64,000 nt of DNA from Streptomyces sp. RPT161 (GTDB lineage: Bacteria > Actinomycetota > Actinomycetes > Streptomycetales > Streptomycetaceae): NCBI RefSeq assembly GCF_027533845.1, contig NZ_JAPZVN010000017.1, forward strand, positions 1 through 64,000. The letters run 5' to 3'. Positions 1 to 64,000 of this stretch are shown piece after piece; the first letter of the stretch is position 1; every line of letters begins with the position of its first letter. The notes beneath the pieces were generated by a model that was given only the letters and a program-made list of their open reading frames with translations, did no database searches and was not told the origin of the DNA. A program made the translations under genes and the position numbers.

Positions 1-9
1 GACATCTTT

Positions 10-657
10 TTATGGTTGACGACCACTGTTGGAGCGGTCATGCGATCGGGCGCCCCGCCCGTGAGCGAGTGCGGCCTCGGTGAGGGTGGTGGCGGTGCGT
101 ACGACGCTGGCGATGGCGTCGTCGGGAGTGAGTCCGCACAGGTCGGTGAGGGAGAAGAGGGCTTCGGCGCTGACGGTCACGGCGAGGTCTCGTCTGAGTT
201 GGGCAAGTGCCTCGGGGTCTGTCGTGCCGAGCACGTCCCGCAGGGGTGCGAGCGCGTGGTCGATCAGTCCGAACCGGACGCCGGGCCTGGTGGCCGCGCC
301 TTCGGGCCGGGTGATGGTGACCGAGATCATGGCGCGCACCGCCCCTTGGCGGGCGAGTACGCCGCGGAGCAGGAACTCACAGGCGAAAGCGACGCGTTCG
401 ACGGGGTCGTCGCGGCCCGCGACCGGTGCGAGCGCTTCGGCGGGGGACGGCCACGCACCGGCCAGGGCTTCGCTGATCAGCGAGGGGAGGTCGGGGAAGT
501 ACCGGTAGGCGGTGGCCTCGGATACCCGCGCCAACCGCGCGACCTCGGGCATGGTCACCTCGTGGCCGGTGCGGATGAGTTCACCGGCGGCCCCGACGAT
601 CGCCGTACGCGTGCGCTTCTTCTGGTTGGTGCGGCCGGTGCCGGTCTGCGTCGTCAT
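10..657 (-). CDS. TetR family transcriptional regulator
   Basis: A 215-residue protein with an N-terminal TetR helix-turn-helix (about residues 18-62, including the pattern SEATAYRYFPDLPSL typical of the recognition helix) and a helical ligand-binding C-terminal domain. TetR proteins normally repress a neighbouring gene until a small ligand binds. It is divergent from the cupin and hydrolase genes at 784 and 1270. The 126-base gap holds a perfect palindrome (702-716) just upstream of a promoter-like pair, so repression of the cupin operon, and probably of itself, is likely. The ligand cannot be read from sequence. Confidence 0.9.
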   Translation of the reverse strand: MTTQTGTGRTNQKKRTRTAIVGAAGELIRTGHEVTMPEVARLARVSEATAYRYFPDLPSLISEALAGAWPSPAEALAPVAGRDDPVERVAFACEFLLRGVLARQGAVRAMISVTITRPEGAATRPGVRFGLIDHALAPLRDVLGTTDPEALAQLRRDLAVTVSAEALFSLTDLCGLTPDDAIASVVRTATTLTEAALAHGRGARSHDRSNSGRQP

Positions 658-701
658 CGGTGCGGCCTCCTTCTGTTCTGCGCAGCCATCCTATTGGCAC
701 C

Positions 702-716
702 CTCTCATTATGAGAG
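702..716. promoter_or_regulatory. Palindromic operator, probable TetR site
   Basis: CTCTCATTATGAGAG is a perfect 7-bp inverted repeat around one central T. It lies between the divergent TetR and cupin genes, 5 bases upstream of the putative -35 box of the cupin promoter. This is the usual form and place of a TetR-family operator. A partial half-site (CTCTCA) recurs at 763-768 near the cupin ribosome-binding site. Confidence 0.7.
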
Positions 717-721
717 CGCAC

Positions 722-750
722 TTGCACAACGAGAACGAGTGCCCTACCTT
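722..750 (+). promoter_or_regulatory. Sigma-70-like promoter of the cupin operon
   Basis: TTGCAC (722-727) and TACCTT (745-750) are separated by 17 bases and sit about 33 bases before the cupin start codon. The spacing and the match to TTGACA/TAnnnT are good. The palindrome at 702-716 immediately precedes it. Confidence 0.5.
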
Positions 751-783
751 CATGAAAGTCAACTCTCACGAAGGAGCTGGGCG

Positions 784-1242
784 ATGAACGAGGTTTCCGT
801 GGTCGGCCCGGACGACGGCGAGACGATCCACCTGGGACCGACACAGATGCGCATCCTCGAAGACGGCAGCACCACCGGGCACCGTCTCGGGATCGGCGAG
901 ATCACCATCGCCCCGCACACCGAAGGGCCGCCCCAGCACCGCCACGCCCAACACGACGAGGGCTTCTACGTCGTGGCCGGAACGGTGCACTTCACCATCG
1001 GGCAGACAATCCATGTAGCCCCGGCCGGAACGCTCGCGATGATCCCGCCCGGCGCCCCGCACACCTTCGCCAACCTCGGCGACGAGCCGGCCGTGATGCT
1101 CAACACCTTCACGCCCGACCTGTACGTGAACTACTTCCGCGACCTGCGGGACATGATCGCCAGCGGCCAGGAGCTGACCGCGCAGGCGACCATCGAGACG
1201 ATGGGCCAATACGCCACCGTCCCCGCCACCGACTTCGCGTAA
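784..1242 (+). CDS. Single-domain cupin protein
   Basis: A 152-residue protein with one cupin barrel. Motif 1 includes the metal-binding HRHAQHDEGFY segment near residue 44, and motif 2 is PPGAPHTFANLG near residue 95. Small cupins of this kind are metal-dependent oxygenases, isomerases or binding proteins; the substrate is not predictable. The ATG at 784 is chosen because AAGGAGCTGG lies just upstream; longer in-frame readings have no such site. It is the first gene after the TetR-controlled promoter and precedes an alpha/beta hydrolase by 27 bases, so the two are probably co-transcribed. Confidence 0.88.
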   Translation: MNEVSVVGPDDGETIHLGPTQMRILEDGSTTGHRLGIGEITIAPHTEGPPQHRHAQHDEGFYVVAGTVHFTIGQTIHVAPAGTLAMIPPGAPHTFANLGDEPAVMLNTFTPDLYVNYFRDLRDMIASGQELTAQATIETMGQYATVPATDFA

Positions 1243-1269
1243 CGCCCCACACCAACGAGGAGAACGCCG

Positions 1270-2058
1270 ATGACCAGCACCGTCCACACCCTCGCCCTCG
1301 CCGAGGGCGATCTCGCGATCACCGTCGACGACCAGGGCCAGGGCCACTCGTTCCTCCTGCTGCACGGCGGCGGTGGCCCACAGACGATCGCGCCTTTCGG
1401 TCAACTCCTCGCCGAGCAGCGGCCCGCGCGGGTCATAACTCCCGTCCACCCCGGCTTCGGCGGCACCGCCCGCCCCGACTGGCTCACCGACATCCCCACC
1501 CTCGCCCAGGCCTACGCACGGCTGCTCGACGAACTCGACCTGCACGACGTCACCATCGTCGGCAACTCCATCGGCGGTTGGATCGCCGCCGAACTGGCGC
1601 TGCTCAGCTCCGACCGGATCAGTGGCCACGTCCTCGTCAACGCCGTCGGCATCACCGTTCCCGGCCATCCCATCGCCGACATCTTCCCCCTGACGCCCGC
1701 CGAGTTGTCCAAGCTCTCCTTCCACGACCCCGCGAAGTTCGCCATAGACCCCGCCACCCTCCCCGAGGCCGCCCGCGCGGTGATGGCCGCCAACCGGACC
1801 GCCCTCGCGATCTACCAGGGCCCGCACGCCGCGGGCGACCCCTCCCTACGCGAGCGGCTGGCCAAGGTCACGCGACCGACCCTCGTCGTGTGGGGCGAGA
1901 GCGACCAGGTCGTCGACGCCGACTACGGACGCGCCTTCGCCGCCGCCATCCCCCACGCCGGCTTCGAACTGCTGCACAACACCGGTCACCTGCCGCAGAT
2001 CGAGTCGCCCACCCAACTCCTGTCCATGGTCTGGGACTTCGCCGGACCCCACGCCTGA
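1270..2058 (+). CDS. Alpha/beta hydrolase
   Basis: A 262-residue alpha/beta-hydrolase-fold protein. The oxyanion-hole segment LLLHGGGG is near residue 34, the nucleophile elbow GNSIGG near residue 99, an acidic residue in GESDQVVD, and the catalytic histidine in NTGHLPQIE near the C terminus. The size and motifs resemble meta-cleavage-product hydrolases and related esterases. It follows the cupin gene with an AACGAGGAGAACGCCG ribosome-binding region and is probably part of the same TetR-controlled operon. Cupin plus hydrolase would suit detoxification or ring cleavage, but that is inference. Confidence 0.88.
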   Translation: MTSTVHTLALAEGDLAITVDDQGQGHSFLLLHGGGGPQTIAPFGQLLAEQRPARVITPVHPGFGGTARPDWLTDIPTLAQAYARLLDELDLHDVTIVGNSIGGWIAAELALLSSDRISGHVLVNAVGITVPGHPIADIFPLTPAELSKLSFHDPAKFAIDPATLPEAARAVMAANRTALAIYQGPHAAGDPSLRERLAKVTRPTLVVWGESDQVVDADYGRAFAAAIPHAGFELLHNTGHLPQIESPTQLLSMVWDFAGPHA

Positions 2059-2408
2059 ACCGGGGAGTGCCGCGTGTCCGGCGCTGCCGAACCCGGCCGC
2101 ATGCAGCGGGTGTCGATGACGAGGCCGATGCGGCCGACTACGACGCCGAGGCTTTGAGGCCGATGCCGCGGAGCAACGCGGAGAACTCACCCCGCAAAAT
2201 GACGACGCGCTCGCCCTCGTTGCCCCGCTGGTGCCCATGAGGCCGACCTGGCAGAGCAGGCACAGCGAACGGGATGAGGACGACTACCGCTGATCCAGGG
2301 CCTACGCGGTTCGGCGGGGTTTGGCCCCTCGCCCACGGTGGGCCGCGTGCCTCACCGTTGGCGAGGACGCGCCCATCTCGTGCCGTGAAAGGGCTCGTTC
2401 CAATCCAG
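2059..2408. other. No intact gene seen
   Basis: About 350 bases downstream of the hydrolase. Open frames here lack homology I recognise and lie next to the truncated LysR remnant. This looks like degraded sequence. Confidence 0.5.
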
Positions 2409-2602
2409 GTGCAGCGTCTTGGACCACGCTCCATGAGCTGTGCGCCAAGCAGTTGCTCAAGCCGCTGGATCTGCCGACTCAACGACGGCTGGGCCAGGTG
2501 CAGTTCGGCCGCCGCTCGCCCGAAGTGCCTGTGTTCGGCGACAACCACGAAGTAACGCACAAGCCGCAAGTCGAGGTTCGGCGTCGTCTCAGCGTCAGAC
2601 AT
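2409..2602 (-). pseudogene. Truncated LysR-type regulator remnant
   Basis: Reading from the ATG at 2602, the first 50 or so residues are a good LysR winged-helix N terminus: DLRLVRYFVVVAEHRHFG, then AAAELHLAQPSLSRQIQRLE and LLGAQLMER. The match then stops abruptly, and the frame runs on as arginine/proline-rich nonsense with no effector domain, whereas a full LysR protein has about 300 residues. The 3' boundary is therefore approximate. It lies convergent with the cupin operon and downstream of the MFS gene. I treat it as a decayed gene. Confidence 0.7.
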
Positions 2603-2849
2603 GCCCGGAGGCGTCCCCGCCCGACCGTTAACTTCGGCGATGCTCATCCCACATGGACGATGACGGTCAGGTCTTGGACAGTGGCAAACCACCTGCCGCG
2701 ATCTCGCAGGGTGCGGACCACGCGATCCGACGGCGGGTTCATGCCCGTGTGCACGGGAGCAGCCCCCCGACGATGACGAACACTTCGCCGCGCTGCGGCT
2801 GCTGCCGATATGCGACCGGGAAAAGGCGTTGGAATGCGGGAGATGGCCT
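2603..2849. other. No gene seen between LysR remnant and MFS terminator
   Basis: Open frames on both strands have no recognisable domains and no convincing starts. Confidence 0.4.
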
Positions 2850-2878
2850 CGGCCGCTCCCTCGGGGGCGGAGCGGCCG
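2850..2878 (-). terminator. Hairpin terminator of the MFS gene
   Basis: A perfect 10-bp inverted repeat, CGGCCGCTCC (2850-2859) and GGAGCGGCCG (2869-2878), with a 9-base loop. It lies 22 bases past the stop codon of the minus-strand exporter gene. There is no U tract, as is usual for terminators in high-GC actinomycetes. Confidence 0.55.
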
Positions 2879-2900
2879 ACGGCAAGGGTGGGCCCCTTGT

Positions 2901-4421
2901 TCAGGAGCCCGTCTCGGTCCCGGCGGCGTAGGCGGCCTGCTGCCGCGGCGACGCCGCCACGCGGTCGACGGGGCGGGTGGTCGTGAGAAGGGTGAGGACG
3001 AGGATGGCGGCGCCGCAAGCGGTGACGAGCCAGAAGGCAGGACGTGCGGCCGCGACGAAGCCCGCGTAGGTGCCGTGGTGGAGGCCGGCGGCGAGGACGG
3101 CGCCGAGAACGGCGACGCCGAGGGCCTGGCCGAACTGCCGGCAGGTGGAGACGACGGCGGCGGCCACGCCGGCCTGTTCCTGGGGCATGCCGGCCATGGC
3201 GGCGTTGGTGACCGGGGTGTTGGCCAGGCCCACACCGATCCCGATCAGGCAGTAGGCGGGAAAGAGCAGGATGTTGCGGGTCTCCGCGTCGGCGGCGGCG
3301 AGCAGCAGGCCACCGCCGGTGGTTGCGGCGCCGGCGAGCAGCAGCGGAAGACGCGGCCCGTACGCCGCGGTCAGCCGGCCGGAGATGGGCGAGGTGAGGA
3401 TGTTCATGCCAGCCATGGGCAGCAGGTACGCCCCGGCGGCCAGCGCGCTCAGCCCTCGTACGTTCTGGAGATAGAGCGTGTTGAGGAAGAGGAATCCGCC
3501 GAGGACGAAGAACGAGCAGACCGCCATGGCACTCGCTCCGCTGAACGCGGCGCTACGGAACACCCGCAGGTCGACCAGGGGTTCGGGGCGCCGCCGCTCG
3601 TAGGGGATCAGGGCGATGAGCGCGGCTCCGGCCGCGACGGCGCAGCCAAGGGTCGCCGGAGCGCTCCAACCGGTGGCGGGCACCTCGATGATGGCGTAGG
3701 TCAAGGTGGCCATCAGGATGATGACCAGGAGTTGTCCGATCGGGTCCATCCGGCGCGGGGCGGCGGCACGGGACTCGGGGACGAAGCGGGCGGCGCACAC
3801 CAGGGCCGCCAGTCCGATGGGCAGGTTGAGCCAGAAGATCGAGCGCCAACCCGCGGTCTGCACCAGTACGCCCCCTACCAGCGGCCCGGCCGCCATCGCG
3901 ACCCCCATCACCGCGCCCCACACGCCGATGGCGCGGGCACGGTCCCGCGGTTCGGTGAAGACGTTGGTGATGATGGACATCGCCACGGGGTTGAGCATCG
4001 AGGCACCGATCGCCTGGAGGACGCGGAAGGCGGTCAGCCAGCCCAGGCCCGGTGCCAGTCCGCACAGCAGGGAGCCGAGGGTGAACACGGCGAGCCCGGT
4101 CTGGAAGACGCGGCGGCGACCGAGCCGGTCACCGGCCGAGCCTGCCAGCATCAACAGCGCGGCCAGCACGATCAGATAGGCGTCGGTGGTCCACTGGAGG
4201 CCCGACAGCGAGCTGTGCAGATCGCGTTGCATCGCGGGGAGCGCCACGTTCAGCACGGTGTTGTTGAGGTTGCCGATGAAGACGCTGGTGCAGCAGACGG
4301 CGAGCACCAGGCGGCGGCGCCGCACGTCGCGTTCCGCCAGTCCCGCGCCGTCACGAACCTCGACGGAGACTGCCCGCTCACCGTTGTGTAGTGGGCGTCC
4401 GTGCCCCCGTCCGTGCGTCAC
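2901..4421 (-). CDS. MFS drug exporter, DHA2 (14-helix) family
   Basis: A 506-residue membrane protein with the length and helix pattern of EmrB/QacA-type proton-coupled exporters. Motif A appears as GDRLGRRRVF around residue 99, and motif C-like glycine-rich segments (GAVMGVAMAAGPLVGG) near residue 168. It is divergent from an MmyB-like regulator (4592). The intergenic space contains a strong hairpin (4535-4562) that may be an operator. The substrate is unknown. The N-terminal 20 residues before the first helix are poorly conserved, so the start may lie a few codons downstream. Confidence 0.88.
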   Translation of the reverse strand: MTHGRGHGRPLHNGERAVSVEVRDGAGLAERDVRRRRLVLAVCCTSVFIGNLNNTVLNVALPAMQRDLHSSLSGLQWTTDAYLIVLAALLMLAGSAGDRLGRRRVFQTGLAVFTLGSLLCGLAPGLGWLTAFRVLQAIGASMLNPVAMSIITNVFTEPRDRARAIGVWGAVMGVAMAAGPLVGGVLVQTAGWRSIFWLNLPIGLAALVCAARFVPESRAAAPRRMDPIGQLLVIILMATLTYAIIEVPATGWSAPATLGCAVAAGAALIALIPYERRRPEPLVDLRVFRSAAFSGASAMAVCSFFVLGGFLFLNTLYLQNVRGLSALAAGAYLLPMAGMNILTSPISGRLTAAYGPRLPLLLAGAATTGGGLLLAAADAETRNILLFPAYCLIGIGVGLANTPVTNAAMAGMPQEQAGVAAAVVSTCRQFGQALGVAVLGAVLAAGLHHGTYAGFVAAARPAFWLVTACGAAILVLTLLTTTRPVDRVAASPRQQAAYAAGTETGS

Positions 4422-4534
4422 TTCCCGTCGCTCCCCCGTGGTTTGCCGCGCGGCCCGCGCGGATCCGGTAGCCGCCGCAGGGTTCGCGGCGCGCCCTCAG
4501 CTTGCCGCCCGCGCCGCTGCCCGGGGAGACCCCC

Positions 4535-4562
4535 GTTGGGGGCCCTGACAAGGCCCCCCAAC
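4535..4562. promoter_or_regulatory. Intergenic inverted repeat between exporter and regulator
   Basis: GTTGGGGGCC (4535-4544) faces GGCCCCCCAAC (4552-4562) across a 7-base loop, differing by a single extra C. It sits about 30 bases before the regulator start and 114 bases before the exporter start. It could be an operator for the regulator or a transcriptional hairpin. Confidence 0.4.
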
Positions 4563-4591
4563 CGCGGCCCGTGTCGATGCATACTGCACGG

Positions 4592-5518
4592 GTGGGCAGC
4601 AGAACCGAACTGGGGGAGTTCCTGCGGACCCGGCGCAGCCGGATCACGCCGGAAGAGGTCGGCCTACCGTCGTCCGCCGGGATCCGACGTACCGCCGGAC
4701 TGCGCCGCGAGGAGGTCGCCATCCTCGCGGGGGTCAGCATCGAGTACTACCGGCGCCTGGAACAGGGAAAGCAGCAGCGGCCGAGCGGGGCGGTACTGGC
4801 GGCCATCGCGCAGGTGCTGAAGCTCAGTGAGGACGAGCACCGGCACCTGACCGAACTCTCCCGCTCCCGGCCGAACGAGGTGGCCGGACAGACGCATCAG
4901 CGCCGGGCGTCACGCACGGTGCGGGACGAGGTACGCCGCATGCTCGACGTCGTGCTGCCCTACCCGGCCTGCGTCCTGAGCCGTTCCAGCGACCTGCTCG
5001 CCGCCAACGACCCGGCGCTGTGTCTGTTCCCGGGCATCGAGGACTGGCCGGAGCGGCGTCGCAACACCGCCCGCTACGCCTTCCTGCATCCGGCCGCCCG
5101 GCAGCTGTACGGGAACTGGGACGACGTCGCCCGTGGCGTGGTCGCGCACCTGCGCACGGCGATCGTGCTGCATCCCGGTGCGCCGGAGCTTCAGGAGCTG
5201 GTGAGCGAACTCTCCGAGCACAGCCCGGAGTTCGCGGATCTGTGGCGGCGGTACGACGTACGCACCCGTACCAACGGACGCAAGGTGTACCACCATCCGG
5301 TGGCAGGCTCCATGACACTGACCTACGAGGCGTTCGACGTGGCTCGCAGCGACGGCCAGCGACTGGTCGTCTACCAGGCGGCGCCTCACACCCGGGACCA
5401 CGACGCCCTGCTGCTCCTCGCCCGCCGACCGTCCCCGCTCGCCCCGACGGCCTGGGAGTACGCGGCTCAGGCGCGGAACGGTGCCGGCGAACTGACCGCC
5501 GACCGGGGTGCGCCATGA
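4592..5518 (+). CDS. XRE-type regulator with MmyB-like ligand domain
   Basis: About 308 residues: an N-terminal XRE helix-turn-helix (GIRRTAGLRREEVAILAGVS, then EYYRRLEQG, near residues 30-58), followed by the MmyB-like PAS-type domain found in many Streptomyces regulators (YPACVLSRSSDLLAANDPA, PVAGSMTLTYEAF). A longer open frame begins at 4502, but the conserved family start is SRTELGEFLRTRR. The GTG at 4592 (or ATG at 4577) fits, and CATACT at 4580-4585 lies just where a -10 box would give a leaderless GTG transcript. It probably regulates itself and the divergent exporter. Confidence 0.85.
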   Translation: MGSRTELGEFLRTRRSRITPEEVGLPSSAGIRRTAGLRREEVAILAGVSIEYYRRLEQGKQQRPSGAVLAAIAQVLKLSEDEHRHLTELSRSRPNEVAGQTHQRRASRTVRDEVRRMLDVVLPYPACVLSRSSDLLAANDPALCLFPGIEDWPERRRNTARYAFLHPAARQLYGNWDDVARGVVAHLRTAIVLHPGAPELQELVSELSEHSPEFADLWRRYDVRTRTNGRKVYHHPVAGSMTLTYEAFDVARSDGQRLVVYQAAPHTRDHDALLLLARRPSPLAPTAWEYAAQARNGAGELTADRGAP

Positions 5519-5919
5519 CGCTCTGCTGACCGGCGGACTCGCCCATGGTGAGGCGCCAGGACGAAGCGGTGAGCATTCCGGTTCGCCCGGCCTGTTGCCC
5601 TGTTCCGCCGGTCCTTCGTGGTGCCGTCCCGGCTGCCCTTTCCTTCCACCACTCATGACGGACGCCAGCGGAAATCGGAACAGAATTCATTCCGAGCCCG
5701 TTTGCGGGGAGAGGTACACGCTAATCCGGACGCCCGGTACACTTTTGGTAGCGGCGACATTCTCGGCTACCTGCATTTCAACTACTCACGTTCAGTCGCT
5801 CCAGGTCACTACAGCAACTCCGCCCCGAATCCGACTTTTCCGCGATTCAGAACATTCCGCTTTCCTGTGTGCTTCGCCACTCTGGATTAACTCGATTATC
5901 CGGTGCTAGCATCCCTTTC
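5519..5919. other. Intergenic, comparatively AT-rich, no gene seen
   Basis: About 400 bases with noticeably lower G+C than the surroundings. TAGCAT (5907-5912) just before the methyltransferase ATG at 5920 looks like a -10 box for a leaderless transcript. No coding frame is convincing. Confidence 0.5.
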
Positions 5920-6687
5920 ATGACGCAGGTAACGCCTGATTCCGCAGACCGCTTCAGTGGTTTCGCGGAGCAATACGACCGTGTTCGTCCGCGTCCGCCG
6001 CAGGAGCTCGCGGACATGCTCCGGCAGTGGGCCGGAGTCGCGGAGCCGTCCGTCGTCGACATCGGCTGCGGCACCGGTCTGTCGTGCACCATCTGGCCCG
6101 AGGTGACCGGTGTGGAGCCGTCCGCCGAGATGCGGGCGATAGCCGCCAGACGTGGGGTGCGCGTCGTCGCAGGCTCCGCGGAGGACACTGGGCTGCCCGG
6201 CGAGTGCGCCGACATCGTGACGGTCAGCCATGCGCTGCACTGGTTCGACGCCGCGCGGGCCTTCCCGGAGATCGCCCGCATCATGCGGCCCGGAGCGGTC
6301 CTCGCCGCCTTCGACTTCGACTGGCCGCCGGCCGTCGATCCCGAAGTGGACGCCGCCTACCGGGAGTTCGAGGCGACCCACAACGCGCTGGAGGCCGAGC
6401 GCGGCCTACGTCCCGCTTTCGCGCCCAAGAGCGAGCACCTTGAGCGGCTGCGTCACAGCGGCCTTTTCCGGCACGTGAACGAAGTGTGCCTGCACATGAG
6501 GGAATCGGGCTCTGCGGAGCGTTTCGTCGCCGTCGCCGCGAGCCAGGGTGGAGTCGTCGCACTCCTTGAGGAAGGCGTGAGCGAGCACGAACTGGGCCTG
6601 ACCCGGCTGCGCGAGGTCGCCGAGCGCCGTATCACCGAGCAGAAGACATGGTGGTGGACCTGCCGGGTCCGGCTCGCGGTGCGGTAA
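5920..6687 (+). CDS. Class I SAM-dependent methyltransferase
   Basis: A 255-residue methyltransferase of the type-11 group. SAM motif I is VVDIGCGTGLSC near residue 43, the acidic loop is TGVEPSAEM, and a later motif is ADIVTVSHALHWFDAARAF. The open frame begins earlier (5869), but ATG 5920 starts the conserved segment (DRFSGFAEQYDRVRP), and a -10-like TAGCAT ends 8 bases upstream, suggesting a leaderless mRNA. It is 78 bases ahead of the 2-hydroxyacid dehydrogenase and may open the GH3-containing operon or be transcribed separately. The methyl acceptor is unknown. Confidence 0.85.
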   Translation: MTQVTPDSADRFSGFAEQYDRVRPRPPQELADMLRQWAGVAEPSVVDIGCGTGLSCTIWPEVTGVEPSAEMRAIAARRGVRVVAGSAEDTGLPGECADIVTVSHALHWFDAARAFPEIARIMRPGAVLAAFDFDWPPAVDPEVDAAYREFEATHNALEAERGLRPAFAPKSEHLERLRHSGLFRHVNEVCLHMRESGSAERFVAVAASQGGVVALLEEGVSEHELGLTRLREVAERRITEQKTWWWTCRVRLAVR

Positions 6688-6765
6688 AGGGCCGCCACGG
6701 CCGCGTGCCGCGACGGAACGGCCGCGGAACGAAGCGGAGCGGATGCGTATCTAGGGGGAAAGGCC

Positions 6766-7704
6766 ATGGGGGAACGCGTTGTCATGCCCGAGTGCCGAGG
6801 GTATCCGCGGTTATCGGAACTCGTCCGTAGTTGCCCCGGCGGTGCCTCGGTAAAGGTCTTCACCGACCCGTGCCCGACGCCCGAACTCCTCGAAGAACGC
6901 ATCCGCGGCGCGGATACGGTGCTCCATTTCTTCCATGCGCCACCGCTTGCCGCCGAGGCGCTGCTGGCCGAGCGGCCGAGGAGGGTCGTCGTGGCTGGGC
7001 CGCACGGCGGTCCCGACATCTCCCTCCTTCAGCGAGCGGGGATCGAGGTGTACGACACTCCCGGGCTGGCGGCGGACTCGGTGGCCGAGTTCGCCATCAC
7101 CCTGCTGCTGATGCTGGCCCACCGGATCCCCAGCGCCGTCGGCGCCGCCGGTGACATCCCGGCCGCGGGGCGGGAGCTGACGGGGAAGACGCTGGGCATC
7201 GTGGGCTGGGGACGCATCGGTTCCCGGACGGCCCGGCTGGCGCAGGGCATCGGGATGCGGGTCGCGGCCTGGTCGCCATCACTGGACGAGGAGACCGCGC
7301 GGGCCGCCGGGGTCCGGCGCCTGCCCCTGGACACCCTGCTCGGCGGCGTGGACGCGGTAAGTCTCCATCTGCGTCAGGCCCCGGGCACCCGGCAGTTGAT
7401 CGACGCCCGCCGACTCGCCTTGCTCGGCTCCGGAACGCTGCTGGTCAACACGGCCCGCGCGGGCCTGCTGGACATGGCGGAGCTGCGCCGTCGGCTGGCC
7501 GCCGGCCTGGTCGGCGGCGTCGCCCTCGACGTGGCGGAGGTCGAGCCGCTGCCGCCGGATGACCCGCTGCGCACCGACCCACGGGTGCTGGCCACCCCGC
7601 ACATGGCGTGGATGACCGACGAGGCCGTCGTCCGCTTCCTGACCGCCGCCCTCGCCTTCGCCACGACCGGGCGGGACACCGGCACGGTCCGGCGGGTCGC
7701 CTGA
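6766..7704 (+). CDS. D-isomer-specific 2-hydroxyacid dehydrogenase
   Basis: A 312-residue NAD(P)-dependent dehydrogenase. The dinucleotide motif GWGRIG is at residues 147-152. The catalytic triad of the family is visible: Arg in NTARAGLLD, Glu in VAEVEPL and His in TPHMAWMTDEA. It would interconvert a 2-hydroxy and a 2-oxo acid. Codon 16 (6811-6813) is TTA, the rare leucine codon read by the bldA tRNA, which suggests developmentally controlled translation. It lies 96 bases before the GH3 gene on the same strand; the RBS region is AGGGGGAAAGG. It is shorter at the N terminus than phosphoglycerate dehydrogenase and is a specialised member, not SerA. Confidence 0.9.
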   Translation: MGERVVMPECRGYPRLSELVRSCPGGASVKVFTDPCPTPELLEERIRGADTVLHFFHAPPLAAEALLAERPRRVVVAGPHGGPDISLLQRAGIEVYDTPGLAADSVAEFAITLLLMLAHRIPSAVGAAGDIPAAGRELTGKTLGIVGWGRIGSRTARLAQGIGMRVAAWSPSLDEETARAAGVRRLPLDTLLGGVDAVSLHLRQAPGTRQLIDARRLALLGSGTLLVNTARAGLLDMAELRRRLAAGLVGGVALDVAEVEPLPPDDPLRTDPRVLATPHMAWMTDEAVVRFLTAALAFATTGRDTGTVRRVA

Positions 7705-7800
7705 CCCGAGGACCGAGCGGAACCGCACACGACCACATGAACCGCACCGCTGCCGGGAGCCGTCCGCCGTGGCCGCGGTGAACGACGAAGGGGGATACGG

Positions 7801-9501
7801 ATGGCCTTTCCCAGCAGTCTGCCCGCGCCCACCCGCGACGCGGTTGGCGAGAACTTCGTGGCCCGGACCCTGAGCGCCCTGGCTCGGCAGCGGGAGTTGT
7901 GCCGTGACCCCCGCCCGGTCGCCGAAGGCGTACTGCGCGACCTACTGGACCAGGCCCGCGGCACCGCTTTCGGGCGGGACCACGAACTGGCGAAGGTCAC
8001 CACCGCCGCACAATGGCGGCGGGCCGTGCCCATCCGGGGCTACGAGGCGTTACGGCCTTACGTCGAGCGGCAGTTGGCCGGGGAGGCGGACATCCTCACC
8101 CGCAGCGCGCCGTACGCCTTCCTCACCACCTCCGGGTCGAGCGGGCGCCCCAAGTACATCCCGACCACCCGGCACTGGCGGGACCGGTACCGGGGCCGTG
8201 GCCTGTACGCCCAGTGGGGCCTGTACTTCGAGCGGATCGGGGAGGCCCACCACGCCGCCGACCGCGTGCTGGACCTGTCCTGGGAGCGCACACCGGTCTC
8301 CCGCAGCAGGGGCGGCTTCCCCGTCTACAGCATCTCCCGGCGCCCGGCCGCGGTCGGCGCCGAGGACTGGGTGCCACCGTGGTATGACGCGCCCTGGCTG
8401 CGCGGGGACGACGAGGAGGAGTACGCCGACAGCCTCTACCGCAAGCTGTGCCTGCTGGCCGGGTCGGACGTCCGGATGGTGGTGACGCTCAACCCCTCCA
8501 AGATCGTGGGCCTGGCGGAGCAACTGGAAGGACGCGGAGCCGAGTTGGTGGACGACGTCGCCAAGGGCACTGTCTGCGGCCGGCCGGTGCCGGGGACACT
8601 GCCCGACCCGTGGCTGGCCCGCACGCTGGAACGCAGGCTGCGGCGACGGCCGGAGGGCCTGCGCCTGTCCGACCTGTGGCCCGGGCTGTCCCTGGTGGTC
8701 TGCTGGAACTCCGCCTCGGCCGGGCTGTACCGGGACTGGCTGGAGAAGGTCACGCCCGGCATCCCCAAGCTGCCGTTCAGCACCACCGGCACCGAGGGGA
8801 TCGTCACCATCCCGGTGGACGGCCACCCTTCGGCCGGTCCGCTCGCCGCCGACCAGGGCCTCTTCGAGTTCGTTCCGTACGACGAAGGCGACGGCGGAGA
8901 GCCACTGGCGCCGTGGACGCAGACCCTGTCCCCGCAGGAACTGGAGACCGGCCGCTCCTACCGGCTGGTGATGAGCCAGGCCAACGGGCTGTACCGGTAC
9001 GACGTGGGGGACGTCTACACCGCGCTGGGTACGGTGGGCGCGCTGCCGCGGCTGGAGTTCGTCGGCCGGGTCGGCTTCGGCAGCTCCTTCACCGGCGAGA
9101 AGCTCACCGAGGCCCACGTCTACCAGGCCGTCCGGGAGGCCCACGACCGCGCCTGGGGGAACCTGCCGGTGTTCACCTGCGTCCCGTGCTGGGGCACGCC
9201 GCCCGGCTACGTGCTGGCGGTCGAATGGACGGCGGGACTGGGCCGGTCCGAGCGCAAGGGGTTCGCAGCCGCGGCCGAAGCGGCTCTCCAGCGGTGCAAC
9301 CCGGAGTACGCGGAGAAGCGCCGCACCGAGCGCCTGCGCCCGCTGCGCGTCCTGCCGCTGGCCCCCGGAAGTTTCCTCGCCATCGCGGAGGCCCAACGGC
9401 GCCGCGGCGCGGCGGCCATGCAGATCAAGCACCACTGGCTCCAACGCGACGGCGCCCTGCTGGAGTTGATCGAGGAACTCGGACTCGCCCTGCCCGAGTG
9501 A
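7801..9501 (+). CDS. GH3-family acyl-adenylating amide synthetase
   Basis: A 566-residue protein of the GH3 family, best known from plant enzymes that adenylate a carboxylate (jasmonate, auxin) and join it to an amino acid. The ATP loop TTSGSSGRPKYIP is at residues 109-121. The second motif FSTTGTEG and the third motif LYRYDVGDVY are intact, so an active adenylating enzyme is expected. Codon 84 (8050-8052) is TTA, hence bldA-dependent. Its neighbours (hydroxyacid dehydrogenase, hydrolase, enolase-superfamily enzyme, FAH-family enzyme) indicate a biosynthetic operon in which GH3 forms an amide or thioester. Acyl and amine partners are unknown. Confidence 0.92.
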   Translation: MAFPSSLPAPTRDAVGENFVARTLSALARQRELCRDPRPVAEGVLRDLLDQARGTAFGRDHELAKVTTAAQWRRAVPIRGYEALRPYVERQLAGEADILTRSAPYAFLTTSGSSGRPKYIPTTRHWRDRYRGRGLYAQWGLYFERIGEAHHAADRVLDLSWERTPVSRSRGGFPVYSISRRPAAVGAEDWVPPWYDAPWLRGDDEEEYADSLYRKLCLLAGSDVRMVVTLNPSKIVGLAEQLEGRGAELVDDVAKGTVCGRPVPGTLPDPWLARTLERRLRRRPEGLRLSDLWPGLSLVVCWNSASAGLYRDWLEKVTPGIPKLPFSTTGTEGIVTIPVDGHPSAGPLAADQGLFEFVPYDEGDGGEPLAPWTQTLSPQELETGRSYRLVMSQANGLYRYDVGDVYTALGTVGALPRLEFVGRVGFGSSFTGEKLTEAHVYQAVREAHDRAWGNLPVFTCVPCWGTPPGYVLAVEWTAGLGRSERKGFAAAAEAALQRCNPEYAEKRRTERLRPLRVLPLAPGSFLAIAEAQRRRGAAAMQIKHHWLQRDGALLELIEELGLALPE

Positions 9502-9551
9502 CCCGTCCACCGGGCGACGAACACGACCCCGCCGAAAGGTGACCCATCGCT

Positions 9552-10433
9552 GTGATCACCCAACCTGCCTCCCCGACCTTTCACCGCGTCCGCACGACCA
9601 CCGCTGCGGACGGTGTCCCGCTGACCGTGCACCAATGGGAGCCCGAGGAGCCGCGCGGAGCCGTCTTCTACGTGCACGGCCTGCAAAGCCACGCCGGTTG
9701 GCTGTTCGAGAGCGGGCCCGAACTGGCCGCCCGCGGCTGCGCGGTGTACGCCGCCGACCGGCGCGGCTCCGGAACCAGCGGCGGCCAGCGCGGTCATCTG
9801 CCGTCGGCGGAGGCGGTGCTGGACGATTACGCGGCCCACTTCGACGCGGTGCGGGACCGCTGCCCGCAGGGCGTGCCGGTCACCGCGGTCGGCCAGAGCT
9901 TCGGCGGCAGTGTCCTGGGCGCGCTGCTTTCCACCGGTCGCATCGCACCCGACGCCGTGGTGCTGTGCGCGCCCGCGCTGGGGCAGCAGTACCGTCGGCA
10001 CGGACGCGACGGCATGGACCGGATCCGCGAGCGGACCGGCCTTCGCCGGTCCCCGGTCACGCTGAAGGACGAGGACTACACCGCGGACCACGGCTACCTC
10101 TCCTTCATGGCCAACGACCACCTGATGTTGCGTCAGACCACGGATGGTTTCCGCGCCGCCATGGTCGAACTTGAGCTGCTGTACCGCGAGTCGGGCCCGT
10201 GGCGCTGGCACGGACCGCAGGTCCCGGTGTACTACGCGCGGCCGGAGCGGGACGCCATCATCGACCTGGACGCGGTGGCCGAGGTGCTGTCCCGGTTGTG
10301 CCCGCAGGCCGTCGAGGTGCGGTTCGCCGCCGACCACCACTACCTGGAGTTCTCCGCGGTGCGGGACCGGTTCTGGGACTGGCTGGCCGGCGTGGCGGTG
10401 CCGGGGGCGGCCGGTCGGGAGGGCTGTCTGTGA
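9552..10433 (+). CDS. Alpha/beta hydrolase, monoacylglycerol-lipase-like
   Basis: A 293-residue hydrolase of the serine aminopeptidase S33/lysophospholipase group. It has VYVHGLQSHAGW, the characteristic YAADRRGSGTSGGQRGH loop, the nucleophile elbow VGQSFGGS near residue 117, and a C-terminal His in the RFAADHHYLEF segment. The GTG at 9552 is preceded by GAAAGG. Its stop overlaps the start of the next gene by four bases (GTGA), so translation is coupled. In the operon it may remove or transfer an acyl group, or act as a thioesterase. Confidence 0.88.
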   Translation: MITQPASPTFHRVRTTTAADGVPLTVHQWEPEEPRGAVFYVHGLQSHAGWLFESGPELAARGCAVYAADRRGSGTSGGQRGHLPSAEAVLDDYAAHFDAVRDRCPQGVPVTAVGQSFGGSVLGALLSTGRIAPDAVVLCAPALGQQYRRHGRDGMDRIRERTGLRRSPVTLKDEDYTADHGYLSFMANDHLMLRQTTDGFRAAMVELELLYRESGPWRWHGPQVPVYYARPERDAIIDLDAVAEVLSRLCPQAVEVRFAADHHYLEFSAVRDRFWDWLAGVAVPGAAGREGCL

Positions 10434-11632
10434 CCGCCGCGCTGGAGGTGCTCGCCGTCCACACCGCGACGGTGCCCATGAGACGGATCTTCGCGCACGC
10501 CAGCCACAGCCACTCCGCTACCCGGTCGGTGCTGGTCACCGTACGGCTGCACGGCACGGAGGGCTGGGGGGAGGGCGCGCCCCGGCCCTATGTGACCGGG
10601 GAGACCCTTCAGGGCGCGGCGCGCTGTCTGCGGAGCGTGGACCCGGCCGTGCTCGGCCCACTGCTGCCCGCCGACGACTTCAGCGGCGCGGTCGACGCGT
10701 TGTCCTCCCTGGACCTGCCCCGGCTGCTGGGCGGTTCGCGCCCGGCCCCGGCCGCCGCGGCGGCGTTGGAGACCGCGTTGCTGGACGCCCTGTGCCGACT
10801 GCACGGGCGGTCGATGTCCGACGTCCTGGACGCCTGCCGCTGGGCCGCACCGGTGCTGACAGCCGCGTCGGCGCGTCGCGTCGTCAGCGAGGTGGTGGAC
10901 ACCAGCCGTACCCCGGCCGAGCAGTTGGGGATGCTGCCGGCCGCGGCGCGCTCCCGGCTGCGCCATGTGAAGCTCAAGGCGCTGCCGTCCCCCGAGGAGA
11001 CGGCGGAGCGCGCCCGGGAGGCGCGGCGACTGCTGGGGCCCGCCGTCCGGCTCTCCGTCGACGTCAACGGCGGCTGGTCGCCGCAGGCCGCGGAGGAAGG
11101 CGCCCGCCTGCTGCGGGAGTCGGCCGCGGTGGACTGGTTGGAGGAGCCGACCACGCCCAGGGACTGGACGACCCTGAGCCGCATCCAGAGCGGCGGCATG
11201 CCGGTGATGCTCGACGAATCCGCGGTGGACGCGGTGGACCTCGCCTGGGCGGTCACCACAGGTGCGGCATCGCTGATCAACGTCCGGATCTCCAAGTGCG
11301 GCGGTCTGCTCCCCGCGTTGCGCCTGGCGTCCCTCGCACACGGGGAGGGGTTGCGGGTGCAGGTGGGGGTTCAGGTCGGCGAGGTGGGTCCGCTGTGGTC
11401 GACCGGGCGGACGCTGGCGGCACGGCTGGCCGACGTCGTCGCGGTGGAGTGCGGGCGCCAGGACGAATGGTTCCCCACCCCGCTCACCGAGCCGCGCTAC
11501 ACCGTGGACCGCGATCACCATCTGGCCCCACCGCCACCCGGCCCGGGGCACGGGCTGCGTCCCGCCGCCCCCCTCGTTCCGCACCTGGCCGACGTGCCGA
11601 CCGCGGAACCCGAGCAGCCGTCGACCGACTGA
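10430..11632 (+). CDS. Enolase-superfamily enzyme (muconate-lactonising / dipeptide-epimerase group)
   Basis: 400 residues with both enolase-superfamily domains. The general-base pair K-L-K is at 181-183, the metal ligands are D211 (SVDVNGG), E238 (WLEEP) and D262 (LDES), and the opposite base is K289 (RISKCGG). This residue set defines the MLE subgroup, which includes dipeptide epimerases, o-succinylbenzoate synthase and cycloisomerases. A GTG at 10430 overlaps the previous stop. Next to a GH3 amide synthetase, epimerisation of an amino-acyl product is attractive, but cycloisomerisation or dehydration is equally possible. Confidence 0.88.
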   Translation: MTAALEVLAVHTATVPMRRIFAHASHSHSATRSVLVTVRLHGTEGWGEGAPRPYVTGETLQGAARCLRSVDPAVLGPLLPADDFSGAVDALSSLDLPRLLGGSRPAPAAAAALETALLDALCRLHGRSMSDVLDACRWAAPVLTAASARRVVSEVVDTSRTPAEQLGMLPAAARSRLRHVKLKALPSPEETAERAREARRLLGPAVRLSVDVNGGWSPQAAEEGARLLRESAAVDWLEEPTTPRDWTTLSRIQSGGMPVMLDESAVDAVDLAWAVTTGAASLINVRISKCGGLLPALRLASLAHGEGLRVQVGVQVGEVGPLWSTGRTLAARLADVVAVECGRQDEWFPTPLTEPRYTVDRDHHLAPPPPGPGHGLRPAAPLVPHLADVPTAEPEQPSTD

Positions 11633-11691
11633 ACCGGCAGTCCGGCGATGCGCACAACAACCGCAGTCAAGGTGACCAGGAGGACAGCACG

Positions 11692-12450
11692 ATGCATCTC
11701 GCACGCGTGATGACAGAGCACGGCCCACGCTACGGCGCGGTCGACCCGAAGGAGCGCTCGGTCCGGATCCTCGCGGACGAGTGCTTCCCGCCCGGCCCGT
11801 CGCCGCAATTCACCGGGCTGAGCGTGCCGTTGGACGGGGCACGGCTGCTGGCGCCGGTGGCCCCCGGCAAGATCGTGGTCATCGGCCGCAACTACGGGAG
11901 CCGCGCAGACGCCGCCGACACCCTGGTGCTCCATCTCAAGCCCCCCACCGCCGTCACCGGACCCGGGGAGCCGATCCTGCTGCCCTCCGGTTCGAAGGAC
12001 GTCCGGTACGAGGGCGAACTGGCCGTGGTGATCGGCAGCGTCTGCCGCGCGGTGGACCCCGACCAGGCCGAGGCCCACGTCTTCGGCTACACCTGCGCCA
12101 ACGACGTCACCGCCTGGGACATCGGGACCGAAGGAGGGCAGTGGACGAAGGCCAAGGGCATGGACACCTTCTGCCCGCTCGGCCCCTGGATCACCACCGA
12201 CGTCGACCCGGCGGCGGCCGTCATCACCACGCACGTCAACGGAGAACTGCGGCAGCACGGCAGCACCGCAGAGCTCACCCGTGCCACCGCCGTGCTGGTC
12301 TCCGAGGTCAGCCACCTGATGACGCTGCTCCCGGGCGACTTGCTGCTGACCGGCACCCCTGGGGGAAGCGCGTCCCTGGCCGACGGCGACGAGGTGACGG
12401 TCGCCATCGAAGGCATCGGTGCCCTGCGCAACCCGGTCGTTGGACGGTAG
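11692..12450 (+). CDS. Fumarylacetoacetate hydrolase family protein
   Basis: A 252-residue FAH-domain protein. The metal-binding pattern is visible as E107 and E109 (RYEGELAVVIG) and D138 (CANDVTAWD), followed by the WTKAKGMDTFCPLGPW segment and the C-terminal TGTPGG loop. Family members cleave C-C bonds in acylpyruvates, decarboxylate or hydrate/isomerise 2-oxo acids. AGGAGG ends about 8 bases before the ATG. It is the last gene of the plus-strand run that begins at 5920 or 6766 and could act on a 2-oxo acid made by the dehydrogenase at 6766. Confidence 0.9.
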   Translation: MHLARVMTEHGPRYGAVDPKERSVRILADECFPPGPSPQFTGLSVPLDGARLLAPVAPGKIVVIGRNYGSRADAADTLVLHLKPPTAVTGPGEPILLPSGSKDVRYEGELAVVIGSVCRAVDPDQAEAHVFGYTCANDVTAWDIGTEGGQWTKAKGMDTFCPLGPWITTDVDPAAAVITTHVNGELRQHGSTAELTRATAVLVSEVSHLMTLLPGDLLLTGTPGGSASLADGDEVTVAIEGIGALRNPVVGR

Positions 12451-12606
12451 CGCGGCTGCCCCCGGCCACGGCGACTTCCAGGATCCACCTCGCGATGTTC
12501 GACCTCGTAAGCCGACGCCTCGCCCGAGATCTCATCCCGAACTGGCGCGAGAGATCCAGCGCGCCGCGGGAATCGATCCCCACCTCGCATCGACCCGTGG
12601 CATCCG

Positions 12607-13014
12607 TCAGTCGTTGTACGCGCGCTTCGCCCCCTCGCTCATCGCCGTGTTCTGGAAGGCGACGCACAGCCAACGTCCCTCCCGGCGGCGCAGCACGTAC
12701 GTTTGGAACTTGTCGTAGCCGAGCGCGGGTTGGGGGCCGACCCCGCCGATCGTCGTCACCACGCTCGTGTCGACGTCCACGGTCCGCACGTCGATCGGCT
12801 TCACGATCATGCGGGTGCCCTTCTGCCACACGGTGAAGACTTCGTGGTGCGTCCGCTCGATCTCCGGCCTGCCGAGGATCGCTTCGCCGATGAACGCGAT
12901 GTAGGAGGCGTCCTCGGAGAACTGGGCGGCGTACGCCTGTGCGTCACCGGCGTTCCAGGCCTCTCGCACCCGGTTGAGGAACGCTTCCACCGTCTCGTCA
13001 CAACTGCTGGTCAC
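12607..13014 (-). CDS. SgcJ/EcaC-type NTF2-like protein
   Basis: 135 residues with the NTF2/SnoaL cone fold: ETVEAFLNRVREAWNAGDAQAYAAQFSEDASYIAF at the N terminus and VLRRREGRWLCVAFQNT at the C terminus, the signature of the SgcJ/EcaC group. These small proteins are common near natural-product and degradation genes and are usually annotated without a proven reaction. It is the third gene of a minus-strand operon after the amidohydrolase and the MFS exporter, 69 bases downstream of the latter, with AAGGAG shortly before the ATG. Confidence 0.85.
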   Translation of the reverse strand: MTSSCDETVEAFLNRVREAWNAGDAQAYAAQFSEDASYIAFIGEAILGRPEIERTHHEVFTVWQKGTRMIVKPIDVRTVDVDTSVVTTIGGVGPQPALGYDKFQTYVLRRREGRWLCVAFQNTAMSEGAKRAYND

Positions 13015-13083
13015 GGTTTTCTCCTTGAGGTGTCAGGGCGGTCCGTGCTGGGGCGGCCTGCGACCGCTTGCCGGGGGCCAGCG

Positions 13084-14646
13084 CTACTTCGCTGCCGTTT
13101 GCTCCTTCGGCTCGGGTGCGGTACGCACCTCCGCGGGCTTGCCGCGCAGCGGCACTTCCTTCACGCAGACCGCGGCGGCGAGGCCGGCGGCCGCCACGAT
13201 CGAGGCCACCAGGAAGATCTGGTGGGTGCCGTGCACGACCGCCCGCAGGTAGGCGTCCTCGGCCGCACGCGGCAGGTGTGCCAGTGCCGAGCCGCCCGCA
13301 TGTGCGCCCTCACCGGGTGCGCCGTTGGCAGAGGCGTGGCCCTGGACGGCCCGGGTGAACAGGGCGCCGAACACCGCGACACCCAGGGAGCCGCCGAGCG
13401 TGCGGAACAGGTTGGTGGCGGCCGAGGCGGCGCCCATGTCGCGGAGTTCGACGCTGTTTTGCGCGATGGTGTTGGCCATCTGCAGGGCGAACCCGGTGCC
13501 GATGCCGACCAGGACCATGAAGGCGCTGGTGGCGGTTCGGGAGGTGTGGGTGTTCATCGAGGACAGCAGGCCCATGCCGATCGTGAGGGAGACCGCGCCG
13601 ATGATGGGGAAGATCTTGTAACGGCCGGTCCTGGTCATGACCTTGCCGGCGATGTTGGAGGCGATGACGGTGCCGATCATCATCGGCAGCAACAGCAGGC
13701 CGGAGTTGGTGGCGGAGGCGCCCTGCACGGTCTGCTGGTACAGCGGCAGGTAGAGCGTGCCGCCGAACATGGCCACACCCGAGACGACGAGCAGCACCGC
13801 CGCCAGTGGGAAGTTGCGGCTGCCGGTGAAGATCCGAAGCGGCAGCAGCGGTTCGGTGGAACGCCGCTGGGAGGCGATGAAGGCCACGAGCAGCGCCACG
13901 GTGGCCGCGGCGAGCGTGAGTATCTGCCACGAGCCCCAGGCGTACGTGTCGCCCGCCCAGGTGGCCGCCATCACGATGGTGCTGACCATGGCCGTCATCA
14001 AGGTGATGCCCAGCCAGTCGATCACGACCTTGCCGCGCCGCATGTGCGGGACGTGCAGCAGCAGTTGGCACCACACGATGCAGATCAGCCCGACGGGCAG
14101 GTTGATGTAGAAGGCCCAACGCCAGCCGAGGTGGCCGGTGATGACCCCGCCTGCCAGCGGACCGCCGATGCTGCCGACCGCCATGACGATGGCGACCATG
14201 CCCTGGTAGCGGCCACGTTCCCGGGGCGGCAGCAGGGCGCCGATCAGCGCGAAGGCGCCCGCACCAAGGCCGCCCGCGCCCACGCCCTGCAGAGCCCGGA
14301 AGATGATCAGCTCGTTCATCGTCGAGGCCGTCCCGCACAGCGCGGACGCGCCCAGGAAGACCACGATGGAGGCCAAGAACATGCCCTTGCGGTTGTACAG
14401 GTCCCCCAACTTGCCCCAGATCGGCGTGGAGCAGGCGGTGGTGAGGGTGTAGGCCGTCACGACCCACGACAGGCTGTCCACACCGCCGATGTCGTTCACG
14501 ATCGTGGGCATCGCGGTGCCGACGATCAGGCCGTCGAGCTGGGACAGCAGCAGGGCCAGCATGATGCCGAGCAGCACCCAGCGGATGTTCTTGGGGACAA
14601 CGGGCTGCGAAACCCCGTCGGGCGGTGCGGACTTGGGTGCGGTCAT
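13084..14646 (-). CDS. MFS multidrug exporter, DHA2 family
   Basis: 520 residues and 14 predicted helices. It starts MTAPKSAPPDGVSQPV and runs into the first helix WVLLGIMLALLLSQLDGLIVGTAMP, with motif A as GKLGDLYNRKG and motif C-like repeats of small residues (VMAVGSIGGPLAGG). Longer in-frame readings exist, but the ATG at 14646 is preceded by GAAAGGAG. It is the middle gene of the TetR-controlled amidohydrolase operon and likely exports a toxic compound or the substrate of the hydrolase. Confidence 0.9.
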   Translation of the reverse strand: MTAPKSAPPDGVSQPVVPKNIRWVLLGIMLALLLSQLDGLIVGTAMPTIVNDIGGVDSLSWVVTAYTLTTACSTPIWGKLGDLYNRKGMFLASIVVFLGASALCGTASTMNELIIFRALQGVGAGGLGAGAFALIGALLPPRERGRYQGMVAIVMAVGSIGGPLAGGVITGHLGWRWAFYINLPVGLICIVWCQLLLHVPHMRRGKVVIDWLGITLMTAMVSTIVMAATWAGDTYAWGSWQILTLAAATVALLVAFIASQRRSTEPLLPLRIFTGSRNFPLAAVLLVVSGVAMFGGTLYLPLYQQTVQGASATNSGLLLLPMMIGTVIASNIAGKVMTRTGRYKIFPIIGAVSLTIGMGLLSSMNTHTSRTATSAFMVLVGIGTGFALQMANTIAQNSVELRDMGAASAATNLFRTLGGSLGVAVFGALFTRAVQGHASANGAPGEGAHAGGSALAHLPRAAEDAYLRAVVHGTHQIFLVASIVAAAGLAAAVCVKEVPLRGKPAEVRTAPEPKEQTAAK

Positions 14647-14708
14647 GGTGGACCACTCCTTTCGGATCGGGGCGGCACGGGTCGCCCGACGTCGAGCGGG
14701 CGATACGG

Positions 14709-15914
14709 CTAGTCGGTGGAGACGGCGCCACGGCGCCAGACCGCCCGAACGGACAGACCGTCCTCGACGCGGGTCGTCGGGTCGCCGTCCACCAGGACGA
14801 GATCGGCCCGCGCCCCGGCGGCGATCCGACCGCGGTCGTCCAGGCCGAAGCGCCGAGCCGGAACGGAGGTGGCGGCGCGCAGCGCCTGCACGGGCGTCAG
14901 CCCGGCCTTGACCAGGAGGCGCAGTTCGTGGTGCAGGCTCGCGCCGTGCACCACCCCGCCGTGGGCGGGGACGGGGATGGAGGCGTCGGTGCCGGCGATG
15001 ATGTCGACGCCTGCGCCGTGCAGGGCGGCCACGCTCGCCAGCACCTGGTCCAGACTGCCGTCCGGGTACTTGTTGAACGTGCCGCGCAGTGTGGCAAGCC
15101 ACTCAGGCGGCAGCTTGGGGCCTACCCGCGGGTCGTCGGCCAGCGCCTGGCCGGTGCCTCCCATGAGGGAGGAGCTGACCACCAGGCACGGGGTGACGAA
15201 GATTCCGGCGTCGGCGATCGCCGAGACGATCTCCTCGGTGTGCGCTCGATCGATGAACAGGTGCGCCAGGCCGTCCACCCCGACCTCGATGGCCTGCTCG
15301 GTGGCGGCCAGCGTCATCGCGTGCGCGATCACCTTCTTACCCAGCAGGTGCGCCTCCGCCACGCCGGCCTTGAGCGCCGCCGTGCTGATCATGGGCAGCC
15401 CGGGGTGTCCCATCACGGTGCCCTCTTCGATCATGACCTTGATGTAGTCGGCGCCCTGGCCGGTCATCGCCCGGACGTGGGCCACCGCCTCAGCCGGGGT
15501 CGAGACCGACGGCGGTGTCCAGCCGCCCCCGCCAGGCCGGTGCTCGGCCAACTCGGCGATCAGCTCGTGGGGATGGCCGTCCTTCGCCATCAGGGCCAGC
15601 AGGGCCGAGCGCACGTCGGCGAGGTCGTCGTCCTCGTCGATCTCCTTGCGTTGCTGCGGCGTCCAGTAGCCCTGCATCTCCAGCTCCGTGGTCACGCCGA
15701 AGACCCGCGCGAGCCTCAGTCCGTCCAGCGAGGTGTGCACGTGTCCGTCGATCAGACCCGGCAGCAGCGTGCCGCCCCGGCCGTCGACAACCTCCGCCCC
15801 GGCGGGGGGCTCCTGGCCGATGGAAACGATCTCGGTTCCCTCGATTGCCACGGTCCGCTCGGAACGAACGTGTTCGCCGTCAAAGATCCGAACATTCGTA
15901 ATGAACGTGGACAT
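14709..15914 (-). CDS. Metal-dependent amidohydrolase
   Basis: 401 residues of the imidazolonepropionase-like amidohydrolase group. The HxH metal motif is GHVHTS near residue 57. Further ligand segments are KVIAHAMT and LAHLFIDRAH, and the terminal Asp is in IIAGTDASIPV. No carboxylated lysine can be assigned with certainty, although KVMIEEG is a candidate. It heads a minus-strand operon with MFS and SgcJ-like genes, divergent from a TetR gene. One copy of the CGAACNNGTTCG operator lies inside its own 5' coding region (15865-15876). Confidence 0.9.
   Translation of the reverse strand: MSTFITNVRIFDGEHVRSERTVAIEGTEIVSIGQEPPAGAEVVDGRGGTLLPGLIDGHVHTSLDGLRLARVFGVTTELEMQGYWTPQQRKEIDEDDDLADVRSALLALMAKDGHPHELIAELAEHRPGGGGWTPPSVSTPAEAVAHVRAMTGQGADYIKVMIEEGTVMGHPGLPMISTAALKAGVAEAHLLGKKVIAHAMTLAATEQAIEVGVDGLAHLFIDRAHTEEIVSAIADAGIFVTPCLVVSSSLMGGTGQALADDPRVGPKLPPEWLATLRGTFNKYPDGSLDQVLASVAALHGAGVDIIAGTDASIPVPAHGGVVHGASLHHELRLLVKAGLTPVQALRAATSVPARRFGLDDRGRIAAGARADLVLVDGDPTTRVEDGLSVRAVWRRGAVSTD
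15865..15876. promoter_or_regulatory. Intragenic copy of the CGAACNNGTTCG operator
   Basis: CGAACGTGTTCG lies about 40 bases inside the amidohydrolase coding region. It shares both 5-bp arms with the three intergenic copies at 15979, 15994 and 16152. It could serve as an auxiliary site for DNA looping or as a roadblock. Confidence 0.5.
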
Positions 15915-15971
15915 GAATCGCTCCTAATGGTCGACGGGGCGGCGACCTTCAAAGTGGGCGCTGACACGACC

Positions 15972-16010
15972 ACCGTAACGAACATGTTCGCTACGAACAA
16001 GTTCGTTACG
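15972..16010 (-). promoter_or_regulatory. Amidohydrolase promoter overlapped by two TetR-type operators
   Basis: On the minus strand, TTGTTC (16000-15995) and TACGGT (15977-15972) form a -35/-10 pair with 17-base spacing. Two operator copies fill this region: CGAACATGTTCG (15979-15990, a perfect palindrome) and CGAACAAGTTCG (15994-16005). The whole block is also framed by CGTAACGAAC (15974-15983) and GTTCGTTACG (16001-16010). Binding here would block the promoter directly. Confidence 0.7.
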
Positions 16011-16151
16011 TCGGCCGCAGCAGGACATCCGGCCAGCAATTCCCGTACCAGAGGCCAGACCCGCTTACGCTCCGCCGCGAACAGGACCAGCCCAAGGCGG
16101 CGACACGCCTTCAGCGCCAGCCTGGCGTGCCGTTGAACGGCTTGGAGTCCG

Positions 16152-16170
16152 CGAACATGTTCGTTAGGCT
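16152..16170 (+). promoter_or_regulatory. Operator and -10 box of the TetR gene
   Basis: CGAACATGTTCG (16152-16163), identical to the copy at 15979-15990, is followed directly by TAGGCT (16165-16170), a -10-like box about 7 bases before the ATG at 16178. This implies a leaderless, autorepressed regulator gene. Confidence 0.65.
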
Positions 16171-16177
16171 GTTTCGC

Positions 16178-16876
16178 ATGACAGCACGCACGGCCCCGAA
16201 GAGCCGCCGGGAGCGCCCAGCCAAGCCCGCCCTGAGCCGCGCCGGGATCGTCGCGACATCGGTCGCGCTCATGAGGAGCGAAGGACTGGAGCGGGTGACG
16301 ATGCGCCGCCTGGCCCAAGAACTCGACACCGGACCGGCCTCGCTGTACGTGTACTTCCGCAACACGGCCGAACTGCACGCCGCGGTCCTCGACGAGCTGC
16401 TCGGCGAAGTCGACCTCAGCTCCGTGCCGGATGACGGGCCCTGGCGCGAGCGTCTCATCGACGTCCTCACGTCCTACATCCAGGTCCTGTACGAGCACCC
16501 GAGCCTGGCCCGCTCCGCCCTTGTAGCGCGCCCGCGGGGAGAGCACTACCTCGCCCTGCTCGAAGGGCTGCTGGCGATCCTCAAGTCCGGTGGAATCGAA
16601 GGCGAACGCGCAGGCTGGGCCGTCGACCTTCTCCTGCAGTTCGCCACCGCGGCTGCCGCCGAGCACGGAAGCCGACGCCAAGCACCGGAGGCGCAGGAGG
16701 AATGGACGGCCTTCACCGAGGCCCTGCGCGCGGCCCCACCCGAGCGCTACCCGCATCTGGCAGCGACGTTCGACGACCTGTTCACCGGTACCCCGCGCGA
16801 ACGCCGCACCTGGACCTTCCAGGTCCTCCTCAACGGCATCCTCACCGCGCCCGCCCCGGACACCCGCCACGCGTGA
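16178..16876 (+). CDS. TetR family repressor of the amidohydrolase operon
   Basis: About 232 residues. The helix-turn-helix covers residues 15-60 (MRRLAQELDTGPASLYVYFRN), followed by a TetR/AcrR C-terminal helical domain. The frame is open from 16127, but ATG 16178 is preferred: it follows a -10-like TAGGCT at leaderless distance, and upstream codons would run through the operator. The operator copies on both sides of the intergenic region suggest it controls itself and the divergent amidohydrolase-MFS-SgcJ operon. Confidence 0.88.
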   Translation: MTARTAPKSRRERPAKPALSRAGIVATSVALMRSEGLERVTMRRLAQELDTGPASLYVYFRNTAELHAAVLDELLGEVDLSSVPDDGPWRERLIDVLTSYIQVLYEHPSLARSALVARPRGEHYLALLEGLLAILKSGGIEGERAGWAVDLLLQFATAAAAEHGSRRQAPEAQEEWTAFTEALRAAPPERYPHLAATFDDLFTGTPRERRTWTFQVLLNGILTAPAPDTRHA

Positions 16877-17407
16877 AGGCCCGGGTGCGGCCGCCGAGTT
16901 GAACCAGCCGTCCGCCGCAGCGCGTAGAACTTTCGGCGGAAGCGGCGTCCGTGCGTCCATGACTCAGCCGACGAGTCCCATCACGACCGCGCCACCGAAG
17001 AACACCGCCGCACCACCCAATGACGTCGATGGCCGGTCCGGAGCCGCCGAAGGCGGAGTAGCCGTCCAGGTGCGGGCCCGGGATGTGCGGCCGCGCTCTG
17101 CGCACGTTCCAACAACTCCTGCGCCCCTGACGGATCTCGGGCCACCATCCGGCGGGCCGCCCCGACCAGGACCGACCGCAGCCGGGTTGGTGCAGGCCCT
17201 GCTGGGCCGTGTGTCGTCCGGTCGGTTTCACCCGCACCGAGCCTGCCCGCATCGGTCGCGGTGGTCCCGGGCTGTTCACCGTGCTGGGTCGGCATCGTCC
17301 GCTCCTCAGGCCTCAACGACCCTGGTGTGGAACGCCGTTCGGTCACGATGGCACTCCGCCGGGGCACGGCGGAGGCCCAGCAGGTACGGCCGTGGTGCGA
17401 AGTCGAT
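16877..17407. other. Mostly non-coding region downstream of PKS and TetR genes
   Basis: About 530 bases between the convergent TetR gene and the end of the PKS gene. Apart from the doubtful small frame at 16981-17296, no gene is apparent. Confidence 0.4.
16981..17296 (-). CDS. Doubtful small ORF downstream of the PKS gene
   Basis: A possible 104-residue reading from an ATG at 17296 with AGGAGC seven bases upstream. The middle (RLRSVLVGAARRMVARDP, then GAQELLERAQ) could be helical, but the C-terminal third is arginine-rich and codon bias is weak. Another frame over the same DNA ends in a hydrophobic stretch (LGGAAVFFGGAVVMGLVG), so this may be a frameshifted remnant. I recognise no family. 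Confidence 0.2.
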
Positions 17408-20400
17408 TCAGCGGGCGCACCCCCGTTCGCTGAGCCAGGCGGTGATGTGGTCGGCGGCGGCGGGGGCGTGCTGGTTGATGAGGGTGAAGTGGTTGCCCGG
17501 CGTGGTGAGGGTGGTGGTGATGTGGGGAAGTGTGGTCTGCCAGGGGTGCGGTCCCGTGTCCGTCCCGGGCGAGACCGGGAGGGGCTCCGAGGCCTGAAGG
17601 AGCAGAGTCGGGAAGGGGGCGGGGTCGGGGGTCCAGGTGCGGATGAGTCGTTCGGTCCACGCGTAGGCGGACAGGGTGGTGGCGGTGTAGCCGCCGGTGA
17701 GGTGCTCGCGCTCGTACAGGCCGTGCCACAGGTGTGGAAGGAGCGCGCGGGCGACGGGGGTTTGCAGGTCGTAGGTGTCCAGGAGGACGACGGCCCGCAC
17801 GGGGGTGCCGTGGTCGGCGAGGTAGCGGGCGGTGGCGTGGGCGAGGATGCCGCCGGATGAGGTGCCCAGGAGGACCACCGGCTCGGCGGCCTCGCCACCG
17901 GCCCCGGCGGTGCTGTCGCTGCTGGTTTCGGCCTCCACGGCCTGTGCCAGTCCTGCCACGAGTGCTTCGCGGGTGGCGGGCAACGCCTCGTCCGTGCCGA
18001 AGCCGGGGGGCGTCAGGCAGGAGATGGCCCAGTGTTCTGGGAGGGCTCGGGCGAGTGCGAAGTAGGTGTCCGGTCCGGTCAGGGGCACGATCGGGGCCAC
18101 ACAGATCAAGCGGGGGCCAGAGGTGCCGGCGGTGAGCCGGTCGACGGCAGGCGGGAGGGGCTCGGTGCTCTTGGGCCTGAGGGCGGCGAGATCGGACAGC
18201 AGGGTGTCGGCGTCGTCCAGGCGGCTGGTCCGTACGGCCTCGCGGTGGAGTCGGGCGACCAGGTCCGTCGGGGATGCGCCGACGGTGCCGCGGTCGGGCG
18301 TCGGTGAGGTGGCGAGGTGGTCCAGGAGGTGGTCGGCCAGGTCGGCCGGGGTGGGGTGGGTGAGGACGACGGTGCTGGGCAGGGCTGTGCCGGTCGCCGT
18401 GGCGAGCCGGTTGCGCAGGTCGACCGCCGCGAGGGAGTCCATGCCGTTGGCGCGGAACACCGTGTCCTCGGCGACCGCGTCGCCGGATGCGTGGCCGAGC
18501 GCTGCCGCGGCCTCGCTGCGTATCAGGTCCAGGAGCAGTCGCCGCTGCTCGGTGGGCGGCAGGCTCCGCAGCCGCGTGGTGAACTCGCCGTCGCCACGGG
18601 TGGCTGCGGGCTGGGTGAGGATTTGTGCCTCGGGCAGTTCACTGAAGAAGGGGTTGGGGCCGGCTGTGGTGACGACCGGTAGGTAGCGCTTCCAGTCGAT
18701 GTCGGCGACCGCCAGCGCGCTCTCCTGCTCGTGGACTCCTTGGGCGAGGGCGGTCAGGGCCAACTCGCCATCGAGGAAGGACACCCCGGTGCGGAGGAGT
18801 TGCTCGCTGTCGGATTCGCTCAGTTGCCTGCGGGCTTCGTCCCAGGGGCCGAAGAAGATCGACGTCGCGCAGGCGCCGCGGGCGCGGCGCTGTGCCGCCA
18901 GCGCCTCCAGGTACGCGCCGGCCGCCGCCTGTGCGGCGTGCTCGCCCACCCCCCACATTCCGGCCACCGACGCGGGCAGGACGAAGGCGTCCAGTTCGCT
19001 GTCGTCGAGGAGTTCGTCGAGGTGCGCGGCACCGGTCACCTTGGTGTGCACCGCGTCGGCGACATGGTCGAGACCGGCCGTGGCGAGGGGGCCGAGGGCG
19101 CGGGTACCGGCCATGTGGACCACCGAGCGGACCGGGGTGCCGTTTGCTGAGAGCTCGTCGAGTACGGCGGCCACGGCCTCCTTGTCGGTCAGGTCGCAGG
19201 GCACCGCCTCGGCGATCGTCCCCTGGGCGTTCAGCTCCGCCACGAGCTCGGCAGCGCCGGGTGCGGCGGGGCCGCGGCGGCTGAGCAGTACCAGGTGTTC
19301 GGCACCCTGCCGGGCGAGCCAGCGGGCGGTCCTGCTGCCCAGGGCTCCGGTGCCGCCGGTGATCAAGATCGTGCCGCGGGGTGTCCAGGTGGCGGGCGCG
19401 TCGGCTCGTGCGGGTGCCTTCACCAGGCGCCGGACGAGGACGCCCGACAGGCGCACCGCCGCCTGCTCCTCCCCCGGCCCCTGCGAGAGCACCGAGGCGA
19501 ACCGGCCGGCCGTCTCGGCGTCGAGCCGCTCGGGGAGGTCGGCCAGTCCGCCGCGCAGCGAGGGTGCTTCCAGGGTGGCGGTCCGTGCGAGGCCGACGGT
19601 CATGGCCTGACGAGGGTTGCGTACCGGGTCGGCCGGGCCGGTGGAGACCGCGCCGCGGGTCACCGTCCACAGCGGCACCCGGGTGCCGGAGGTCATGAGG
19701 GCCTGGGTCAGGGAGACGGTCAGTGCCAGGCCGGTGGGCAGTGCGGGCCGGTCGGCGTCGGCTTCTTCGGCCGTGGCGAGGAGCGAGAGCACTCCGGCCG
19801 CGCGGTCGAGGTCGCCGAGTCGTGCCGTGAGCGTCTCGGGGTCGGTGCAGGTCTCGTCGAGGACCACGCGGCGGAACCGGGCGCCGTGTGCGGTCAGGGC
19901 GTCCAGTACGTCCGCGCCGTCGGCACTGCTGGTGCTGACGACCAGCCAGGTGCCGGTCAGGGACGGGCTGGTGGGGACGCGCAGGGGCGTCCAGGCCGTC
20001 CGGTAGCGGCAGGTGCTGACCAGGGCGTGCTGGTCCTGCCGCTCGCGCCAGGCCGACAGCGCGGGAAGTACCGTGTCGAGGGCGGCCTTGTGTTCGGCTT
20101 CAAGACCGATGAGCGTGGCGAGGGCAGCGGCGTCCTGCTGCTCCACCGCCTCCCACAGCGGCCCGTCGGCGGAGCCGGGCGTGCGAGGCGCAGGGGTGGG
20201 CGGAGCGGTCCAGTAGGACTCGTGCTGGAAGGCGTAGGTCGGCAGGTCCACCACGCGGCCACCGGTCAGCACCGTGGGCCAGTCGACGGACACGCCGTGG
20301 GCGTGGGCCTCCCCCAGCGAGCGCAGGACGCGGTCCCATCCGCCGTCGTCCCGGCGCAGGGTGCCGAGGGTGACCGCGGGGCTGCCGGCCTTCTCGATGA

Positions 20401-23400
20401 TCTCGCTGGTGCCGACCGCGAGCACCGGATGCGGGCTGACCTCGATCATGACGCCGTGCCCCTCGCGCACCAGGCCCGTCATCGTCTCGGCGAACGACAC
20501 CGCCTGGCGCAGGTTGCGGCACCAGTAGCGGGCGTCCAGTTCCTCGGTGTCCAGGCGGCCTCCAGTCACCGTGGAGTAGAACGGCACCTGCGACGCGCGG
20601 GGCCGTACGCCGGCCAGCAGCTTCAGTAGTTCGGGCTCTATCTGGTCGATGTGCGCGGAGTGGGCGGCGAAGTCCACCCCGGGAAGCCGCCAGCGCATGA
20701 GACCGGCAGCGGACAGGCCGCGCTCGACCTCGTTCAGAGCGGCCGGGTCGCCGGAGACCGTCACGATCCTCGGGCCGTTGACCGCCGCGATCGACACCGC
20801 ACCGGAGATCTGGTCCAGCACCGCCTGGACCTGCTCGGGCGGTGCCATCACCGACATCATCGCGCCGCTCCCGGACAACCGTTCACGGATCAGGCGGCTG
20901 CGCAGCGCCACCACACGGGCACCGTCCTCCAGGGACAAACCGCCGCTGACGCAGGCGGCAGCGACCTCACCCTGGGAATGACCGACCACCGCAGCCGGCT
21001 CGACGCCCAGCGAACGCCACACAGCGGCGAGAGAGACCATGACCGCCCACAGCACGGGCTGCTGCACATCGGGCCGCCCCTCAAGCGGAGGTGCACCGTC
21101 CGCACTGCGCATCACGCCGGTGAGTGACCAGTCGATGTACGGGGCCAGGGCCGCCTGGCACTCGTCGACGCGGGCGGCGAAGACCGGCGAGGCGTCCAGG
21201 AGTTCGGCCGCCATCCCGGGCCAGGCCGCGTCCTGGCCCGGGAAGACGAAGACCACCGGGCCACGTGCGGGCGCGGTGCCCCGCAGCACACCGGGATGTG
21301 CGGTGCCCTGGGCCAGGGCGGCCAGGCTCTCGCGCAGCGCCGTGCGATCGTCGCCGACCAGCACCGCCCGGTGCTCGAACGCGGTACGGGTCGTCGCCAG
21401 CGAGTACCCGACGTCGACGGGCCGCAGCTTGGGGTGGTTCTCCAGGTGGGTGAGGAGTTTGTGGGCCTGGGCGCGTAGCGCGGCGGCGGACTTGCCCGAC
21501 AGCGGCCACGCCACCGGGCCGCCCGATGCCGGGCCCGCGGTGAGGGGGTGGTCGGCGGCCGCCGGGGCCGGTCCGGCCAGCGCGCCGGTCCCGCCCACGG
21601 GCTGTTCGGCGGGCGTGGGGGCCTGTTCCAGGACGGCGTGCGCGTTGGTGCCGCTCATGCCGAATGCCGAGACAGCGCATCGCCGTGGTCGGCCGAGAAG
21701 GGGCCATGGCACGGCTTCGGTCAGCAGGCGGAGCGCGCCCGCGTTCCAGTCAATGCGCGAGGACGGCTCGGTGACGTGCAGCGTCTTGGGCAGCCAGCCG
21801 TGCCGCAGCGCCATCACCATCTTGATGACACCCGCGACACCGGCGGCGGTCTGGGTGTGCCCGATGTTGGACTTGACCGAGCCGACCAGCAGCGGCGGGT
21901 TGTCGCCCCGGTCCTGGCCGTAGGTGGCCAGCAGTGCGTGCGCCTCGATCGGATCGCCCAACGCGGTGCCGGTCCCGTGTGCCTCGACGGCGTCGACGTC
22001 GGACGCGGCGAGCCCGCTGTTGGCCAGGGCCTGCCGGATCACCCGCTGCTGCGCCGGACCGCTGGGCGCGGTCAGCCCGTTGGAGGCACCGTCGGAGTTC
22101 ACCGCCGAGCCGCGTACGACGGCCAGCACCCGGTGGCCGTGCCGCAGGGCGTCCGAGAGCCGCTCCAGCACCAGCAGGCCGGCGCCTTCGGCGATGCCCA
22201 TGCCGTCCGCCGACTCGGCAAACGCCTTGCACCGGCCGTCCGGCGCCATGACCCGGTGCCGGCTCAACGAGACCAGCACGTCCGGGCCTGCCAGCACCGT
22301 CGCACCGCCGGTCAGAGCCAGGCTGCATTCCCCCGATCGCAGCGACTGGCATGCGAGGTGGAGCGCGACCAGCGAGGAGGAACAAGCCGTGTCCACCGTC
22401 ACCGACGGCCCCGCCAAGTCGAACACATAGGCCAGACGGCCGGACAGCACGCTGGGGATCGTCCCGGTGAGCTGGTATCCGTCGGCGTCCGCCGATGCTC
22501 CCGCGCCGTAGGTCTGGGAGAGCGCGGAGACGAACGTGCCGGTCGTGCTTCCCCGCAGGGACGCCGGGTCGAGCCCGGCGCGTTCGAACGCCTCCCAGGC
22601 GAGTTCCAGCAGCATCCGCTGCTGCGGGTCCATCGCAGTCGCCTCACGCGGGGAGATCCCGAAGAATCCCGCGTCGAACTCGGCAGCCCCGTCCAGGAAG
22701 CCCCCCGCCGCCGCTGAGGTCTTGCCGGCCCGCTCCGGGTCGGGATGGTGGACATCCGGGTCCCAGCCGCGGTCGGCGGGCAGCGGGGCGACAGCGTCCG
22801 TGCCCGCGGCCAGCAGTTCCCACAGCTCCTCGGGCGAACGCACCCGGCCGGGGAACCGGCAGCTCATTCCGATGATCGCGATCGGTTCGGCATCGGGCGT
22901 CCCAGCCGCCGGGCCGCGCCTCGTGGCCGGGGCCGGCACGGCGCCCTGGTGCTGCTCGCCGGTCCCACCATCCAACTTGGCCCACAGGTGGTCGGCCAGT
23001 GCTTCGGGGGTCGGGTGGTCGTAGACCAGGGTCGAGGGCAGGCGCAGGCCTGTGCGTTTCCGCAGGGCGTTCCGCAACTGGTTGGCGGTCAGGGAGTCGA
23101 AGCCCAGGTCCTTGAACGACCGCCCGGCCCCGACCGCCGCCGGGCCTGCCAGCCCCAGCACCGCGACCACCTGCTCGCGCAGCAACTCCAGCAGACGGGT
23201 GCGGGCCTGATCGCCCGTCAGCCCGGCCAGCAGGTCGGAGGCCCGGGTGGTGGCGGCGGGGGTCCGACGGGCGGGTGCGGCCGGGACCAGGCCCCGGAAG
23301 ACGGCGGGGACCGTGTCGCGCGCCCGCAGAGCTGCCCGGTCGACCCGGGTCGCCACCACCGACGCCCCGCGCGCCGCGCTCGCGGCGTCGAACCAGGCCA

Positions 23401-26400
23401 GTCCCTGCTCGACGGAGGACACCGGCAGCCCGGCCCGGGCGATCCTGTCCATCTCCGCGGCGCTCAGCCCGGCGGACATACCAGCGTCCTGCGGCCATGG
23501 CCCCCACCCGATGGACAAGCCCGCGAGGCCTTCCGCGGCACGCCGCTGTGCCAGCGCGTCCAGGAACGCGTTCGCCGCGGTGTAGGCGGCCTGACCCGCG
23601 TTGCCCAGGACGCCGAAGACCGAGGAGAACACCACGAACGCCGTCAGGTCGCGATCGCGGGTCAGTTCGTGTAGATGCCACGCGCCATCCAGCTTCGGGC
23701 GGAAGACCGTCTCCAGCCGATCCGGGGTCAGCGCCTGGATCAGTCCGTCGTCGAGCACACCGGCGGCGTGGAGGACGCCGGTCAGCGGGTGCTCGGCCGG
23801 GATGTCCGCCAGCAGGGCGGCCAGGGCTGCGCGGTCGGAGACGTCGCAGGCGGCGACGGTGACCCGCGCGCCCTGGGCGGTCAGCTCGGCCACCAGCTCG
23901 CCGGCGCCCTCGGTATCGGCGCCCCGGCGTCCGGCCAGCAGCAGGTGACGGACCCCGTGCTCGCTGACCAGGTGCCGGGCGACCAGCGCGCCCAGGCCGC
24001 CCAGACCACCGGTGACCAGCACGGTTCCCTCGCCGCCCCACACCGCTCCCGGCACTGCCGGGTCCGGGGCTGACAGGTCCGGTGCCGACGGGACCGCCGC
24101 TGGCGAGCCCGGAACGTCGGCGGGGGCCAGGCGAGGTACCAGCAACTCGCCATTGCGCAGCGCCAGTTGGGGCTCGTCGCAGCCCAGCACAGCGCGTCGC
24201 ACCCCCGCGGCGGCCGATACCGGATCCCCGCCGTCCGCGGGGTCCACATCGAGCAGCACGAAACTGCCGGGGCTCTCCTGCTGGGCCGACCGCACCAGCC
24301 CCCACACCGCGGCGGCCACCACATCCGGCACCGTTCCGGGCTCGATGGCCACCGCCCCGCGGGTCACGAACACCAGCCGGGACGGCCGCCCGACAGCGCT
24401 CCCGCCGCCGTCCTCGCCCACCAGGTGCTGCCGCAGTACGTCGAGGACAGAGGTGGTGGCGGTACGGACCGCCTCCGGCACCGGCACACCGGCAGGCGTG
24501 ACGACCGGGACCAGCGCCACTTCCCCGGCCGCGGCAGGGTCGTGCCCGCCAGTCTCCGGCACCGCGGCGGCGAGCACCGGGGCGGGCAGCCACTCCAGGC
24601 GCAGCAGCGACTGACCGGCCACGGGCCGCGGGGCTTCGACGCCCTGCGGCCGCAGCGTCAACGAGCGTACGGAGAGCACCGGGTCGCCTGCGGCGTCCGC
24701 CGCAGTCAGGGTGACGGTGTCCTCGCCTGTCCTGCGCAGCCGCACCCGCAGCACCGACGCGCCCACGGCGTGCAGGCTCACCCCGGACCAGGCCGCCGGC
24801 GACATTCCGCCCGGCGCGTCGTCGAGGCCGGTCAGCGACACCAGGGGCAGCACCGCGTCCAGGAGCGCGGGGTGCAGGCCGAAGGAGCCGGCATCGTCGG
24901 CGAGGTGCTCGGGGAGCCTGACCTCGGCCAGCACCTCCTCACCGGACCGCCAGGCCGTCCGAACGACCTGCCCCGCCGACCCACGCACCAATTCGGGCCG
25001 GGACTCGTGGAAGGCGTTCAGGTCGACCGGTACGGCGCCCTGCGGCGGCCACACCCGCCCGTCTTCGAGCTCGGCCCCCGGCGCGCCGGGGGCGAGGACG
25101 CCGGTGGCGTGTACTGTCCAGGGCGCTTCGGCGGTGTCGGCGGGCCGCGCGTGAACGCCCAGCGTGCGCCGGCCACCGTCGCCGGGGCCGCCGATCGCCA
25201 CCTGGATCCGCACAGCGTCCCCGCCCGCCCCGGACAGCACCAGTGGGGCGGCCAGCGTGAGCTGCTCGACCACGCCGCAGCCGACCTCGTCGCCCGCCCG
25301 TACCGCCAGTTCCACGAAGGCGGCGCCAGGGAACACCGCATGGTCGGCCAGCCACGGCTGCTCCATGGCCGACAGCCGCCCGGTGCACAACAGGCCGCCG
25401 CTCTCGGGTAGTTCCACGACTGCGCCGAGCAGCGGGTGATCCGCACGGTCCAGTCCCGCCGAGAGCACCCCGGCCGCCGAGCCCGTGCCTGTGGAGGGGA
25501 TCCAGTACCGGTCGCGCTGGAAGGCGTACGTCGGCAGCGCGATGCGGCGCGCCCCGGTCCCTGCGAACAACTCGGCCCACCGCACCGGCACGCCGCGCAC
25601 GTACAGCCGGGCAGCCGCCGTCACCACCGTGGACTCCTCGCCACGGTCCCGGCCCAGCAGCGACACCGCCTCGACGTCCCCCACGTCGACCAGGGTGTCC
25701 TGGGCCAGCGCGGACAGGGTCGCGTCCGGTCCCAGTTCCACGAAGGTACGGGCTCCGGCCGCGGCCGCCGCGGCGACGGCGTCGGCGAACCGCACGGTCA
25801 GCCCGACATGCTCAACCCAGTAACCGGAGGTGCAGATCCGCTCCGCGCCGATCTGCTGCCCGGTGACGGTCGAGACGATCGGGATACGAGGCTCGCCCAG
25901 GGCCAGGCCCTCGACGACGGTGCGGAAGTCGTCCAGCATCGGGGTCATCAGCGGGGAATGGAACGCGTGGCTGACCTGCAACCGCGTCACCTTACGCCCG
26001 TCGGCCGCGAACCGGTCCGCGATCGCCTCGACCGCGGTGGTCTCTCCGGAGACCACCACCGCCTGCGGGCTGTTGACCGCGGCCAGCCCCACACGCCCCC
26101 CGGAAGCGGCGAGCAGCGGCGCCACCTCGTCCTCGGTGGCCCGCAGCGCGACCATGGCGCCGCCTTCCGGCAGCGCCTGCATCAGCCGTCCGCGGGCGGC
26201 GACGAGCGTGCACGCGTCCGGCAGGGACAGCACCCCGGCCACGTGTGCCGCCGCGATCTCCCCCACCGAGTGCCCGACCAGCACATCGGGCACCGCCCCC
26301 CAGGACTCCACCAGCCGGAAGAGGGCCACCTCCAGGGCGAACAGCGCGGGCTGGGCGTACTCGGTACGGTTCAGCAGCTCCATGTCGTCGCCGAACACCA

Positions 26401-29400
26401 CGTCGCGCAGCGGCCGCTCCAACTGCTCGTCCAGCAGCGTGCGGACCTCGTCCCACGCCGCCGCGAACACCGGGAACCGGGCGTAGAGGTCGCGGCCCAT
26501 GCCCAGCCGCTGCGCGCCCTGACCCGCGAACAGCAGCGCCACGGGGCCGGGGTCGCCGACCACGGTGCCCTCGGCCACCCGCGCGGCCTGCCCGGCACCG
26601 TCCTCCATGCCGTCGGTGCCGCCCGTCTCGACCAGGAGGACCGCTCGGCACTCCAGCTCGGAGCGTGTCGTCGCCAGCGAGTAGCCGACGTCCGGCGCCG
26701 CCGCGCCGGTCTCGGCCACGAAAGCGGCCAGCCGCTCCAGCCCGGCCTCAAGCGCCGCCTCGGTACGGGCCGACACCGGCCACGGCACCACGGCGGGCCC
26801 GGCCTGCGCCGGTAGCGCGGCCGGTGCAGGCGCGGCGGGACGACCGGGCCGGTCCTGCGGCGGCTGCTCGATGATGACGTGCGCGTTCGTGCCGCTGATC
26901 CCGAACGACGACACACCCGCACGGCGGGGCCGCTCGACCCGCGGCCACGGAACGGTCCCGGTGAGCAGTTCCACCGCGCCGGCCGACCAGTCCACCTGCG
27001 ACGACGGCGCGTCAACGTGCAGCGTCCGAGGCAGCACACCGTGCCGCATCGCCAGGATCATCTTGATGACGCCCGCGACACCGGAGGCGGCCTGGGTGTG
27101 CCCGATGTTGGACTTCAGCGACCCCAGCAGCAGCGGACGGTCCCGGTCCTGCCCATAGGTGGCCAGCAGCGCCTGGGCCTCGATCGGGTCACCCAGCCGG
27201 GTACCGGTGCCGTGCCCCTCCACCGCGTCCACGTCCGAGGGCACCAGGCCCGCACCGCCGAGGGCCTGGGTGATCACCTGCCGCTGCGAGATCCCACTCG
27301 GCGCGGTCAGGCCGTTCGAGGCCCCGTCGGAGTTGACCGCGGAACCGCGCAGGACCGCCAGCACGTGGTGGCCGTCCCGGATCGCGTCCGAGAGCCGTTG
27401 CAGCACCAGGATGCCCACGCCCTCGGACCATCCGGTCCCGTCCGCGGCCTCCGCGTACGCCTTGCAGCGGCCGTCGGGCGACAGACCGCCCTGCCGGGCG
27501 AACTCCACGAAGATCCCCGGCTCGGACATCACGGTGACACCACCGGCCAGCGCCAGGGAGCACTCGCCGGCCCGCAGCGCCTGCGCCGCGAGATGCAGCG
27601 CCACCAGCGATGAGGAGCAGGCCGTGTCCACGGTCAGCGCCGGACCCCGCAGCCCCAGGGCGTAGGCGATCCGGCCGGAAAGGACGCTCGGCGAGGTGCC
27701 GGTCAGCAGGTACCCCTCCGCGTCACCGGAGCTGTCCTTCAGCCGCGGACCGTAGTCCTGGGCCATCGCCCCCACGAACACCCCGGTCCGGCTGCCGTGC
27801 AGTGACGACGGGGCGATCTCGGCCCGCTCCACCGCCTCCCAGCTCACCTCCAGCGCCAGCCGCTGCTGCGGGTCCATCGCCTGCGCCTCACGCGGCGAGA
27901 TGCCGAACAACGCCGCGTCGAAACGGTCCGCGTCGTACAGGAATCCGCCCGGCCTGCCGGTCGCCAGCAAGTCCGGTGCCCACCCACGGCCCGTGGGCAT
28001 CTCGGAGATGGCGTCCGTCTCGGCGGAGACCAGGTCCCACAGCTCCTCCGGCGAGGTCACCCCGCCCGGGAAGCGGCAGGCCATACCCACGATCACGACC
28101 GGTTCGTCCGCCTCGACGGCGCCAGGCTCCGGCGACACGCCGCCGGTTGCCGGGCCGGTGGACTGGGCGGCCAGATGTTCCGCGAGCCGGTCAGGCGTGG
28201 GGTGGTCGAACAGCACGGTGTTGGCCATCCGCAGCCCGGTCGCGGACTTCAGACGGGTCACCAGCTCCACCGCCATGGCCGAGTCGAAGCCCAGCTCCCG
28301 GAAGGAGTGCGCCGGGTTCATCCGGTCCGCGGAGGAGTGGCCGAGCACCACCGCCGCCTCGGTACGCACCAGTCGCGCCAGACCGGCGCGCGTCCACGCG
28401 GCGTCGGATCCCGGGCGAACCGGCTCCACAACGACGGCCTGCCCGGCCCCTGCCACCGGAGCGACGGCCGCTCCCGCGGCACCACCGGGCGGCTCGGGGA
28501 GCCAGTAACGCTCCCGCTGGAACGCGTACGTCGGCAGTGCCACCCGTCGGGCGCCGGTCCCGGCGAACGACCGCGACCAGTCGACCGGCACACCACGGAC
28601 GTACAACTCCGCCAGACAGGTCAGGAACCGGTCCCTGCCGCCCAGGTCCCGGCGCAGCGTGCCGACGGCCACCGCCCGGGCGTCGGCAGCGTCGATGATC
28701 TCCTGGATTCCGCCGGTCAGTACGGGGTGGGAGCTGACCTCGACGAAGAACCGGTAGTCCTGTCCCAGCAACGCCCGCACCGCCGGTTCGAAACCGACGG
28801 TCTGCCGCAGGTTGCGGTACCAGTACCCGGCGTCCATATCGGTGGTGTCCAGCCACGCGCCGGTCACCGTGGAGAAGAACGGCACCTGTGCACGGCGTGG
28901 GCCGACACCCTCCAGCGCGGCCGTCAACTCCTCACGCACCCGCTCGACCTGTGCCGAGTGCGAGGCGTAGTCCACCGCGATGCGGCGTACCCGTACGTCG
29001 GCGCCCGCGAGTTCGTCGAACAACGCGTCCAGCGCCTCCAGCTCACCGGAGACCACCACCGAGCCGGGCCCGTTCACCGCCGCGACCGAGATCCGGCCGT
29101 CCCAGCGGTCCAGCCGTGCCTCGACTTCGGCCTGCGGCAACGGCACCGACAGCATGCCGCCCTCCCCCGCCAGCCGGCGGGCGATGATCCGGCTGCGCAG
29201 CGCCACGACCCGCGCCGCGTCGTGAAGTGACAGCGCACCGGACACGCACGCCGCCGCGATCTCCCCCTGCGAGTGCCCCACCACCGCGTCCGGGACCACC
29301 CCGTGCGCCTGCCACAGCGCCGCGAGGGACACCATCACCGCCCAGGAGACGGGTTGGACCACATCCACCCGCTCCAGCGACGGCGCTCCCTCGGCCTGCC

Positions 29401-31165
29401 GCAACACCTCCAGCAGCGACCAGTCCACATGGGGTGCCAGCGCGGCAGCGCACTCGGCCAGCCGCTCGGCGAACACCGGGGACTCCGCCATCAACCGGAC
29501 ACCCATGCCGGCCCACTGCGAACCCTGGCCGGGGAAGATGAACACCGTCCTGCCCTCGACGTCGGCGGCTCCCCGCACGACGCCGGGCGCGGACTCACCG
29601 TCGGCCAGCGCTGCCAGCGCGCCCAGTGCACCCGTCCGGTCCGGCGCGAGGACGACAGCGCGCTGGTCGAATGCGGTCCGGGTGGTCGCCAGGGAGAAAC
29701 CCACGTCCACCGGATCGAGGTGCTGGTTCTCCTCCAGATGGCAGGCCAGTCCGGCGGCCTGCGCGCGCAGGGCGTCCCGGGTCCGCCCCGACAGCGGCCA
29801 CGGCACGGTGCCGGTGGCGTCGTCGGCGCCCGCGGTCGCAGGCGCGTTCCCGGCCGCCGGCTCGGCGGCGGACACGATCAGGTGGCAGTTGGTGCCGCCC
29901 ATGCCGAACGAGGACACCCCGGCGAGTGCCCGGCCGTCGCGGTAGGGCCAGGGACGGGTCGCCGTCACCACGTCCAGGCGCCACTCGTCGAAGCGGATCC
30001 GCGAGTTGAGCCGTTCGAAGTTCAGGCTCGCCGGCAGCTCGCCCTTCCGCAGCGACAGCACGACCTTCACCAGGCCGGTGATGCCCGCGGCGCCCTCCAG
30101 ATGCCCCACGTTGGTCTTCGCCGAACCGACCAGCAGCGGGCTGTCCCCGCGGCGGCCCACCCCGTAGACGGCACCGAGCGCCTCCGCCTCCACCGGGTCG
30201 CCCACCCGGGTACCGGTCCCGTGCAGCTCCACGTACTGCACCTCGGCCGGGTCCACGCCCGCACGTCGGCACGCCGCCCGCAACACCGCCTGCTGCCCCC
30301 GCGGATCGGGCGTCGTCAGCCCCTCGGCCGGGCCGTCGTTGTTGACCGCGCTCCCCTCGATGAGGCAGTAGATCTCATCGCCGTCAGCCAGTGCCCTGGC
30401 CAGCGGCTTGAGCAGCACCATCGCCGCGCCCTCGCCGCGGACGTACCCGTTGGCGCGCTCGTCGAAGGTGAAGCAGCGGCCGTCCGCGGACAGGGCACCG
30501 AGTTGGTCCGCCGCCACCGCGCTGTCCTGTACCAGGTTGAGGTGGACGCCGCCGGCCAGCGCCGTCGCCGACTCCCCGCGCCGCAGGCTCTCGCACGCCA
30601 GGTGCACCGCCACGAGCGACGACGACTGCCCGGTGTCCACCACCAGGCTCGGCCCCCGGAATCCCAGGAAGTAGGAGATTCGGTTCGCGATCACGCTGCG
30701 GTTCAGCCCGGTGAGGGTGTGGTGCCCGACGGCCGCCGGTCCCCTGCGCCGGTCCAGTGCGCTGTAGTCGTCCGCGGTCACGCCGACGAACACGCCGGTG
30801 TCGCTGCCCCGTACCGCGGCCGGCAGGACGCCCGCGTCCTCCAGGACCTCCCAGCCCAGTTCCAGCGCGAGACGCTGCTGCGGGTCCATCGACCGTGCCT
30901 CACGCGGAGAGATCCCGAAGAACTCGGCGTCGAAACGGTCGACTTCGCCCAGGAAGGCACCCCGGCCGGTCCTGTCGGAGACCGCTGCCTCGTCGCTCCA
31001 CCGACCCGGCGGCACCTGCGCCACCGCGCTCACCCCGCCCGCCAGCAGCCGCCAGAACCGCTCGGGATCCTCTGCGGACGGCAACCGGCAGGCCACTCCC
31101 ACCACCGCGATGGCGTTGTCCCTCGCACGGAGGCGCTCAGCGGACATGGACTCGGATCGGCTCAC
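17408..31165 (-). CDS. Type I modular polyketide synthase, KSQ loading module + 2 modules + thioesterase
   Basis: About 4,585 residues from the GTG at 31165, chosen because GGGGGAG precedes it; the frame is open to 31258. Domain order: KSQ (active-site Gln180 in DTGQSSS), AT with GHSQG Ser632 and YASH 733-736 (methylmalonyl), ACP Ser962; KS Cys1183, AT Ser1633 with HAFH 1733-1736 (malonyl), DH, KR Tyr2528 with an LDD motif (B-type), ACP Ser2691; KS Cys2928, AT Ser3397 with the unusual FAAH 3499-3502, KR, ACP Ser4244, TE with GTSSGG Ser4436. The DH lacks the HxxxGxxxxP spacing (His1942 is followed directly by AVFPG) and has Pro2107 where His/Gln is expected. The last KR has Gln4079 for Tyr and Gly4083 for Asn. 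Both should be inactive. Expected chain: propionate start, hydroxyl at module 1, ketone at module 2. The methoxymalonyl genes nearby suggest that the third AT uses that unit. Confidence 0.95.
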   Translation of the reverse strand: MSRSESMSAERLRARDNAIAVVGVACRLPSAEDPERFWRLLAGGVSAVAQVPPGRWSDEAAVSDRTGRGAFLGEVDRFDAEFFGISPREARSMDPQQRLALELGWEVLEDAGVLPAAVRGSDTGVFVGVTADDYSALDRRRGPAAVGHHTLTGLNRSVIANRISYFLGFRGPSLVVDTGQSSSLVAVHLACESLRRGESATALAGGVHLNLVQDSAVAADQLGALSADGRCFTFDERANGYVRGEGAAMVLLKPLARALADGDEIYCLIEGSAVNNDGPAEGLTTPDPRGQQAVLRAACRRAGVDPAEVQYVELHGTGTRVGDPVEAEALGAVYGVGRRGDSPLLVGSAKTNVGHLEGAAGITGLVKVVLSLRKGELPASLNFERLNSRIRFDEWRLDVVTATRPWPYRDGRALAGVSSFGMGGTNCHLIVSAAEPAAGNAPATAGADDATGTVPWPLSGRTRDALRAQAAGLACHLEENQHLDPVDVGFSLATTRTAFDQRAVVLAPDRTGALGALAALADGESAPGVVRGAADVEGRTVFIFPGQGSQWAGMGVRLMAESPVFAERLAECAAALAPHVDWSLLEVLRQAEGAPSLERVDVVQPVSWAVMVSLAALWQAHGVVPDAVVGHSQGEIAAACVSGALSLHDAARVVALRSRIIARRLAGEGGMLSVPLPQAEVEARLDRWDGRISVAAVNGPGSVVVSGELEALDALFDELAGADVRVRRIAVDYASHSAQVERVREELTAALEGVGPRRAQVPFFSTVTGAWLDTTDMDAGYWYRNLRQTVGFEPAVRALLGQDYRFFVEVSSHPVLTGGIQEIIDAADARAVAVGTLRRDLGGRDRFLTCLAELYVRGVPVDWSRSFAGTGARRVALPTYAFQRERYWLPEPPGGAAGAAVAPVAGAGQAVVVEPVRPGSDAAWTRAGLARLVRTEAAVVLGHSSADRMNPAHSFRELGFDSAMAVELVTRLKSATGLRMANTVLFDHPTPDRLAEHLAAQSTGPATGGVSPEPGAVEADEPVVIVGMACRFPGGVTSPEELWDLVSAETDAISEMPTGRGWAPDLLATGRPGGFLYDADRFDAALFGISPREAQAMDPQQRLALEVSWEAVERAEIAPSSLHGSRTGVFVGAMAQDYGPRLKDSSGDAEGYLLTGTSPSVLSGRIAYALGLRGPALTVDTACSSSLVALHLAAQALRAGECSLALAGGVTVMSEPGIFVEFARQGGLSPDGRCKAYAEAADGTGWSEGVGILVLQRLSDAIRDGHHVLAVLRGSAVNSDGASNGLTAPSGISQRQVITQALGGAGLVPSDVDAVEGHGTGTRLGDPIEAQALLATYGQDRDRPLLLGSLKSNIGHTQAASGVAGVIKMILAMRHGVLPRTLHVDAPSSQVDWSAGAVELLTGTVPWPRVERPRRAGVSSFGISGTNAHVIIEQPPQDRPGRPAAPAPAALPAQAGPAVVPWPVSARTEAALEAGLERLAAFVAETGAAAPDVGYSLATTRSELECRAVLLVETGGTDGMEDGAGQAARVAEGTVVGDPGPVALLFAGQGAQRLGMGRDLYARFPVFAAAWDEVRTLLDEQLERPLRDVVFGDDMELLNRTEYAQPALFALEVALFRLVESWGAVPDVLVGHSVGEIAAAHVAGVLSLPDACTLVAARGRLMQALPEGGAMVALRATEDEVAPLLAASGGRVGLAAVNSPQAVVVSGETTAVEAIADRFAADGRKVTRLQVSHAFHSPLMTPMLDDFRTVVEGLALGEPRIPIVSTVTGQQIGAERICTSGYWVEHVGLTVRFADAVAAAAAAGARTFVELGPDATLSALAQDTLVDVGDVEAVSLLGRDRGEESTVVTAAARLYVRGVPVRWAELFAGTGARRIALPTYAFQRDRYWIPSTGTGSAAGVLSAGLDRADHPLLGAVVELPESGGLLCTGRLSAMEQPWLADHAVFPGAAFVELAVRAGDEVGCGVVEQLTLAAPLVLSGAGGDAVRIQVAIGGPGDGGRRTLGVHARPADTAEAPWTVHATGVLAPGAPGAELEDGRVWPPQGAVPVDLNAFHESRPELVRGSAGQVVRTAWRSGEEVLAEVRLPEHLADDAGSFGLHPALLDAVLPLVSLTGLDDAPGGMSPAAWSGVSLHAVGASVLRVRLRRTGEDTVTLTAADAAGDPVLSVRSLTLRPQGVEAPRPVAGQSLLRLEWLPAPVLAAAVPETGGHDPAAAGEVALVPVVTPAGVPVPEAVRTATTSVLDVLRQHLVGEDGGGSAVGRPSRLVFVTRGAVAIEPGTVPDVVAAAVWGLVRSAQQESPGSFVLLDVDPADGGDPVSAAAGVRRAVLGCDEPQLALRNGELLVPRLAPADVPGSPAAVPSAPDLSAPDPAVPGAVWGGEGTVLVTGGLGGLGALVARHLVSEHGVRHLLLAGRRGADTEGAGELVAELTAQGARVTVAACDVSDRAALAALLADIPAEHPLTGVLHAAGVLDDGLIQALTPDRLETVFRPKLDGAWHLHELTRDRDLTAFVVFSSVFGVLGNAGQAAYTAANAFLDALAQRRAAEGLAGLSIGWGPWPQDAGMSAGLSAAEMDRIARAGLPVSSVEQGLAWFDAASAARGASVVATRVDRAALRARDTVPAVFRGLVPAAPARRTPAATTRASDLLAGLTGDQARTRLLELLREQVVAVLGLAGPAAVGAGRSFKDLGFDSLTANQLRNALRKRTGLRLPSTLVYDHPTPEALADHLWAKLDGGTGEQHQGAVPAPATRRGPAAGTPDAEPIAIIGMSCRFPGRVRSPEELWELLAAGTDAVAPLPADRGWDPDVHHPDPERAGKTSAAAGGFLDGAAEFDAGFFGISPREATAMDPQQRMLLELAWEAFERAGLDPASLRGSTTGTFVSALSQTYGAGASADADGYQLTGTIPSVLSGRLAYVFDLAGPSVTVDTACSSSLVALHLACQSLRSGECSLALTGGATVLAGPDVLVSLSRHRVMAPDGRCKAFAESADGMGIAEGAGLLVLERLSDALRHGHRVLAVVRGSAVNSDGASNGLTAPSGPAQQRVIRQALANSGLAASDVDAVEAHGTGTALGDPIEAHALLATYGQDRGDNPPLLVGSVKSNIGHTQTAAGVAGVIKMVMALRHGWLPKTLHVTEPSSRIDWNAGALRLLTEAVPWPLLGRPRRCAVSAFGMSGTNAHAVLEQAPTPAEQPVGGTGALAGPAPAAADHPLTAGPASGGPVAWPLSGKSAAALRAQAHKLLTHLENHPKLRPVDVGYSLATTRTAFEHRAVLVGDDRTALRESLAALAQGTAHPGVLRGTAPARGPVVFVFPGQDAAWPGMAAELLDASPVFAARVDECQAALAPYIDWSLTGVMRSADGAPPLEGRPDVQQPVLWAVMVSLAAVWRSLGVEPAAVVGHSQGEVAAACVSGGLSLEDGARVVALRSRLIRERLSGSGAMMSVMAPPEQVQAVLDQISGAVSIAAVNGPRIVTVSGDPAALNEVERGLSAAGLMRWRLPGVDFAAHSAHIDQIEPELLKLLAGVRPRASQVPFYSTVTGGRLDTEELDARYWCRNLRQAVSFAETMTGLVREGHGVMIEVSPHPVLAVGTSEIIEKAGSPAVTLGTLRRDDGGWDRVLRSLGEAHAHGVSVDWPTVLTGGRVVDLPTYAFQHESYWTAPPTPAPRTPGSADGPLWEAVEQQDAAALATLIGLEAEHKAALDTVLPALSAWRERQDQHALVSTCRYRTAWTPLRVPTSPSLTGTWLVVSTSSADGADVLDALTAHGARFRRVVLDETCTDPETLTARLGDLDRAAGVLSLLATAEEADADRPALPTGLALTVSLTQALMTSGTRVPLWTVTRGAVSTGPADPVRNPRQAMTVGLARTATLEAPSLRGGLADLPERLDAETAGRFASVLSQGPGEEQAAVRLSGVLVRRLVKAPARADAPATWTPRGTILITGGTGALGSRTARWLARQGAEHLVLLSRRGPAAPGAAELVAELNAQGTIAEAVPCDLTDKEAVAAVLDELSANGTPVRSVVHMAGTRALGPLATAGLDHVADAVHTKVTGAAHLDELLDDSELDAFVLPASVAGMWGVGEHAAQAAAGAYLEALAAQRRARGACATSIFFGPWDEARRQLSESDSEQLLRTGVSFLDGELALTALAQGVHEQESALAVADIDWKRYLPVVTTAGPNPFFSELPEAQILTQPAATRGDGEFTTRLRSLPPTEQRRLLLDLIRSEAAAALGHASGDAVAEDTVFRANGMDSLAAVDLRNRLATATGTALPSTVVLTHPTPADLADHLLDHLATSPTPDRGTVGASPTDLVARLHREAVRTSRLDDADTLLSDLAALRPKSTEPLPPAVDRLTAGTSGPRLICVAPIVPLTGPDTYFALARALPEHWAISCLTPPGFGTDEALPATREALVAGLAQAVEAETSSDSTAGAGGEAAEPVVLLGTSSGGILAHATARYLADHGTPVRAVVLLDTYDLQTPVARALLPHLWHGLYEREHLTGGYTATTLSAYAWTERLIRTWTPDPAPFPTLLLQASEPLPVSPGTDTGPHPWQTTLPHITTTLTTPGNHFTLINQHAPAAADHITAWLSERGCAR

Positions 31166-31561
31166 GGCACCGCTCCCCCAACTCTTCGTCTCAGCAGCTC
31201 GGCAGGCACGGCGGGCTCGGCGGGGAGAGAGCACGTGCCGCCACGGGCCGTTCTCCAAGAATCCGGCGGCACAGGACTGCCGTTCGAGTCGTGATCAACA
31301 ATGCGCGATACTACAGGGATACCAGGGCAATACCAATAACTTTCGTTTTATCCTCGGCACACTCGCCCGACACCTCGACCTTTGCAGTTGCACACAGCGC
31401 CTCCGCCGCTACCCAGCGCGATGAAAAATCCGAATACCCCGAGCCCGACAAAACTCTTCCCGTGGCATTATTGTTGGAACACCGTCGGCCCGACAGGGCT
31501 TCCGCGGCCGAGTCGCCCGCCCCTGAGATGCCGACACACGAGCGAGCCCAAGGGGGAGGGA
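31166..31561. other. Divergent PKS / CMD-fusion intergenic region
   Basis: About 400 bases with a clearly lower G+C core (about 31290-31360) that should hold promoters in both directions. Near-direct repeats CAGGGATACCA (31314-31324) and CAGGGCAATACCA (31323-31335, sharing CA) overlap the PKS -35 region and could be an activator site. No coding frame is credible. Confidence 0.5.
31308..31336 (-). promoter_or_regulatory. Promoter of the PKS gene
   Basis: On the minus strand, TTGGTA (31336-31331) and TAGTAT (31313-31308) are separated by 17 bases, a good sigma-70-type match. A start near 31301 would leave a leader of about 135 bases before the GTG at 31165. Confidence 0.55.
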
Positions 31562-32857
31562 ATGCGGCCCAGGATCGATCCGCAGGACGTGGACGAATTC
31601 GCCGTCACACCCGCCGGCCAGGCCTACGCCCGGACGGCGAAGGAGTCGCTGAACGGGCTCCTCGCGGACAGGCCCGCACCGAACGTCATGCGGACCATCG
31701 CCAACCACCCGACGCTGCTGCCCGCGATGCAGCCGCTGATGGCGCACGTGGCCGGCGAGGTCCTCCCGGCGCGCGAGCGCGAACTCGTCATCCTGCGCAC
31801 GGCATGGCGCTCCCAGGCCCCGTACATCTGGGCCCACCACCACGCCGCGGGACTCTTCGTCGGGCTGAGTGAGACGGAGATCGCCCGGGTCGCCTCGGAG
31901 GACACCTCCGAGTGGACACCCTTCGAGGCCGCCCTCCTGGTGGCCGTCGACGAGCTCCACACCAGGTCCGTGATCTCGGACAGCACCTGGAAGCAACTCG
32001 CCGAGCGCTACGACGAGGAGCAGTTCCTCGAACTGCTGGCCCTCGCCGGGACGTACAAGACGCTGGCCTTCATCCTGAATTCCTCCGTCGCCCCGATCGA
32101 CCCCTGGCTGGAACGCCCGGCGGTGCTGCCCGCGGACCCGGTGCAGATGAAGTCGGGAAGGCATGCGCGCCCACAGGGGCCGCGTCCGCCGACGCGGGGT
32201 AACGAGGCATGGAACCGGCGCATCGTGCTGCAGAACGGCGCGGGGCTCTCCCTGCTGACACCGACGGCGGCCCACCCCGAACCGCCTCTGCACGAGATCC
32301 TCGTCCGCTACCCGGACCTGCTGTCCACGGCCGCGAACGCGCACGACGCCGGCTCGCGGCTGCTGCTGATCCGCAGGACTCCCGCGGACGTCATGCCGGA
32401 CACGGACGGCTACTCCTTCAGCGCCACCCATCTGTTCGCCGACGCCAAAGGCGTGCCGACCATCGTCGAAGTGGTGGAGCCGCACGACACGTGGAATGCG
32501 AACGACGCCCTCGGAAAAACACTCGACTACGCGGGCAGTGGGGCGCGGCACTGGCCGCTGCACATACTTCAGCGGTCACTCGACTACACAGCACAGCTGT
32601 ACAGCAGCACCGAAGAGAATTTGCTACTGCAAATAGATTGCCCGATCGACAAGAGTTCGTTTCTGCGCACCCTCGAAGCGAATCTTGCCGTCGGCAGACT
32701 CCGTATGGCCATCGTGGCCAGTCAATTTCCGCCGGAATTCAACCGGGTCATCGAATTCCTCGGCCAGCAGCTCTACCCCGCGGAGGTGTACGGCGTCGAA
32801 CTGCGCCGCTACTCCGACGGGGCCCACGCCGCGTACGTGCCGAGGGTGGTCGGCTGA
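31562..32857 (+). CDS. Carboxymuconolactone-decarboxylase domain fused to a degenerate PD-(D/E)XK-like domain
   Basis: 431 residues. Residues 45-180 form an AhpD/CMD-type helical domain (ERELVILRTAWRSQAPYIWAHHH), lacking the CxxC of AhpD. Residues 240-345 match the nuclease-like domain of some actinobacterial proteins that normally reads as D-H-L-F ... P-T-x-V-E-V-K ... Q-x-L-D-Y-A. Here it is SATHLFADAKGVPTIVEVV, then GKTLDYAGSGARHWP. The catalytic Asp is Thr289 and the Lys is Val305 (E303 kept), so nuclease activity is unlikely. The ATG at 31562 follows GGGGGAGGG. It is divergent from the PKS gene, so probably part of the cluster. Role unknown. Confidence 0.75.
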   Translation: MRPRIDPQDVDEFAVTPAGQAYARTAKESLNGLLADRPAPNVMRTIANHPTLLPAMQPLMAHVAGEVLPARERELVILRTAWRSQAPYIWAHHHAAGLFVGLSETEIARVASEDTSEWTPFEAALLVAVDELHTRSVISDSTWKQLAERYDEEQFLELLALAGTYKTLAFILNSSVAPIDPWLERPAVLPADPVQMKSGRHARPQGPRPPTRGNEAWNRRIVLQNGAGLSLLTPTAAHPEPPLHEILVRYPDLLSTAANAHDAGSRLLLIRRTPADVMPDTDGYSFSATHLFADAKGVPTIVEVVEPHDTWNANDALGKTLDYAGSGARHWPLHILQRSLDYTAQLYSSTEENLLLQIDCPIDKSSFLRTLEANLAVGRLRMAIVASQFPPEFNRVIEFLGQQLYPAEVYGVELRRYSDGAHAAYVPRVVG

Positions 32858-32922
32858 GCGCGGCCCTCGCGGTGAGCGAAGGAGGCGGCCCGGCAGACCC
32901 CGGGCCGACCCCGGTCGGCCGT

Positions 32923-33600
32923 TCACTCCCGCGTTCGCCGCTTCTTCCGGATCAGCGTGATGCCGTCCGCCATGGGGACCAGGGACATCTCCACCCGCGG
33001 GTCGTCGCGGACCAGCGTGTTGAACGCGCGGATCGCGGTGGTGTCCGGGTCCTGGGCATCGGGGTCCACGACCTTGCCGAAGAACAGGGTGTTGTCGACC
33101 ACGATCAGGCCGTGGTCGCCGACGAGGGTCAGCGCCAACTCGTAGTAGCCCGGGTAGCGCTGCTTGTCGGCGTCGATGAAGACGAAGTCGAACGTGCCGG
33201 GGCCCTCGTCCGCGACGAGGGACTTGAGGGTGTCCGTCGCATCACCGACGCGCAGGTCGATCCGCCCGTCGACGCCCGCCTTGGTCCAGTACTCGGCGCC
33301 GATCTGCGGCCAGCGCTCGGTGATGTCGCAGGTGACCAGCCGTCCGCCGGGCGCGAGCGCGCGGGCCAGGCACAGGGTGCTGTACCCGGTGTACGTACCG
33401 ATCTCGAGGATCCTGCGGGCCGGGGTGAGACCGGCCAGCAGTGTCAGCAACTGCCCCTCCTCGGGCATGACCTGCAACGCGCTGCCCGCGGGGAGTTCCG
33501 ACGTCGTCTCGCGCAGCTGCCGCAGGACCTCGTCCTCGCGCAGGGAGGACTTCCGGATGTACTCCGAGAGCCCGGCCGGGAGACCTAGCTGGTTCGCCAT
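32923..33600 (-). CDS. fkbG: FkbG-like O-methyltransferase (methoxymalonyl-ACP pathway)
   Basis: 225 residues of the CCoAOMT-type class I methyltransferase family. The SAM motif is ILEIGTYTGYSTL near residue 64. The metal/SAM segment FDFVFIDADKQRYPGYY and the VVDNTLFFGKV loop follow. In methoxymalonyl-ACP loci this enzyme methylates the C2 hydroxyl of hydroxymalonyl-ACP. It is the last gene of the K-J-I-H-G operon; its ATG lies 3 bases after the FkbH stop. Assignment rests on the family plus the complete set of partner genes. Confidence 0.88.
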   Translation of the reverse strand: MANQLGLPAGLSEYIRKSSLREDEVLRQLRETTSELPAGSALQVMPEEGQLLTLLAGLTPARRILEIGTYTGYSTLCLARALAPGGRLVTCDITERWPQIGAEYWTKAGVDGRIDLRVGDATDTLKSLVADEGPGTFDFVFIDADKQRYPGYYELALTLVGDHGLIVVDNTLFFGKVVDPDAQDPDTTAIRAFNTLVRDDPRVEMSLVPMADGITLIRKKRRTRE

Positions 33601-33603
33601 GCG

Positions 33604-34740
33604 TCATCCATCTTCTCTGATCGGACCGGTCGAGGGCGCGCCCGCGCTCAGGCGCTGAAGGCTGACGGTGTGCAGCTTCATCGTGGGCGGCGGGGCGCAG
33701 GGTGCCGGAAGCAGATGCAGCCGCTGGATGTCTTGTTGAGCGGGCGCGGGCAGCCCGGCCCGGCAGTCGCAGGACTCGTCGGTGAAGCCGGCGAGGCGGT
33801 AGGCGATCTCCATCATCCGGTTGCGCTCGGTGCGCCGGAAGTCGGCCACCAGGTGGACGCCCGCGTGGGCGGCCTGGTCGACGAGCCAGCCGAGGATCAC
33901 CGAACCGGCGCCGAACGACACCACGCGGCACGATGTGGCCAGCAGCTTCAGATTCCAGACGCCCGCGTGCTTCGCCAGCAGTTGGAGGCCGACCGCGCCG
34001 TGCGGCCCGAACCGGTCGGTGAGCGTGGTCACCAGGACCTCGTGGTGTGGATCGGCCAGCAGGGTGCGCAGATCGGAGATGGAGTAGTGCACTCCCGTGG
34101 CGTTCATCTGGCTGGTGCGCAGCGTCAGTTCCTCCACGCGGGACAACTCGTCCTCGGTGGCGCGTCCGATGCGCATCTCCAGTTCCAGGGAACGCAGGAA
34201 GTCGTCGCTCGGCCCCTGGAACTCCGCCTCGGCCGACTTCCGCAGGAATCCGGCCTGGTACATCTGCCGACGGCGGCGCGAGTCCACCGTCACCGTCGCC
34301 GGGCTGAACTCCGGCAGAGCGGCGAGCTCTGGCAACCGCTCGGCGTCGTAGCAGCGGACCTGCGGCAGATGGAACTCGACTTCTGCCCGCTCCGCCGGCT
34401 GGTCGTCGACGAAGGCGATGGTGTCGAGCGCGAAGTTGAGCTCGTCGGCGATCTCCCGCACCGAGTCCGACTTCGGACCCCAGCCGATGCGCGGCAGGAC
34501 GAAGTACTCGGCGACGCCCAGCGCCTCCAGTTGCTTCCATGCCTGGTCGTGGTCGTTCTTGCTGGCGACCGACTGGAGGATGCCGCGGCTGTCCAGCTCG
34601 GTGATGAGCTCGCTGACGGAGTCGGCGAGCTTCACGTCGCCGTCCTCCAGCAGCGTGCCCTGCCACAGGGTGTTGTCGAGGTCCCAGACCAGGCACTTCA
34701 CGATGGGGGTCGGTTCAGCCACCGGTTCTCCTTGGCTCAT
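33604..34740 (-). CDS. fkbH: FkbH-like glyceryl-ACP-forming HAD enzyme
   Basis: 378 residues: a HAD subfamily IIIC domain (CLVWDLDNTLWQGTL near residue 16; SKNDHDQAW; AFVDDQPAERAEV) followed by a GNAT-like C-terminal region (NRMMEIAYRLAGF). FkbH-type enzymes load 1,3-bisphosphoglycerate-derived glyceryl onto the ACP, the first step to methoxymalonyl-ACP. The start may instead be the GTG at 34722: AAGGAG (34733-34728) stands five bases before it, while ATG 34740 has only a weak site. It lies downstream of the acyl-CoA dehydrogenase gene by 9 bases. Confidence 0.92.
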   Translation of the reverse strand: MSQGEPVAEPTPIVKCLVWDLDNTLWQGTLLEDGDVKLADSVSELITELDSRGILQSVASKNDHDQAWKQLEALGVAEYFVLPRIGWGPKSDSVREIADELNFALDTIAFVDDQPAERAEVEFHLPQVRCYDAERLPELAALPEFSPATVTVDSRRRRQMYQAGFLRKSAEAEFQGPSDDFLRSLELEMRIGRATEDELSRVEELTLRTSQMNATGVHYSISDLRTLLADPHHEVLVTTLTDRFGPHGAVGLQLLAKHAGVWNLKLLATSCRVVSFGAGSVILGWLVDQAAHAGVHLVADFRRTERNRMMEIAYRLAGFTDESCDCRAGLPAPAQQDIQRLHLLPAPCAPPPTMKLHTVSLQRLSAGAPSTGPIREDG

Positions 34741-34749
34741 GTCGCCGTC

Positions 34750-35859
34750 TCATCTCGCCGTCATGGACACCGCGTGGTCGGAAAGGATCAGCTGGCAGAT
34801 CTCCGTACTGCCCTCGATGAGCTCCATGAGTTTCGCGTCGCGGTAAGCGCGCTCGACCGCGTGGCCCTCGTGCGCGGCCGCCGAACCCAGGACCTGCACG
34901 GCCGCGGCAGCGCCCTGCGCGGCCTGGACGGCGCTCACCTGCTTGGCGAGGACGGAGGCGACGACCATGTCGGGAGAGCCGCTGTCCCAGCACCGGCTGG
35001 CGTGTTCGCACATCCGGGTGGCGATCTGCTCACCGGTCAGCAGGTTCGCCAAGTGGCGGCCGACGAGCTGGTGTTGGGCGAGCGGTTTGCCGAACTGCCG
35101 CCGTGACCGGGCGTGTTGACGGGCGGCGTCGAGGCAGGCCCGGAGGATGCCCACGCAGCCCCAGGCGACCGAGATCCGCCCGTACGCCAGCGCGGTCGTC
35201 ACCAGGAGCATCAACGGCTGCCCGCCGCCGAGTACCGCGCTGGCCGGCAGCCGCACGTCGTCGAGTCCTACGTCCGCGTGGCCCGCCGCCCGACAGCCGG
35301 ACGGCCGCGGGACCCTGGTCACGGTGACGCCCGGAGCCGACGCCGGCACCACGACAGCGGCCGCCCCGGAACCGTAGCGCCCGACGACGAGGATCATGTC
35401 GGCGTATTGGGCCGCGGTCGTCCAGACCTTCTGTCCGCGGACGACGACGGCGTCACCGTCGGGTTCGATGGTGGTGGTCATCGCCGACAGATCGCTGCCC
35501 GCCTCCGGCTCGCTGAACGCGACGGCGGCAAGTTGGTCACCGGCCAGTTTCGGCAGGTACTCGGCGTGCTGCTGCGGGTTGCCCAGGCGCTGGATCGTCC
35601 ACGCCGCCATGCCCTGAGAGGTCATCACGCTCCGCAGCGAGCTGCACCGGCTGCCGACGTACGCGGTGAACTCACCGTTCACCGCGCTGCTCACCCCGAG
35701 TCCGCCAGAGGCCTCCGGCACCTCCGCGCACAGCAGGCCGCGGGACGCCAGTGTGCGCAGCGCGTCGTCGGGAATCAGACCGGCCCGGTCCCACTCGGCG
35801 GCCCGGTCACCGATCAGATCGTCGACGAACTCACGGGCGTCTGCGAGCGGTTCAGGCAT
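34750..35859 (-). CDS. fkbI: FkbI-like acyl-ACP dehydrogenase
   Basis: 369 residues of the acyl-CoA dehydrogenase flavoprotein fold. VAFSEPEAGSDLSAM near residue 130 is the FAD/substrate loop, KVWTTAAQYADMILV follows, and the C-terminal segment QVLGSAAAHEGHAVERAYRDAK and LIEGSTEICQLIL holds the usual catalytic region. In methoxymalonyl pathways it oxidises the hydroxy-acyl ACP intermediate and introduces the C2 oxygen function. ATG 35859 overlaps the ACP gene by 8 bases; a start at 35877 is also open. Confidence 0.9.
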   Translation of the reverse strand: MPEPLADAREFVDDLIGDRAAEWDRAGLIPDDALRTLASRGLLCAEVPEASGGLGVSSAVNGEFTAYVGSRCSSLRSVMTSQGMAAWTIQRLGNPQQHAEYLPKLAGDQLAAVAFSEPEAGSDLSAMTTTIEPDGDAVVVRGQKVWTTAAQYADMILVVGRYGSGAAAVVVPASAPGVTVTRVPRPSGCRAAGHADVGLDDVRLPASAVLGGGQPLMLLVTTALAYGRISVAWGCVGILRACLDAARQHARSRRQFGKPLAQHQLVGRHLANLLTGEQIATRMCEHASRCWDSGSPDMVVASVLAKQVSAVQAAQGAAAAVQVLGSAAAHEGHAVERAYRDAKLMELIEGSTEICQLILSDHAVSMTAR

Positions 35860-36130
35860 CGGCGGCCTGCTCGGCACCGTTCAGTCGCAGCACGAGAGCG
35901 GTCATGGCCTGGACGGAACGGAAGTTGTCCCGCTTGAGGTCGTCCCCCAGGATCTGCACGGAGAACGCCTGCTCCAGGTGGACGACGAGCTCCATGGCGA
36001 ACAGCGAGGACACCAGCCCGGACTCGAAGAGGTCCTGGTCGGCGGGGACGTCCGCGCCGACCCGCTTCGAGACGAACGCCGTGATCGCCTGCCCGATCTC
36101 CTCAGCGGTGGTTACCAGGTCCTGGCTCAC
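35852..36130 (-). CDS. fkbJ: FkbJ-like discrete acyl carrier protein
   Basis: A 92-residue stand-alone carrier protein with the phosphopantetheine site in FESGLVSSLFAMELV (Ser42 expected). Such ACPs carry the glyceryl to methoxymalonyl intermediates and hand the extender unit directly to a PKS acyltransferase. The GTG start at 36130 overlaps the FkbK stop (GTGA), implying coupled translation. It is distinct from the ACP domains inside the PKS. Confidence 0.92.
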   Translation of the reverse strand: MSQDLVTTAEEIGQAITAFVSKRVGADVPADQDLFESGLVSSLFAMELVVHLEQAFSVQILGDDLKRDNFRSVQAMTALVLRLNGAEQAADA

Positions 36131-36981
36131 GAAAGCACCTCTCCGTAGTCATAGAAACCGCGCCCCGTCTTGCGCCCCAGATCACCGCGGCGCACCTTCT
36201 CCATGAGGAGTTCGCAGGGCTCGAAGGTGGAATTTCCGGTCCGCTCGGCGAGAATCCGAAGAGCGTCCGCGAGGTTGTCGAGTCCGATCAGATCGGCGGT
36301 GCGCAGCGGACCGGTCGGATGACCGAGGCATCCGTGCATCAGCCGGTCCACGGCCTCGACGCTCGCGGTGCCCTCGGCCACGATTCTGGCCGCTTCGTTG
36401 ATCATGGGATGCAGCAGCCTGCTGGTGACGAATCCCGGCGCGTCGCGAACGACGACTGTTTTCCTCCCCAGCCGCTCGAGAAAGGAAAGGGTGGCGGCCA
36501 TGGCGTCGTCGCCGGTCTGCGGGCCGCGGACCACCTCGACCATCTCGATGAGGTAGGCCGGATTCATGAAGTGCACCCCGGCCAGTTCCGCGGGTCGTTG
36601 CACCGACTTCGCGAGTTCGGCGATGGGGATACCGGACGTGTTGGTGATCAGCGGGACGCCGGCGCGGACCGTGCCGGAGATCTCCGCCATGACCTGCGCC
36701 TTGAGCGAGGCGTCCTCGGTAATCGCCTCGATCACCAAGGCGGCATCCGCCGCGTCCCCGCTCGACAGCGTTGTCGTCAACGTTCCGAGGGTCCGTCCGG
36801 CAGGGAAGGCGCCCATGAGTTGCCCGTGCCGCGTTTGCTGCGTGATTTCCGCCCGGGCGTCCTGCAGTACATCGTCAGAGACGTCAACCAGTACGACGTC
36901 CACCCCGCGGCCCAGCGCCAGTGCGGTGATGCTGCGGCCCATGACCCCTGCACCGAACACAGCAATCGAATCCGATTGCAT
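36127..36981 (-). CDS. fkbK: FkbK-like 3-hydroxyacyl dehydrogenase
   Basis: 284 residues resembling 3-hydroxybutyryl-CoA dehydrogenase. The NAD motif is AVFGAGVMGRSI near residue 7. The catalytic segments are GVHFMNPAYLIEMVEVV (His) and GRKTVVVRDAPGFVTSRLLHPMINEA (Asn), and the C-terminal dimer domain ends DLGRKTGRGFYDYGE. In this pathway it oxidises the glyceryl-ACP hydroxyl. ATG 36981 begins the conserved fold; an upstream open stretch to 37068 includes a TTA codon and no homology. It is the first gene of the operon. Confidence 0.9.
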   Translation of the reverse strand: MQSDSIAVFGAGVMGRSITALALGRGVDVVLVDVSDDVLQDARAEITQQTRHGQLMGAFPAGRTLGTLTTTLSSGDAADAALVIEAITEDASLKAQVMAEISGTVRAGVPLITNTSGIPIAELAKSVQRPAELAGVHFMNPAYLIEMVEVVRGPQTGDDAMAATLSFLERLGRKTVVVRDAPGFVTSRLLHPMINEAARIVAEGTASVEAVDRLMHGCLGHPTGPLRTADLIGLDNLADALRILAERTGNSTFEPCELLMEKVRRGDLGRKTGRGFYDYGEVLS

Positions 36982-37173
36982 ATTCGCTAACACCTGCCAC
37001 CAATCTTCATGTGCTTGAGCACGCCCTGACACGAGGACGGCGCGGACGGCCACAGCCTCCGGTCTCACAACCCTGACAGGAAAGCCTTTTCAGATCCTCG
37101 ACGCGAGGGACCGGTAGCCGTCGATCGAATTGGTCGACTTCTCCCGAAAAATTGTGGGCGACGGTCCTCTTCG

Positions 37174-37184
37174 GGCCAACCCCT
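37174..37184 (-). promoter_or_regulatory. AGGGGTTGGCC motif upstream of the methoxymalonyl operon
   Basis: AGGGGTTGGCC on the minus strand, about 195 bases before fkbK. The identical 11-mer occurs at 46387-46397, upstream of the second biosynthetic locus. It may be a shared activator site; the function is untested. Confidence 0.3.
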
Positions 37185-37342
37185 AGCCGCCCCAGTGCCA
37201 ATCGGGGTGACCACCCGTCACCCCCCCTGCGCAGGTACGGTAATTCATCCGCCCAGGTCAGGGCCTGATCACCGGCTTCCTCCGGTGCCCGCGCTCCTCC
37301 GCCGACTCCACCGGACAGGCCTTCAGCCCACCATGATCTCTC

Positions 37343-37413
37343 GTGCTACTTCGCCTGGTCTACCTCGCCGCGGCCAACGCCTTCGCGCTGCTTCGGCTCC
37401 CGCCGATGCGCAG
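37343..37413 (+). pseudogene. N-terminal fragment of an integrase-type transposase
   Basis: From GTG 37343 the reading LLRLVYLAAANAFALLRLPPM matches the start commonly seen in actinobacterial IS3/IS481-like transposases (LLRLAYLTVTNAFALLRLLPM). The following conserved EILALRHQ segment is absent and no DDE domain follows. It marks the end of the methoxymalonyl/PKS locus and points to past insertion or rearrangement. Confidence 0.5.
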
Positions 37414-37611
37414 AGAGCTGTCCGTCAGAGGTCCGGCGCGATGTGATGGGCGAGGGCCACTGCCATCGTCCGCTCTGCCCACGCGTCCTCCACAGCGATG
37501 CCCACCGGCAGGCCACATGCCACGCCCCCCGAGCGGTTGGGCGGACCGATGGCCTTGCGATTTCAGGGGTACTAGCCTCGCCAGGAAGCCGTGCGCACTG
37601 GAGGGGGCAGC

Positions 37612-38481
37612 GTGAGATGTCGTGCCGCTGTGATCAGCCTCATCGCCGCCGCCCTGCTCGGCGCCTGCGCCGGTCCCGGACACGCGAGGCCACTGTCGGC
37701 ACGCCGATCGAGTCGGCCCACACCACAGCCAACTGGGCGCCCGCACTGGCATCTTGCCTTCACTGACACGTTCAACACACCGGTGCCCGAAGGTGCCTTC
37801 TCGGACTGCAAGCACCACGTCGACACCCCGGCGGCATACTGCGGCGGCCTGCCGACGGCCGTGGCCACCAATTGGTGGGCGTATCCGGCAGGCTGGCCGG
37901 ACACCGCGACACAGCGCCACTACGCGGTCGGCGGCTACTACGACCCGGCCACCACGCTCTGGATATCAGGCGGTCAACTCCACATCCGCATGTGGCGCGG
38001 AGCCACCGGTCCGGTTCACTCGGCGACCATCGTGCCGAAGCGGCTCATGGGACTGCGGTACGGCGCGTACGAGGAGAGGTGGCGGGTCTCCCACATCGCC
38101 GCGGGGTACAAGAGCGCGCACCTGCTCTCGCCGACCGACAACAACAGGTGCCCCAACTGCGAGGTCGACTTCCCCGAGGGAGAGTGGACCGGCGGAATCT
38201 ACGCGTACGCCCACCACATGAACGCGGCCGACGGCGAACAGGACGGCTTCGGCATCCGCGCGACCTGGGGTCAGTGGCACACTTCGCGGATCGAGTGGAC
38301 TCCCGGCGACCTGCGGTTCTACCTCGACGGCAGATTGGTCGGCGAGTCCCGCACGGCGGTTCCCGACACGCCCGCGGACTGGGACATCCAGAACGAGACC
38401 GCGCTGAACGGCCGGTCCCCCGCCCCCAGCTCATGGGCCCAGATGGACATCGCCCGGGTGCGCGGTTGGTCCTGGGGCTGA
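37612..38481 (+). CDS. Secreted GH16-family lipoprotein
   Basis: 289 residues. An N-terminal signal with a lipobox (LLGAC, Cys19) predicts a lipoprotein anchored outside the membrane. The body is a GH16 beta-jelly roll, and the catalytic motif ExDxxE appears as CEVDFPEGEW (E184, D186, E189), with ISGGQLHIRM before it and DLRFYLDGRLV after it. GH16 enzymes cut or transglycosylate beta-glucans, galactans or related polysaccharides. The GTG at 37612 is chosen because GGAGGGGG stands five bases before it and the signal peptide begins there. It stands alone. Confidence 0.85.
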   Translation: MRCRAAVISLIAAALLGACAGPGHARPLSARRSSRPTPQPTGRPHWHLAFTDTFNTPVPEGAFSDCKHHVDTPAAYCGGLPTAVATNWWAYPAGWPDTATQRHYAVGGYYDPATTLWISGGQLHIRMWRGATGPVHSATIVPKRLMGLRYGAYEERWRVSHIAAGYKSAHLLSPTDNNRCPNCEVDFPEGEWTGGIYAYAHHMNAADGEQDGFGIRATWGQWHTSRIEWTPGDLRFYLDGRLVGESRTAVPDTPADWDIQNETALNGRSPAPSSWAQMDIARVRGWSWG

Positions 38482-38714
38482 CGAGCCCGGTCCGTCGGCG
38501 CGCCCGTCCACCCGCGACTCTCCACTGTCGCCACCGCGGTGGCGGAGACCGGCCCGGTCCCACTCGGCGGCCCGGCCCGCGACCAGACACGCACGGATGG
38601 GCCGAATGGCTCAATTCCAGACCTCACGCGGTCTGGTCACCCTGCCCGAATGGCACCCGATGGAATGGTGAGCCAGGTGATTCGAGCATCTGATGGCGTC
38701 CCAGGAGCAGCGCG

Positions 38715-40472
38715 GTGAGTATCCTCAACGAACCCCAGGGTGGCGCCGTCGGCGGGGCCACCGAGCTGCCGCCGGTACGGCGAAAGCAGCCGGGCAACGA
38801 GATCGTGAAGTGGCTGACCACCACCGACCACAAGACGATCGGCACCCTGTACCTGGCGACGTCGTTCGGCTTCTTCCTCCTCGGCGGCATCATGGCGCTG
38901 CTGATGCGCGCCGAGCTGGCCCGCCCCGGACTGCAGATCATGACGACCGAGCAGTTCAACCAGGCGTTCACGATGCACGGCACGATCATGCTGCTGATGT
39001 TCGCGACGCCGCTGTTCGCGGGCTTCACCAACTGGATCATGCCGCTGCAGATCGGCGCGCCCGACGTGGCGTTCCCGCGGCTGAACATGTTCGCCTACTG
39101 GCTGTACCTGTTCGGCTCGCTGATCGCGATCGGAGGCTTCCTCACTCCGCAGGGCGCGGCTGACTTCGGCTGGTTCGCCTACTCGCCGCTCACCGACGCG
39201 GTCCACTCGCCGGGGGTTGGCGGAGACATGTGGATCATGGGTCTGGCCCTCTCCGGCTTCGGCACGATCCTCGGTGCCGTCAACTTCATCGCCACGATCA
39301 TCTGCATGCGCGCTCCGGGCATGACGATGTTCCGGATGCCGATCTTCTGCTGGAACGTGCTGCTGACCGCGGTGCTGGTAATGCTGGCCTTCCCCGTGCT
39401 GGCCGCCGCGCTGCTCGTGCTGGAGGCGGACCGCAAGTTCGGTGCGCATGTCTTCGAGCCTGGCAACGGTGGTGCACTGCTGTGGCAGCACCTGTTCTGG
39501 TGGTTCGGACATCCCGAGGTCTACATCATCGCGTTGCCGTTCTTCGGCATCGTCACCGAGATCATTCCGGTCTTCGCCCGCAAGCCGGTCTTCGGCTACA
39601 TCGGCCTGGTGGCCGCGACCATCACCATCGCCGGTCTGTCCATCACGGTGTGGGCGCACCACATGTACGTCACCGGTGGTGTGCTGCTGCCGTTCTTCTC
39701 CTTCATGACGTTCCTGATCGCGGTACCGACCGGTGTGAAGTTCTTCAACTGGATCGGCACGATGTGGAAGGGGTCACTGAGCTTCGAGACACCGATGCTG
39801 TGGTCGGTCGGCTTCCTTGTGACGTTCCTCTTCGGTGGTCTGACCGGTGTCATCCTGGCCGCGCCGCCGCTGGACTTCCACGTCTCCGACTCGTACTTCG
39901 TCGTGGCGCACTTCCACTACGTGGTGTTCGGCACCGTGGTCTTCGCGATGTTCGCCGGATTCTACTTCTGGTGGCCCAAGTTCACCGGGAAAATGCTCGA
40001 CGAACGCTTGGGCAAGTTCCACTTCTGGACCTTGTTCATCGGCTTCCACACCACCTTCCTCGTCCAGCACTGGCTGGGCGTCGACGGCATGCCACGGCGC
40101 TACGCCGACTACCTGGCGGCCGACGGCTTCACCACACTCAACACGGTCTCCTCCATCGGCTCCTTCATCCTCGGCGGATCCACGCTTCCTTTCCTGTACA
40201 ACATCTGGAAGACCGCCAAGTACGGCAAGCCGATCCAGGTTGACGACCCGTGGGGTTTCGGGCGTTCGCTGGAGTGGGCGACTTCCTGCCCGCCGCCGCG
40301 GCACAACTTCCTGACGCTGCCTCGCATCCGCTCCGAATCTCCGGCCTTCGATCTGCACCACCCCGAGATCCCCGAACGCGAACTGGCCCCTGGCCTCGAA
40401 CCCGCCCCCATCAGCGGAGAACAGCAGCCCGGAAGCGAACCCGGCGACGGTCAAGAAGGAACCGACAGGTGA
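38715..40472 (+). CDS. ctaD: Cytochrome c oxidase subunit I (aa3-type)
   Basis: 585 residues with 12 helices and the heme-copper oxidase hallmarks: ligand-bearing [10 protein letters not shown], the CuB/His-Tyr region [22 protein letters not shown], and the terminal heme ligands in [13 protein letters not shown]. It catalyses oxygen reduction in the respiratory chain at the membrane. GTG 38715 is preceded by GGAG. No ctaC, ctaE, ctaF or qcr genes flank it here, so this appears to be an extra, isolated copy rather than the main operon copy; that depends on the rest of the genome. Confidence 0.95.
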
Positions 40473-40843
40473 GCACCGAAGCCAGCAGGACCAACAGGCG
40501 GCCGTCTGAAAGCGACCCGCATGACGGTCTGGACATCACCGAGATCGAGTCGTACCTGTCCCGGCAGGCCGAGATCAGCCAGGCCCAGCATTTCGCCGAG
40601 CGATTCGCCGACCGGATGCCATGGCTGACCGCCTCGCAACGACAAGACGTCATCCGCCACTACATCGCGGACAGGCTCCACCTCATGGACCACATCGCCT
40701 CGTGCTACCGCCACCAGCACCATCTCGACGCCCTGCGATTCCGATCGCAGAAGATGCGCCTGATCGCCACGCTGCTAGGTGTGATCACCGTCACCGCGGG
40801 CACCGTGGCGATGCTGGCCGAGATGCTAGCGGCACAACACTGA
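40469..40843 (+). CDS. Small membrane protein coupled to ctaD
   Basis: 124 residues. It has an acidic N terminus ([25 protein letters not shown]), a histidine-rich middle ([17 protein letters not shown]) and one C-terminal transmembrane helix ([24 protein letters not shown]). The GTG overlaps the ctaD stop by four bases (GTGA), so the two are translated together. The His cluster ahead of a helix could bind metal or heme, but I recognise no family. It may be an assembly or accessory factor of this oxidase copy. Confidence 0.75.
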
Positions 40844-40889
40844 GCAGCCTGTGGTCGACGACCACCTGTCAAGGGCTGAGCCTGTACGT

Positions 40890-40929
40890 CTGACGGCCCG
40901 ACATGGCAGACACCATGTCGGGCTGTCAG
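40890..40929. terminator. Bidirectional hairpin terminator
   Basis: GCCCGACATGG (40896-40906) pairs perfectly with CCATGTCGGGC (40913-40923) over a 6-base loop. CTGAC/GTCAG extends the stem outward across one mismatch. It sits between the convergent ctaD-linked gene and the cyclophilin gene, so it can serve both. Confidence 0.8.
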
Positions 40930-40997
40930 ACGTTCAGCAGGTGAACGAGTGAGTTCGAGTCACCTTTCGCGGCCGTGAGGTGACCTGGCTGGATCCC

Positions 40998-41498
40998 TTA
41001 CAGCGTGCCCGACTCCTTGATGGCGATCTTGGCGCTGGTGGCGCCGTTGCGGGAGCCGAGGGACTCGATCTTCTTGACGATGTCCATGCCCTCGACGACC
41101 TCGCCGAAGACGACGTGCTTGCCGTCCAGCCAGTCGGTGACGATGGTCGTGATGAAGAACTGCGATCCGTTGGTGTTGCGGCCCGCGTTGGCCATGCTGA
41201 GCAGGCCCGGACGGTCGTGCTTCAGCTCGAAGTTCTCGTCCTCGAACTTCTCGCCGTAGATGCTCTTGCCACCGGTGCCGTTGTGGTTGGTGAAGTCACC
41301 GCCCTGGAGCATGAAGTCCGGGATGACGCGGTGGAACGTCGAGCCCTGGTAGCCGTAGCCGTTCTCGCCCGTGGCCAGCTCGCGGAAGTTCCGCGCGGTC
41401 TTCGGCACGACGTCGTCGTACAGCTTGAACACCATCCGGCCCAGCGGCTCGTCGTTCACGGTCACATCGAAGTAGACGTTGGCTCCGGTCTCGGCCAT
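40998..41498 (-). CDS. Cyclophilin-type peptidyl-prolyl cis-trans isomerase
   Basis: 166 residues of a complete single-domain cyclophilin: [54 protein letters not shown] and [19 protein letters not shown]. The catalytic Arg is in FHRVI. There is no signal peptide, so a cytoplasmic folding catalyst is expected. The ATG has AAGGAGCG upstream. It is monocistronic, with a hairpin terminator shared with the convergent operon. Confidence 0.95.
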
Positions 41499-41961
41499 GC
41501 CTGCGCTCCTTCATTTGGATATCGGAAAATCTTCGAGCTGGGAGCTTAACGTCCTGACGTGCGCATTTCGTGACGGGGTTCAGGGTGTCGGCGCGGTGGC
41601 GGCGTGGGCCGATGCCCTGGTGCAGAACGAGAGGGCCCTCATCACGCTCGACGCCGCTGATCCATCCCTCGCCGGATGGGGACCTGGGCCCCGGTCGCCC
41701 CGCCATGCGCACGACCCAGACGCATGGGGCGCCCCTTTCACGCTCGTCATTCCCCCCGGGCCTCAGCGGCCCCGCTCCCCGCGAGGTACCGAGGCCCTGG
41801 GCTGCGACACCTCGGCGCCGACGGCGGCGTCCTGATCATTGACGCCACCGGTTTCGCGAGGAAGGGCACCGTCTCCGCCGGAGTCCAGCGCCAGTACTCC
41901 GGCACCGTCGGGCGCACCGAGAACTGACAGATCGGCGTTCTCGCGGTCGACTGCCGATGTC
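41499..41961. other. Intergenic, no gene seen
   Basis: About 460 bases between cyclophilin and the monooxygenase. Open frames on both strands look like random GC-rich readings. The cyclophilin promoter should lie at the low-GC patch near 41510-41540. Confidence 0.5.
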
Positions 41962-43170
41962 CTATGCATGATCGGCTCGGGCTTGACGGCGGCGGTATTC
42001 GGCTGCCCTGGCCATGTAGTTCCTGTGCTCCTGGGCGTGGTCCGGGGGAAGGTGCGGGGCGTCTGGGGACGTGGTGGCGAAGAACCCCCGGAGTGCGTTG
42101 TTGGAACCGGTGGCGAGTTCGCCGGACCGGGGGAACATCGTTGCTTCGTAGCGTGTGATGGCTTTGTCGATGGCGTCCTCCTTGGCGATGGCCTGCGCGA
42201 GTTCGGCGGCGTCGAGGAGGGCCAGGTTGGTGCCGTGTCCGCCGAAGGGCGCCATCAGGTGGGCGGCGTCGCCAATGAGGGTGACGCCGGGGAGGTGGCT
42301 CCAGGTCAGGGGGGCGGGCAGGGCCCAGAAGGAGCGGGGTACGTAGTCGCTGTCGTTGTCGGTGAGCAGCGGACGCATGGTCGGTGACCAGCCGCCGAAC
42401 TCCCGCAGGAGGAAGGCGCGGACGGTGGCACGGTCGGCGAGGTCCAGGCCGGCTTCGGTGTGCCATTCGGCTTCGGCGCGGAAGGCGATGTAGCCGCGGA
42501 CCATGTTGTTGCTGTTGCGCTGGACGATTATCGCGCGGCCGTCGTTGTCGTTGGTGAACATGTGGCCGTCACCGACGAGCGCGGCGATCTCGGGGTGGCG
42601 GTTGTCGACATCGTCGAAGCGGACGTCGAGGAAGCAGACCCCGAGGTACTGCGGCACCGCGTCGGTGAGCAGGGGACGGACCTTCGACCACGCTCCGTCG
42701 GCCCCGATGACCAAGTCGGTTTGCACGCGGGTGCCGTTGGCGAACTCCAGGTGGTGTGTCCCGTCACCGGCCGGGACGGCCTGGAGCAGTTTGTGTCCCC
42801 AGCGGACGGTGCCGGGCTTGAGGTGTTCGAAGAGCATGGTGCGCAGTTGGCCGCGGTCGATCTCGGGGGCTGCCGTGTCGCCCTCGGCCGGGATGTATTC
42901 GGCCAGGAGGGTGCCGTGGTGGTCCCGGCGGGTCTTTGCCTGGCCTTCGAGGCGGGCCAGCGCCATGAAGGCGTCCATCAGGCCGGCGTCCTCCAGGGCG
43001 ATCTGGCCGGCGTCGGCGTGCAGGTCCAGTGTGCCTCCCGGGTCTCGGGAGTCTACGGCGGCGTCGGCGTCGTAGACGGTTGGCTCGATGCCGTGCTGTT
43101 GCAGGATGCGGGCGCACATCAGTCCGGCGGGTCCGCCGCCGATGATCGCGATGCGGGGTGTGGTGGTCAC
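41962..43170 (-). CDS. TetX-like FAD-dependent monooxygenase
   Basis: 402 residues of the PHBH-fold flavoprotein family. The FAD motif is IAIIGGGPAGLMCARIL at residues 6-22, the middle NADPH/FAD motif is LVIGADGAWSKVRPLL, and the C-terminal one is GVTLIGDAAHLMAPFGGHGTNLALLDA. The LDLHADAGQIALEDAGL segment resembles TetX-type tetracycline-modifying enzymes, but substrate cannot be inferred from that alone. The GTG at 43170 begins the conserved fold; the longer frame to 43419 crosses the promoter. It is divergent from a wrecked TetR gene. Confidence 0.88.
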   Translation of the reverse strand: MTTTPRIAIIGGGPAGLMCARILQQHGIEPTVYDADAAVDSRDPGGTLDLHADAGQIALEDAGLMDAFMALARLEGQAKTRRDHHGTLLAEYIPAEGDTAAPEIDRGQLRTMLFEHLKPGTVRWGHKLLQAVPAGDGTHHLEFANGTRVQTDLVIGADGAWSKVRPLLTDAVPQYLGVCFLDVRFDDVDNRHPEIAALVGDGHMFTNDNDGRAIIVQRNSNNMVRGYIAFRAEAEWHTEAGLDLADRATVRAFLLREFGGWSPTMRPLLTDNDSDYVPRSFWALPAPLTWSHLPGVTLIGDAAHLMAPFGGHGTNLALLDAAELAQAIAKEDAIDKAITRYEATMFPRSGELATGSNNALRGFFATTSPDAPHLPPDHAQEHRNYMARAAEYRRRQARADHA

Positions 43171-43389
43171 GGGTGGAATCCCTCTTCTGTAGGGAGTGGT
43201 CGTCCGCCGCGGTGGTGCCGGTGCACGCTGTCGTCCTGCGGCCTCGCTGCGCGGCCGTCGGGATGGGAACGTGCCGTGAGGTGTGGCGGATTGGTGAGGG
43301 ACGCGGTGCTCGGGTGATGGCAGGCGGCAGCCGTCGCCGCCCGGCGGAACATCCTCCGGTCGACCTCGGTCGGGCGGCCGGACACCAAC

Positions 43390-43419
43390 ACCATAAGTGG
43401 AGTCGATTAAAAAGCGCAA
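43390..43419 (-). promoter_or_regulatory. Putative monooxygenase promoter
   Basis: On the minus strand, TTGCGC (43419-43414) and TATGGT (43395-43390) are 18 bases apart within a low-GC patch, giving a leader of about 210 bases before the GTG. The assignment is moderate. Confidence 0.35.
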
Positions 43420-43457
43420 TCGGTAAACTTAGGGATCGGATGCACTAGCGTAGTGAT

Positions 43458-43600
43458 GTGACCGAGAGGGGGCGCTGAACGCAAGAAGGCCGCGACCCGC
43501 CAGGCGTTGGCGGACGCGGTGCTGGGGCTGCTCCTGGCGCGCGACTACGACGCGGTCGGCGTGCCGGACACCGGAACGCCGACGGGGACCGTGCGGAAGG
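43458..43600 (+). pseudogene. Frameshifted and truncated TetR regulator
   Basis: GTG 43458 reads V-T-E-R-G-R and then hits TGA. Shifting one base past the T gives ERKKAATRQALADAVLGLL and then ARDYDAVGV, a clear TetR N terminus. After this, the expected recognition helix and ligand domain are missing, so both a frameshift and a truncation are present. It is divergent from the TetX-like monooxygenase and was probably its repressor. Confidence 0.7.
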
Positions 43601-43836
43601 AAGGCAAGCGGGCTCTCGACGAGTTGCAGCGGCGGCTACGCAGCGCGCCGGGCCGGGACGACCCCGAAAACACCACGCCCACAAGCTCGTTGACATCCCG
43701 CATGCCAAGTCGCGATGCCAGTCACGCCTCGTCACCAGCGAAAGTCAGGCAGAGCCCAGTTCATGACGCTCCCGTACCGAGATGCAGCCTGACCAGCGTG
43801 GATGCACTTCCGGCATCCACGGGGTCGGGGTGCTTG

Positions 43837-44415
43837 TCATCTTTGGGTGCCTGGTTCTCGCGCTGGTAGGCCTCGGAGGAGGGTGTCGAGGAACAGCTCG
43901 AAGCGAGGGGCGCCGTGGCCGAGGTCGAGGGGGTTTTCTTGGGCGGCGAGCCAGCTCACGACGGAGGTGATGAAGATGTACCAGCTCTGCTCGGCCAGGT
44001 CGGGCCGGACTCCGGCGTTCGAGAAGGCGGTGATGACCTCCTGCCGGAGTCGCCCGAAGGAATGGGAGGTGTGGCGGTGTGGTCGTGAGGTGCGGGTGGC
44101 GTAGCCGGGCACGGCGAGGAACTGGTCGTGCATCGCCCAGGCGACGGCCGCCAGCCAGGGCCGCCAGCTACGGCCGCGGGGGCCGCCGGGGGGAAGGATG
44201 CGCTCAATCATGACCTCGCTGATGAGGTCGAACACCTGGTCGCGGTTCTTGACCCAGCGATAGAGGGCGCCGTGGGTGACCCCCAGGCGGGCAGCCAGGT
44301 CCCGCATGGTCAGCGTGTCGAGGTTGCCGACGGAGAGTGCGGCGTCCACGATCCGCTCGCGGCTGATCTGCGCGGGACGCCCCGGACGCTGCCGGGCTGG
44401 AGTGGAATCAGCCAT
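43837..44415 (-). CDS. TetR family regulator
   Basis: 192 residues from ATG 44415. The helix-turn-helix is RDLAARLGVTHGALYRWVKNRDQVFDL, near residues 36-60, followed by a TetR C-terminal domain. An open frame reaches 44532, but TATGGT stands seven bases before ATG 44415, suggesting a leaderless transcript. It is divergent from the beta-lactamase-fold esterase gene, and a 21-bp near-palindrome (44515-44535) in between is its likely operator. Confidence 0.85.
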   Translation of the reverse strand: MADSTPARQRPGRPAQISRERIVDAALSVGNLDTLTMRDLAARLGVTHGALYRWVKNRDQVFDLISEVMIERILPPGGPRGRSWRPWLAAVAWAMHDQFLAVPGYATRTSRPHRHTSHSFGRLRQEVITAFSNAGVRPDLAEQSWYIFITSVVSWLAAQENPLDLGHGAPRFELFLDTLLRGLPAREPGTQR

Positions 44416-44514
44416 GGTCAGGACCATACAAGAACAACCAGCGACAGGCGCTCGCAGCGAGGATTCCTCAACAGAAGAGGGCCACCAGGAGTTAGTAACC
44501 GTTGGCCAAAAACA

Positions 44515-44535
44515 TTTGTGTCCACTGGTCACAAA
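44515..44535. promoter_or_regulatory. Near-palindromic operator between TetR and esterase genes
   Basis: TTTGTGTCCA (44515-44524) and TGGTCACAAA (44526-44535) flank a central C, with a single mismatched pair. It sits 7 bases before a -10-like TAGGCT (44542-44547) of the plus-strand gene, so binding should repress the esterase. Confidence 0.65.
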
Positions 44536-44598
44536 CGGTGCTAGGCTCGCACCGCGTCCGGTTCAAGCTGGACATCACGACAGCCTTGGGAGGTAGCG

Positions 44599-45756
44599 AT
44601 GGCGGAAGGCAGCGCGGTTCAGGGCACTGCGGCTGGGGGGTTCGAGTCGGTACGGGACGAGTTCGCCGCGGTCGCTGCCGCCGAGGGCGGCGACTATGCC
44701 GCGCAGGTGGTGGGATATCGGCACGGCGAGCTGGTCGTGGACCTGTGGACCGGCCCCGAGATGACCGGTGATTCACTGCTCGGTGCGTACTCCGCGAGCA
44801 AGGGTGCCGCGCACCTGGTCGTCGCGGCGCTTGTGCAGGACGGTGTGCTGGACCTTGAGCAGAAGGTCAGCCACTACTGGCCGGAGTTCGCCGTTGAAGG
44901 CAAGCGGGACATCACCCTGCGCGAGTTGCTGGCGCACCAGGCCGGCCTGGTCGGTGCGGATGGTGGGTTCACCCTTGAGGAACTCGCCGATGACCGGATC
45001 GTGGCGGAGCGTCTGGGCGCGCAGCGCCCGTACTGGCGGCCGGGTAGCGCGTTCGGCTACCACGCGCTGGTCATAGCGGCGCTGAGCGGTGAGGTGGTGC
45101 GCCGCGTCACGGGTCGCAGCATTCAGAGGCACTTCGCCGAGCGCGTACGTGACGCGTTCGCGGTGGACTTCCATCTCGGGCTGCCGGAAGACCAGGAATC
45201 CCGTTTCCTCAGCGCGCAGCCGATGCTGGCGACCCCCGAGCGGCTCGCCGCGTTGGCGGCGGGCACGACCGCCGCCAACAGCCTGCCCGGTATCGCCTTC
45301 AACCGGAATCATCCGCAGGGCCCGCAGGTGTGGGAGTTGCCGAACTTCCAGGCGGTCCGGACCAATGGCCCGGCCTCGTTTGGCGGTGTGGCCTCGGCGC
45401 GCGGCCTGGCCCGGATGTATGCGGCCTCGATCAGTTCGGTGAACGGTGCGGCGCCGCTGCTGAAGCCGAACACCGCCGCGGCGTTCGGACAGATCCAGTC
45501 CATCGGTTACGACGTGGTTCAGCGTGCGCAGAAGGCGTTCGCGATCGGCTTTCACGCCACGTCCGAGTACTACCCGGTGCTGGGCCAGGGCGCGTTCGGG
45601 CACAGCGGCGCGGGCGGCCAGCAGGCCTTCGCCGATCCGCGTAATGGTCTGGCGTACGGCTACACCCGTCGGCGGACCCCCTTCCCTGCCGCTGCCGCCC
45701 CGGAGAACGACCGCCTGATCCGCGCTCTGTACACCGCAGCCGACGCACTCCACTAG
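44599..45756 (+). CDS. Serine beta-lactamase-fold esterase
   Basis: 385 residues of the class C beta-lactamase/EstB-type family. The SxxK motif is S65-A-S-K68 (AYSASKG), the second motif is FGYHALV (Tyr), and the third motif is GHSGAGG near residue 336. LRELLAHQAGLVG is also typical. Such enzymes hydrolyse esters or peptides and act in the cytoplasm when, as here, no signal peptide is present. The ATG is preceded by GGGAGG. It is probably repressed by the divergent TetR protein. Confidence 0.9.
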   Translation: MAEGSAVQGTAAGGFESVRDEFAAVAAAEGGDYAAQVVGYRHGELVVDLWTGPEMTGDSLLGAYSASKGAAHLVVAALVQDGVLDLEQKVSHYWPEFAVEGKRDITLRELLAHQAGLVGADGGFTLEELADDRIVAERLGAQRPYWRPGSAFGYHALVIAALSGEVVRRVTGRSIQRHFAERVRDAFAVDFHLGLPEDQESRFLSAQPMLATPERLAALAAGTTAANSLPGIAFNRNHPQGPQVWELPNFQAVRTNGPASFGGVASARGLARMYAASISSVNGAAPLLKPNTAAAFGQIQSIGYDVVQRAQKAFAIGFHATSEYYPVLGQGAFGHSGAGGQQAFADPRNGLAYGYTRRRTPFPAAAAPENDRLIRALYTAADALH

Positions 45757-46468
45757 CCGGGCGCCGTCGATCCCCCACATCGGTCGCGAACCGCTCCATC
45801 TCTTCGGCCGAGACGGGACCGCGGAACTCGCGCAAGTCGCGTGAAACTCACGGGCGTCACACCGCGCGCCGCGCGTTCGCGAAAACTGAAGGCGCTTCGG
45901 GATGAACCCACGAGTCGGCAACCCTGATAAGGGGCGGTCGGCCCGTCGGTTCGCGTCAAGCCGCCGGTCCCTCACTCGCGGCCACGCCACGCCGCACGGC
46001 GCCTCGCGGACCCAGCCGAGCGCTCGGCCCCCGCCGCTCTCGGTGCCGGGGTCTACCTCGCCTTCCGACGTGAGATGGAACGCTCCTTCGCCACCACCCG
46101 ATCCGTCGAGGAACATCCCGCGCGGCTCGGCACTCCCCTCGACCCCTGCGATCGTCGATCCGGGTGGGGTCGCCCAACTGGACACACGCCGACGCGACCG
46201 GCTCGGCCGCACCCTCCACGAGCATCGACATCCGGCTTGACCAGCGTGGACTTACATTCCGGCACCCTCCACCGTCACGTCAGCCGTCACCGACCACACC
46301 AAGGCCGACGGTCGGCCGACGGCCCTGCGTTTAATCAACACCGAAGTGGAGCCTGCCCGCAATAGGGGTTGGATAGGGGGCCAACAAGGGGTTGGCCTAC
46401 CGGCAACAGGCGTGAAACATGTGCGGGGCACCGACGTCAAACTTGCGGGTATGCAAAAGGAGTTGACG
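45757..46468. other. Long intergenic region before the second biosynthetic locus
   Basis: About 710 bases without a convincing gene; frames on both strands have weak starts and no domains. Its downstream part (46360-46400) holds AGGGG direct repeats and an inverted repeat that probably belong to the control region of the following operon. Confidence 0.5.
46364..46397 (+). promoter_or_regulatory. Direct repeats and inverted repeat upstream of the peptide gene
   Basis: AGGGG occurs at 46364, 46375 and 46387, spaced 11 and 12 bases, one helical turn apart; the outer two extend to AGGGGTTGG. GGCCAAC (46379-46385) and GTTGGCC (46391-46397) also form an inverted repeat. Repeats at about 11-bp intervals are the pattern bound by SARP-type activators. 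No clear -10 box follows. Confidence 0.4.
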
Positions 46469-46681
46469 ATGCATCATTCACCCTTGGCTGGAATGGCCAT
46501 GGGTGCACACTTGGCGATGGCACCGACAGGGACCGCCACCGCTGCGGTCGCTACCGCCCCGACCACGGTCACCACCGACCAGCGCTTCCACTACGGCGGC
46601 TCCAACCGCGCTGGCCGGGCGTACGGTTCGCGTGGAGCCTGTAACGGCATTCCGTTCGGCAAGGACGCGAACCAGGACTGA
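46469..46681 (+). CDS. 70-residue peptide, possible precursor or carrier
   Basis: ATG 46469 is preceded by AAGGAG at six bases. The first 30 residues are rich in Met/Ala/Thr and mildly hydrophobic but lack the basic start of a signal peptide. The last 40 are polar and glycine/arginine-rich, with one cysteine (C58) in GACNGIPFGKD. I recognise no family. It precedes the thymidylate-synthase-like gene by 205 bases on the same strand, with a small hairpin between. It could be a RiPP-type precursor, a carrier peptide for the FemAB-like and ATP-grasp enzymes, or unrelated. Confidence 0.5.
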   Translation: MHHSPLAGMAMGAHLAMAPTGTATAAVATAPTTVTTDQRFHYGGSNRAGRAYGSRGACNGIPFGKDANQD

Positions 46682-46682
46682 C

Positions 46683-46694
46683 GCCCCAACGGGC
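46683..46694 (+). terminator. Short hairpin after the peptide gene
   Basis: GCCC and GGGC around a CAAC loop, followed by AGCATTTT. The stem is only 4 bp, so it is at best a weak or partial terminator that would lower expression of downstream genes relative to the peptide. Confidence 0.25.
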
Positions 46695-46886
46695 AGCATT
46701 TTCCCTTTCGGTAGCTCCAGGGAATGGTCTGCGTTCCGAACCTGCCCAACGCACTGGGCTGATCCGAAGGTCCGAGCGAGCAGATGAGTCGGAGCCAAGG
46801 CGTTCTGTCCGCTTCGCCGTGCGGCCGCGCAACGGCGAAGCTCCGCGAAATCGCCCTGTCCACACAACGCGTCACGGAAGGTTACG

Positions 46887-47879
46887 ATGACCAACTGCCA
46901 ATCCTTTGCCGACGCTTACACGATCGGCCTGCGCGACATTCTCACCGAAGGGCGGGAGGTTCCCTCGGTGCGTGATCCGCTCTCCAAAGCCTCTGACTTC
47001 GGCCGCAACGACCGGCCGTACCGGGAGCTGATCGCCTACCAGAGAGGAATTCAGGATCCGACCTCCTGTCTGGCGGTAAGTCCGCATCTACCGATCAACC
47101 TCTCCTACTGTTTCGGGCTGCTTGCCTGGTCCCTCGACGGCCGCAACGACGTCGGCACTCCGGCGTACTACCGCCGCGGCGCGCACGAGTACTCCGACGA
47201 CCAGCACACTCTGAGCGGTGCCTTCGGGCACCGGCTGCTGACCGCCAACGGCAACCAGTTGGAGGAAGTGGTCGGCCGCATCGAGCGGGACCCGGCGCAC
47301 CGCCGGGCGTTCGCTCTGGTGTTGGAACCTGAGGACAACTTCCGCCAGTCACGCGAATACCCCTGTGCCGTGGGTGTCCACCTGTTCCTCCGGGACGGCG
47401 CACTGACCTGGCTCACCGTGATGCGGGCGCAGCAGGCGCTGACCGTGCTGCCTTACGATGCGTTCCTTTTCATGGGGATGCAGCAATACGCGGCATCGCT
47501 GCTGAACGTGCCCTGCGGTCCCTACATCCACCAGTCGGGCACCTTCCACTTCTACGAGAACGAGGCCGGCCTGGCCAACAAGATCGTCGAGGAGCCCGCC
47601 CTGGCGGCCAGCCTGCCCGCGTTCCCCGGTACCACGGACGGTGCCCGGGAGACCGCACGCGAACTCATCGACTTCGAACTCCGACTGCGGCAAGCCGCGG
47701 AGGCGGGCGATGTCTCCGTGGTCGACGCCATCGCCCAGCGCAAGGCGAACACCGACTTCGCCGACGTGGCTCGTGCCTGCCTGGCCACTCATGCCTATCG
47801 AAAGCTCGGCGACACGACGACCCTCGTGACCAGCCCGGCATCGAGTGACCGGGTCGCGGACCTGATCGCTGCGATCTGA
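46887..47879 (+). CDS. Thymidylate-synthase-fold pyrimidine nucleotide (hydroxy)methylase, cytosine type
   Basis: 330 residues with the ThyA fold. The phosphate-binding Arg pair is R139-R140 (DPAHRRAFALVLEPED) and the catalytic nucleophile is Cys160 (SREYPC). Arg180 stands in the QRSxD region, here changed to MRAQQA. The specificity loop that reads LPFN in dUMP enzymes is LPYD here (Asp191). Asp at this place is the known mark of dCMP hydroxymethylase and, by family, of CMP hydroxymethylases such as MilA of mildiomycin biosynthesis. It probably installs a one-carbon unit on C5 of a cytosine nucleotide. GGAAGG precedes the ATG. It heads the eight-gene plus-strand locus after the small peptide. 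Confidence 0.82.
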   Translation: MTNCQSFADAYTIGLRDILTEGREVPSVRDPLSKASDFGRNDRPYRELIAYQRGIQDPTSCLAVSPHLPINLSYCFGLLAWSLDGRNDVGTPAYYRRGAHEYSDDQHTLSGAFGHRLLTANGNQLEEVVGRIERDPAHRRAFALVLEPEDNFRQSREYPCAVGVHLFLRDGALTWLTVMRAQQALTVLPYDAFLFMGMQQYAASLLNVPCGPYIHQSGTFHFYENEAGLANKIVEEPALAASLPAFPGTTDGARETARELIDFELRLRQAAEAGDVSVVDAIAQRKANTDFADVARACLATHAYRKLGDTTTLVTSPASSDRVADLIAAI

Positions 47880-47881
47880 TC

Positions 47882-49756
47882 GTGCGCGAAGAACGGGATC
47901 CGCAGGTGAGGATGACGGTTCGCACTCCCCTGGAGCCCCATTGCGCTGACCGGCGGAGCGCACAGCAGGGTCTCACGGAGCGCGTCACACGACGACGGCA
48001 ACTGTTCGAGTCGGCCACAGGACAGCCTGTTTACCACTACCCGGTCATGGCGGCCTTGGTACCGGTTGCCACGAGCAGAGGCGGGGAGATCGCCTACCCG
48101 GGTGACCCGATGTGCCTCTACTCCGCTCTCACGCTCACCATACGGCGGTCGGTCGCACGGATGCAGTCGGGATTACCGGATCAGCCTTCACCCGACGACG
48201 TCTATCCGGACTGGGGGCGCTATCCGGGCGATGAGTACCGCCGCGCGGCGAACGGCCCGCGGGACTCGCTGATCGCCGAGAACCCGACGACGGACGGCCA
48301 CATCTTCGATCCTCGCGTCTGGGACGACGTGGCACGCGACCGGCTGGTCGCGGAACTGCGGGCGCTCCAGCCCAAGGTCGTTCTGCTCAGCGCGGTGTCG
48401 GCGGCCCACCGGTACGCACTTGAGATGGCCGAGCTGGCCAAGGCCCACGTCCCCCACTGTGTCGTGGTCATTGGCGGCAGACACGCTGACGAAACGATTC
48501 GCTACAACCGCACCCTGGGGACCGCCGAGCTGTCGTGGAGTAGCACCGTCGAGGTCATCCGTGACGGCCGTGCCCGTCAGGTTGTCGACTTCGTGGTCGC
48601 CGGCGACGGGGCACCACTGCTCGACCTGCTGCTGCAAGCGGTCTCACTGGTCGCGACGCCCGGCTTCGGTCCCACCCGGGCCGAAGAGGTGCTCGACGCC
48701 ATGAGTTTGTTGGCGTCCGCCGACGAGGATCTGGCCGGATCCGGCACCGTGGTGGCCCTCTGCCCGGACGAGACGCTCGTGCAGCCGGTGCTGGGGCGCC
48801 GCCTCACCTCGACGGAACTGCCCTCTCCCTACGAGGCGTTCTCCATCCGCGCCCGATTCGGCATCTTCACCCAGGCCAACAGCTCAGTGCTCGGCAGTCG
48901 AACGGCGCACATGATGACCCTGGACGCCTGCCCGTTCAAATGCACCTTCTGTTCGGAGAGCATCCAGGTCTCCAACCGGCCCACCCGCTTCGCGGTCAGT
49001 GAGACCCAACACGCCGCCGCCCGAATCCAGCAACTGATCCACTGGGGTGCGGAGGCCGCCTTCTTCGACGACCCCGTCTTCTGGGGCGGGAACTGGAAGG
49101 CGATCACTGATTTCTGCCATGACCTGATGGATCTGTGTGCCGGGCAACCCGCAGATGTCCCCTTCGAGTGGGGCGCGCAACTCACTGTGGACGTCGTCCT
49201 CAACCGAGCAAAGTCCGCGGAGGTCAGCGCCGGGCTGGACCTGATGCGCCGCAGCGGCTGCACGTACATCTACATCGGTATCGAGAGCATGGCCCAACGC
49301 GTGATGAACAACGTGGGCAAGAACCTGCTGCGCCGCAACCCGGAGGCGTGGGTGAGCAAGGTGCGCGAGGCGCTCACCACGATCAGGAGCCATGGCATCC
49401 GGGTCGGCAGCTCGGTGCTCTTCGGGCTGGACGGCGAGGATCGGGAGACGATCAAGGAGACGATCGAGGAGATCGGCCGACTGATAGACGACGAACTACT
49501 CATCATGGCAAGCCCCAACATCCTCACCTACCACCCGGGCACCGCCATAACCGCCGCACACGGGCAGGACCGGCTGGACTACCACTCGCGTAAGGACAAC
49601 CGGCCGCCCTTCACCTACTTCGAGGAGGCATACCCCGAGGTGGTCTCCAAACTGCTGACGGAGGACGACATCTGGTACATCCACGAGGCAGCGGCCAAGA
49701 GGTGGGGCAGCGTCCGCAACAGCGCGGCCGAAGCCCTGACCGGAGTGGTGTCATGA
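47882..49756 (+). CDS. B12-type radical SAM enzyme
   Basis: 624 residues. An N-terminal Rossmann-like region (about 140-250, VVLLSAVSAAHRYALEMAE, then HCVVVIGGRHADE) resembles the cobalamin-binding domain. The radical SAM core follows with C350, C354 and C357 (DACPFKCTFCSES) and a TIM barrel (YIYIGIESMAQRVMNNVGKNL; GIRVGSSVLFGLDGED). The usual DxHxxG cobalamin His motif is not seen, so B12 may bind base-off without His. The GTG at 47882 is 2 bases after the previous stop but has a poor RBS; ATG 47912 is an alternative. Codon 98 (48173-48175) is TTA. Likely reactions are methylation or rearrangement at an unactivated carbon. Confidence 0.88.
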   Translation: MREERDPQVRMTVRTPLEPHCADRRSAQQGLTERVTRRRQLFESATGQPVYHYPVMAALVPVATSRGGEIAYPGDPMCLYSALTLTIRRSVARMQSGLPDQPSPDDVYPDWGRYPGDEYRRAANGPRDSLIAENPTTDGHIFDPRVWDDVARDRLVAELRALQPKVVLLSAVSAAHRYALEMAELAKAHVPHCVVVIGGRHADETIRYNRTLGTAELSWSSTVEVIRDGRARQVVDFVVAGDGAPLLDLLLQAVSLVATPGFGPTRAEEVLDAMSLLASADEDLAGSGTVVALCPDETLVQPVLGRRLTSTELPSPYEAFSIRARFGIFTQANSSVLGSRTAHMMTLDACPFKCTFCSESIQVSNRPTRFAVSETQHAAARIQQLIHWGAEAAFFDDPVFWGGNWKAITDFCHDLMDLCAGQPADVPFEWGAQLTVDVVLNRAKSAEVSAGLDLMRRSGCTYIYIGIESMAQRVMNNVGKNLLRRNPEAWVSKVREALTTIRSHGIRVGSSVLFGLDGEDRETIKETIEEIGRLIDDELLIMASPNILTYHPGTAITAAHGQDRLDYHSRKDNRPPFTYFEEAYPEVVSKLLTEDDIWYIHEAAAKRWGSVRNSAAEALTGVVS

Positions 49757-50472
49757 ATCACGCCATGGAGAACAGGCCCGAGGGAGGGCAGATGCTCGAC
49801 GTCGATCACAAGAGCTACTGGGGAAACTACTACTCCTACTTCCCCGCGCTGTCGCGGTACATCCCGCTGGGAGAGTACGCCCGTCGGGTCCGGCCGCGGG
49901 CCTGCGTACTGGGCATCTCCGACGGCAAGTTCGCCCTGCCCCTCCTCCGCGCCGGATGGGAGGTCGTCGGCGTCGAGACCGACCAACTCTTCCTCAACGG
50001 TGGCGAGTTGGACCTCGTCGACGGCCACCACGACATCGTGGGCCTGTACGACCGCATCGCCGCCGAAGGCTTCGAGGACCGGTGCAAGGTGGTGGAGCAG
50101 GACTACATGACCCTGCCCGCCGAGGCGGACTTCCAACTGGTGATGGGCAGCGGCCTGTGGTCGATGCCGCCCAACCGTCAACACACGCTCCGCGAACTCG
50201 TCCACCATGCGATGAACATGGTCGCACCAGGCGGAATCTTCTTCGGCGAGTATCTCATCGCCCTCAACGACGATGAGAGGCAGTGCGGTTACTACCCGGA
50301 CACCGCGGGCATGCAGGAGATCGTCACCCGCCCGGGCTGGGAACTCTTCGAGAACGCCGACCTCGGTATCCGCGGGGAGAGCCATCTCGGGTACGAGCAA
50401 TGGCACTACCACCGGTACGCGGCAGCCATCGTCCACCGTATGCCGCTGCCCAGCGCGCCCACGCCCAAGTGA
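49753..50472 (+). CDS. Class I SAM-dependent methyltransferase
   Basis: 239 residues. The Rossmann motif is atypical (ACVLGISDGKFALPLLRAGWEVVGVETD) but keeps the acidic residue after strand 2. FQLVMGSGLWSMP and APGGIFFGEYLIA fit motifs IV and V. ATG 49753 overlaps the radical SAM stop (ATGA), so the two are coupled. It could methylate an oxygen or nitrogen of the nucleoside product; glycine-rich motif I is weakened, so a non-methylating role is possible. Confidence 0.75.
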   Translation: MNHAMENRPEGGQMLDVDHKSYWGNYYSYFPALSRYIPLGEYARRVRPRACVLGISDGKFALPLLRAGWEVVGVETDQLFLNGGELDLVDGHHDIVGLYDRIAAEGFEDRCKVVEQDYMTLPAEADFQLVMGSGLWSMPPNRQHTLRELVHHAMNMVAPGGIFFGEYLIALNDDERQCGYYPDTAGMQEIVTRPGWELFENADLGIRGESHLGYEQWHYHRYAAAIVHRMPLPSAPTPK

Positions 50473-50477
50473 CGTCC

Positions 50478-51293
50478 ATGGCCGACACGCATCACAGCGG
50501 CTGTCCCCGTGCACGCGGGGGCAGCCGCCCGGCTGTTGTGGTCACCGATCTCGACTACACCCTGCTGCGGTCGGACGGAACGGTGAGTGAGCGTGCTGTC
50601 GCCGTGCTGCGCGAAGCGGCGGCGGACGGCGCCCGGATCGTCTTCGCGACCGCCCGTCCTGCCTGGTCGGCTCGCACACTCCTGGCCGCCGCCTCCGGCA
50701 TGAACGCCGCGCTGGTGTCGTCCAACGGCGCGGTCGTCAGCGAGTTGGACAGCGGCCGGGTGCTGCGTACCCGTGCGATGGCTCCCTCCACCGCGCGTGC
50801 CGCGATCGCGAGGCTCGGCTGGGACACGTGGGCCGCCGATCGGGAGAACGATCGACTGCTCGGCCCCGGTTGGCCGGACGTCCTGGCCAGTGGTGCGGCG
50901 ACGGCCGAACGTGTCGCCACGCTGCCAGACGGGGCCGCCATCCTGTGCGTGATGGTGCACGGCGGCACCGACGTTCCCCCGGAGGCGCTCGGCAGGAGGG
51001 GCGATGTGGTGTGGACGTCGTCCAGCCCGGGGCTGCTGGAGATCTCCGCGCCGGAGGCGGACAAGGTGTGCGCGGTCCAGTGGATTCTCGACGACGCCGG
51101 TATCGGATGGGGTGAGGTGGTGGCGTTCGGTGACGCACCGAACGACGCGGGGCTGCTCGCGGCCGCGGGGCTCGGAGTCGCGGTGGCCAACGCGTGTCCG
51201 CAGATCCTCGCGCTCGCGGACGCGGTGACCCGGCACCATGACGACGAGGGAGTGGCCAAGTGGCTGGAAGGGGAATGCCTGTGCCCGGCGTAG
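50478..51293 (+). CDS. HAD-superfamily phosphatase (Cof type)
   Basis: 271 residues. Motif I is VVTDLDYTLLRSDG (D24, D26), motif II is IVFATARPAW, and the late motifs are ADKVCAVQWILDDAGI and FGDAPNDAGLLAAAG. A Cof-type cap lies between. Such enzymes dephosphorylate small phospho-compounds. Here a nucleotide from the thymidylate-synthase-like step is a plausible substrate. The start lies 5 bases after the methyltransferase stop, and its end overlaps the next gene by 19 bases. Confidence 0.88.
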   Translation: MADTHHSGCPRARGGSRPAVVVTDLDYTLLRSDGTVSERAVAVLREAAADGARIVFATARPAWSARTLLAAASGMNAALVSSNGAVVSELDSGRVLRTRAMAPSTARAAIARLGWDTWAADRENDRLLGPGWPDVLASGAATAERVATLPDGAAILCVMVHGGTDVPPEALGRRGDVVWTSSSPGLLEISAPEADKVCAVQWILDDAGIGWGEVVAFGDAPNDAGLLAAAGLGVAVANACPQILALADAVTRHHDDEGVAKWLEGECLCPA

Positions 51294-51829
51294 GGGACGT
51301 AGCGCGCCCGCGCAAGGTGTGGATCGTGGGGGGTCCGGGCTGCGGCAAGTCGACACTTGCCAACGCCCTCGCCGAGTCGGCCGGTGTGCGACCGGTCGCC
51401 TTGGACGCGCTCTACTGGGGGCCCGGCTGGACTCCGGTGCCCACGGAGGAGTTCGTCGGCCTGCTGGGGAAGGAACTGGACGCGGAACAGTGGATCGTCG
51501 ACGGCCAGTATCCGGATGCGATCACAGCCTTCGCCGATCGGGCGGACTGCCTGGTCTGGGTCGACCCGCCGTTCGCCGTGGCCTGGTCCCGACTGCTGCG
51601 GCGCACGCTGCGTCGCTGGATACGCCGGGAGCGGCTTTGGGGCGGCACACGCGAGACCCTGTGGAGTGTGATCGGGCCCCGTTCGATTCTCTGGTACGCG
51701 CTCAAGGTCCGCGCGTCCCAACGGCAGGCGAACCAAGAGCTGTTCGACCAGTTGGCGGACAGCGGAGTCCTGCTCCTCCATGCCCGGGGCAACGATGTAC
51801 GGTCGCTGGTCGGACGGATCACGCGTTGA
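51275..51829 (+). CDS. Small P-loop kinase (adenylate-kinase/FlaR-like)
   Basis: About 184 residues. The Walker A motif is GGPGCGKSTLANALAE near residues 19-34, followed by DALYWGPGWTPVP, WIVDGQYPDAI and a DxD-like VWVDPP. This pattern is shared with topology-modulation/FlaR-type P-loop proteins, probable small-molecule kinases. It overlaps the HAD gene by 19 bases, and GGAAGGGG lies right before the ATG. A kinase beside a phosphatase suggests temporary phosphorylation as protection during biosynthesis or resistance, which is inference. Confidence 0.82.
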   Translation: MPVPGVGDVARPRKVWIVGGPGCGKSTLANALAESAGVRPVALDALYWGPGWTPVPTEEFVGLLGKELDAEQWIVDGQYPDAITAFADRADCLVWVDPPFAVAWSRLLRRTLRRWIRRERLWGGTRETLWSVIGPRSILWYALKVRASQRQANQELFDQLADSGVLLLHARGNDVRSLVGRITR

Positions 51830-51893
51830 CCCGGCTCCTCGGCCCTTCGCCGCCTTTCTCGATCGATCTCCGCTATCTCCACAGGAGTTGCCC

Positions 51894-53075
51894 ATGCACG
51901 TTTCCTCCTACGACTCCTTCAGTCGGCTACCGGCGGCTGACTGGGACGCACTGACGACAGGCGCCACCATTTACTCGACCAGCGGCTTCCTGGGAGTGCG
52001 CGAAGAGGAGTTGCCGCAAGGGGCCAGCGGTCACCACCTGTTGGCACGTGATGGGAGCGGCAGGCCTGTGGCGGGCCTTGAGACGTACGCTTTCCCACGT
52101 CCGCCGCACCTGCTCTACACCCCTGCCGACATGCTGGCCGGATTGGTCGACGAGGAACGGCATGCCCGCCTCGCCGCCCGGCCGTTGGCCATTGCCGCGG
52201 GCTGGTCGGAGTTCCGCGGCCAGTTGCCGGGACGTGACGGGGTCACACCGCCGGAGCGCGCGTCGGCAGTCGACGCCTTGACCGCTGAGGCGTTCCGGTT
52301 CGCCGCCGAGGCCGGTGCGAGCGTGCTGGCGTACTACTACCTTCCGCGCGAGGAGGCGCTGGAGGTGGCCAGAGCCCATGCCGACGCCGGTGCGGTACTC
52401 CTCTACCACGATGTGGAGACCGTGCTGCCGGTCGGGCTGTGGCGGGACCTGGACGAGTATCTGGCGTGGCTGCCGTCCGGGCGGCGGCCGAGGGCCCGGC
52501 GTGAGGCCAGGGCGTTCCGGGACAGCGGGCGTACCATCCGCGAAGTGCGGTTGCCCGAGGTGGTCGGGGAGATCGCCCCGCTGAACAGTGCGTTGATGCA
52601 CAAGCACGGGCATGACTACGACGAGAAGCGTGCCGCGACCGTCTACGACCGCCAGGGCCGTTATCTCGGCGGATGCAGCACGCTCCTGCTGGACGAGGAC
52701 GCCGGACGGCCCGTCGGCTTCGCCCTGCGCTACCGCCAGCGCGACATGCTCTACGCGCGGGTCGCCGGCTTCGACTACTCGGTGCCGAACGTGGCGGACT
52801 ACTTCAACCTGGTCTTCTACCACCCCATCGCGCAAGGCACCGGGTGCACCGACCGTGCGATCCACCTCGGACTCGGCACCTTTCAGGCCAAGTTGGCGCG
52901 CGGTGCCCAACCTCATCCGCTCTACAGCGTGTTCGTGGGGGTCGACAGGCCGCTGGACGCGGATGAGACCAGGGTTCGCGAGCGCAATCGCGCCGGCACG
53001 GCGGCGTTTGGCGCTGAGTACGGCCAGTTCGTGGTCGGCGGGCTGAACACCGACGACTGGCTGCTGGATTCCTAA
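51894..53075 (+). CDS. FemAB/GNAT-like acyltransferase
   Basis: 393 residues resembling the FemAB-like peptidoglycan-biosynthesis group of the GNAT superfamily. The N-terminal half is VSSYDSFSRLPAADWDAL and TIYSTSGFL, and the C-terminal half is TVYDRQGRYLGGCSTLLLDED, then RPVGFALRYRQRDMLYARVAGFDY and IHLGLGTFQAKLARG. Fem-type enzymes transfer aminoacyl groups from tRNA to an amine; relatives work in peptidyl-nucleoside antibiotics. AGGAG stands before the ATG. Together with the YbaK-type aminoacyl-tRNA deacylase in the opposite operon, this hints at aminoacyl-tRNA use. Confidence 0.7.
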   Translation: MHVSSYDSFSRLPAADWDALTTGATIYSTSGFLGVREEELPQGASGHHLLARDGSGRPVAGLETYAFPRPPHLLYTPADMLAGLVDEERHARLAARPLAIAAGWSEFRGQLPGRDGVTPPERASAVDALTAEAFRFAAEAGASVLAYYYLPREEALEVARAHADAGAVLLYHDVETVLPVGLWRDLDEYLAWLPSGRRPRARREARAFRDSGRTIREVRLPEVVGEIAPLNSALMHKHGHDYDEKRAATVYDRQGRYLGGCSTLLLDEDAGRPVGFALRYRQRDMLYARVAGFDYSVPNVADYFNLVFYHPIAQGTGCTDRAIHLGLGTFQAKLARGAQPHPLYSVFVGVDRPLDADETRVRERNRAGTAAFGAEYGQFVVGGLNTDDWLLDS

Positions 53076-53106
53076 GTCGATGAACGCAGATCAATGGGAG
53101 CAAGGC

Positions 53107-54030
53107 ATGACCGACCTTCACGAGCTTACAGCGGAAGAGATCGAACTTCTCCCGTCCGAAGAGGACGTGCGGACCTACCAGGAACGTGGCTGGTATTTGT
53201 CCAAGAAGCTTCTCAGTGACGCAGAGACCGATGCCCTGACCGAAGCCAGTGAGCGCTACTACGCGGGCCACCGCGATCGCTCACTGCCCGTACGGCCGGA
53301 CCGGCTGGCCGACTGGCAGCCCGCCGACGGCGAGGTGCAGCGCAACAACGACTACATCCACTACCAGGACGAGACCATAGCGAAGATCCTCCGCAAGCCT
53401 CTCATAGGAGCTGTCGCCGCCCGCCTTTCGAAGTCATCGGAGATGAGGGTGTTCCAGGCCACCCTCATCTACAAGCCGCCGATCGCCGACGAGGCGTCCA
53501 ACATCGTCTCCTGGCATTTCGACAAATACTTCTGGCCGACCTGCTCCTCGGACAACATGCTCACGGCTTTCATCCCGTTCCATGACTGCACCGAGGAGTC
53601 CGGCACGATCAGCATGGTGAACGGAAGTCATCTCTGGACTCACCGGCACGGCGCCAACCGGCCGACGGGCGACCCGGAGGACCTGGGACGCGAATACCTG
53701 CTGCGGGGTGACGCCGAGCGCAATGGCGCGACGGTGGAGAAGGTCCCGGTCCACATCCCCAGGGGCCATATGACCTTCCATCACTGCCTTCTCTACCACG
53801 GTAGCGGGGCGAACCGCAGTCCCCGGCCTCGCCGGGCCATCTCGTTCCACCTGCAGGACGGGGCGAACGCGTACCGCGACTACCGGCACTCGGACGGCCG
53901 CCAACAGCCCTACAAGCACGACACCTTGGTCCGCAGGACAGCCACCGGCGTGCCGGACTACGCCGACCCGGAGTTCTGCCCGGTGTTGTGGACTTCCGGT
54001 GCGGGTGACGTCTCCGCTACGACGGCCTGA
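53107..54030 (+). CDS. Phytanoyl-CoA dioxygenase-family Fe/2OG oxygenase
   Basis: 307 residues of the PhyH family. The Fe ligands are H137 and D139 (SWHFDKYFW), with a distal His in LLYHGSGANRS and the 2-oxoglutarate Arg shortly after it. ATG 53107 is chosen because GGGAGCAAGG precedes it; ATG 53080 has no RBS. It is the last gene of the plus-strand locus, separated from the FemAB-like gene by about 30 bases. It probably hydroxylates the product scaffold. Confidence 0.88.
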   Translation: MTDLHELTAEEIELLPSEEDVRTYQERGWYLSKKLLSDAETDALTEASERYYAGHRDRSLPVRPDRLADWQPADGEVQRNNDYIHYQDETIAKILRKPLIGAVAARLSKSSEMRVFQATLIYKPPIADEASNIVSWHFDKYFWPTCSSDNMLTAFIPFHDCTEESGTISMVNGSHLWTHRHGANRPTGDPEDLGREYLLRGDAERNGATVEKVPVHIPRGHMTFHHCLLYHGSGANRSPRPRRAISFHLQDGANAYRDYRHSDGRQQPYKHDTLVRRTATGVPDYADPEFCPVLWTSGAGDVSATTA

Positions 54031-54175
54031 CGGCGCTCAGTTGCCACTCCTTGTCGCCCGTCCCGCCGCCGGGTTGTTGAAGCACTCGGCGGCCGGGGGC
54101 GACGGCTCCCGGTCGGCGGCGTGGCCGCGTAGCGGCACCGACGCGCCAGGGTGCGCGCTCCGGTAGTGCCAGAGC

Positions 54176-55474
54176 TCAGCGGTGGGCCATTTCCGAGGTC
54201 GCCGCGGAGGCGTCGTCGCCGGTCACTCGACCGTCCTGGTCGGCGGTGAGCAGCTTGCGTAGCGACAACGCCAGCAGCGAGGCTGCCAGACAGCCGGTCA
54301 CGACCAGGCCGACCCAGACCGTACCGCCGCCGGAGCCAAGGAGGGGGCCCGCGGTGACGGGGCCGATCACCCCGCTCACACCGAAGATCATGGAGCTGAT
54401 GGAGTTGTAGCGGCCTCGTAGTTCGTCGGTGGCCAGGGCGTTGGTGACCACCGGCAGCACCGGCGAGAGCATGGTCTCACCGATACCGAAGATCGCGGCG
54501 CAGGCTGTCACCGAGAGCGCGGCCAGTATCCGGTGGTCGGCGGCGACGAAGCCACCCACGCCGAGCGCCAGCCAGGCGATCGCGAACGTCGCGCCCACCG
54601 CGGCGAGTACGGCCGATCGGCTCCGGCGGTGGAGCAGACGGATCACCAGAAGCTGGGAGGCCACTATGACCACCGTGTTCCCCGCCAGCGCCCATGCGAC
54701 GATCCGAGGCCCCACATGCAGGACGCCTACCGAGTAGGCGGAGAATCCCACCTGGATCTGGGCGTAGCCACAGGTGGTGATCACCAGTAGGAACAGCGTC
54801 AGCCGCCGGAACGGACGATCACGTAGGAGGGCGAGATAACCGCCGGAGGAGCGGCCGTCGTCGGCCGCCGCGCTGTCCCGGCCGGAGCCCACCGGATTGC
54901 CGACCCCCGGCAGCGCAAGCAGGACCAGCACCGGCGCGAGGAAGCTCACCGCGTCCAGCACGTAGAGGATCTGGAACGTGACCGGCTGGGATGTGCTGAC
55001 CATCGCGCCCGCCACCAACCCACCCACGCCCAGGCCCAGGTTGAGCAGGGTGAACTGCAGCCCGAAGGTCCGCTGCCGTTCCTCCTCCGCCGTCAGTGAG
55101 GCGAGCATGACGGACTGCCCGGACAGGATCGCCGAGTTGCCGACGGCGATCAGCGACGCCGCCGCGAAGGCCGCCGGGGCGGAGTGGACGAACGCCAGCG
55201 AACCCGTGCCGGCCGCCTCGGCGACCAGGCAGGGCAAGACCACCCGCCGCGCCCCGAACCGGTCGATGAACGCGCCCCCGACCGGCGACAGGACCAGACT
55301 CAGCGCGCCGGACCACCCGATCACCAACCCGGCGAACGTGCCCGACAGGCCGCGCACTTCGGTGAGGTAGATGAACAGGAAGGGCAGCGTCAGGCCACGG
55401 CCCACCGCGGACAGGAGGGTGCCGACCAGCATCCATCGGGCCTCCGGACGCCGGGGCAGGACAGGATGGGGCAT
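54176..55474 (-). CDS. MFS exporter (12-helix)
   Basis: 432 residues with 12 predicted helices. It starts at ATG 55474, with GGAGG nine bases upstream. RWMLVGTLLSAVGRGLTLPFLFIYLTEVRGLSG is the first helix and loop, and GAFIDRFGARRVVLP is motif A. It lies between the two halves of the biosynthetic locus and is the obvious candidate for product export and self-protection. It is convergent with the PhyH gene and divergent from the nitrilase. Confidence 0.88.
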   Translation of the reverse strand: MPHPVLPRRPEARWMLVGTLLSAVGRGLTLPFLFIYLTEVRGLSGTFAGLVIGWSGALSLVLSPVGGAFIDRFGARRVVLPCLVAEAAGTGSLAFVHSAPAAFAAASLIAVGNSAILSGQSVMLASLTAEEERQRTFGLQFTLLNLGLGVGGLVAGAMVSTSQPVTFQILYVLDAVSFLAPVLVLLALPGVGNPVGSGRDSAAADDGRSSGGYLALLRDRPFRRLTLFLLVITTCGYAQIQVGFSAYSVGVLHVGPRIVAWALAGNTVVIVASQLLVIRLLHRRSRSAVLAAVGATFAIAWLALGVGGFVAADHRILAALSVTACAAIFGIGETMLSPVLPVVTNALATDELRGRYNSISSMIFGVSGVIGPVTAGPLLGSGGGTVWVGLVVTGCLAASLLALSLRKLLTADQDGRVTGDDASAATSEMAHR

Positions 55475-55735
55475 GGTCTGAACCTCCGTTGCGAACTGGC
55501 AGGGCGGGAGACCTGGACTTCCCCATGGCCGCTCGGCGATCCGGATGGCCAACAACCCCTCGGCTGAGCGCCGCGCCACCGTGACGCCGTCCCCCTCGGC
55601 GTACGTGTGCCAGAGGCTACAGGAGGCCGAGCGGGGGTGCGGGGCGGGCGGGTCCTTGAGGAGTGGTCCGCGCGCCCGGACGTTGTGGCAGGCTGGGCGC
55701 GGCCCGTCAGTTGGGGAGAGGGAGTGGTGCCCGTC

Positions 55736-56737
55736 ATGAGTCGGCTCACCGTCGCCGTCGTGCAGGCCGGATCCTGCCTGTTCGACACCGCCCGGACCCT
55801 GGCCAAGGCGCAGGCCCTCATCCGGCAGGCCGCGGCGACCGGCGCCCGTGTCGTCGTACTGCCGGAGGCGTTTCTCGGCGGCTACCCCAAGGGCCTGGAC
55901 TTCGGCGTCACCGTCGGCGCGCGGTCCGCGGCCGGGCGCGAGCAGTTCCGGCGCTACTTCGAGTCCGCGATCGACGTACCCGGCCCGGAGAGCGAGGCGT
56001 TGGGCGCGCTGGCCGGGGAGTTGGGCGTCCACCTGGTCGTCGGAGTGGTGGAACGCGGCGGTGGAACGCTGTACTGCACGGCACTGTTCTTCGGCCCTGA
56101 CGGCGCCCTGCTCGGCAAGCACCGCAAGCTGATGCCCACCGGACTGGAGCGGCTGATCTGGGGCTTCGGCGACGGATCCACCATGCCGGCCGTCGACACC
56201 GGCGAGGTCCGGCTGGGCGCCGCGATCTGCTGGGAGAACTACATGCCGCTGTTCCGAACCGCCATGTACTCCAAGGGGGTTGAGCTGTGGTGCGCCCCCA
56301 CGGTCGATGACCGTCCGGTCTGGCAGTCGACCATGACCCATGTGGCGCTGGAGGGCCGCTGCTTCGTGCTCAGCGCCTGCCAGTACCTGCGCAGAGCGGC
56401 GCTGCCGGACGACGTCCACCCCGTCCAGGGCGACGACCCGGACACCGTGCTGATCAACGGGGGAAGCGTCATCATCTCCCCGCTGGGCGAGGTCCTGGCG
56501 GGGCCACTGCGCGACGCCGAGGGCGTGCTCACCGCGGAACTCGATCTGGGCGAACTCGCCCGCGCGCGCTTCGACTTCGACGTCACCGGCCACTACGCCA
56601 GGCCGGATGTCTTCACGCTGCTGGTGGACGACCGCGCGAAACCACCGGCCAGCCGGATGCGGGAGGGCACGCCGTACGACGACGGCGTGCCCTCCAACTC
56701 AGGCCGCGGCCTCGGCGATCCGCTCCACCCGCGGTGA
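55736..56737 (+). CDS. Nitrilase
   Basis: 333 residues of the nitrilase superfamily with the complete triad: E44 (VVLPEAFLGGYPKG), K131 (KHRKLMPTGLERLIW) and C165 (AAICWENYMPLFR). The CWEN setting and FLGGYPKG segment are those of true nitrilases rather than amidases. ATG 55736 follows GGAGAGGGAG. Its 3' end overlaps that of the convergent YbaK gene by 39 bases. It might hydrolyse a nitrile intermediate, or be a bystander; no nitrile-forming enzyme is obvious. Confidence 0.9.
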   Translation: MSRLTVAVVQAGSCLFDTARTLAKAQALIRQAAATGARVVVLPEAFLGGYPKGLDFGVTVGARSAAGREQFRRYFESAIDVPGPESEALGALAGELGVHLVVGVVERGGGTLYCTALFFGPDGALLGKHRKLMPTGLERLIWGFGDGSTMPAVDTGEVRLGAAICWENYMPLFRTAMYSKGVELWCAPTVDDRPVWQSTMTHVALEGRCFVLSACQYLRRAALPDDVHPVQGDDPDTVLINGGSVIISPLGEVLAGPLRDAEGVLTAELDLGELARARFDFDVTGHYARPDVFTLLVDDRAKPPASRMREGTPYDDGVPSNSGRGLGDPLHPR

Positions 56738-57214
56738 CGCCGCCCGCGCATAGTCCCGGGTGTCCAGGGAGAGCGAGACATCCAACTCACCGGCGTTGAA
56801 GAACATCCGTGGATGCTCCAACAGGTCGGGATCTACCACCAACTCCAGCGCCGGATCGAACGAGAACGGCACGATGGAGCCGCTCACCGACCCCGACAGC
56901 CGCTCAGCGGTCTCCCGCTCCACGAAAGAGACGTGCTGCGCCGACCACAACTCCCGGACCCGGCCGAGGTCGACCCGACGGTCACCGGGCACCACCGCGA
57001 GCACGTAGTGCGACTTCTTCTTGGTCAACTTCACCCGCATCACCACGCACTTGGCGGCCTGCGACAGCGGATTGCCGCGTAGTGTGCTGACCACGTCCGT
57101 ACGGCCCTCAGCCTCGTGCTCGATCACCTGGTACGCGGCGCCGTGCTCGTCGAGCAGCGCCACCAGCCGGTCGAAGACACGGGTCTCCTGCTGGACGGGG
57201 ACTTGCTCGGTCAT
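56699..57214 (-). CDS. YbaK/ProX-type aminoacyl-tRNA deacylase
   Basis: 171 residues of the YbaK/aminoacyl-tRNA-editing domain. LLDEHGAAYQVIEHEAEGRT is at the N terminus. The conserved lysine segment is QAAKCVVMRVKLTKKKSHYVLAVVPGDRRVDL, and SGSIVPFSFDPALELVVDPDLL follows. ATG 57214 overlaps the 2OG oxygenase stop (ATGA). Family members hydrolyse mis-charged aminoacyl-tRNA. As the last gene of a biosynthetic operon it could protect translation from a non-standard amino acid or act on an aminoacyl-nucleoside. Confidence 0.88.
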   Translation of the reverse strand: MTEQVPVQQETRVFDRLVALLDEHGAAYQVIEHEAEGRTDVVSTLRGNPLSQAAKCVVMRVKLTKKKSHYVLAVVPGDRRVDLGRVRELWSAQHVSFVERETAERLSGSVSGSIVPFSFDPALELVVDPDLLEHPRMFFNAGELDVSLSLDTRDYARAASPRVERIAEAAA

Positions 57215-58020
57215 CCCCACACCACCGCGTCCTGGAGCCGGTCGTCGCCGAAGCCGATGAAGAATCCCATGGTGAGCCGGTCAGAGCCGTGCACCCGCTC
57301 GATCGAGTGGTAACGGGTGGGGTTTATCAAGTAGACGTCCCCGGCGCTCGGCTTGAACTCATGGCACGGCACACCGTCGACCACGGCCTCGTCATAGCCG
57401 AGCCCGCCGGGGATCTTGTGCGCCTCGTCCGCGGGTTGCCACTCCTTCTGGTAGATCCGCAGCTCACCGCCCTCGTCGCACTCCTGCAGGCACACCACAC
57501 AGCTGAGTTGGCAGGCCAGATCGGCCAGGGCGATCCCGGTGCCCTTGGCGTCGCGCATGATGTTGTCGTTGTGCAGTGGGTTGCGCACCCCGTCCGCGTG
57601 GATGCGTACCACCGACGGCGAGTACAGCCGCCCGTCGGGTTCGCTGGCCGGTTCGACCGAGCCCAGCCCGAAGGCGTCCCGCAGCGCGGTGCGCACCTGG
57701 CCGTCCAGGTCGAACTCCACTGTGTCCAGCAAGGACTTGGCGGCGTCGGCGTCCGCGAAGTAGTCGTCGGTCCGGTCGAGGTACTTGGCCAGGTACGGGC
57801 CCACGGTGGTCAGCGCGCCGTTGACGTACTCCGTGGTGGAGGCGTTGGCGAGCAGCTTGCCGATCCGCTCACGGTTGACGGCGAACGCGTCGGCCGGAAG
57901 CAGGTCGCGCAGCACGACCACGGCGGTCTCGCCCGCCACGAGCTGGCGCAGCAGCGCGGGGTCCGGGCGGGTTGCGGCCGCGTCGACGACGACACGGGTC
58001 CACGTTGTGGAGGACGTCAT
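57211..58020 (-). CDS. Fe(II)/2-oxoglutarate-dependent oxygenase
   Basis: 269 residues. The Fe ligands are H150 and D152 (RNPLHNDN), the distal His is in PTRYHSIERV, and the 2-oxoglutarate Arg is in SDRLTMGFFIG. ATG 58020 is selected because AAGGAG stands nine bases before it; the open frame extends six codons further. It lies in a tight minus-strand operon between the glutaminase and YbaK genes. Hydroxylation or desaturation of an amino acid or the nucleoside is likely. Confidence 0.87.
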   Translation of the reverse strand: MTSSTTWTRVVVDAAATRPDPALLRQLVAGETAVVVLRDLLPADAFAVNRERIGKLLANASTTEYVNGALTTVGPYLAKYLDRTDDYFADADAAKSLLDTVEFDLDGQVRTALRDAFGLGSVEPASEPDGRLYSPSVVRIHADGVRNPLHNDNIMRDAKGTGIALADLACQLSCVVCLQECDEGGELRIYQKEWQPADEAHKIPGGLGYDEAVVDGVPCHEFKPSAGDVYLINPTRYHSIERVHGSDRLTMGFFIGFGDDRLQDAVVWG

Positions 58021-58034
58021 GATGGTGTTCTCCT

Positions 58035-58766
58035 TCACGAGAGTACGGGGTCGGTGACCGGGGCGAGTGGGATCTCCACGACGTGGTCGGGCTTGAGCGG
58101 TTCCCAGTGTTCGGGTGGTGCGAGCGCCGGGACCACCTCTGAGGCGATCACCCGGAACCGCGGGGTACTCAGGGTGTACATACCGAAGTAACGGGGTGCC
58201 TGGTTGCCGGGTGTCGTCCAGTGGATGACATAGGCGTGCTCCGGGTTGACGGCGATGGCGTTGCCCGAACTCCCGCCCGGTGGAAGGGCGGTCAGTCGCT
58301 CCAGCGTCGACGCCTCGTCCAGCCGCCGGACGTCCTTGGGCACGATGTAGTCGAAGTACTCACCCGAGTCGAACTCGGACTCCGGCAGGCCGAGCAACTG
58401 GTACACGGTCGGCAGGAAGCCGTTGTGCATGAAGTACCAAGGGAACTCGCCACCGCGCTCCAGCGGATGGGTGCACTTCAGACCCTGGTTCCTGGCCAGG
58501 GTGGCGTGCCGCGCGTGGATGGCGAGGAACGGTGTCTCCAGGCCCCTGATCGGTGAGTCGTCGTAGCTCTCGCCCAGCGGACGCACGTCGCGGTGCACTG
58601 CCAGCCCGTTCGGGGCATCGGGCTGGCGCCACACCGCGCCCCACCCGTTGGGGTGGACGTTGGTGGGACCGTCGTGGTCGGCGGTGCGACCGCAGCTCAT
58701 GTCCACCGCGGCGTCGAGGATGGCACCGGCGTCGAAGCGGCCGGTGGCCAGGATCAGTCGGCACAT
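58035..58766 (-). CDS. Class II glutamine amidotransferase
   Basis: 243 residues of the Ntn-type class II glutaminase family. ATG 58766 puts Cys at position 2 (MCRLILATG), the catalytic nucleophile after Met removal, which decides the start over the longer frame. FLAIHARHATLARNQGL and WYFMHNGFLPTVYQLL are the glutamine-binding loops. It is alone, without a fused synthetase domain, and sits next to a PP-loop ATPase gene and an ATP-grasp gene, so it probably supplies ammonia to one of them for amide or amidine formation. Confidence 0.88.
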   Translation of the reverse strand: MCRLILATGRFDAGAILDAAVDMSCGRTADHDGPTNVHPNGWGAVWRQPDAPNGLAVHRDVRPLGESYDDSPIRGLETPFLAIHARHATLARNQGLKCTHPLERGGEFPWYFMHNGFLPTVYQLLGLPESEFDSGEYFDYIVPKDVRRLDEASTLERLTALPPGGSSGNAIAVNPEHAYVIHWTTPGNQAPRYFGMYTLSTPRFRVIASEVVPALAPPEHWEPLKPDHVVEIPLAPVTDPVLS

Positions 58767-58768
58767 GG

Positions 58769-60028
58769 TCAACCTCGCAGTCGGGTGGCGACGAGCGGAC
58801 GCAACAGGGCCTGCGCTTCTGAGCAGTTGGCGGCGGTGACCAGGACCCGCCCGACGGAACCGGTGTGCCGGGACAGATCCGAGGCGAGCACTTGGCGGTC
58901 CGCCGCGTCCAGGGCGTCGCCCGGCGGGAACGGCGCCGCGCGCACCACCTCGACGTCATGACCGGCCCGTGCCAGCTCGGCACCGGCGGTCAGCTCCTCC
59001 TGTGAGACGGCCGTGATCTGGCCCACCGCCCGCTCCCGGGCGGGTGGCACGGCGGGTGGCCGCCGGTCGAGGTGCACGGCGAAGACCGCCTCGGCCCAGC
59101 GCGCCCCGGTCGCCCTCTCCACCAGTGCCACCAGAGCGCCTCCGGAGAGCCGGAAACCCATCTCCACGAAGACCGGCCCCGCCTGCCCCTGGATGACATC
59201 GACGTGGAAGGGCCCCTCCTGGTAACCGGCCGCGTGCAGACACTGCTCCGCCAGCTCCAGCAGCCCGCCGTCGGCGGTACTGCCGTGCCGGGCCAGGTGG
59301 CCGACCTCACGGAAGCCGGAAAGGCCCGGCACTCCCGGCACCTCTTCGAGCGTGGTCAACTTCTCGCACACGCTGAGCAGATACGGTCGCCCGTCATGGG
59401 CGACGCCCTGCAGGGACAGCTCGGGCCCCTTGACGAACTCCTCGGCGATGACCGAGACGAACTCCCCGCCGCCGTAGTTGCGCATCCCCTGGATGAGTTC
59501 CACGGCACACTGCCGCTGGTGTGGGTCGTCCACCAGCAGCACGCCGAGGCCGCCGCCACCGTCCGACGGCTTGACCACCTGCGGATAGTCCAACTCCGCG
59601 GCCTCGTCGGTACCGACGAGGGCGAAGCGCGGCTGGTGGACCTCCGTCCCGGACCGCCGCAACGCCTCCCGCTGCTGGTGCTTGTCCAACGGGCGGAACC
59701 GCTCCCCCACGTACGGCCATGGCGCCGCGCGCACCACACGGGCCAGTTCGAAGCCCGCGTACACATACCGCTCGAACCCCGACAGCACCAGCCGCGGTGC
59801 CACCCCCGCCTCGGCGAGTGCCGTCGCCACCTCCGCCGGGTCCTGTGGCTGCTCCACCGGCAGTTCCAGATCGAAGGAGGCCCGGCCGAGCATGCGCCGC
59901 CAACGCAGATAGGCGGGTGTCTCCACCAGTACCGCGCGCATACCGCGGCGTCGCGCGCAGTCAAGGTACGGGTCCAACCCGTCTCTGGTCGCGCCGAGTT
60001 GTACGAAGTCGTCTGCCTGATGCGTCAC
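58769..60028 (-). CDS. ATP-grasp ligase
   Basis: 419 residues. ATP-grasp features are YPQVVKPSDGGGGLGVLLVDD (lysine and glycine loop), VIAEEFVKGPELSLQGV, and the Mg-binding FVEMGFRLSGG near residue 302. The N terminus (VQLGATRDGLDPYLDCARRRGMRAVLVE) is a typical pre-ATP-grasp domain. It would form an amide between a carboxylate (as acyl phosphate) and an amine. The GTG at 60028 is 3 bases after the PP-loop gene stop. Confidence 0.9.
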   Translation of the reverse strand: MTHQADDFVQLGATRDGLDPYLDCARRRGMRAVLVETPAYLRWRRMLGRASFDLELPVEQPQDPAEVATALAEAGVAPRLVLSGFERYVYAGFELARVVRAAPWPYVGERFRPLDKHQQREALRRSGTEVHQPRFALVGTDEAAELDYPQVVKPSDGGGGLGVLLVDDPHQRQCAVELIQGMRNYGGGEFVSVIAEEFVKGPELSLQGVAHDGRPYLLSVCEKLTTLEEVPGVPGLSGFREVGHLARHGSTADGGLLELAEQCLHAAGYQEGPFHVDVIQGQAGPVFVEMGFRLSGGALVALVERATGARWAEAVFAVHLDRRPPAVPPARERAVGQITAVSQEELTAGAELARAGHDVEVVRAAPFPPGDALDAADRQVLASDLSRHTGSVGRVLVTAANCSEAQALLRPLVATRLRG

Positions 60029-60031
60029 GGA

Positions 60032-61543
60032 TCACCGACCGGACAGCAGCTCGGGCACCAGCGGGCCGTCGGCGGAGTGCCGGGTCTGGATGACCTCCTT
60101 GTGCGGGTCGCCCTCAAGGATCGAGTCGATCAACTCGCCGTTGTCCACCGTGGTGGAGGCGATCCGCAACGAGCCCCGGTACAGCACCCGCAGCTGGTCC
60201 ACCGACAGTCCGGTGATCCGCTCCAGCCGGGCCACCAGCGACGGATCCCCCTCGGAGCCGTCGAGCAGCTCGCGGACCGTACCGGCGTCCAGGTCGGGCT
60301 GCTCGGCCCGCAGGTAGGCGTCGAGGTTCGCGCCCTTCTCGGCGAACGGCGCGTACACCATGGCCACCAACTGCTCCTCGGCGAGCCCGTACGCCTCCAT
60401 CGCGTACGCGTCCATGGCGGCCCGCATCCGTTCGGCCGCCCCCTCGTAGCGCTCGCGCATCAGCTGCACGAGTTGCGGCGGGAACTCCTTCTTGTGCATC
60501 AGCGAGATCGCGAAGTCCACGTACTCCGCAAGCCCGTCGGCGTACGTGCGGCCGTAGCGGCGCTCGCACTTCAGGGCGCGCAGGTGCGCCATGAGGGCGG
60601 GGTTGCCGCAGTCGGACTCGGTGAAGCTGAACGCGATGTCGTCGAAGTCGAAGTGCAGGTAGTCGGTGAGCAGTTCCCAGTGGTCACCGGAGGCGTAGGC
60701 GGTGTCGTCGTAGATGGAGAAGAACTGCAACCCCTCGCGCACCTCGTTGGTGATGGCGTGCTCCGCGACGGTGTCGGGGGCACCGGGACCGTGGATGTCG
60801 GTGAAGTACGCCTGCGAGATGTTGTTCAGCGCGGTCAGGAAGCCCTTGAAACCGGTGCGCTGGTCCCGGGGCGGTTGCAGCCCGAACCGCTTGGCGAGCC
60901 GGGACACCCACAGGTAGTAGTCGCGCTGTTCGCGTTGCGAGTCGCCGGTGATGATCAGGTCCACACCACCGTCGTAACCCGCCGCCAGGCCGAAGGAGTT
61001 GACCATGCTCAGGTTGCAGGCGTTGCAGAACGTCGGCCGGGCGTCGGCAGCCGTACGGTGGCCGGTCATCAGGATGTCGGTCCGGTTGCGCCGTACCACG
61101 TCGGCGGTCTGCGGAAGGTCCACGTCGAACCGGCGCACCTGCTGGCCGTCGATCAGCAGCAACTCGCAGTCGGGGTCCTCAGCCAGCCGCAGCGCGGAGT
61201 ACACCCGGTCGATGTTCTCCATCACCGCCCGCGGCATCCCGGCGTGCCGGTTGGTGGCCACCCGCATCCGGAAGGTCGAGCCGTGGATCCGGAACAGTAT
61301 GAGCTGCATGGCCCGCACGAAGGTCAAGGTGTATGAGCTGTCCTTGCCTCCGCCGTAGGCCACCAGCACCACGCTGCGGTTGAGCCCGCGCTTGGCGGGC
61401 AGCGCGTTGTGCAGCCGCATGGCGCAGCGCACGGCACCCTCGTAGTTCTCGGCGGAGAGTACGGCGCGTAACTCCTGCAGCGCACTCGCACGTAGTTCTT
61501 CGACATCCACCGCTGTGCTGCGCGCTGGCGCGAGTGAGGACAT
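60032..61543 (-). CDS. PP-loop (N-type) ATP pyrophosphatase
   Basis: 503 residues. The PP-loop is AYGGGKDSSYTL (GGGKDS at 64-69). A CxxC pair, C173 and C176 (TFCNACNLSM), follows, as in some amidotransferases and thiolation enzymes of this fold. The rest, about 280 residues, is unfamiliar and helical. ATG 61543 has AAGGAG six bases upstream, and codon 25 (61471-61469) is TTA. It is the first gene of the five-gene minus-strand operon. With the class II glutaminase downstream it could act as a split asparagine-synthetase-like amidating system. Confidence 0.78.
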   Translation of the reverse strand: MSSLAPARSTAVDVEELRASALQELRAVLSAENYEGAVRCAMRLHNALPAKRGLNRSVVLVAYGGGKDSSYTLTFVRAMQLILFRIHGSTFRMRVATNRHAGMPRAVMENIDRVYSALRLAEDPDCELLLIDGQQVRRFDVDLPQTADVVRRNRTDILMTGHRTAADARPTFCNACNLSMVNSFGLAAGYDGGVDLIITGDSQREQRDYYLWVSRLAKRFGLQPPRDQRTGFKGFLTALNNISQAYFTDIHGPGAPDTVAEHAITNEVREGLQFFSIYDDTAYASGDHWELLTDYLHFDFDDIAFSFTESDCGNPALMAHLRALKCERRYGRTYADGLAEYVDFAISLMHKKEFPPQLVQLMRERYEGAAERMRAAMDAYAMEAYGLAEEQLVAMVYAPFAEKGANLDAYLRAEQPDLDAGTVRELLDGSEGDPSLVARLERITGLSVDQLRVLYRGSLRIASTTVDNGELIDSILEGDPHKEVIQTRHSADGPLVPELLSGR

Positions 61544-61935
61544 GCTGAACTCCTTGTCGGGCAACGTGTGATGGTGTACGAACCGCTCACGGGCACGCTG
61601 AAGCGTCCGCCGCGGAAATGCGCGCCGCGCGGCGTTGCGCGATGCGGCGGTACCTGCCCTCTTTGACCCACCGGATCAGGGCACTACCGCGAAAGAAAAG
61701 GAGGACGCGTTTCTTCGGACGGCTACGGAACTACCAGCGGAAATTTCCGCAGCGCCGTACGCGAGAAAGACACCGCATGTGCTGTGAACCCCCGTCAGGA
61801 ATTACCTGCCCCTTTGACCGCCATGGCGTGGCCCTCAATGTCCAGTAGCAGAGGCAGCGGTGTCAACCGCCCACTCCTGGATTGGCCGATATCCCCCTGG
61901 CCAAATCGGACTGTTTCACTGAAACCGCAGAGCGG
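61544..61935. other. Intergenic region upstream of the PP-loop operon
   Basis: About 390 bases without a gene. It contains AAAGGAGG at about 61697-61704 with no start codon behind it, and a palindrome at 61737-61750. Confidence 0.5.
61737..61750. promoter_or_regulatory. Perfect palindrome upstream of the minus-strand operon
   Basis: GCGGAAATTTCCGC is a perfect 14-bp palindrome about 195 bases before the PP-loop gene. It is a candidate operator for the operon; no regulator gene lies inside the locus. Confidence 0.4.
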
Positions 61936-62862
61936 TTACGGCTGGGTTTCCCCGTCCGGCCGGCTCCCCGCGCTCCAGTGCCGCCGCAGCGCGTCCAGCA
62001 CCGCCCGTACGGCGGGGCGGTGGTCGGTACGGGCACGCCACACGGCGGACACCTGACGGGACGGTGTCGGTCGCATGGCCAGCACCCGAACCCCCGGCGG
62101 CAGCACGCCACGTCCCAGCCGCGGCAGCATGGCCACGCCCAACCCAGCGGCCAGCAGGGCGATTTGGGACTCGTACTCCTCGACCTGGTACGCGATGTCC
62201 GGCTGCATACCGTGCTGGCGGAAGGTGCGGGTCAGCCACTCGTGGCACATCGCCTCCGGCCCCTGGCTGATCCACCGCTCGTCCGCGAGGTCCTCGGGGG
62301 TCAGCACGTCGCGCCCAGCCAGCGGATGCGCGTCGGGCAGGGCGACGTCCGCCACGTCCTCGCCGACCGGCGACACGGACAGCGACGGCGGCAGCACCAG
62401 TGGGGTGTTGTGCCAGTCGTGCACCACCGCCACATCCGCCTCACCCCTCGTCACCTGCGCGATAGCGCGGTTCGGGTCTAACTCGACGAGTCGGCAGTCG
62501 AGTTCGGGGTGCGCCCGGGTCAGCTCACCCACCGCTGCCGCGACGAAACCGCGGCACGCGGTGGGGAACGCCGACAGCACCAGGCGCCCGGACGGTACAC
62601 CGCGCAGCGCCTCAACCCGCCCCTGGGCGCGCTCCAGAACTGCGGCGATCTCGTCGGCGGCCTCCACCAGCAGCCACGCGGCCGGGGTCAACTCCGCGCC
62701 GCTTCCCTTGCGGTCGAGCAGTTCGGTACGGACCTCGCGTTCCAGCTTGGCGATCTGCTGGGAGACCGCGGAGGGGGTGTAGCCAAGGGCGCTTGCGGCA
62801 CGGGCCATCGAGCCGTGCGCGGCTATGGCCTTGAGCACGCCAAGCCGACTGGGATCGAGCAT
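61936..62862 (-). CDS. LysR family transcriptional regulator
   Basis: 308 residues. A complete winged helix at residues 1-62 (LGVLKAIAAHGSMARAASALGYTPSAVSQQIAKLE) is followed by a LysR effector domain (GRLVLSAFPTACRGFVAAAV; LAAGLGVAMLPRLG). It is divergent from an EamA transporter gene, the usual arrangement for a LysR regulator and its target. It is not clearly part of the neighbouring biosynthetic locus. Confidence 0.92.
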   Translation of the reverse strand: MLDPSRLGVLKAIAAHGSMARAASALGYTPSAVSQQIAKLEREVRTELLDRKGSGAELTPAAWLLVEAADEIAAVLERAQGRVEALRGVPSGRLVLSAFPTACRGFVAAAVGELTRAHPELDCRLVELDPNRAIAQVTRGEADVAVVHDWHNTPLVLPPSLSVSPVGEDVADVALPDAHPLAGRDVLTPEDLADERWISQGPEAMCHEWLTRTFRQHGMQPDIAYQVEEYESQIALLAAGLGVAMLPRLGRGVLPPGVRVLAMRPTPSRQVSAVWRARTDHRPAVRAVLDALRRHWSAGSRPDGETQP

Positions 62863-62918
62863 GAAGCCATGCTAATCCCCGGCCTTAACGAATCCTCGCT
62901 GGCCGCTGCCAGCCGTCA

Positions 62919-62937
62919 CTTGCTTTCATGGTTCAAG
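62919..62937. promoter_or_regulatory. Possible LysR site
   Basis: CTTG (62919-62922) and CAAG (62934-62937) form a short inverted repeat 31 bases before the EamA start codon, within the divergent region. LysR sites usually have such dyads, but the evidence is weak. Confidence 0.25.
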
Positions 62938-62967
62938 CATGTGACGTGTGCTCAGGAAGGTCGGTGT

Positions 62968-63912
62968 ATGAAGCCCGCCCATGTTGCCCTCGCTGTTTTG
63001 GTGGCAGCCGTGTGGGGGGTGAACTTCGTCGTCATCGACGTGGGGTTGCGTGACTTTCCACCGCTGCTGTTCTCCGCCGTGCGTTTCACCCTGGCCGCGC
63101 TGCCCGCCGTCTTCTTCGTCGGACGGCCGAGGGTGGCCTGGCGCTGGGTGATCGCGGTCGGCGTCGCGTTGGGCATCATGAAGTTCGGCCTGCTCTTCAT
63201 CGGCATGGACTCCGGAATGCCCTCCGGCCTCGCCTCGTTGGTGCTCCAGGGCCAAGCGATCTTCACCGTCCTGTTCGCCGCGGTGCTGCTGCGGGAGCGC
63301 CCGCGCAGGGTCCAGGTGGCGGGCATGGTCCTGGCGACGGCCGGGATCGCGGTGGCCGGTACGGACTCCGGCGCGGCCGGACCGTTGGGCGCCTTCCTGC
63401 TGGTGGTCGCGGCGGCGGCCTGCTGGGGCGTCTCCAACATCGCGATGCGCAAGGCGAGTCCGCCGGACATGTTCCGCTTCATGGTGTGGGTCAGCGTCGT
63501 ACCCCCGATCCCGCTGGCACTGATCTCCATCCCCTTCGAAGGCTGGCACCGCGACGTGCAGGCCCTGCGCGACATCACCTGGGGCGGCGCGGGCGCCGCC
63601 CTCTACGTGGCCTGGGGCGCCACTCTCTTCGGCTTCGGCGTCTGGGGCTTCCTGCTGCGCACGTACGACTCCCCGACGGTGGCCCCCTTCTCCCTCCTGG
63701 TCCCGGTCTTCGGCCTCGCCGCGGCGTGGGTGTTCCAGGGCGAGGGAGTGACGCCGACGACGGCGTGTGCGGCGGCACTGGTCATCGCGGGGATCGCGCT
63801 GGGGATGGTACGGACCGGGGGCCGGCTTGCCCGGAGTCCAGCGGGTTCGGCTGAAGCCGGGTCCACGGCGGCCGTCAAAAGCGACGTCGCCCTGGTCCGT
63901 GAACAGAACTAG
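62968..63912 (+). CDS. EamA/DMT-family transporter
   Basis: 314 residues with ten predicted helices and two EamA repeats: HVALAVLVAAVWGVNFVVIDVGL at the start, and GAFLLVVAAAACWGVSNIAMRKA opening the second half. Family members export amino acids, metabolites or drugs. ATG 62968 is preceded by AGGAAGG. It is divergent from the LysR gene that probably controls it. Confidence 0.92.
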   Translation: MKPAHVALAVLVAAVWGVNFVVIDVGLRDFPPLLFSAVRFTLAALPAVFFVGRPRVAWRWVIAVGVALGIMKFGLLFIGMDSGMPSGLASLVLQGQAIFTVLFAAVLLRERPRRVQVAGMVLATAGIAVAGTDSGAAGPLGAFLLVVAAAACWGVSNIAMRKASPPDMFRFMVWVSVVPPIPLALISIPFEGWHRDVQALRDITWGGAGAALYVAWGATLFGFGVWGFLLRTYDSPTVAPFSLLVPVFGLAAAWVFQGEGVTPTTACAAALVIAGIALGMVRTGGRLARSPAGSAEAGSTAAVKSDVALVREQN

Positions 63913-63928
63913 CGAACTTCTCAGTTCG
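63913..63928 (+). terminator. Hairpin after the EamA gene
   Basis: CGAACT (63913-63918) and AGTTCG (63923-63928) around a TCTC loop, directly after the stop codon, followed by GGGTT. A short terminator is likely. Confidence 0.45.
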
Positions 63929-63969
63929 GGTTGAGGTCATGAGGGCGCTGCGATGAGCCCGGTCACGCC

Positions 63970-63989
63970 TTGATGCCTCTTGATGCCTC
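63970..63989. repeat. Tandem 10-bp repeat
   Basis: TTGATGCCTC occurs twice in tandem. The window ends 11 bases later, so more copies may lie beyond it. Confidence 0.5.
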
Positions 63990-64000
63990 ACACGGCCAGG

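What the first reader, a model, noticed from the sequence alone, without database searches (positions are those of the whole stretch)
46469..61543. Candidate undescribed nucleoside or nucleoside-peptide gene cluster
About 15 genes in two operons combine a cytosine-type ThyA enzyme, B12-type radical SAM, methyltransferase, phosphatase, kinase, FemAB-like transferase, two 2OG-type oxygenases, PP-loop ATPase, ATP-grasp ligase, class II glutaminase, YbaK deacylase, nitrilase and an MFS exporter. I cannot match this set to mildiomycin, bacimethrin, polyoxin/nikkomycin, blasticidin or gougerotin as I know them. The gene order, overlaps and shared theme support one pathway.
Basis: inference. Interest (0 to 1): 0.85.

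Follow-up and report, generated by a model that had tools for sequence, protein, structure and literature searches.

The report
Two adjacent, separate small-molecule gene clusters
What looked like one new nucleoside-antibiotic gene cluster in an actinomycete is most likely two unrelated small clusters side by side: a nucleotide-type one built round an altered thymidylate-synthase relative and a vitamin-B12 radical enzyme, and an amino-acid-type one that is also found alone in Pantoea and related bacteria and may match a Pantoea antibiotic of unknown structure.

Summary
The 14 genes are real, but they form two clusters. Cluster A (46,887-55,474: ThyA-like, B12-radical SAM, methyltransferase-like, HAD phosphatase, P-loop kinase, FemAB-like, PhyH, MFS) occurs without B in four relatives. 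Cluster B (56,699-63,912: PP-loop, ATP-grasp, class II glutaminase, 2OG oxygenase, YbaK, plus LysR and EamA exporter outside the given span) occurs, in the held DNA, without A in 25 of 46 named loci, 21 of them Enterobacterales. Of six selected genomes three have only A and three only B; of the genomes checked only this one has both. Cluster A still looks nucleotide-directed, but its ThyA-like protein keeps the cytosine-type Asp and the nucleophilic Cys while losing the catalytic Glu and another Asp (8 of 8 homologues), so ordinary hydroxymethylation is doubtful. Cluster B most likely makes a non-protein amino acid or dipeptide, with YbaK as tRNA-editing self-protection. Its Enterobacterales form has six genes in about 5.7 kb, as printed for the Pantoea PNP-2 cluster; identity is unproven. 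Its PP-loop enzyme has no family match, has three invariant cysteines and resembles sugar amidotransferases and tRNA thiolases in fold.

The parts
46887..47879 (+). Cluster A: ThyA-like protein (330 aa), relative of MilA; Cys160, Asp191, Ala181 kept, Arg139 for MilA Lys133; TS Glu58- and Asp169-equivalents are Leu78 and Gln183
47882..49756 (+). Cluster A: B12-binding radical SAM protein (624 aa; CxxxCxxC seen in the sequence)
   Evidence: 71-77% identical copies beside ThyA in four loci
49702..50472 (+). Cluster A: conserved SAM-methyltransferase-like protein (start at 49702 or 49753)
   Evidence: (weak)
50469..51293 (+). Cluster A: HAD-IIB (Cof-type) phosphatase
51275..51829 (+). Cluster A: small P-loop kinase-like protein (Walker A GGPGCGKST); hit in L074 and L076, none in L073
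51894..53075 (+). Cluster A: FemAB-like/GNAT-type transferase
53080..54030 (+). Cluster A: PhyH-type Fe(II)/2OG oxygenase (HFD...H seen in the sequence)
54176..55474 (-). Cluster A (probable): MFS exporter; 67% identical copy beside ThyA in L076
55736..56737 (+). Nitrilase-type hydrolase, convergent with cluster B; membership uncertain (beside B in L004 and L029 and in the variant L009; no hit in L005, L006 or the 21 Enterobacterales loci)
56699..57220 (-). Cluster B: YbaK-type aminoacyl-tRNA deacylase, extra paralogue
57211..58038 (-). Cluster B: WelO5-type Fe(II)/2OG oxygenase with H156-N157-D158...H244 (alignment numbering), i.e. hydroxylase-type ligands
58035..58766 (-). Cluster B: class II (Ntn) glutaminase; ATG at 58766 puts a Cys at position 2
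58769..60028 (-). Cluster B: ATP-grasp, L-amino-acid-ligase type
60032..61564 (-). Cluster B: PP-loop ATP pyrophosphatase of an unnamed family; invariant C180, C183, C319 (other possible start: ATG at 61543)
61936..62862 (-). Cluster B: LysR regulator (hit beside B in the four other streptomycete full-cassette loci)
62968..63912 (+).

Best explanation
Two independent small-molecule clusters lie side by side. (A) 46,887-55,474. Shown: a conserved set of ThyA-like, B12-radical SAM, methyltransferase-like, HAD phosphatase and FemAB-like genes, with kinase, PhyH oxygenase and MFS in some copies. Inferred: a cytidylate-type nucleotide is bound and modified by the ThyA-like protein and the B12 enzyme, tailored by methyltransferase and oxygenase, dephosphorylated by the HAD enzyme, acylated or aminoacylated by the FemAB-like protein and exported; because the ThyA-like family has lost the catalytic Glu and an active-site Asp, its reaction is probably not standard folate-dependent hydroxymethylation. 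(B) 56,699-63,912. Shown: a conserved PP-loop/ATP-grasp/glutaminase/2OG-oxygenase/YbaK/EamA cassette shared by streptomycetes and Enterobacterales. Inferred: the 2OG enzyme hydroxylates an amino acid, the PP-loop enzyme activates a carboxylate or amide with ATP for attack by glutaminase-derived ammonia (amide or amidine), the ATP-grasp enzyme couples the amino acid to a second one, EamA exports the product, and YbaK clears tRNAs mischarged with it in the producer. In Pantoea this cassette is probably PNP-2.
For: Separation: 25 of 46 named PP-loop loci hold the five cassette genes in order on one strand, with an EamA match and no ThyA, radical SAM, methyltransferase, kinase, FemAB or PhyH match over 60 bits in the held DNA; 4 loci hold A genes without B genes. 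Whole genomes: three A-only, three B-only, only G000 both, of seven asked. ThyA residues: with MilA roles from PMC5175136 (abstract and passages). Cluster B: ATP-grasp nearest solved relatives include L-amino acid ligase BL00235 (2.5e-20) and BacD (1.2e-8); oxygenase ligands HND...H in 14 of 14 aligned; a Lys invariant in 14 of 14 YbaKs and a separate grouping of cluster YbaKs, with 4 tRNA_edit matches in this genome against 2 each in G002 and G018, which lack B; best full-length structural match of the PP-loop model is N-acetyl sugar amidotransferase 8wex, Z 13.6, next row 10.7. PNP-2: six genes, 5.7 kb (PMC7744662 passages) against six genes, median 5,719 bp, in 21 Enterobacterales loci.
Against: No product or enzyme activity is known for either cluster. 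Flanks of the 46 loci are at most 10 kb, so a distant cluster A could be missed; whole genomes were checked for only three of the 25 B loci, and for L073 only the plasmid, not the chromosome. Weak HAD-type matches (23-26%) do occur in four Enterobacterales loci. The glutaminase is not found with the PP-loop gene outside the full cassettes and short fetches of the same loci, so ammonia transfer is not secured; the three cysteines look more like the tRNA-thiolase pattern than the amidotransferase one, and the model is unsure just before C319 (residues 313-318, pLDDT under 50). Nothing ties YbaK to a particular amino acid. The PNP-2 match rests on gene number and length alone; its paper and record were not held.
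Confidence: 0.72

Rival explanations
1. One pathway: in this strain the two operons jointly make a nucleoside-peptide or nucleoside-amino-acid antibiotic, B supplying the amino acid that FemAB or ATP-grasp attaches to the nucleoside of A.
For: Adjacency in one contig with only the nitrilase gene between; lower G+C in both parts than in the DNA at 17-31 kb; FemAB-like and ATP-grasp enzymes could join the two products.
Against: A and B are separate in the relatives found; each has its own exporter; B is found in 21 Enterobacterales loci without A in the held DNA.
Confidence: 0.07
2. The B PP-loop enzyme is a [4Fe-4S] sulfurtransferase that makes a thioamide or thiocarboxylate amino acid, not an amidotransferase.
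For: Exactly three cysteines are invariant in 25 of 25 (C180, C183, C319), with CxxC after the PP-loop as in E. coli TtcA and in NcsA, where three Cys bind the cluster (PMC10067955 passages); TtuA and NcsA chains are among Foldseek's top rows, though at E 5e-3 or worse; hhalign gives TtcA 59% probability against GMP synthetase 8% and NAD synthetase 1%. NCBIfam's nearest model for YbaK is a Cys-tRNA(Pro) deacylase (under its cut-off), which would suit a sulfur amino acid.
Against: Best structural match is an amidotransferase (Z 13.6; NcsA 10.4); a glutaminase is in the cassette; hhalign covered only the PP-loop stretch of TtcA; the CxxC stretch against TtcA scored only 2.3 s.d. over shuffles (37 of 2,000 shuffles reached it) in a gapped alignment.
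Confidence: 0.35
3. Cluster A is simply a 5-hydroxymethylcytosine nucleoside cluster with a MilA-type CMP hydroxymethylase.
For: Nearest solved relatives are the two MilA sequences (E 1.6e-22 and 1.7e-22), far ahead of thymidylate synthases (4e-7); Asp186- and Ala176-equivalents kept.
Against: MilA Glu68 (catalytic, PMC5175136) is Leu and the TS Asp169 position is Gln in 8 of 8; Lys133 is Arg; none of the cluster-A proteins scanned matched a nucleosidase family, as a MilB-type step would ask (MilB's role recalled).
Confidence: 0.25
4. The B-cluster YbaK is a biosynthetic enzyme (for example it releases an aminoacyl group from tRNA for the ATP-grasp step) and not self-protection.
For: It is the last gene of the biosynthetic run in the window and is in 25 of 25 full cassettes (by selection).
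Against: Its nearest named family is a trans-editing deacylase; the precedent CtdA is a standalone editing protein that protects from canavanine (PMC10018355 abstract).
Confidence: 0.2

Closest known systems
Mildiomycin / bacimethrin CMP hydroxymethylases (MilA, BcmA)
   Same: ThyA fold family, nucleophilic Cys, cytosine-type Asp, ribose-type Ala
   Different: Glu68 -> Leu, TS-Asp169 position -> Gln, Lys133 -> Arg; partner genes differ (B12 radical SAM, FemAB, PhyH; comparison with the mildiomycin set from memory)
Pantoea PNP-2 antibiotic cluster (P. agglomerans TX10, Robinson 2020, GenBank MN329808)
   Same: Pantoea, six genes, 5.7 kb, as the Enterobacterales form of cluster B
   Different: Sequence not available here, so identity is untested; the streptomycete form adds LysR and sometimes a nitrilase
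Bacilysin-type dipeptide pathways (BacD) and L-amino acid ligases
   Same: ATP-grasp ligase of L-amino-acid-ligase type beside enzymes that may make an unusual amino acid
   Different: PP-loop, glutaminase, 2OG oxygenase and YbaK in place of anticapsin genes (bacilysin set from memory)
N-acetyl sugar amidotransferase (LpNASAT 8WEX, WbpG)
   Same: PP-loop fold, full-length structural match Z 13.6, ammonia-dependent amidotransfer logic
   Different: No zinc tetracysteine; three invariant cysteines after the PP-loop instead; no PDB sequence match
TtcA/TtuA/NcsA tRNA thiolases
   Same: CxxC after the PP-loop plus a later third Cys; SGGKDS/GGGKDS loop
   Different: Longer (510 aa), spacing from CxxC to the third Cys 136 against 88 in NcsA, clusters with amino-acid enzymes
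WelO5 carrier-independent halogenase
   Same: Pfam WelO5 match over most of the protein
   Different: Iron-ligand Asp present (HND), so hydroxylase type
CtdA canavanyl-tRNA deacylase
   Same: Standalone editing protein against a non-protein amino acid
   Different: Of another protein family (recalled); in its abstract a protection of bacteria on canavanine-making plants, not part of a biosynthetic cluster

Membership tests
MilA-type CMP hydroxymethylase | Nucleophilic Cys (MilA Cys155) | tested here: met
   Cys160, 8 of 8
MilA-type CMP hydroxymethylase | Catalytic Glu (MilA Glu68, E. coli TS Glu58) | tested here: not met
   Leu78 in 8 of 8; same placement against MilA and E. coli ThyA (hhalign 91%, E 9e-7)
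MilA-type CMP hydroxymethylase | Asp186 for cytosine | tested here: met
   Asp191, 8 of 8
MilA-type CMP hydroxymethylase | Ala176 and Lys133 for ribose | tested here: inconclusive
   Ala181 kept, Lys133 replaced by Arg139
MilA-type CMP hydroxymethylase | Folate-dependent hydroxymethylation of CMP | not testable with these tools
   needs enzyme assay
WelO5-type halogenase | Iron-ligand Asp replaced by Gly (recalled motif) | tested here: not met
   H156-N157-D158 in 14 of 14
L-amino acid ligase (ATP-grasp) | Sequence relation to BL00235/BacD | tested here: met
   E 2.5e-20 to 3vot, 1.2e-8 to BacD; other ATP-grasp enzymes appear at 1.4e-9 and weaker
L-amino acid ligase (ATP-grasp) | Dipeptide formation | not testable with these tools
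   needs enzyme assay
N-acetyl sugar amidotransferase (NASAT) | PP-loop Rossmann-like fold over the whole protein | tested here: met
   Z 13.6, 299 aligned, rmsd 5.2; a shared fold shows no function
N-acetyl sugar amidotransferase (NASAT) | Tetracysteine zinc site CXXC...CXXC | tested here: not met
   only three invariant Cys, all after the PP-loop (motif from PMC10607449 passages)
TtcA/TtuA/NcsA thiolases | Three conserved Cys (CxxC + C) binding [4Fe-4S] | tested here: inconclusive
   pattern present in 25 of 25; cluster binding and 3D placement not tested
YbaK/ProXp trans-editing deacylases | tRNA_edit domain above the curated cut-off with a conserved Lys | tested here: met
   79.1 bits against 25.5; Lys57 in 14 of 14; the catalytic role of the Lys is recalled
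PNP-2 cluster | Six genes in 5.7 kb in Pantoea | tested here: met
   21 Enterobacterales loci, 5,653-6,002 bp, median 5,719 (PMC7744662 passages)
PNP-2 cluster | Sequence identity with GenBank MN329808 | not testable with these tools
   record and paper not held

The most novel reading that the evidence does not exclude
Cluster B encodes a new type of amino-acid antimetabolite pathway, shared between Actinomycetota and Enterobacterales by horizontal transfer, in which an unnamed three-cysteine PP-loop enzyme family rewrites an amino acid's carboxamide or carboxylate (to amidine or thioamide) and the producer protects its own translation with a dedicated tRNA-editing enzyme; the same PP-loop family works with glutamate mutase and an AsnA-type enzyme in other actinomycetes and in methanotrophs to make related products. 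Independently, cluster A holds a ThyA-like family that keeps nucleotide-binding residues but has lost the catalytic Glu and an active-site Asp, and so does folate-free chemistry on a cytidylate.
Probability: 0.35. Interest if true: 0.75.

Novelty: new variant of a known kind. Interest (0 to 1): 0.55.

Why it matters
Splitting the span gives two testable units in place of one puzzling one. Cluster B could link an orphan Pantoea antibiotic to streptomycetes, offer a case of tRNA editing as self-resistance inside a biosynthetic operon, and give a setting for an uncharacterised PP-loop family. Cluster A pairs a thymidylate-synthase relative without the usual catalytic residues with a B12-radical SAM enzyme; the two paper searches made for such a combination (open-licence papers only, listings plus passages of two papers) showed no precedent.

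Tried and rejected
Single nucleoside-peptide pathway: rejected by separate occurrence. WelO5-type halogenation: rejected, iron-ligand Asp is present. Riboswitch control of cluster A: no riboswitch match in the window or L073-L076 at the gathering thresholds; the only two matches are ASpks antisense RNAs over the large ORF at 17-31 kb. Anti-phage function: one generic 2OG match (3.5e-08) among 8 proteins scanned. E. coli genomes with cluster B: no match to one Pantoea dispersa ATP-grasp gene in distant mode. Oxetanocin-type OxsB: the only chain listed for the cluster-A radical SAM protein at E 0.01 or better was 9ccb; this does not prove difference. Structure of the ThyA-like protein from a single sequence: useless, pLDDT 35. 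hhalign of the PP-loop profile with E. coli TtcA and GuaA aligned only the PP-loop stretch; with NadE a chance stretch elsewhere. PDB profile search with the PP-loop family: no match to E 1. WbuX (TIGR03573) in the own genome: none; its controls rang in 4 of 14, none over the cut-off. Paper searches that led nowhere: 0 papers each; listing only; PMC12691670 (4'-thiothymidine, passages) and PMC4010436 (PNP-1, passages) describe other gene sets; the cluster 675 of PMC7744662 has an RND pump gene and is another set. My own gene caller missed the PP-loop gene in 9 of 21 loci, the HAD gene of the window and the cluster in L082; there I relied on tblastn positions. A first count of cassette spans ended the EamA gene too early in several loci and was replaced, whose values for L010 (5,720) and L041 may run past the true stop. 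The PP-loop alignment A1 has 25 rows, the window and 24 of the 46 loci; L011 was dropped because its stretch held a stop. The YbaK tree used 14 cluster copies and 12 fetched loci, one of which (L128) is the window copy again and one (L132) a short, badly placed piece.


Full report
What is there. The span 46,469-61,543 holds 14 genes. The + run is ThyA-like (46,887), B12-radical SAM (47,882), methyltransferase-like (49,702), HAD-IIB phosphatase (50,469), small P-loop kinase (51,275), FemAB-like (51,894) and PhyH oxygenase (53,080). Then come an MFS gene on the - strand (to 54,176), a nitrilase gene on the + strand (55,736-56,737) and the - run, read from 61,564 down: PP-loop, ATP-grasp, class II glutaminase, WelO5-type oxygenase, YbaK. 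The methyltransferase and glutaminase labels rest on weak matches, and the PP-loop protein has no family match.

Two clusters, not one. A scan of named genomes for the PP-loop protein gave 46 loci. In 25 of these 46 the five genes PP-loop, ATP-grasp, glutaminase, oxygenase and YbaK follow each other on one strand, with an EamA match nearby, and none of ThyA, radical SAM, methyltransferase, kinase, FemAB or PhyH matches at over 60 bits in the held DNA, at most 10 kb each side; four of them (L013, L015, L025, L047) have a remote HAD match of 23-26%, which I take as unrelated. Four of the 25 are streptomycetes (L004, L005, L006, L029) and have a LysR match too; 21 are Pantoea, Erwinia, Enterobacter, Hafnia and one unnamed Enterobacterales MAG. 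Of the other 21 loci some are cut by contig ends (for example L008, L027), one has four of the five genes (L045), one is a variant (L009), and most of the rest hold the PP-loop gene in other settings. Conversely, the radical SAM protein has close relatives (71-77%) in L073 (plasmid of Streptomyces sp. NBC_01591), L074, L075 and L076. There it stands beside ThyA and the methyltransferase in 4 of 4, beside HAD and FemAB in 3 of the 3 that are not cut by a contig end, and with kinase and PhyH in 2 of those 3. None of the four holds a cluster-B match in the held DNA; for L073 only the plasmid could be looked at, where the PP-loop protein has no match either. A check in whole genomes, chosen because they carry one or the other, shows radical SAM and the close ThyA (81-87%) in G002, G219 and G018 but no PP-loop gene, and the PP-loop gene in G017, G028 and G114 but no radical SAM, and of ThyA only a 29% relative in G114. 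Of these seven genomes only the window's own has both. Broader sampling: PP-loop matches in 10 of 297 and radical SAM matches in 11 of 394 genomes of the family, the own genome counted in both, and no other genome in both lists.

Borders. The MFS gene goes with cluster A: L076 carries a 67% identical MFS beside ThyA, and L073 and L074 have other MFS genes near by. The nitrilase gene is beside cluster B in L004 and L029 and within a variant in L009, but has no match in L005, L006 or the Enterobacterales loci. It was found in 8 of 121 genomes: beside B in the own genome, G017 and G028, about 14 kb from a PP-loop gene in G026 and about 200 kb away in G117 (for the PP-loop places); for the other three I did not look for a PP-loop gene. 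I leave its membership open.

Cluster A. The ThyA-like protein is nearest to MilA among solved chains (E 1.6e-22). Mapped on E. coli thymidylate synthase (hhalign 91%, E 9e-7) and on MilA (residue roles from PMC5175136, abstract and passages), it keeps the nucleophile (Cys160), Arg180, His221 and Tyr223, has the cytosine-type Asp191 and the ribose-type Ala181, but Arg139 in place of MilA Lys133. The catalytic Glu (TS Glu58, MilA Glu68) is Leu78, and the TS Asp169 position, still Asp in MilA, is Gln183; both changes are in 8 of 8 homologues, five from the window and cluster-A loci and three from other settings. That TS Asp169 serves folate binding is recalled. The same ThyA subfamily (58-67%) occurs with other partners in L116-L118, where no other cluster-A protein matched. 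The radical SAM protein has more distant relatives (44-47%) in eight loci, L077-L084; in seven of the eight, genes near by share BLAST matches with an L078 gene that Pfam reads as NRPS (L082 was not called properly), and L078 also has a P450 and a class I/II aminotransferase. No Rfam riboswitch was found.

Cluster B. The ATP-grasp protein is of the L-amino-acid-ligase type. The oxygenase is related to WelO5 but has the iron-ligand Asp in 14 of 14, so it should hydroxylate. The glutaminase has an invariant Cys at its start and further invariant motifs in 15 of 15. YbaK is an added paralogue: 4 tRNA_edit matches in this genome against 2 each in G002 and G018, which lack B, and the cluster copies stand apart from the other copies in a tree (support 0.97), but for one short, badly placed fragment (L132, support 0.47). 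A standalone editing protein as protection from a non-protein amino acid has a precedent in CtdA (PMC10018355, abstract). EamA exporters are typical of amino acid export (recalled). Together this points to an amino acid or dipeptide antimetabolite that can be charged to tRNA; the amino acid is unknown.

The PP-loop enzyme. 25 aligned members (42-85% identity to the window copy) share GGGKDS and exactly three invariant cysteines. The AlphaFold model is good (mean pLDDT 84.8) but weak at residues 313-318, just before C319. Foldseek gives no match below 1e-3; its first rows are TtuA, FAD synthase and NcsA. VIA-align, a second look at Foldseek's list, puts N-acetyl sugar amidotransferase first (Z 13.6, rmsd 5.2, 299 aligned; next 10.7) and NcsA at 10.4. 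NASAT has a zinc tetracysteine ahead of its PP-loop (PMC10607449 passages), absent here; NcsA has CxxC plus one Cys that hold a [4Fe-4S] cluster (PMC10067955 passages), which is the pattern here, though with longer spacing (136 against 88 residues to the third Cys). Nitrogen transfer and sulfur transfer both stay open; I lean to nitrogen because of the glutaminase. In other loci the same family sits with glutamate mutase: the MutE family is in 10 of 21 loci looked at, among them Nocardia, Streptomyces hygroscopicus, Methylobacter and Salinisphaera, with an AsnA/class II synthetase-like protein and, in some, a luciferase-type monooxygenase or ketopantoate enzymes (Pfam on L036, L037, L003 and L043 only). 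This recalls alahopcin, a cyclic-hydroxamate dipeptide antibiotic (PMC9712658 passages), whose amino acid could come from 3-methylaspartate; that link is my inference.

Known product? PMC7744662 (passages only) states that the PNP-2 cluster of Pantoea agglomerans TX10 has six genes in 5.7 kb, that PNP-2 acts on several genera of Enterobacteriaceae and Erwiniaceae and on S. [quoted passage not shown] coli. The cassette from PP-loop start to EamA stop in 21 Enterobacterales loci is six genes, median 5,719 bp (range 5,653-6,002). I think cluster B is more likely than not PNP-2, but neither the paper nor the record was held, so this is a match of size and gene number only. For cluster A, two full-text searches (8 papers listed; 5 listed; passages of PMC12691670 and PMC5175136 opened) showed no described cluster of this make-up; they cover open-licence papers only.

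Verdict. Cluster A is a nucleotide-type cluster with an unusual ThyA-like enzyme, undescribed as far as these searches go; cluster B is a wide-spread amino-acid-type cassette, perhaps with a known antibiotic activity, whose key enzyme is unnamed.

Noticed in passing
L036, L037, L003, L033, L043 (MutE family in 10 of 21 loci): The PP-loop family sits in a second conserved setting with glutamate mutase subunits (MutE, B12-binding small subunit), an AsnA/class II aaRS-like protein and, in some, ATP-grasp, luciferase-type monooxygenase, PanB or PanE; possibly alahopcin-like dipeptides.
   Followed up: partly
L073:10297-13569, L075:3922-6376: ECF-type transporter genes (weak S-component match, CbiQ and ATPase in L075; weak S-component match and ATPase in L073) lie near and divergent to the ThyA-like gene in two of four cluster-A loci, with a 99-aa related piece in L074; substrate unknown.
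   Followed up: partly
L116:6851-10468, L117:9490-10482, L118:9503-10480: Relatives of the ThyA-like protein (58-67%) with the same lost catalytic residues occur with other genes (methyltransferase and short-chain dehydrogenase in L116; sugar enzymes, aminotransferase, NRPS-type module, ABC transporter and a different B12-radical SAM in L118).
   Followed up: partly
L077-L084: The cluster-A radical SAM protein has 44-47% relatives in NRPS settings; in L078 with P450 and aminotransferase.
   Followed up: partly
window 17408-31258: A single ORF of 4,616 aa on the - strand, probably a large megasynthase (not scanned); two Rfam ASpks antisense-RNA matches (21872-21946, 27113-27181) lie over it and may only reflect conserved coding sequence.
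   Followed up: no
G018:C44:53499-54071 and G114:C1:3584064-3584585: More distant ThyA/MilA-like genes (31% and 29%) elsewhere in a cluster-A genome and a cluster-B genome; such distant relatives are common in the order (36 of 391 genomes have some ThyA match, most at about 30%).
   Followed up: no
L006:13511-14863: The oxygenase match covers only 218 residues and its open frame runs on into the YbaK gene; possible frameshift or sequencing error in that streptomycete copy.
   Followed up: no
L009:7893-12421: Variant setting in Streptomyces longispororuber: PP-loop, ATP-grasp, nitrilase (79% identical) and YbaK without a glutaminase or oxygenase match.
   Followed up: partly
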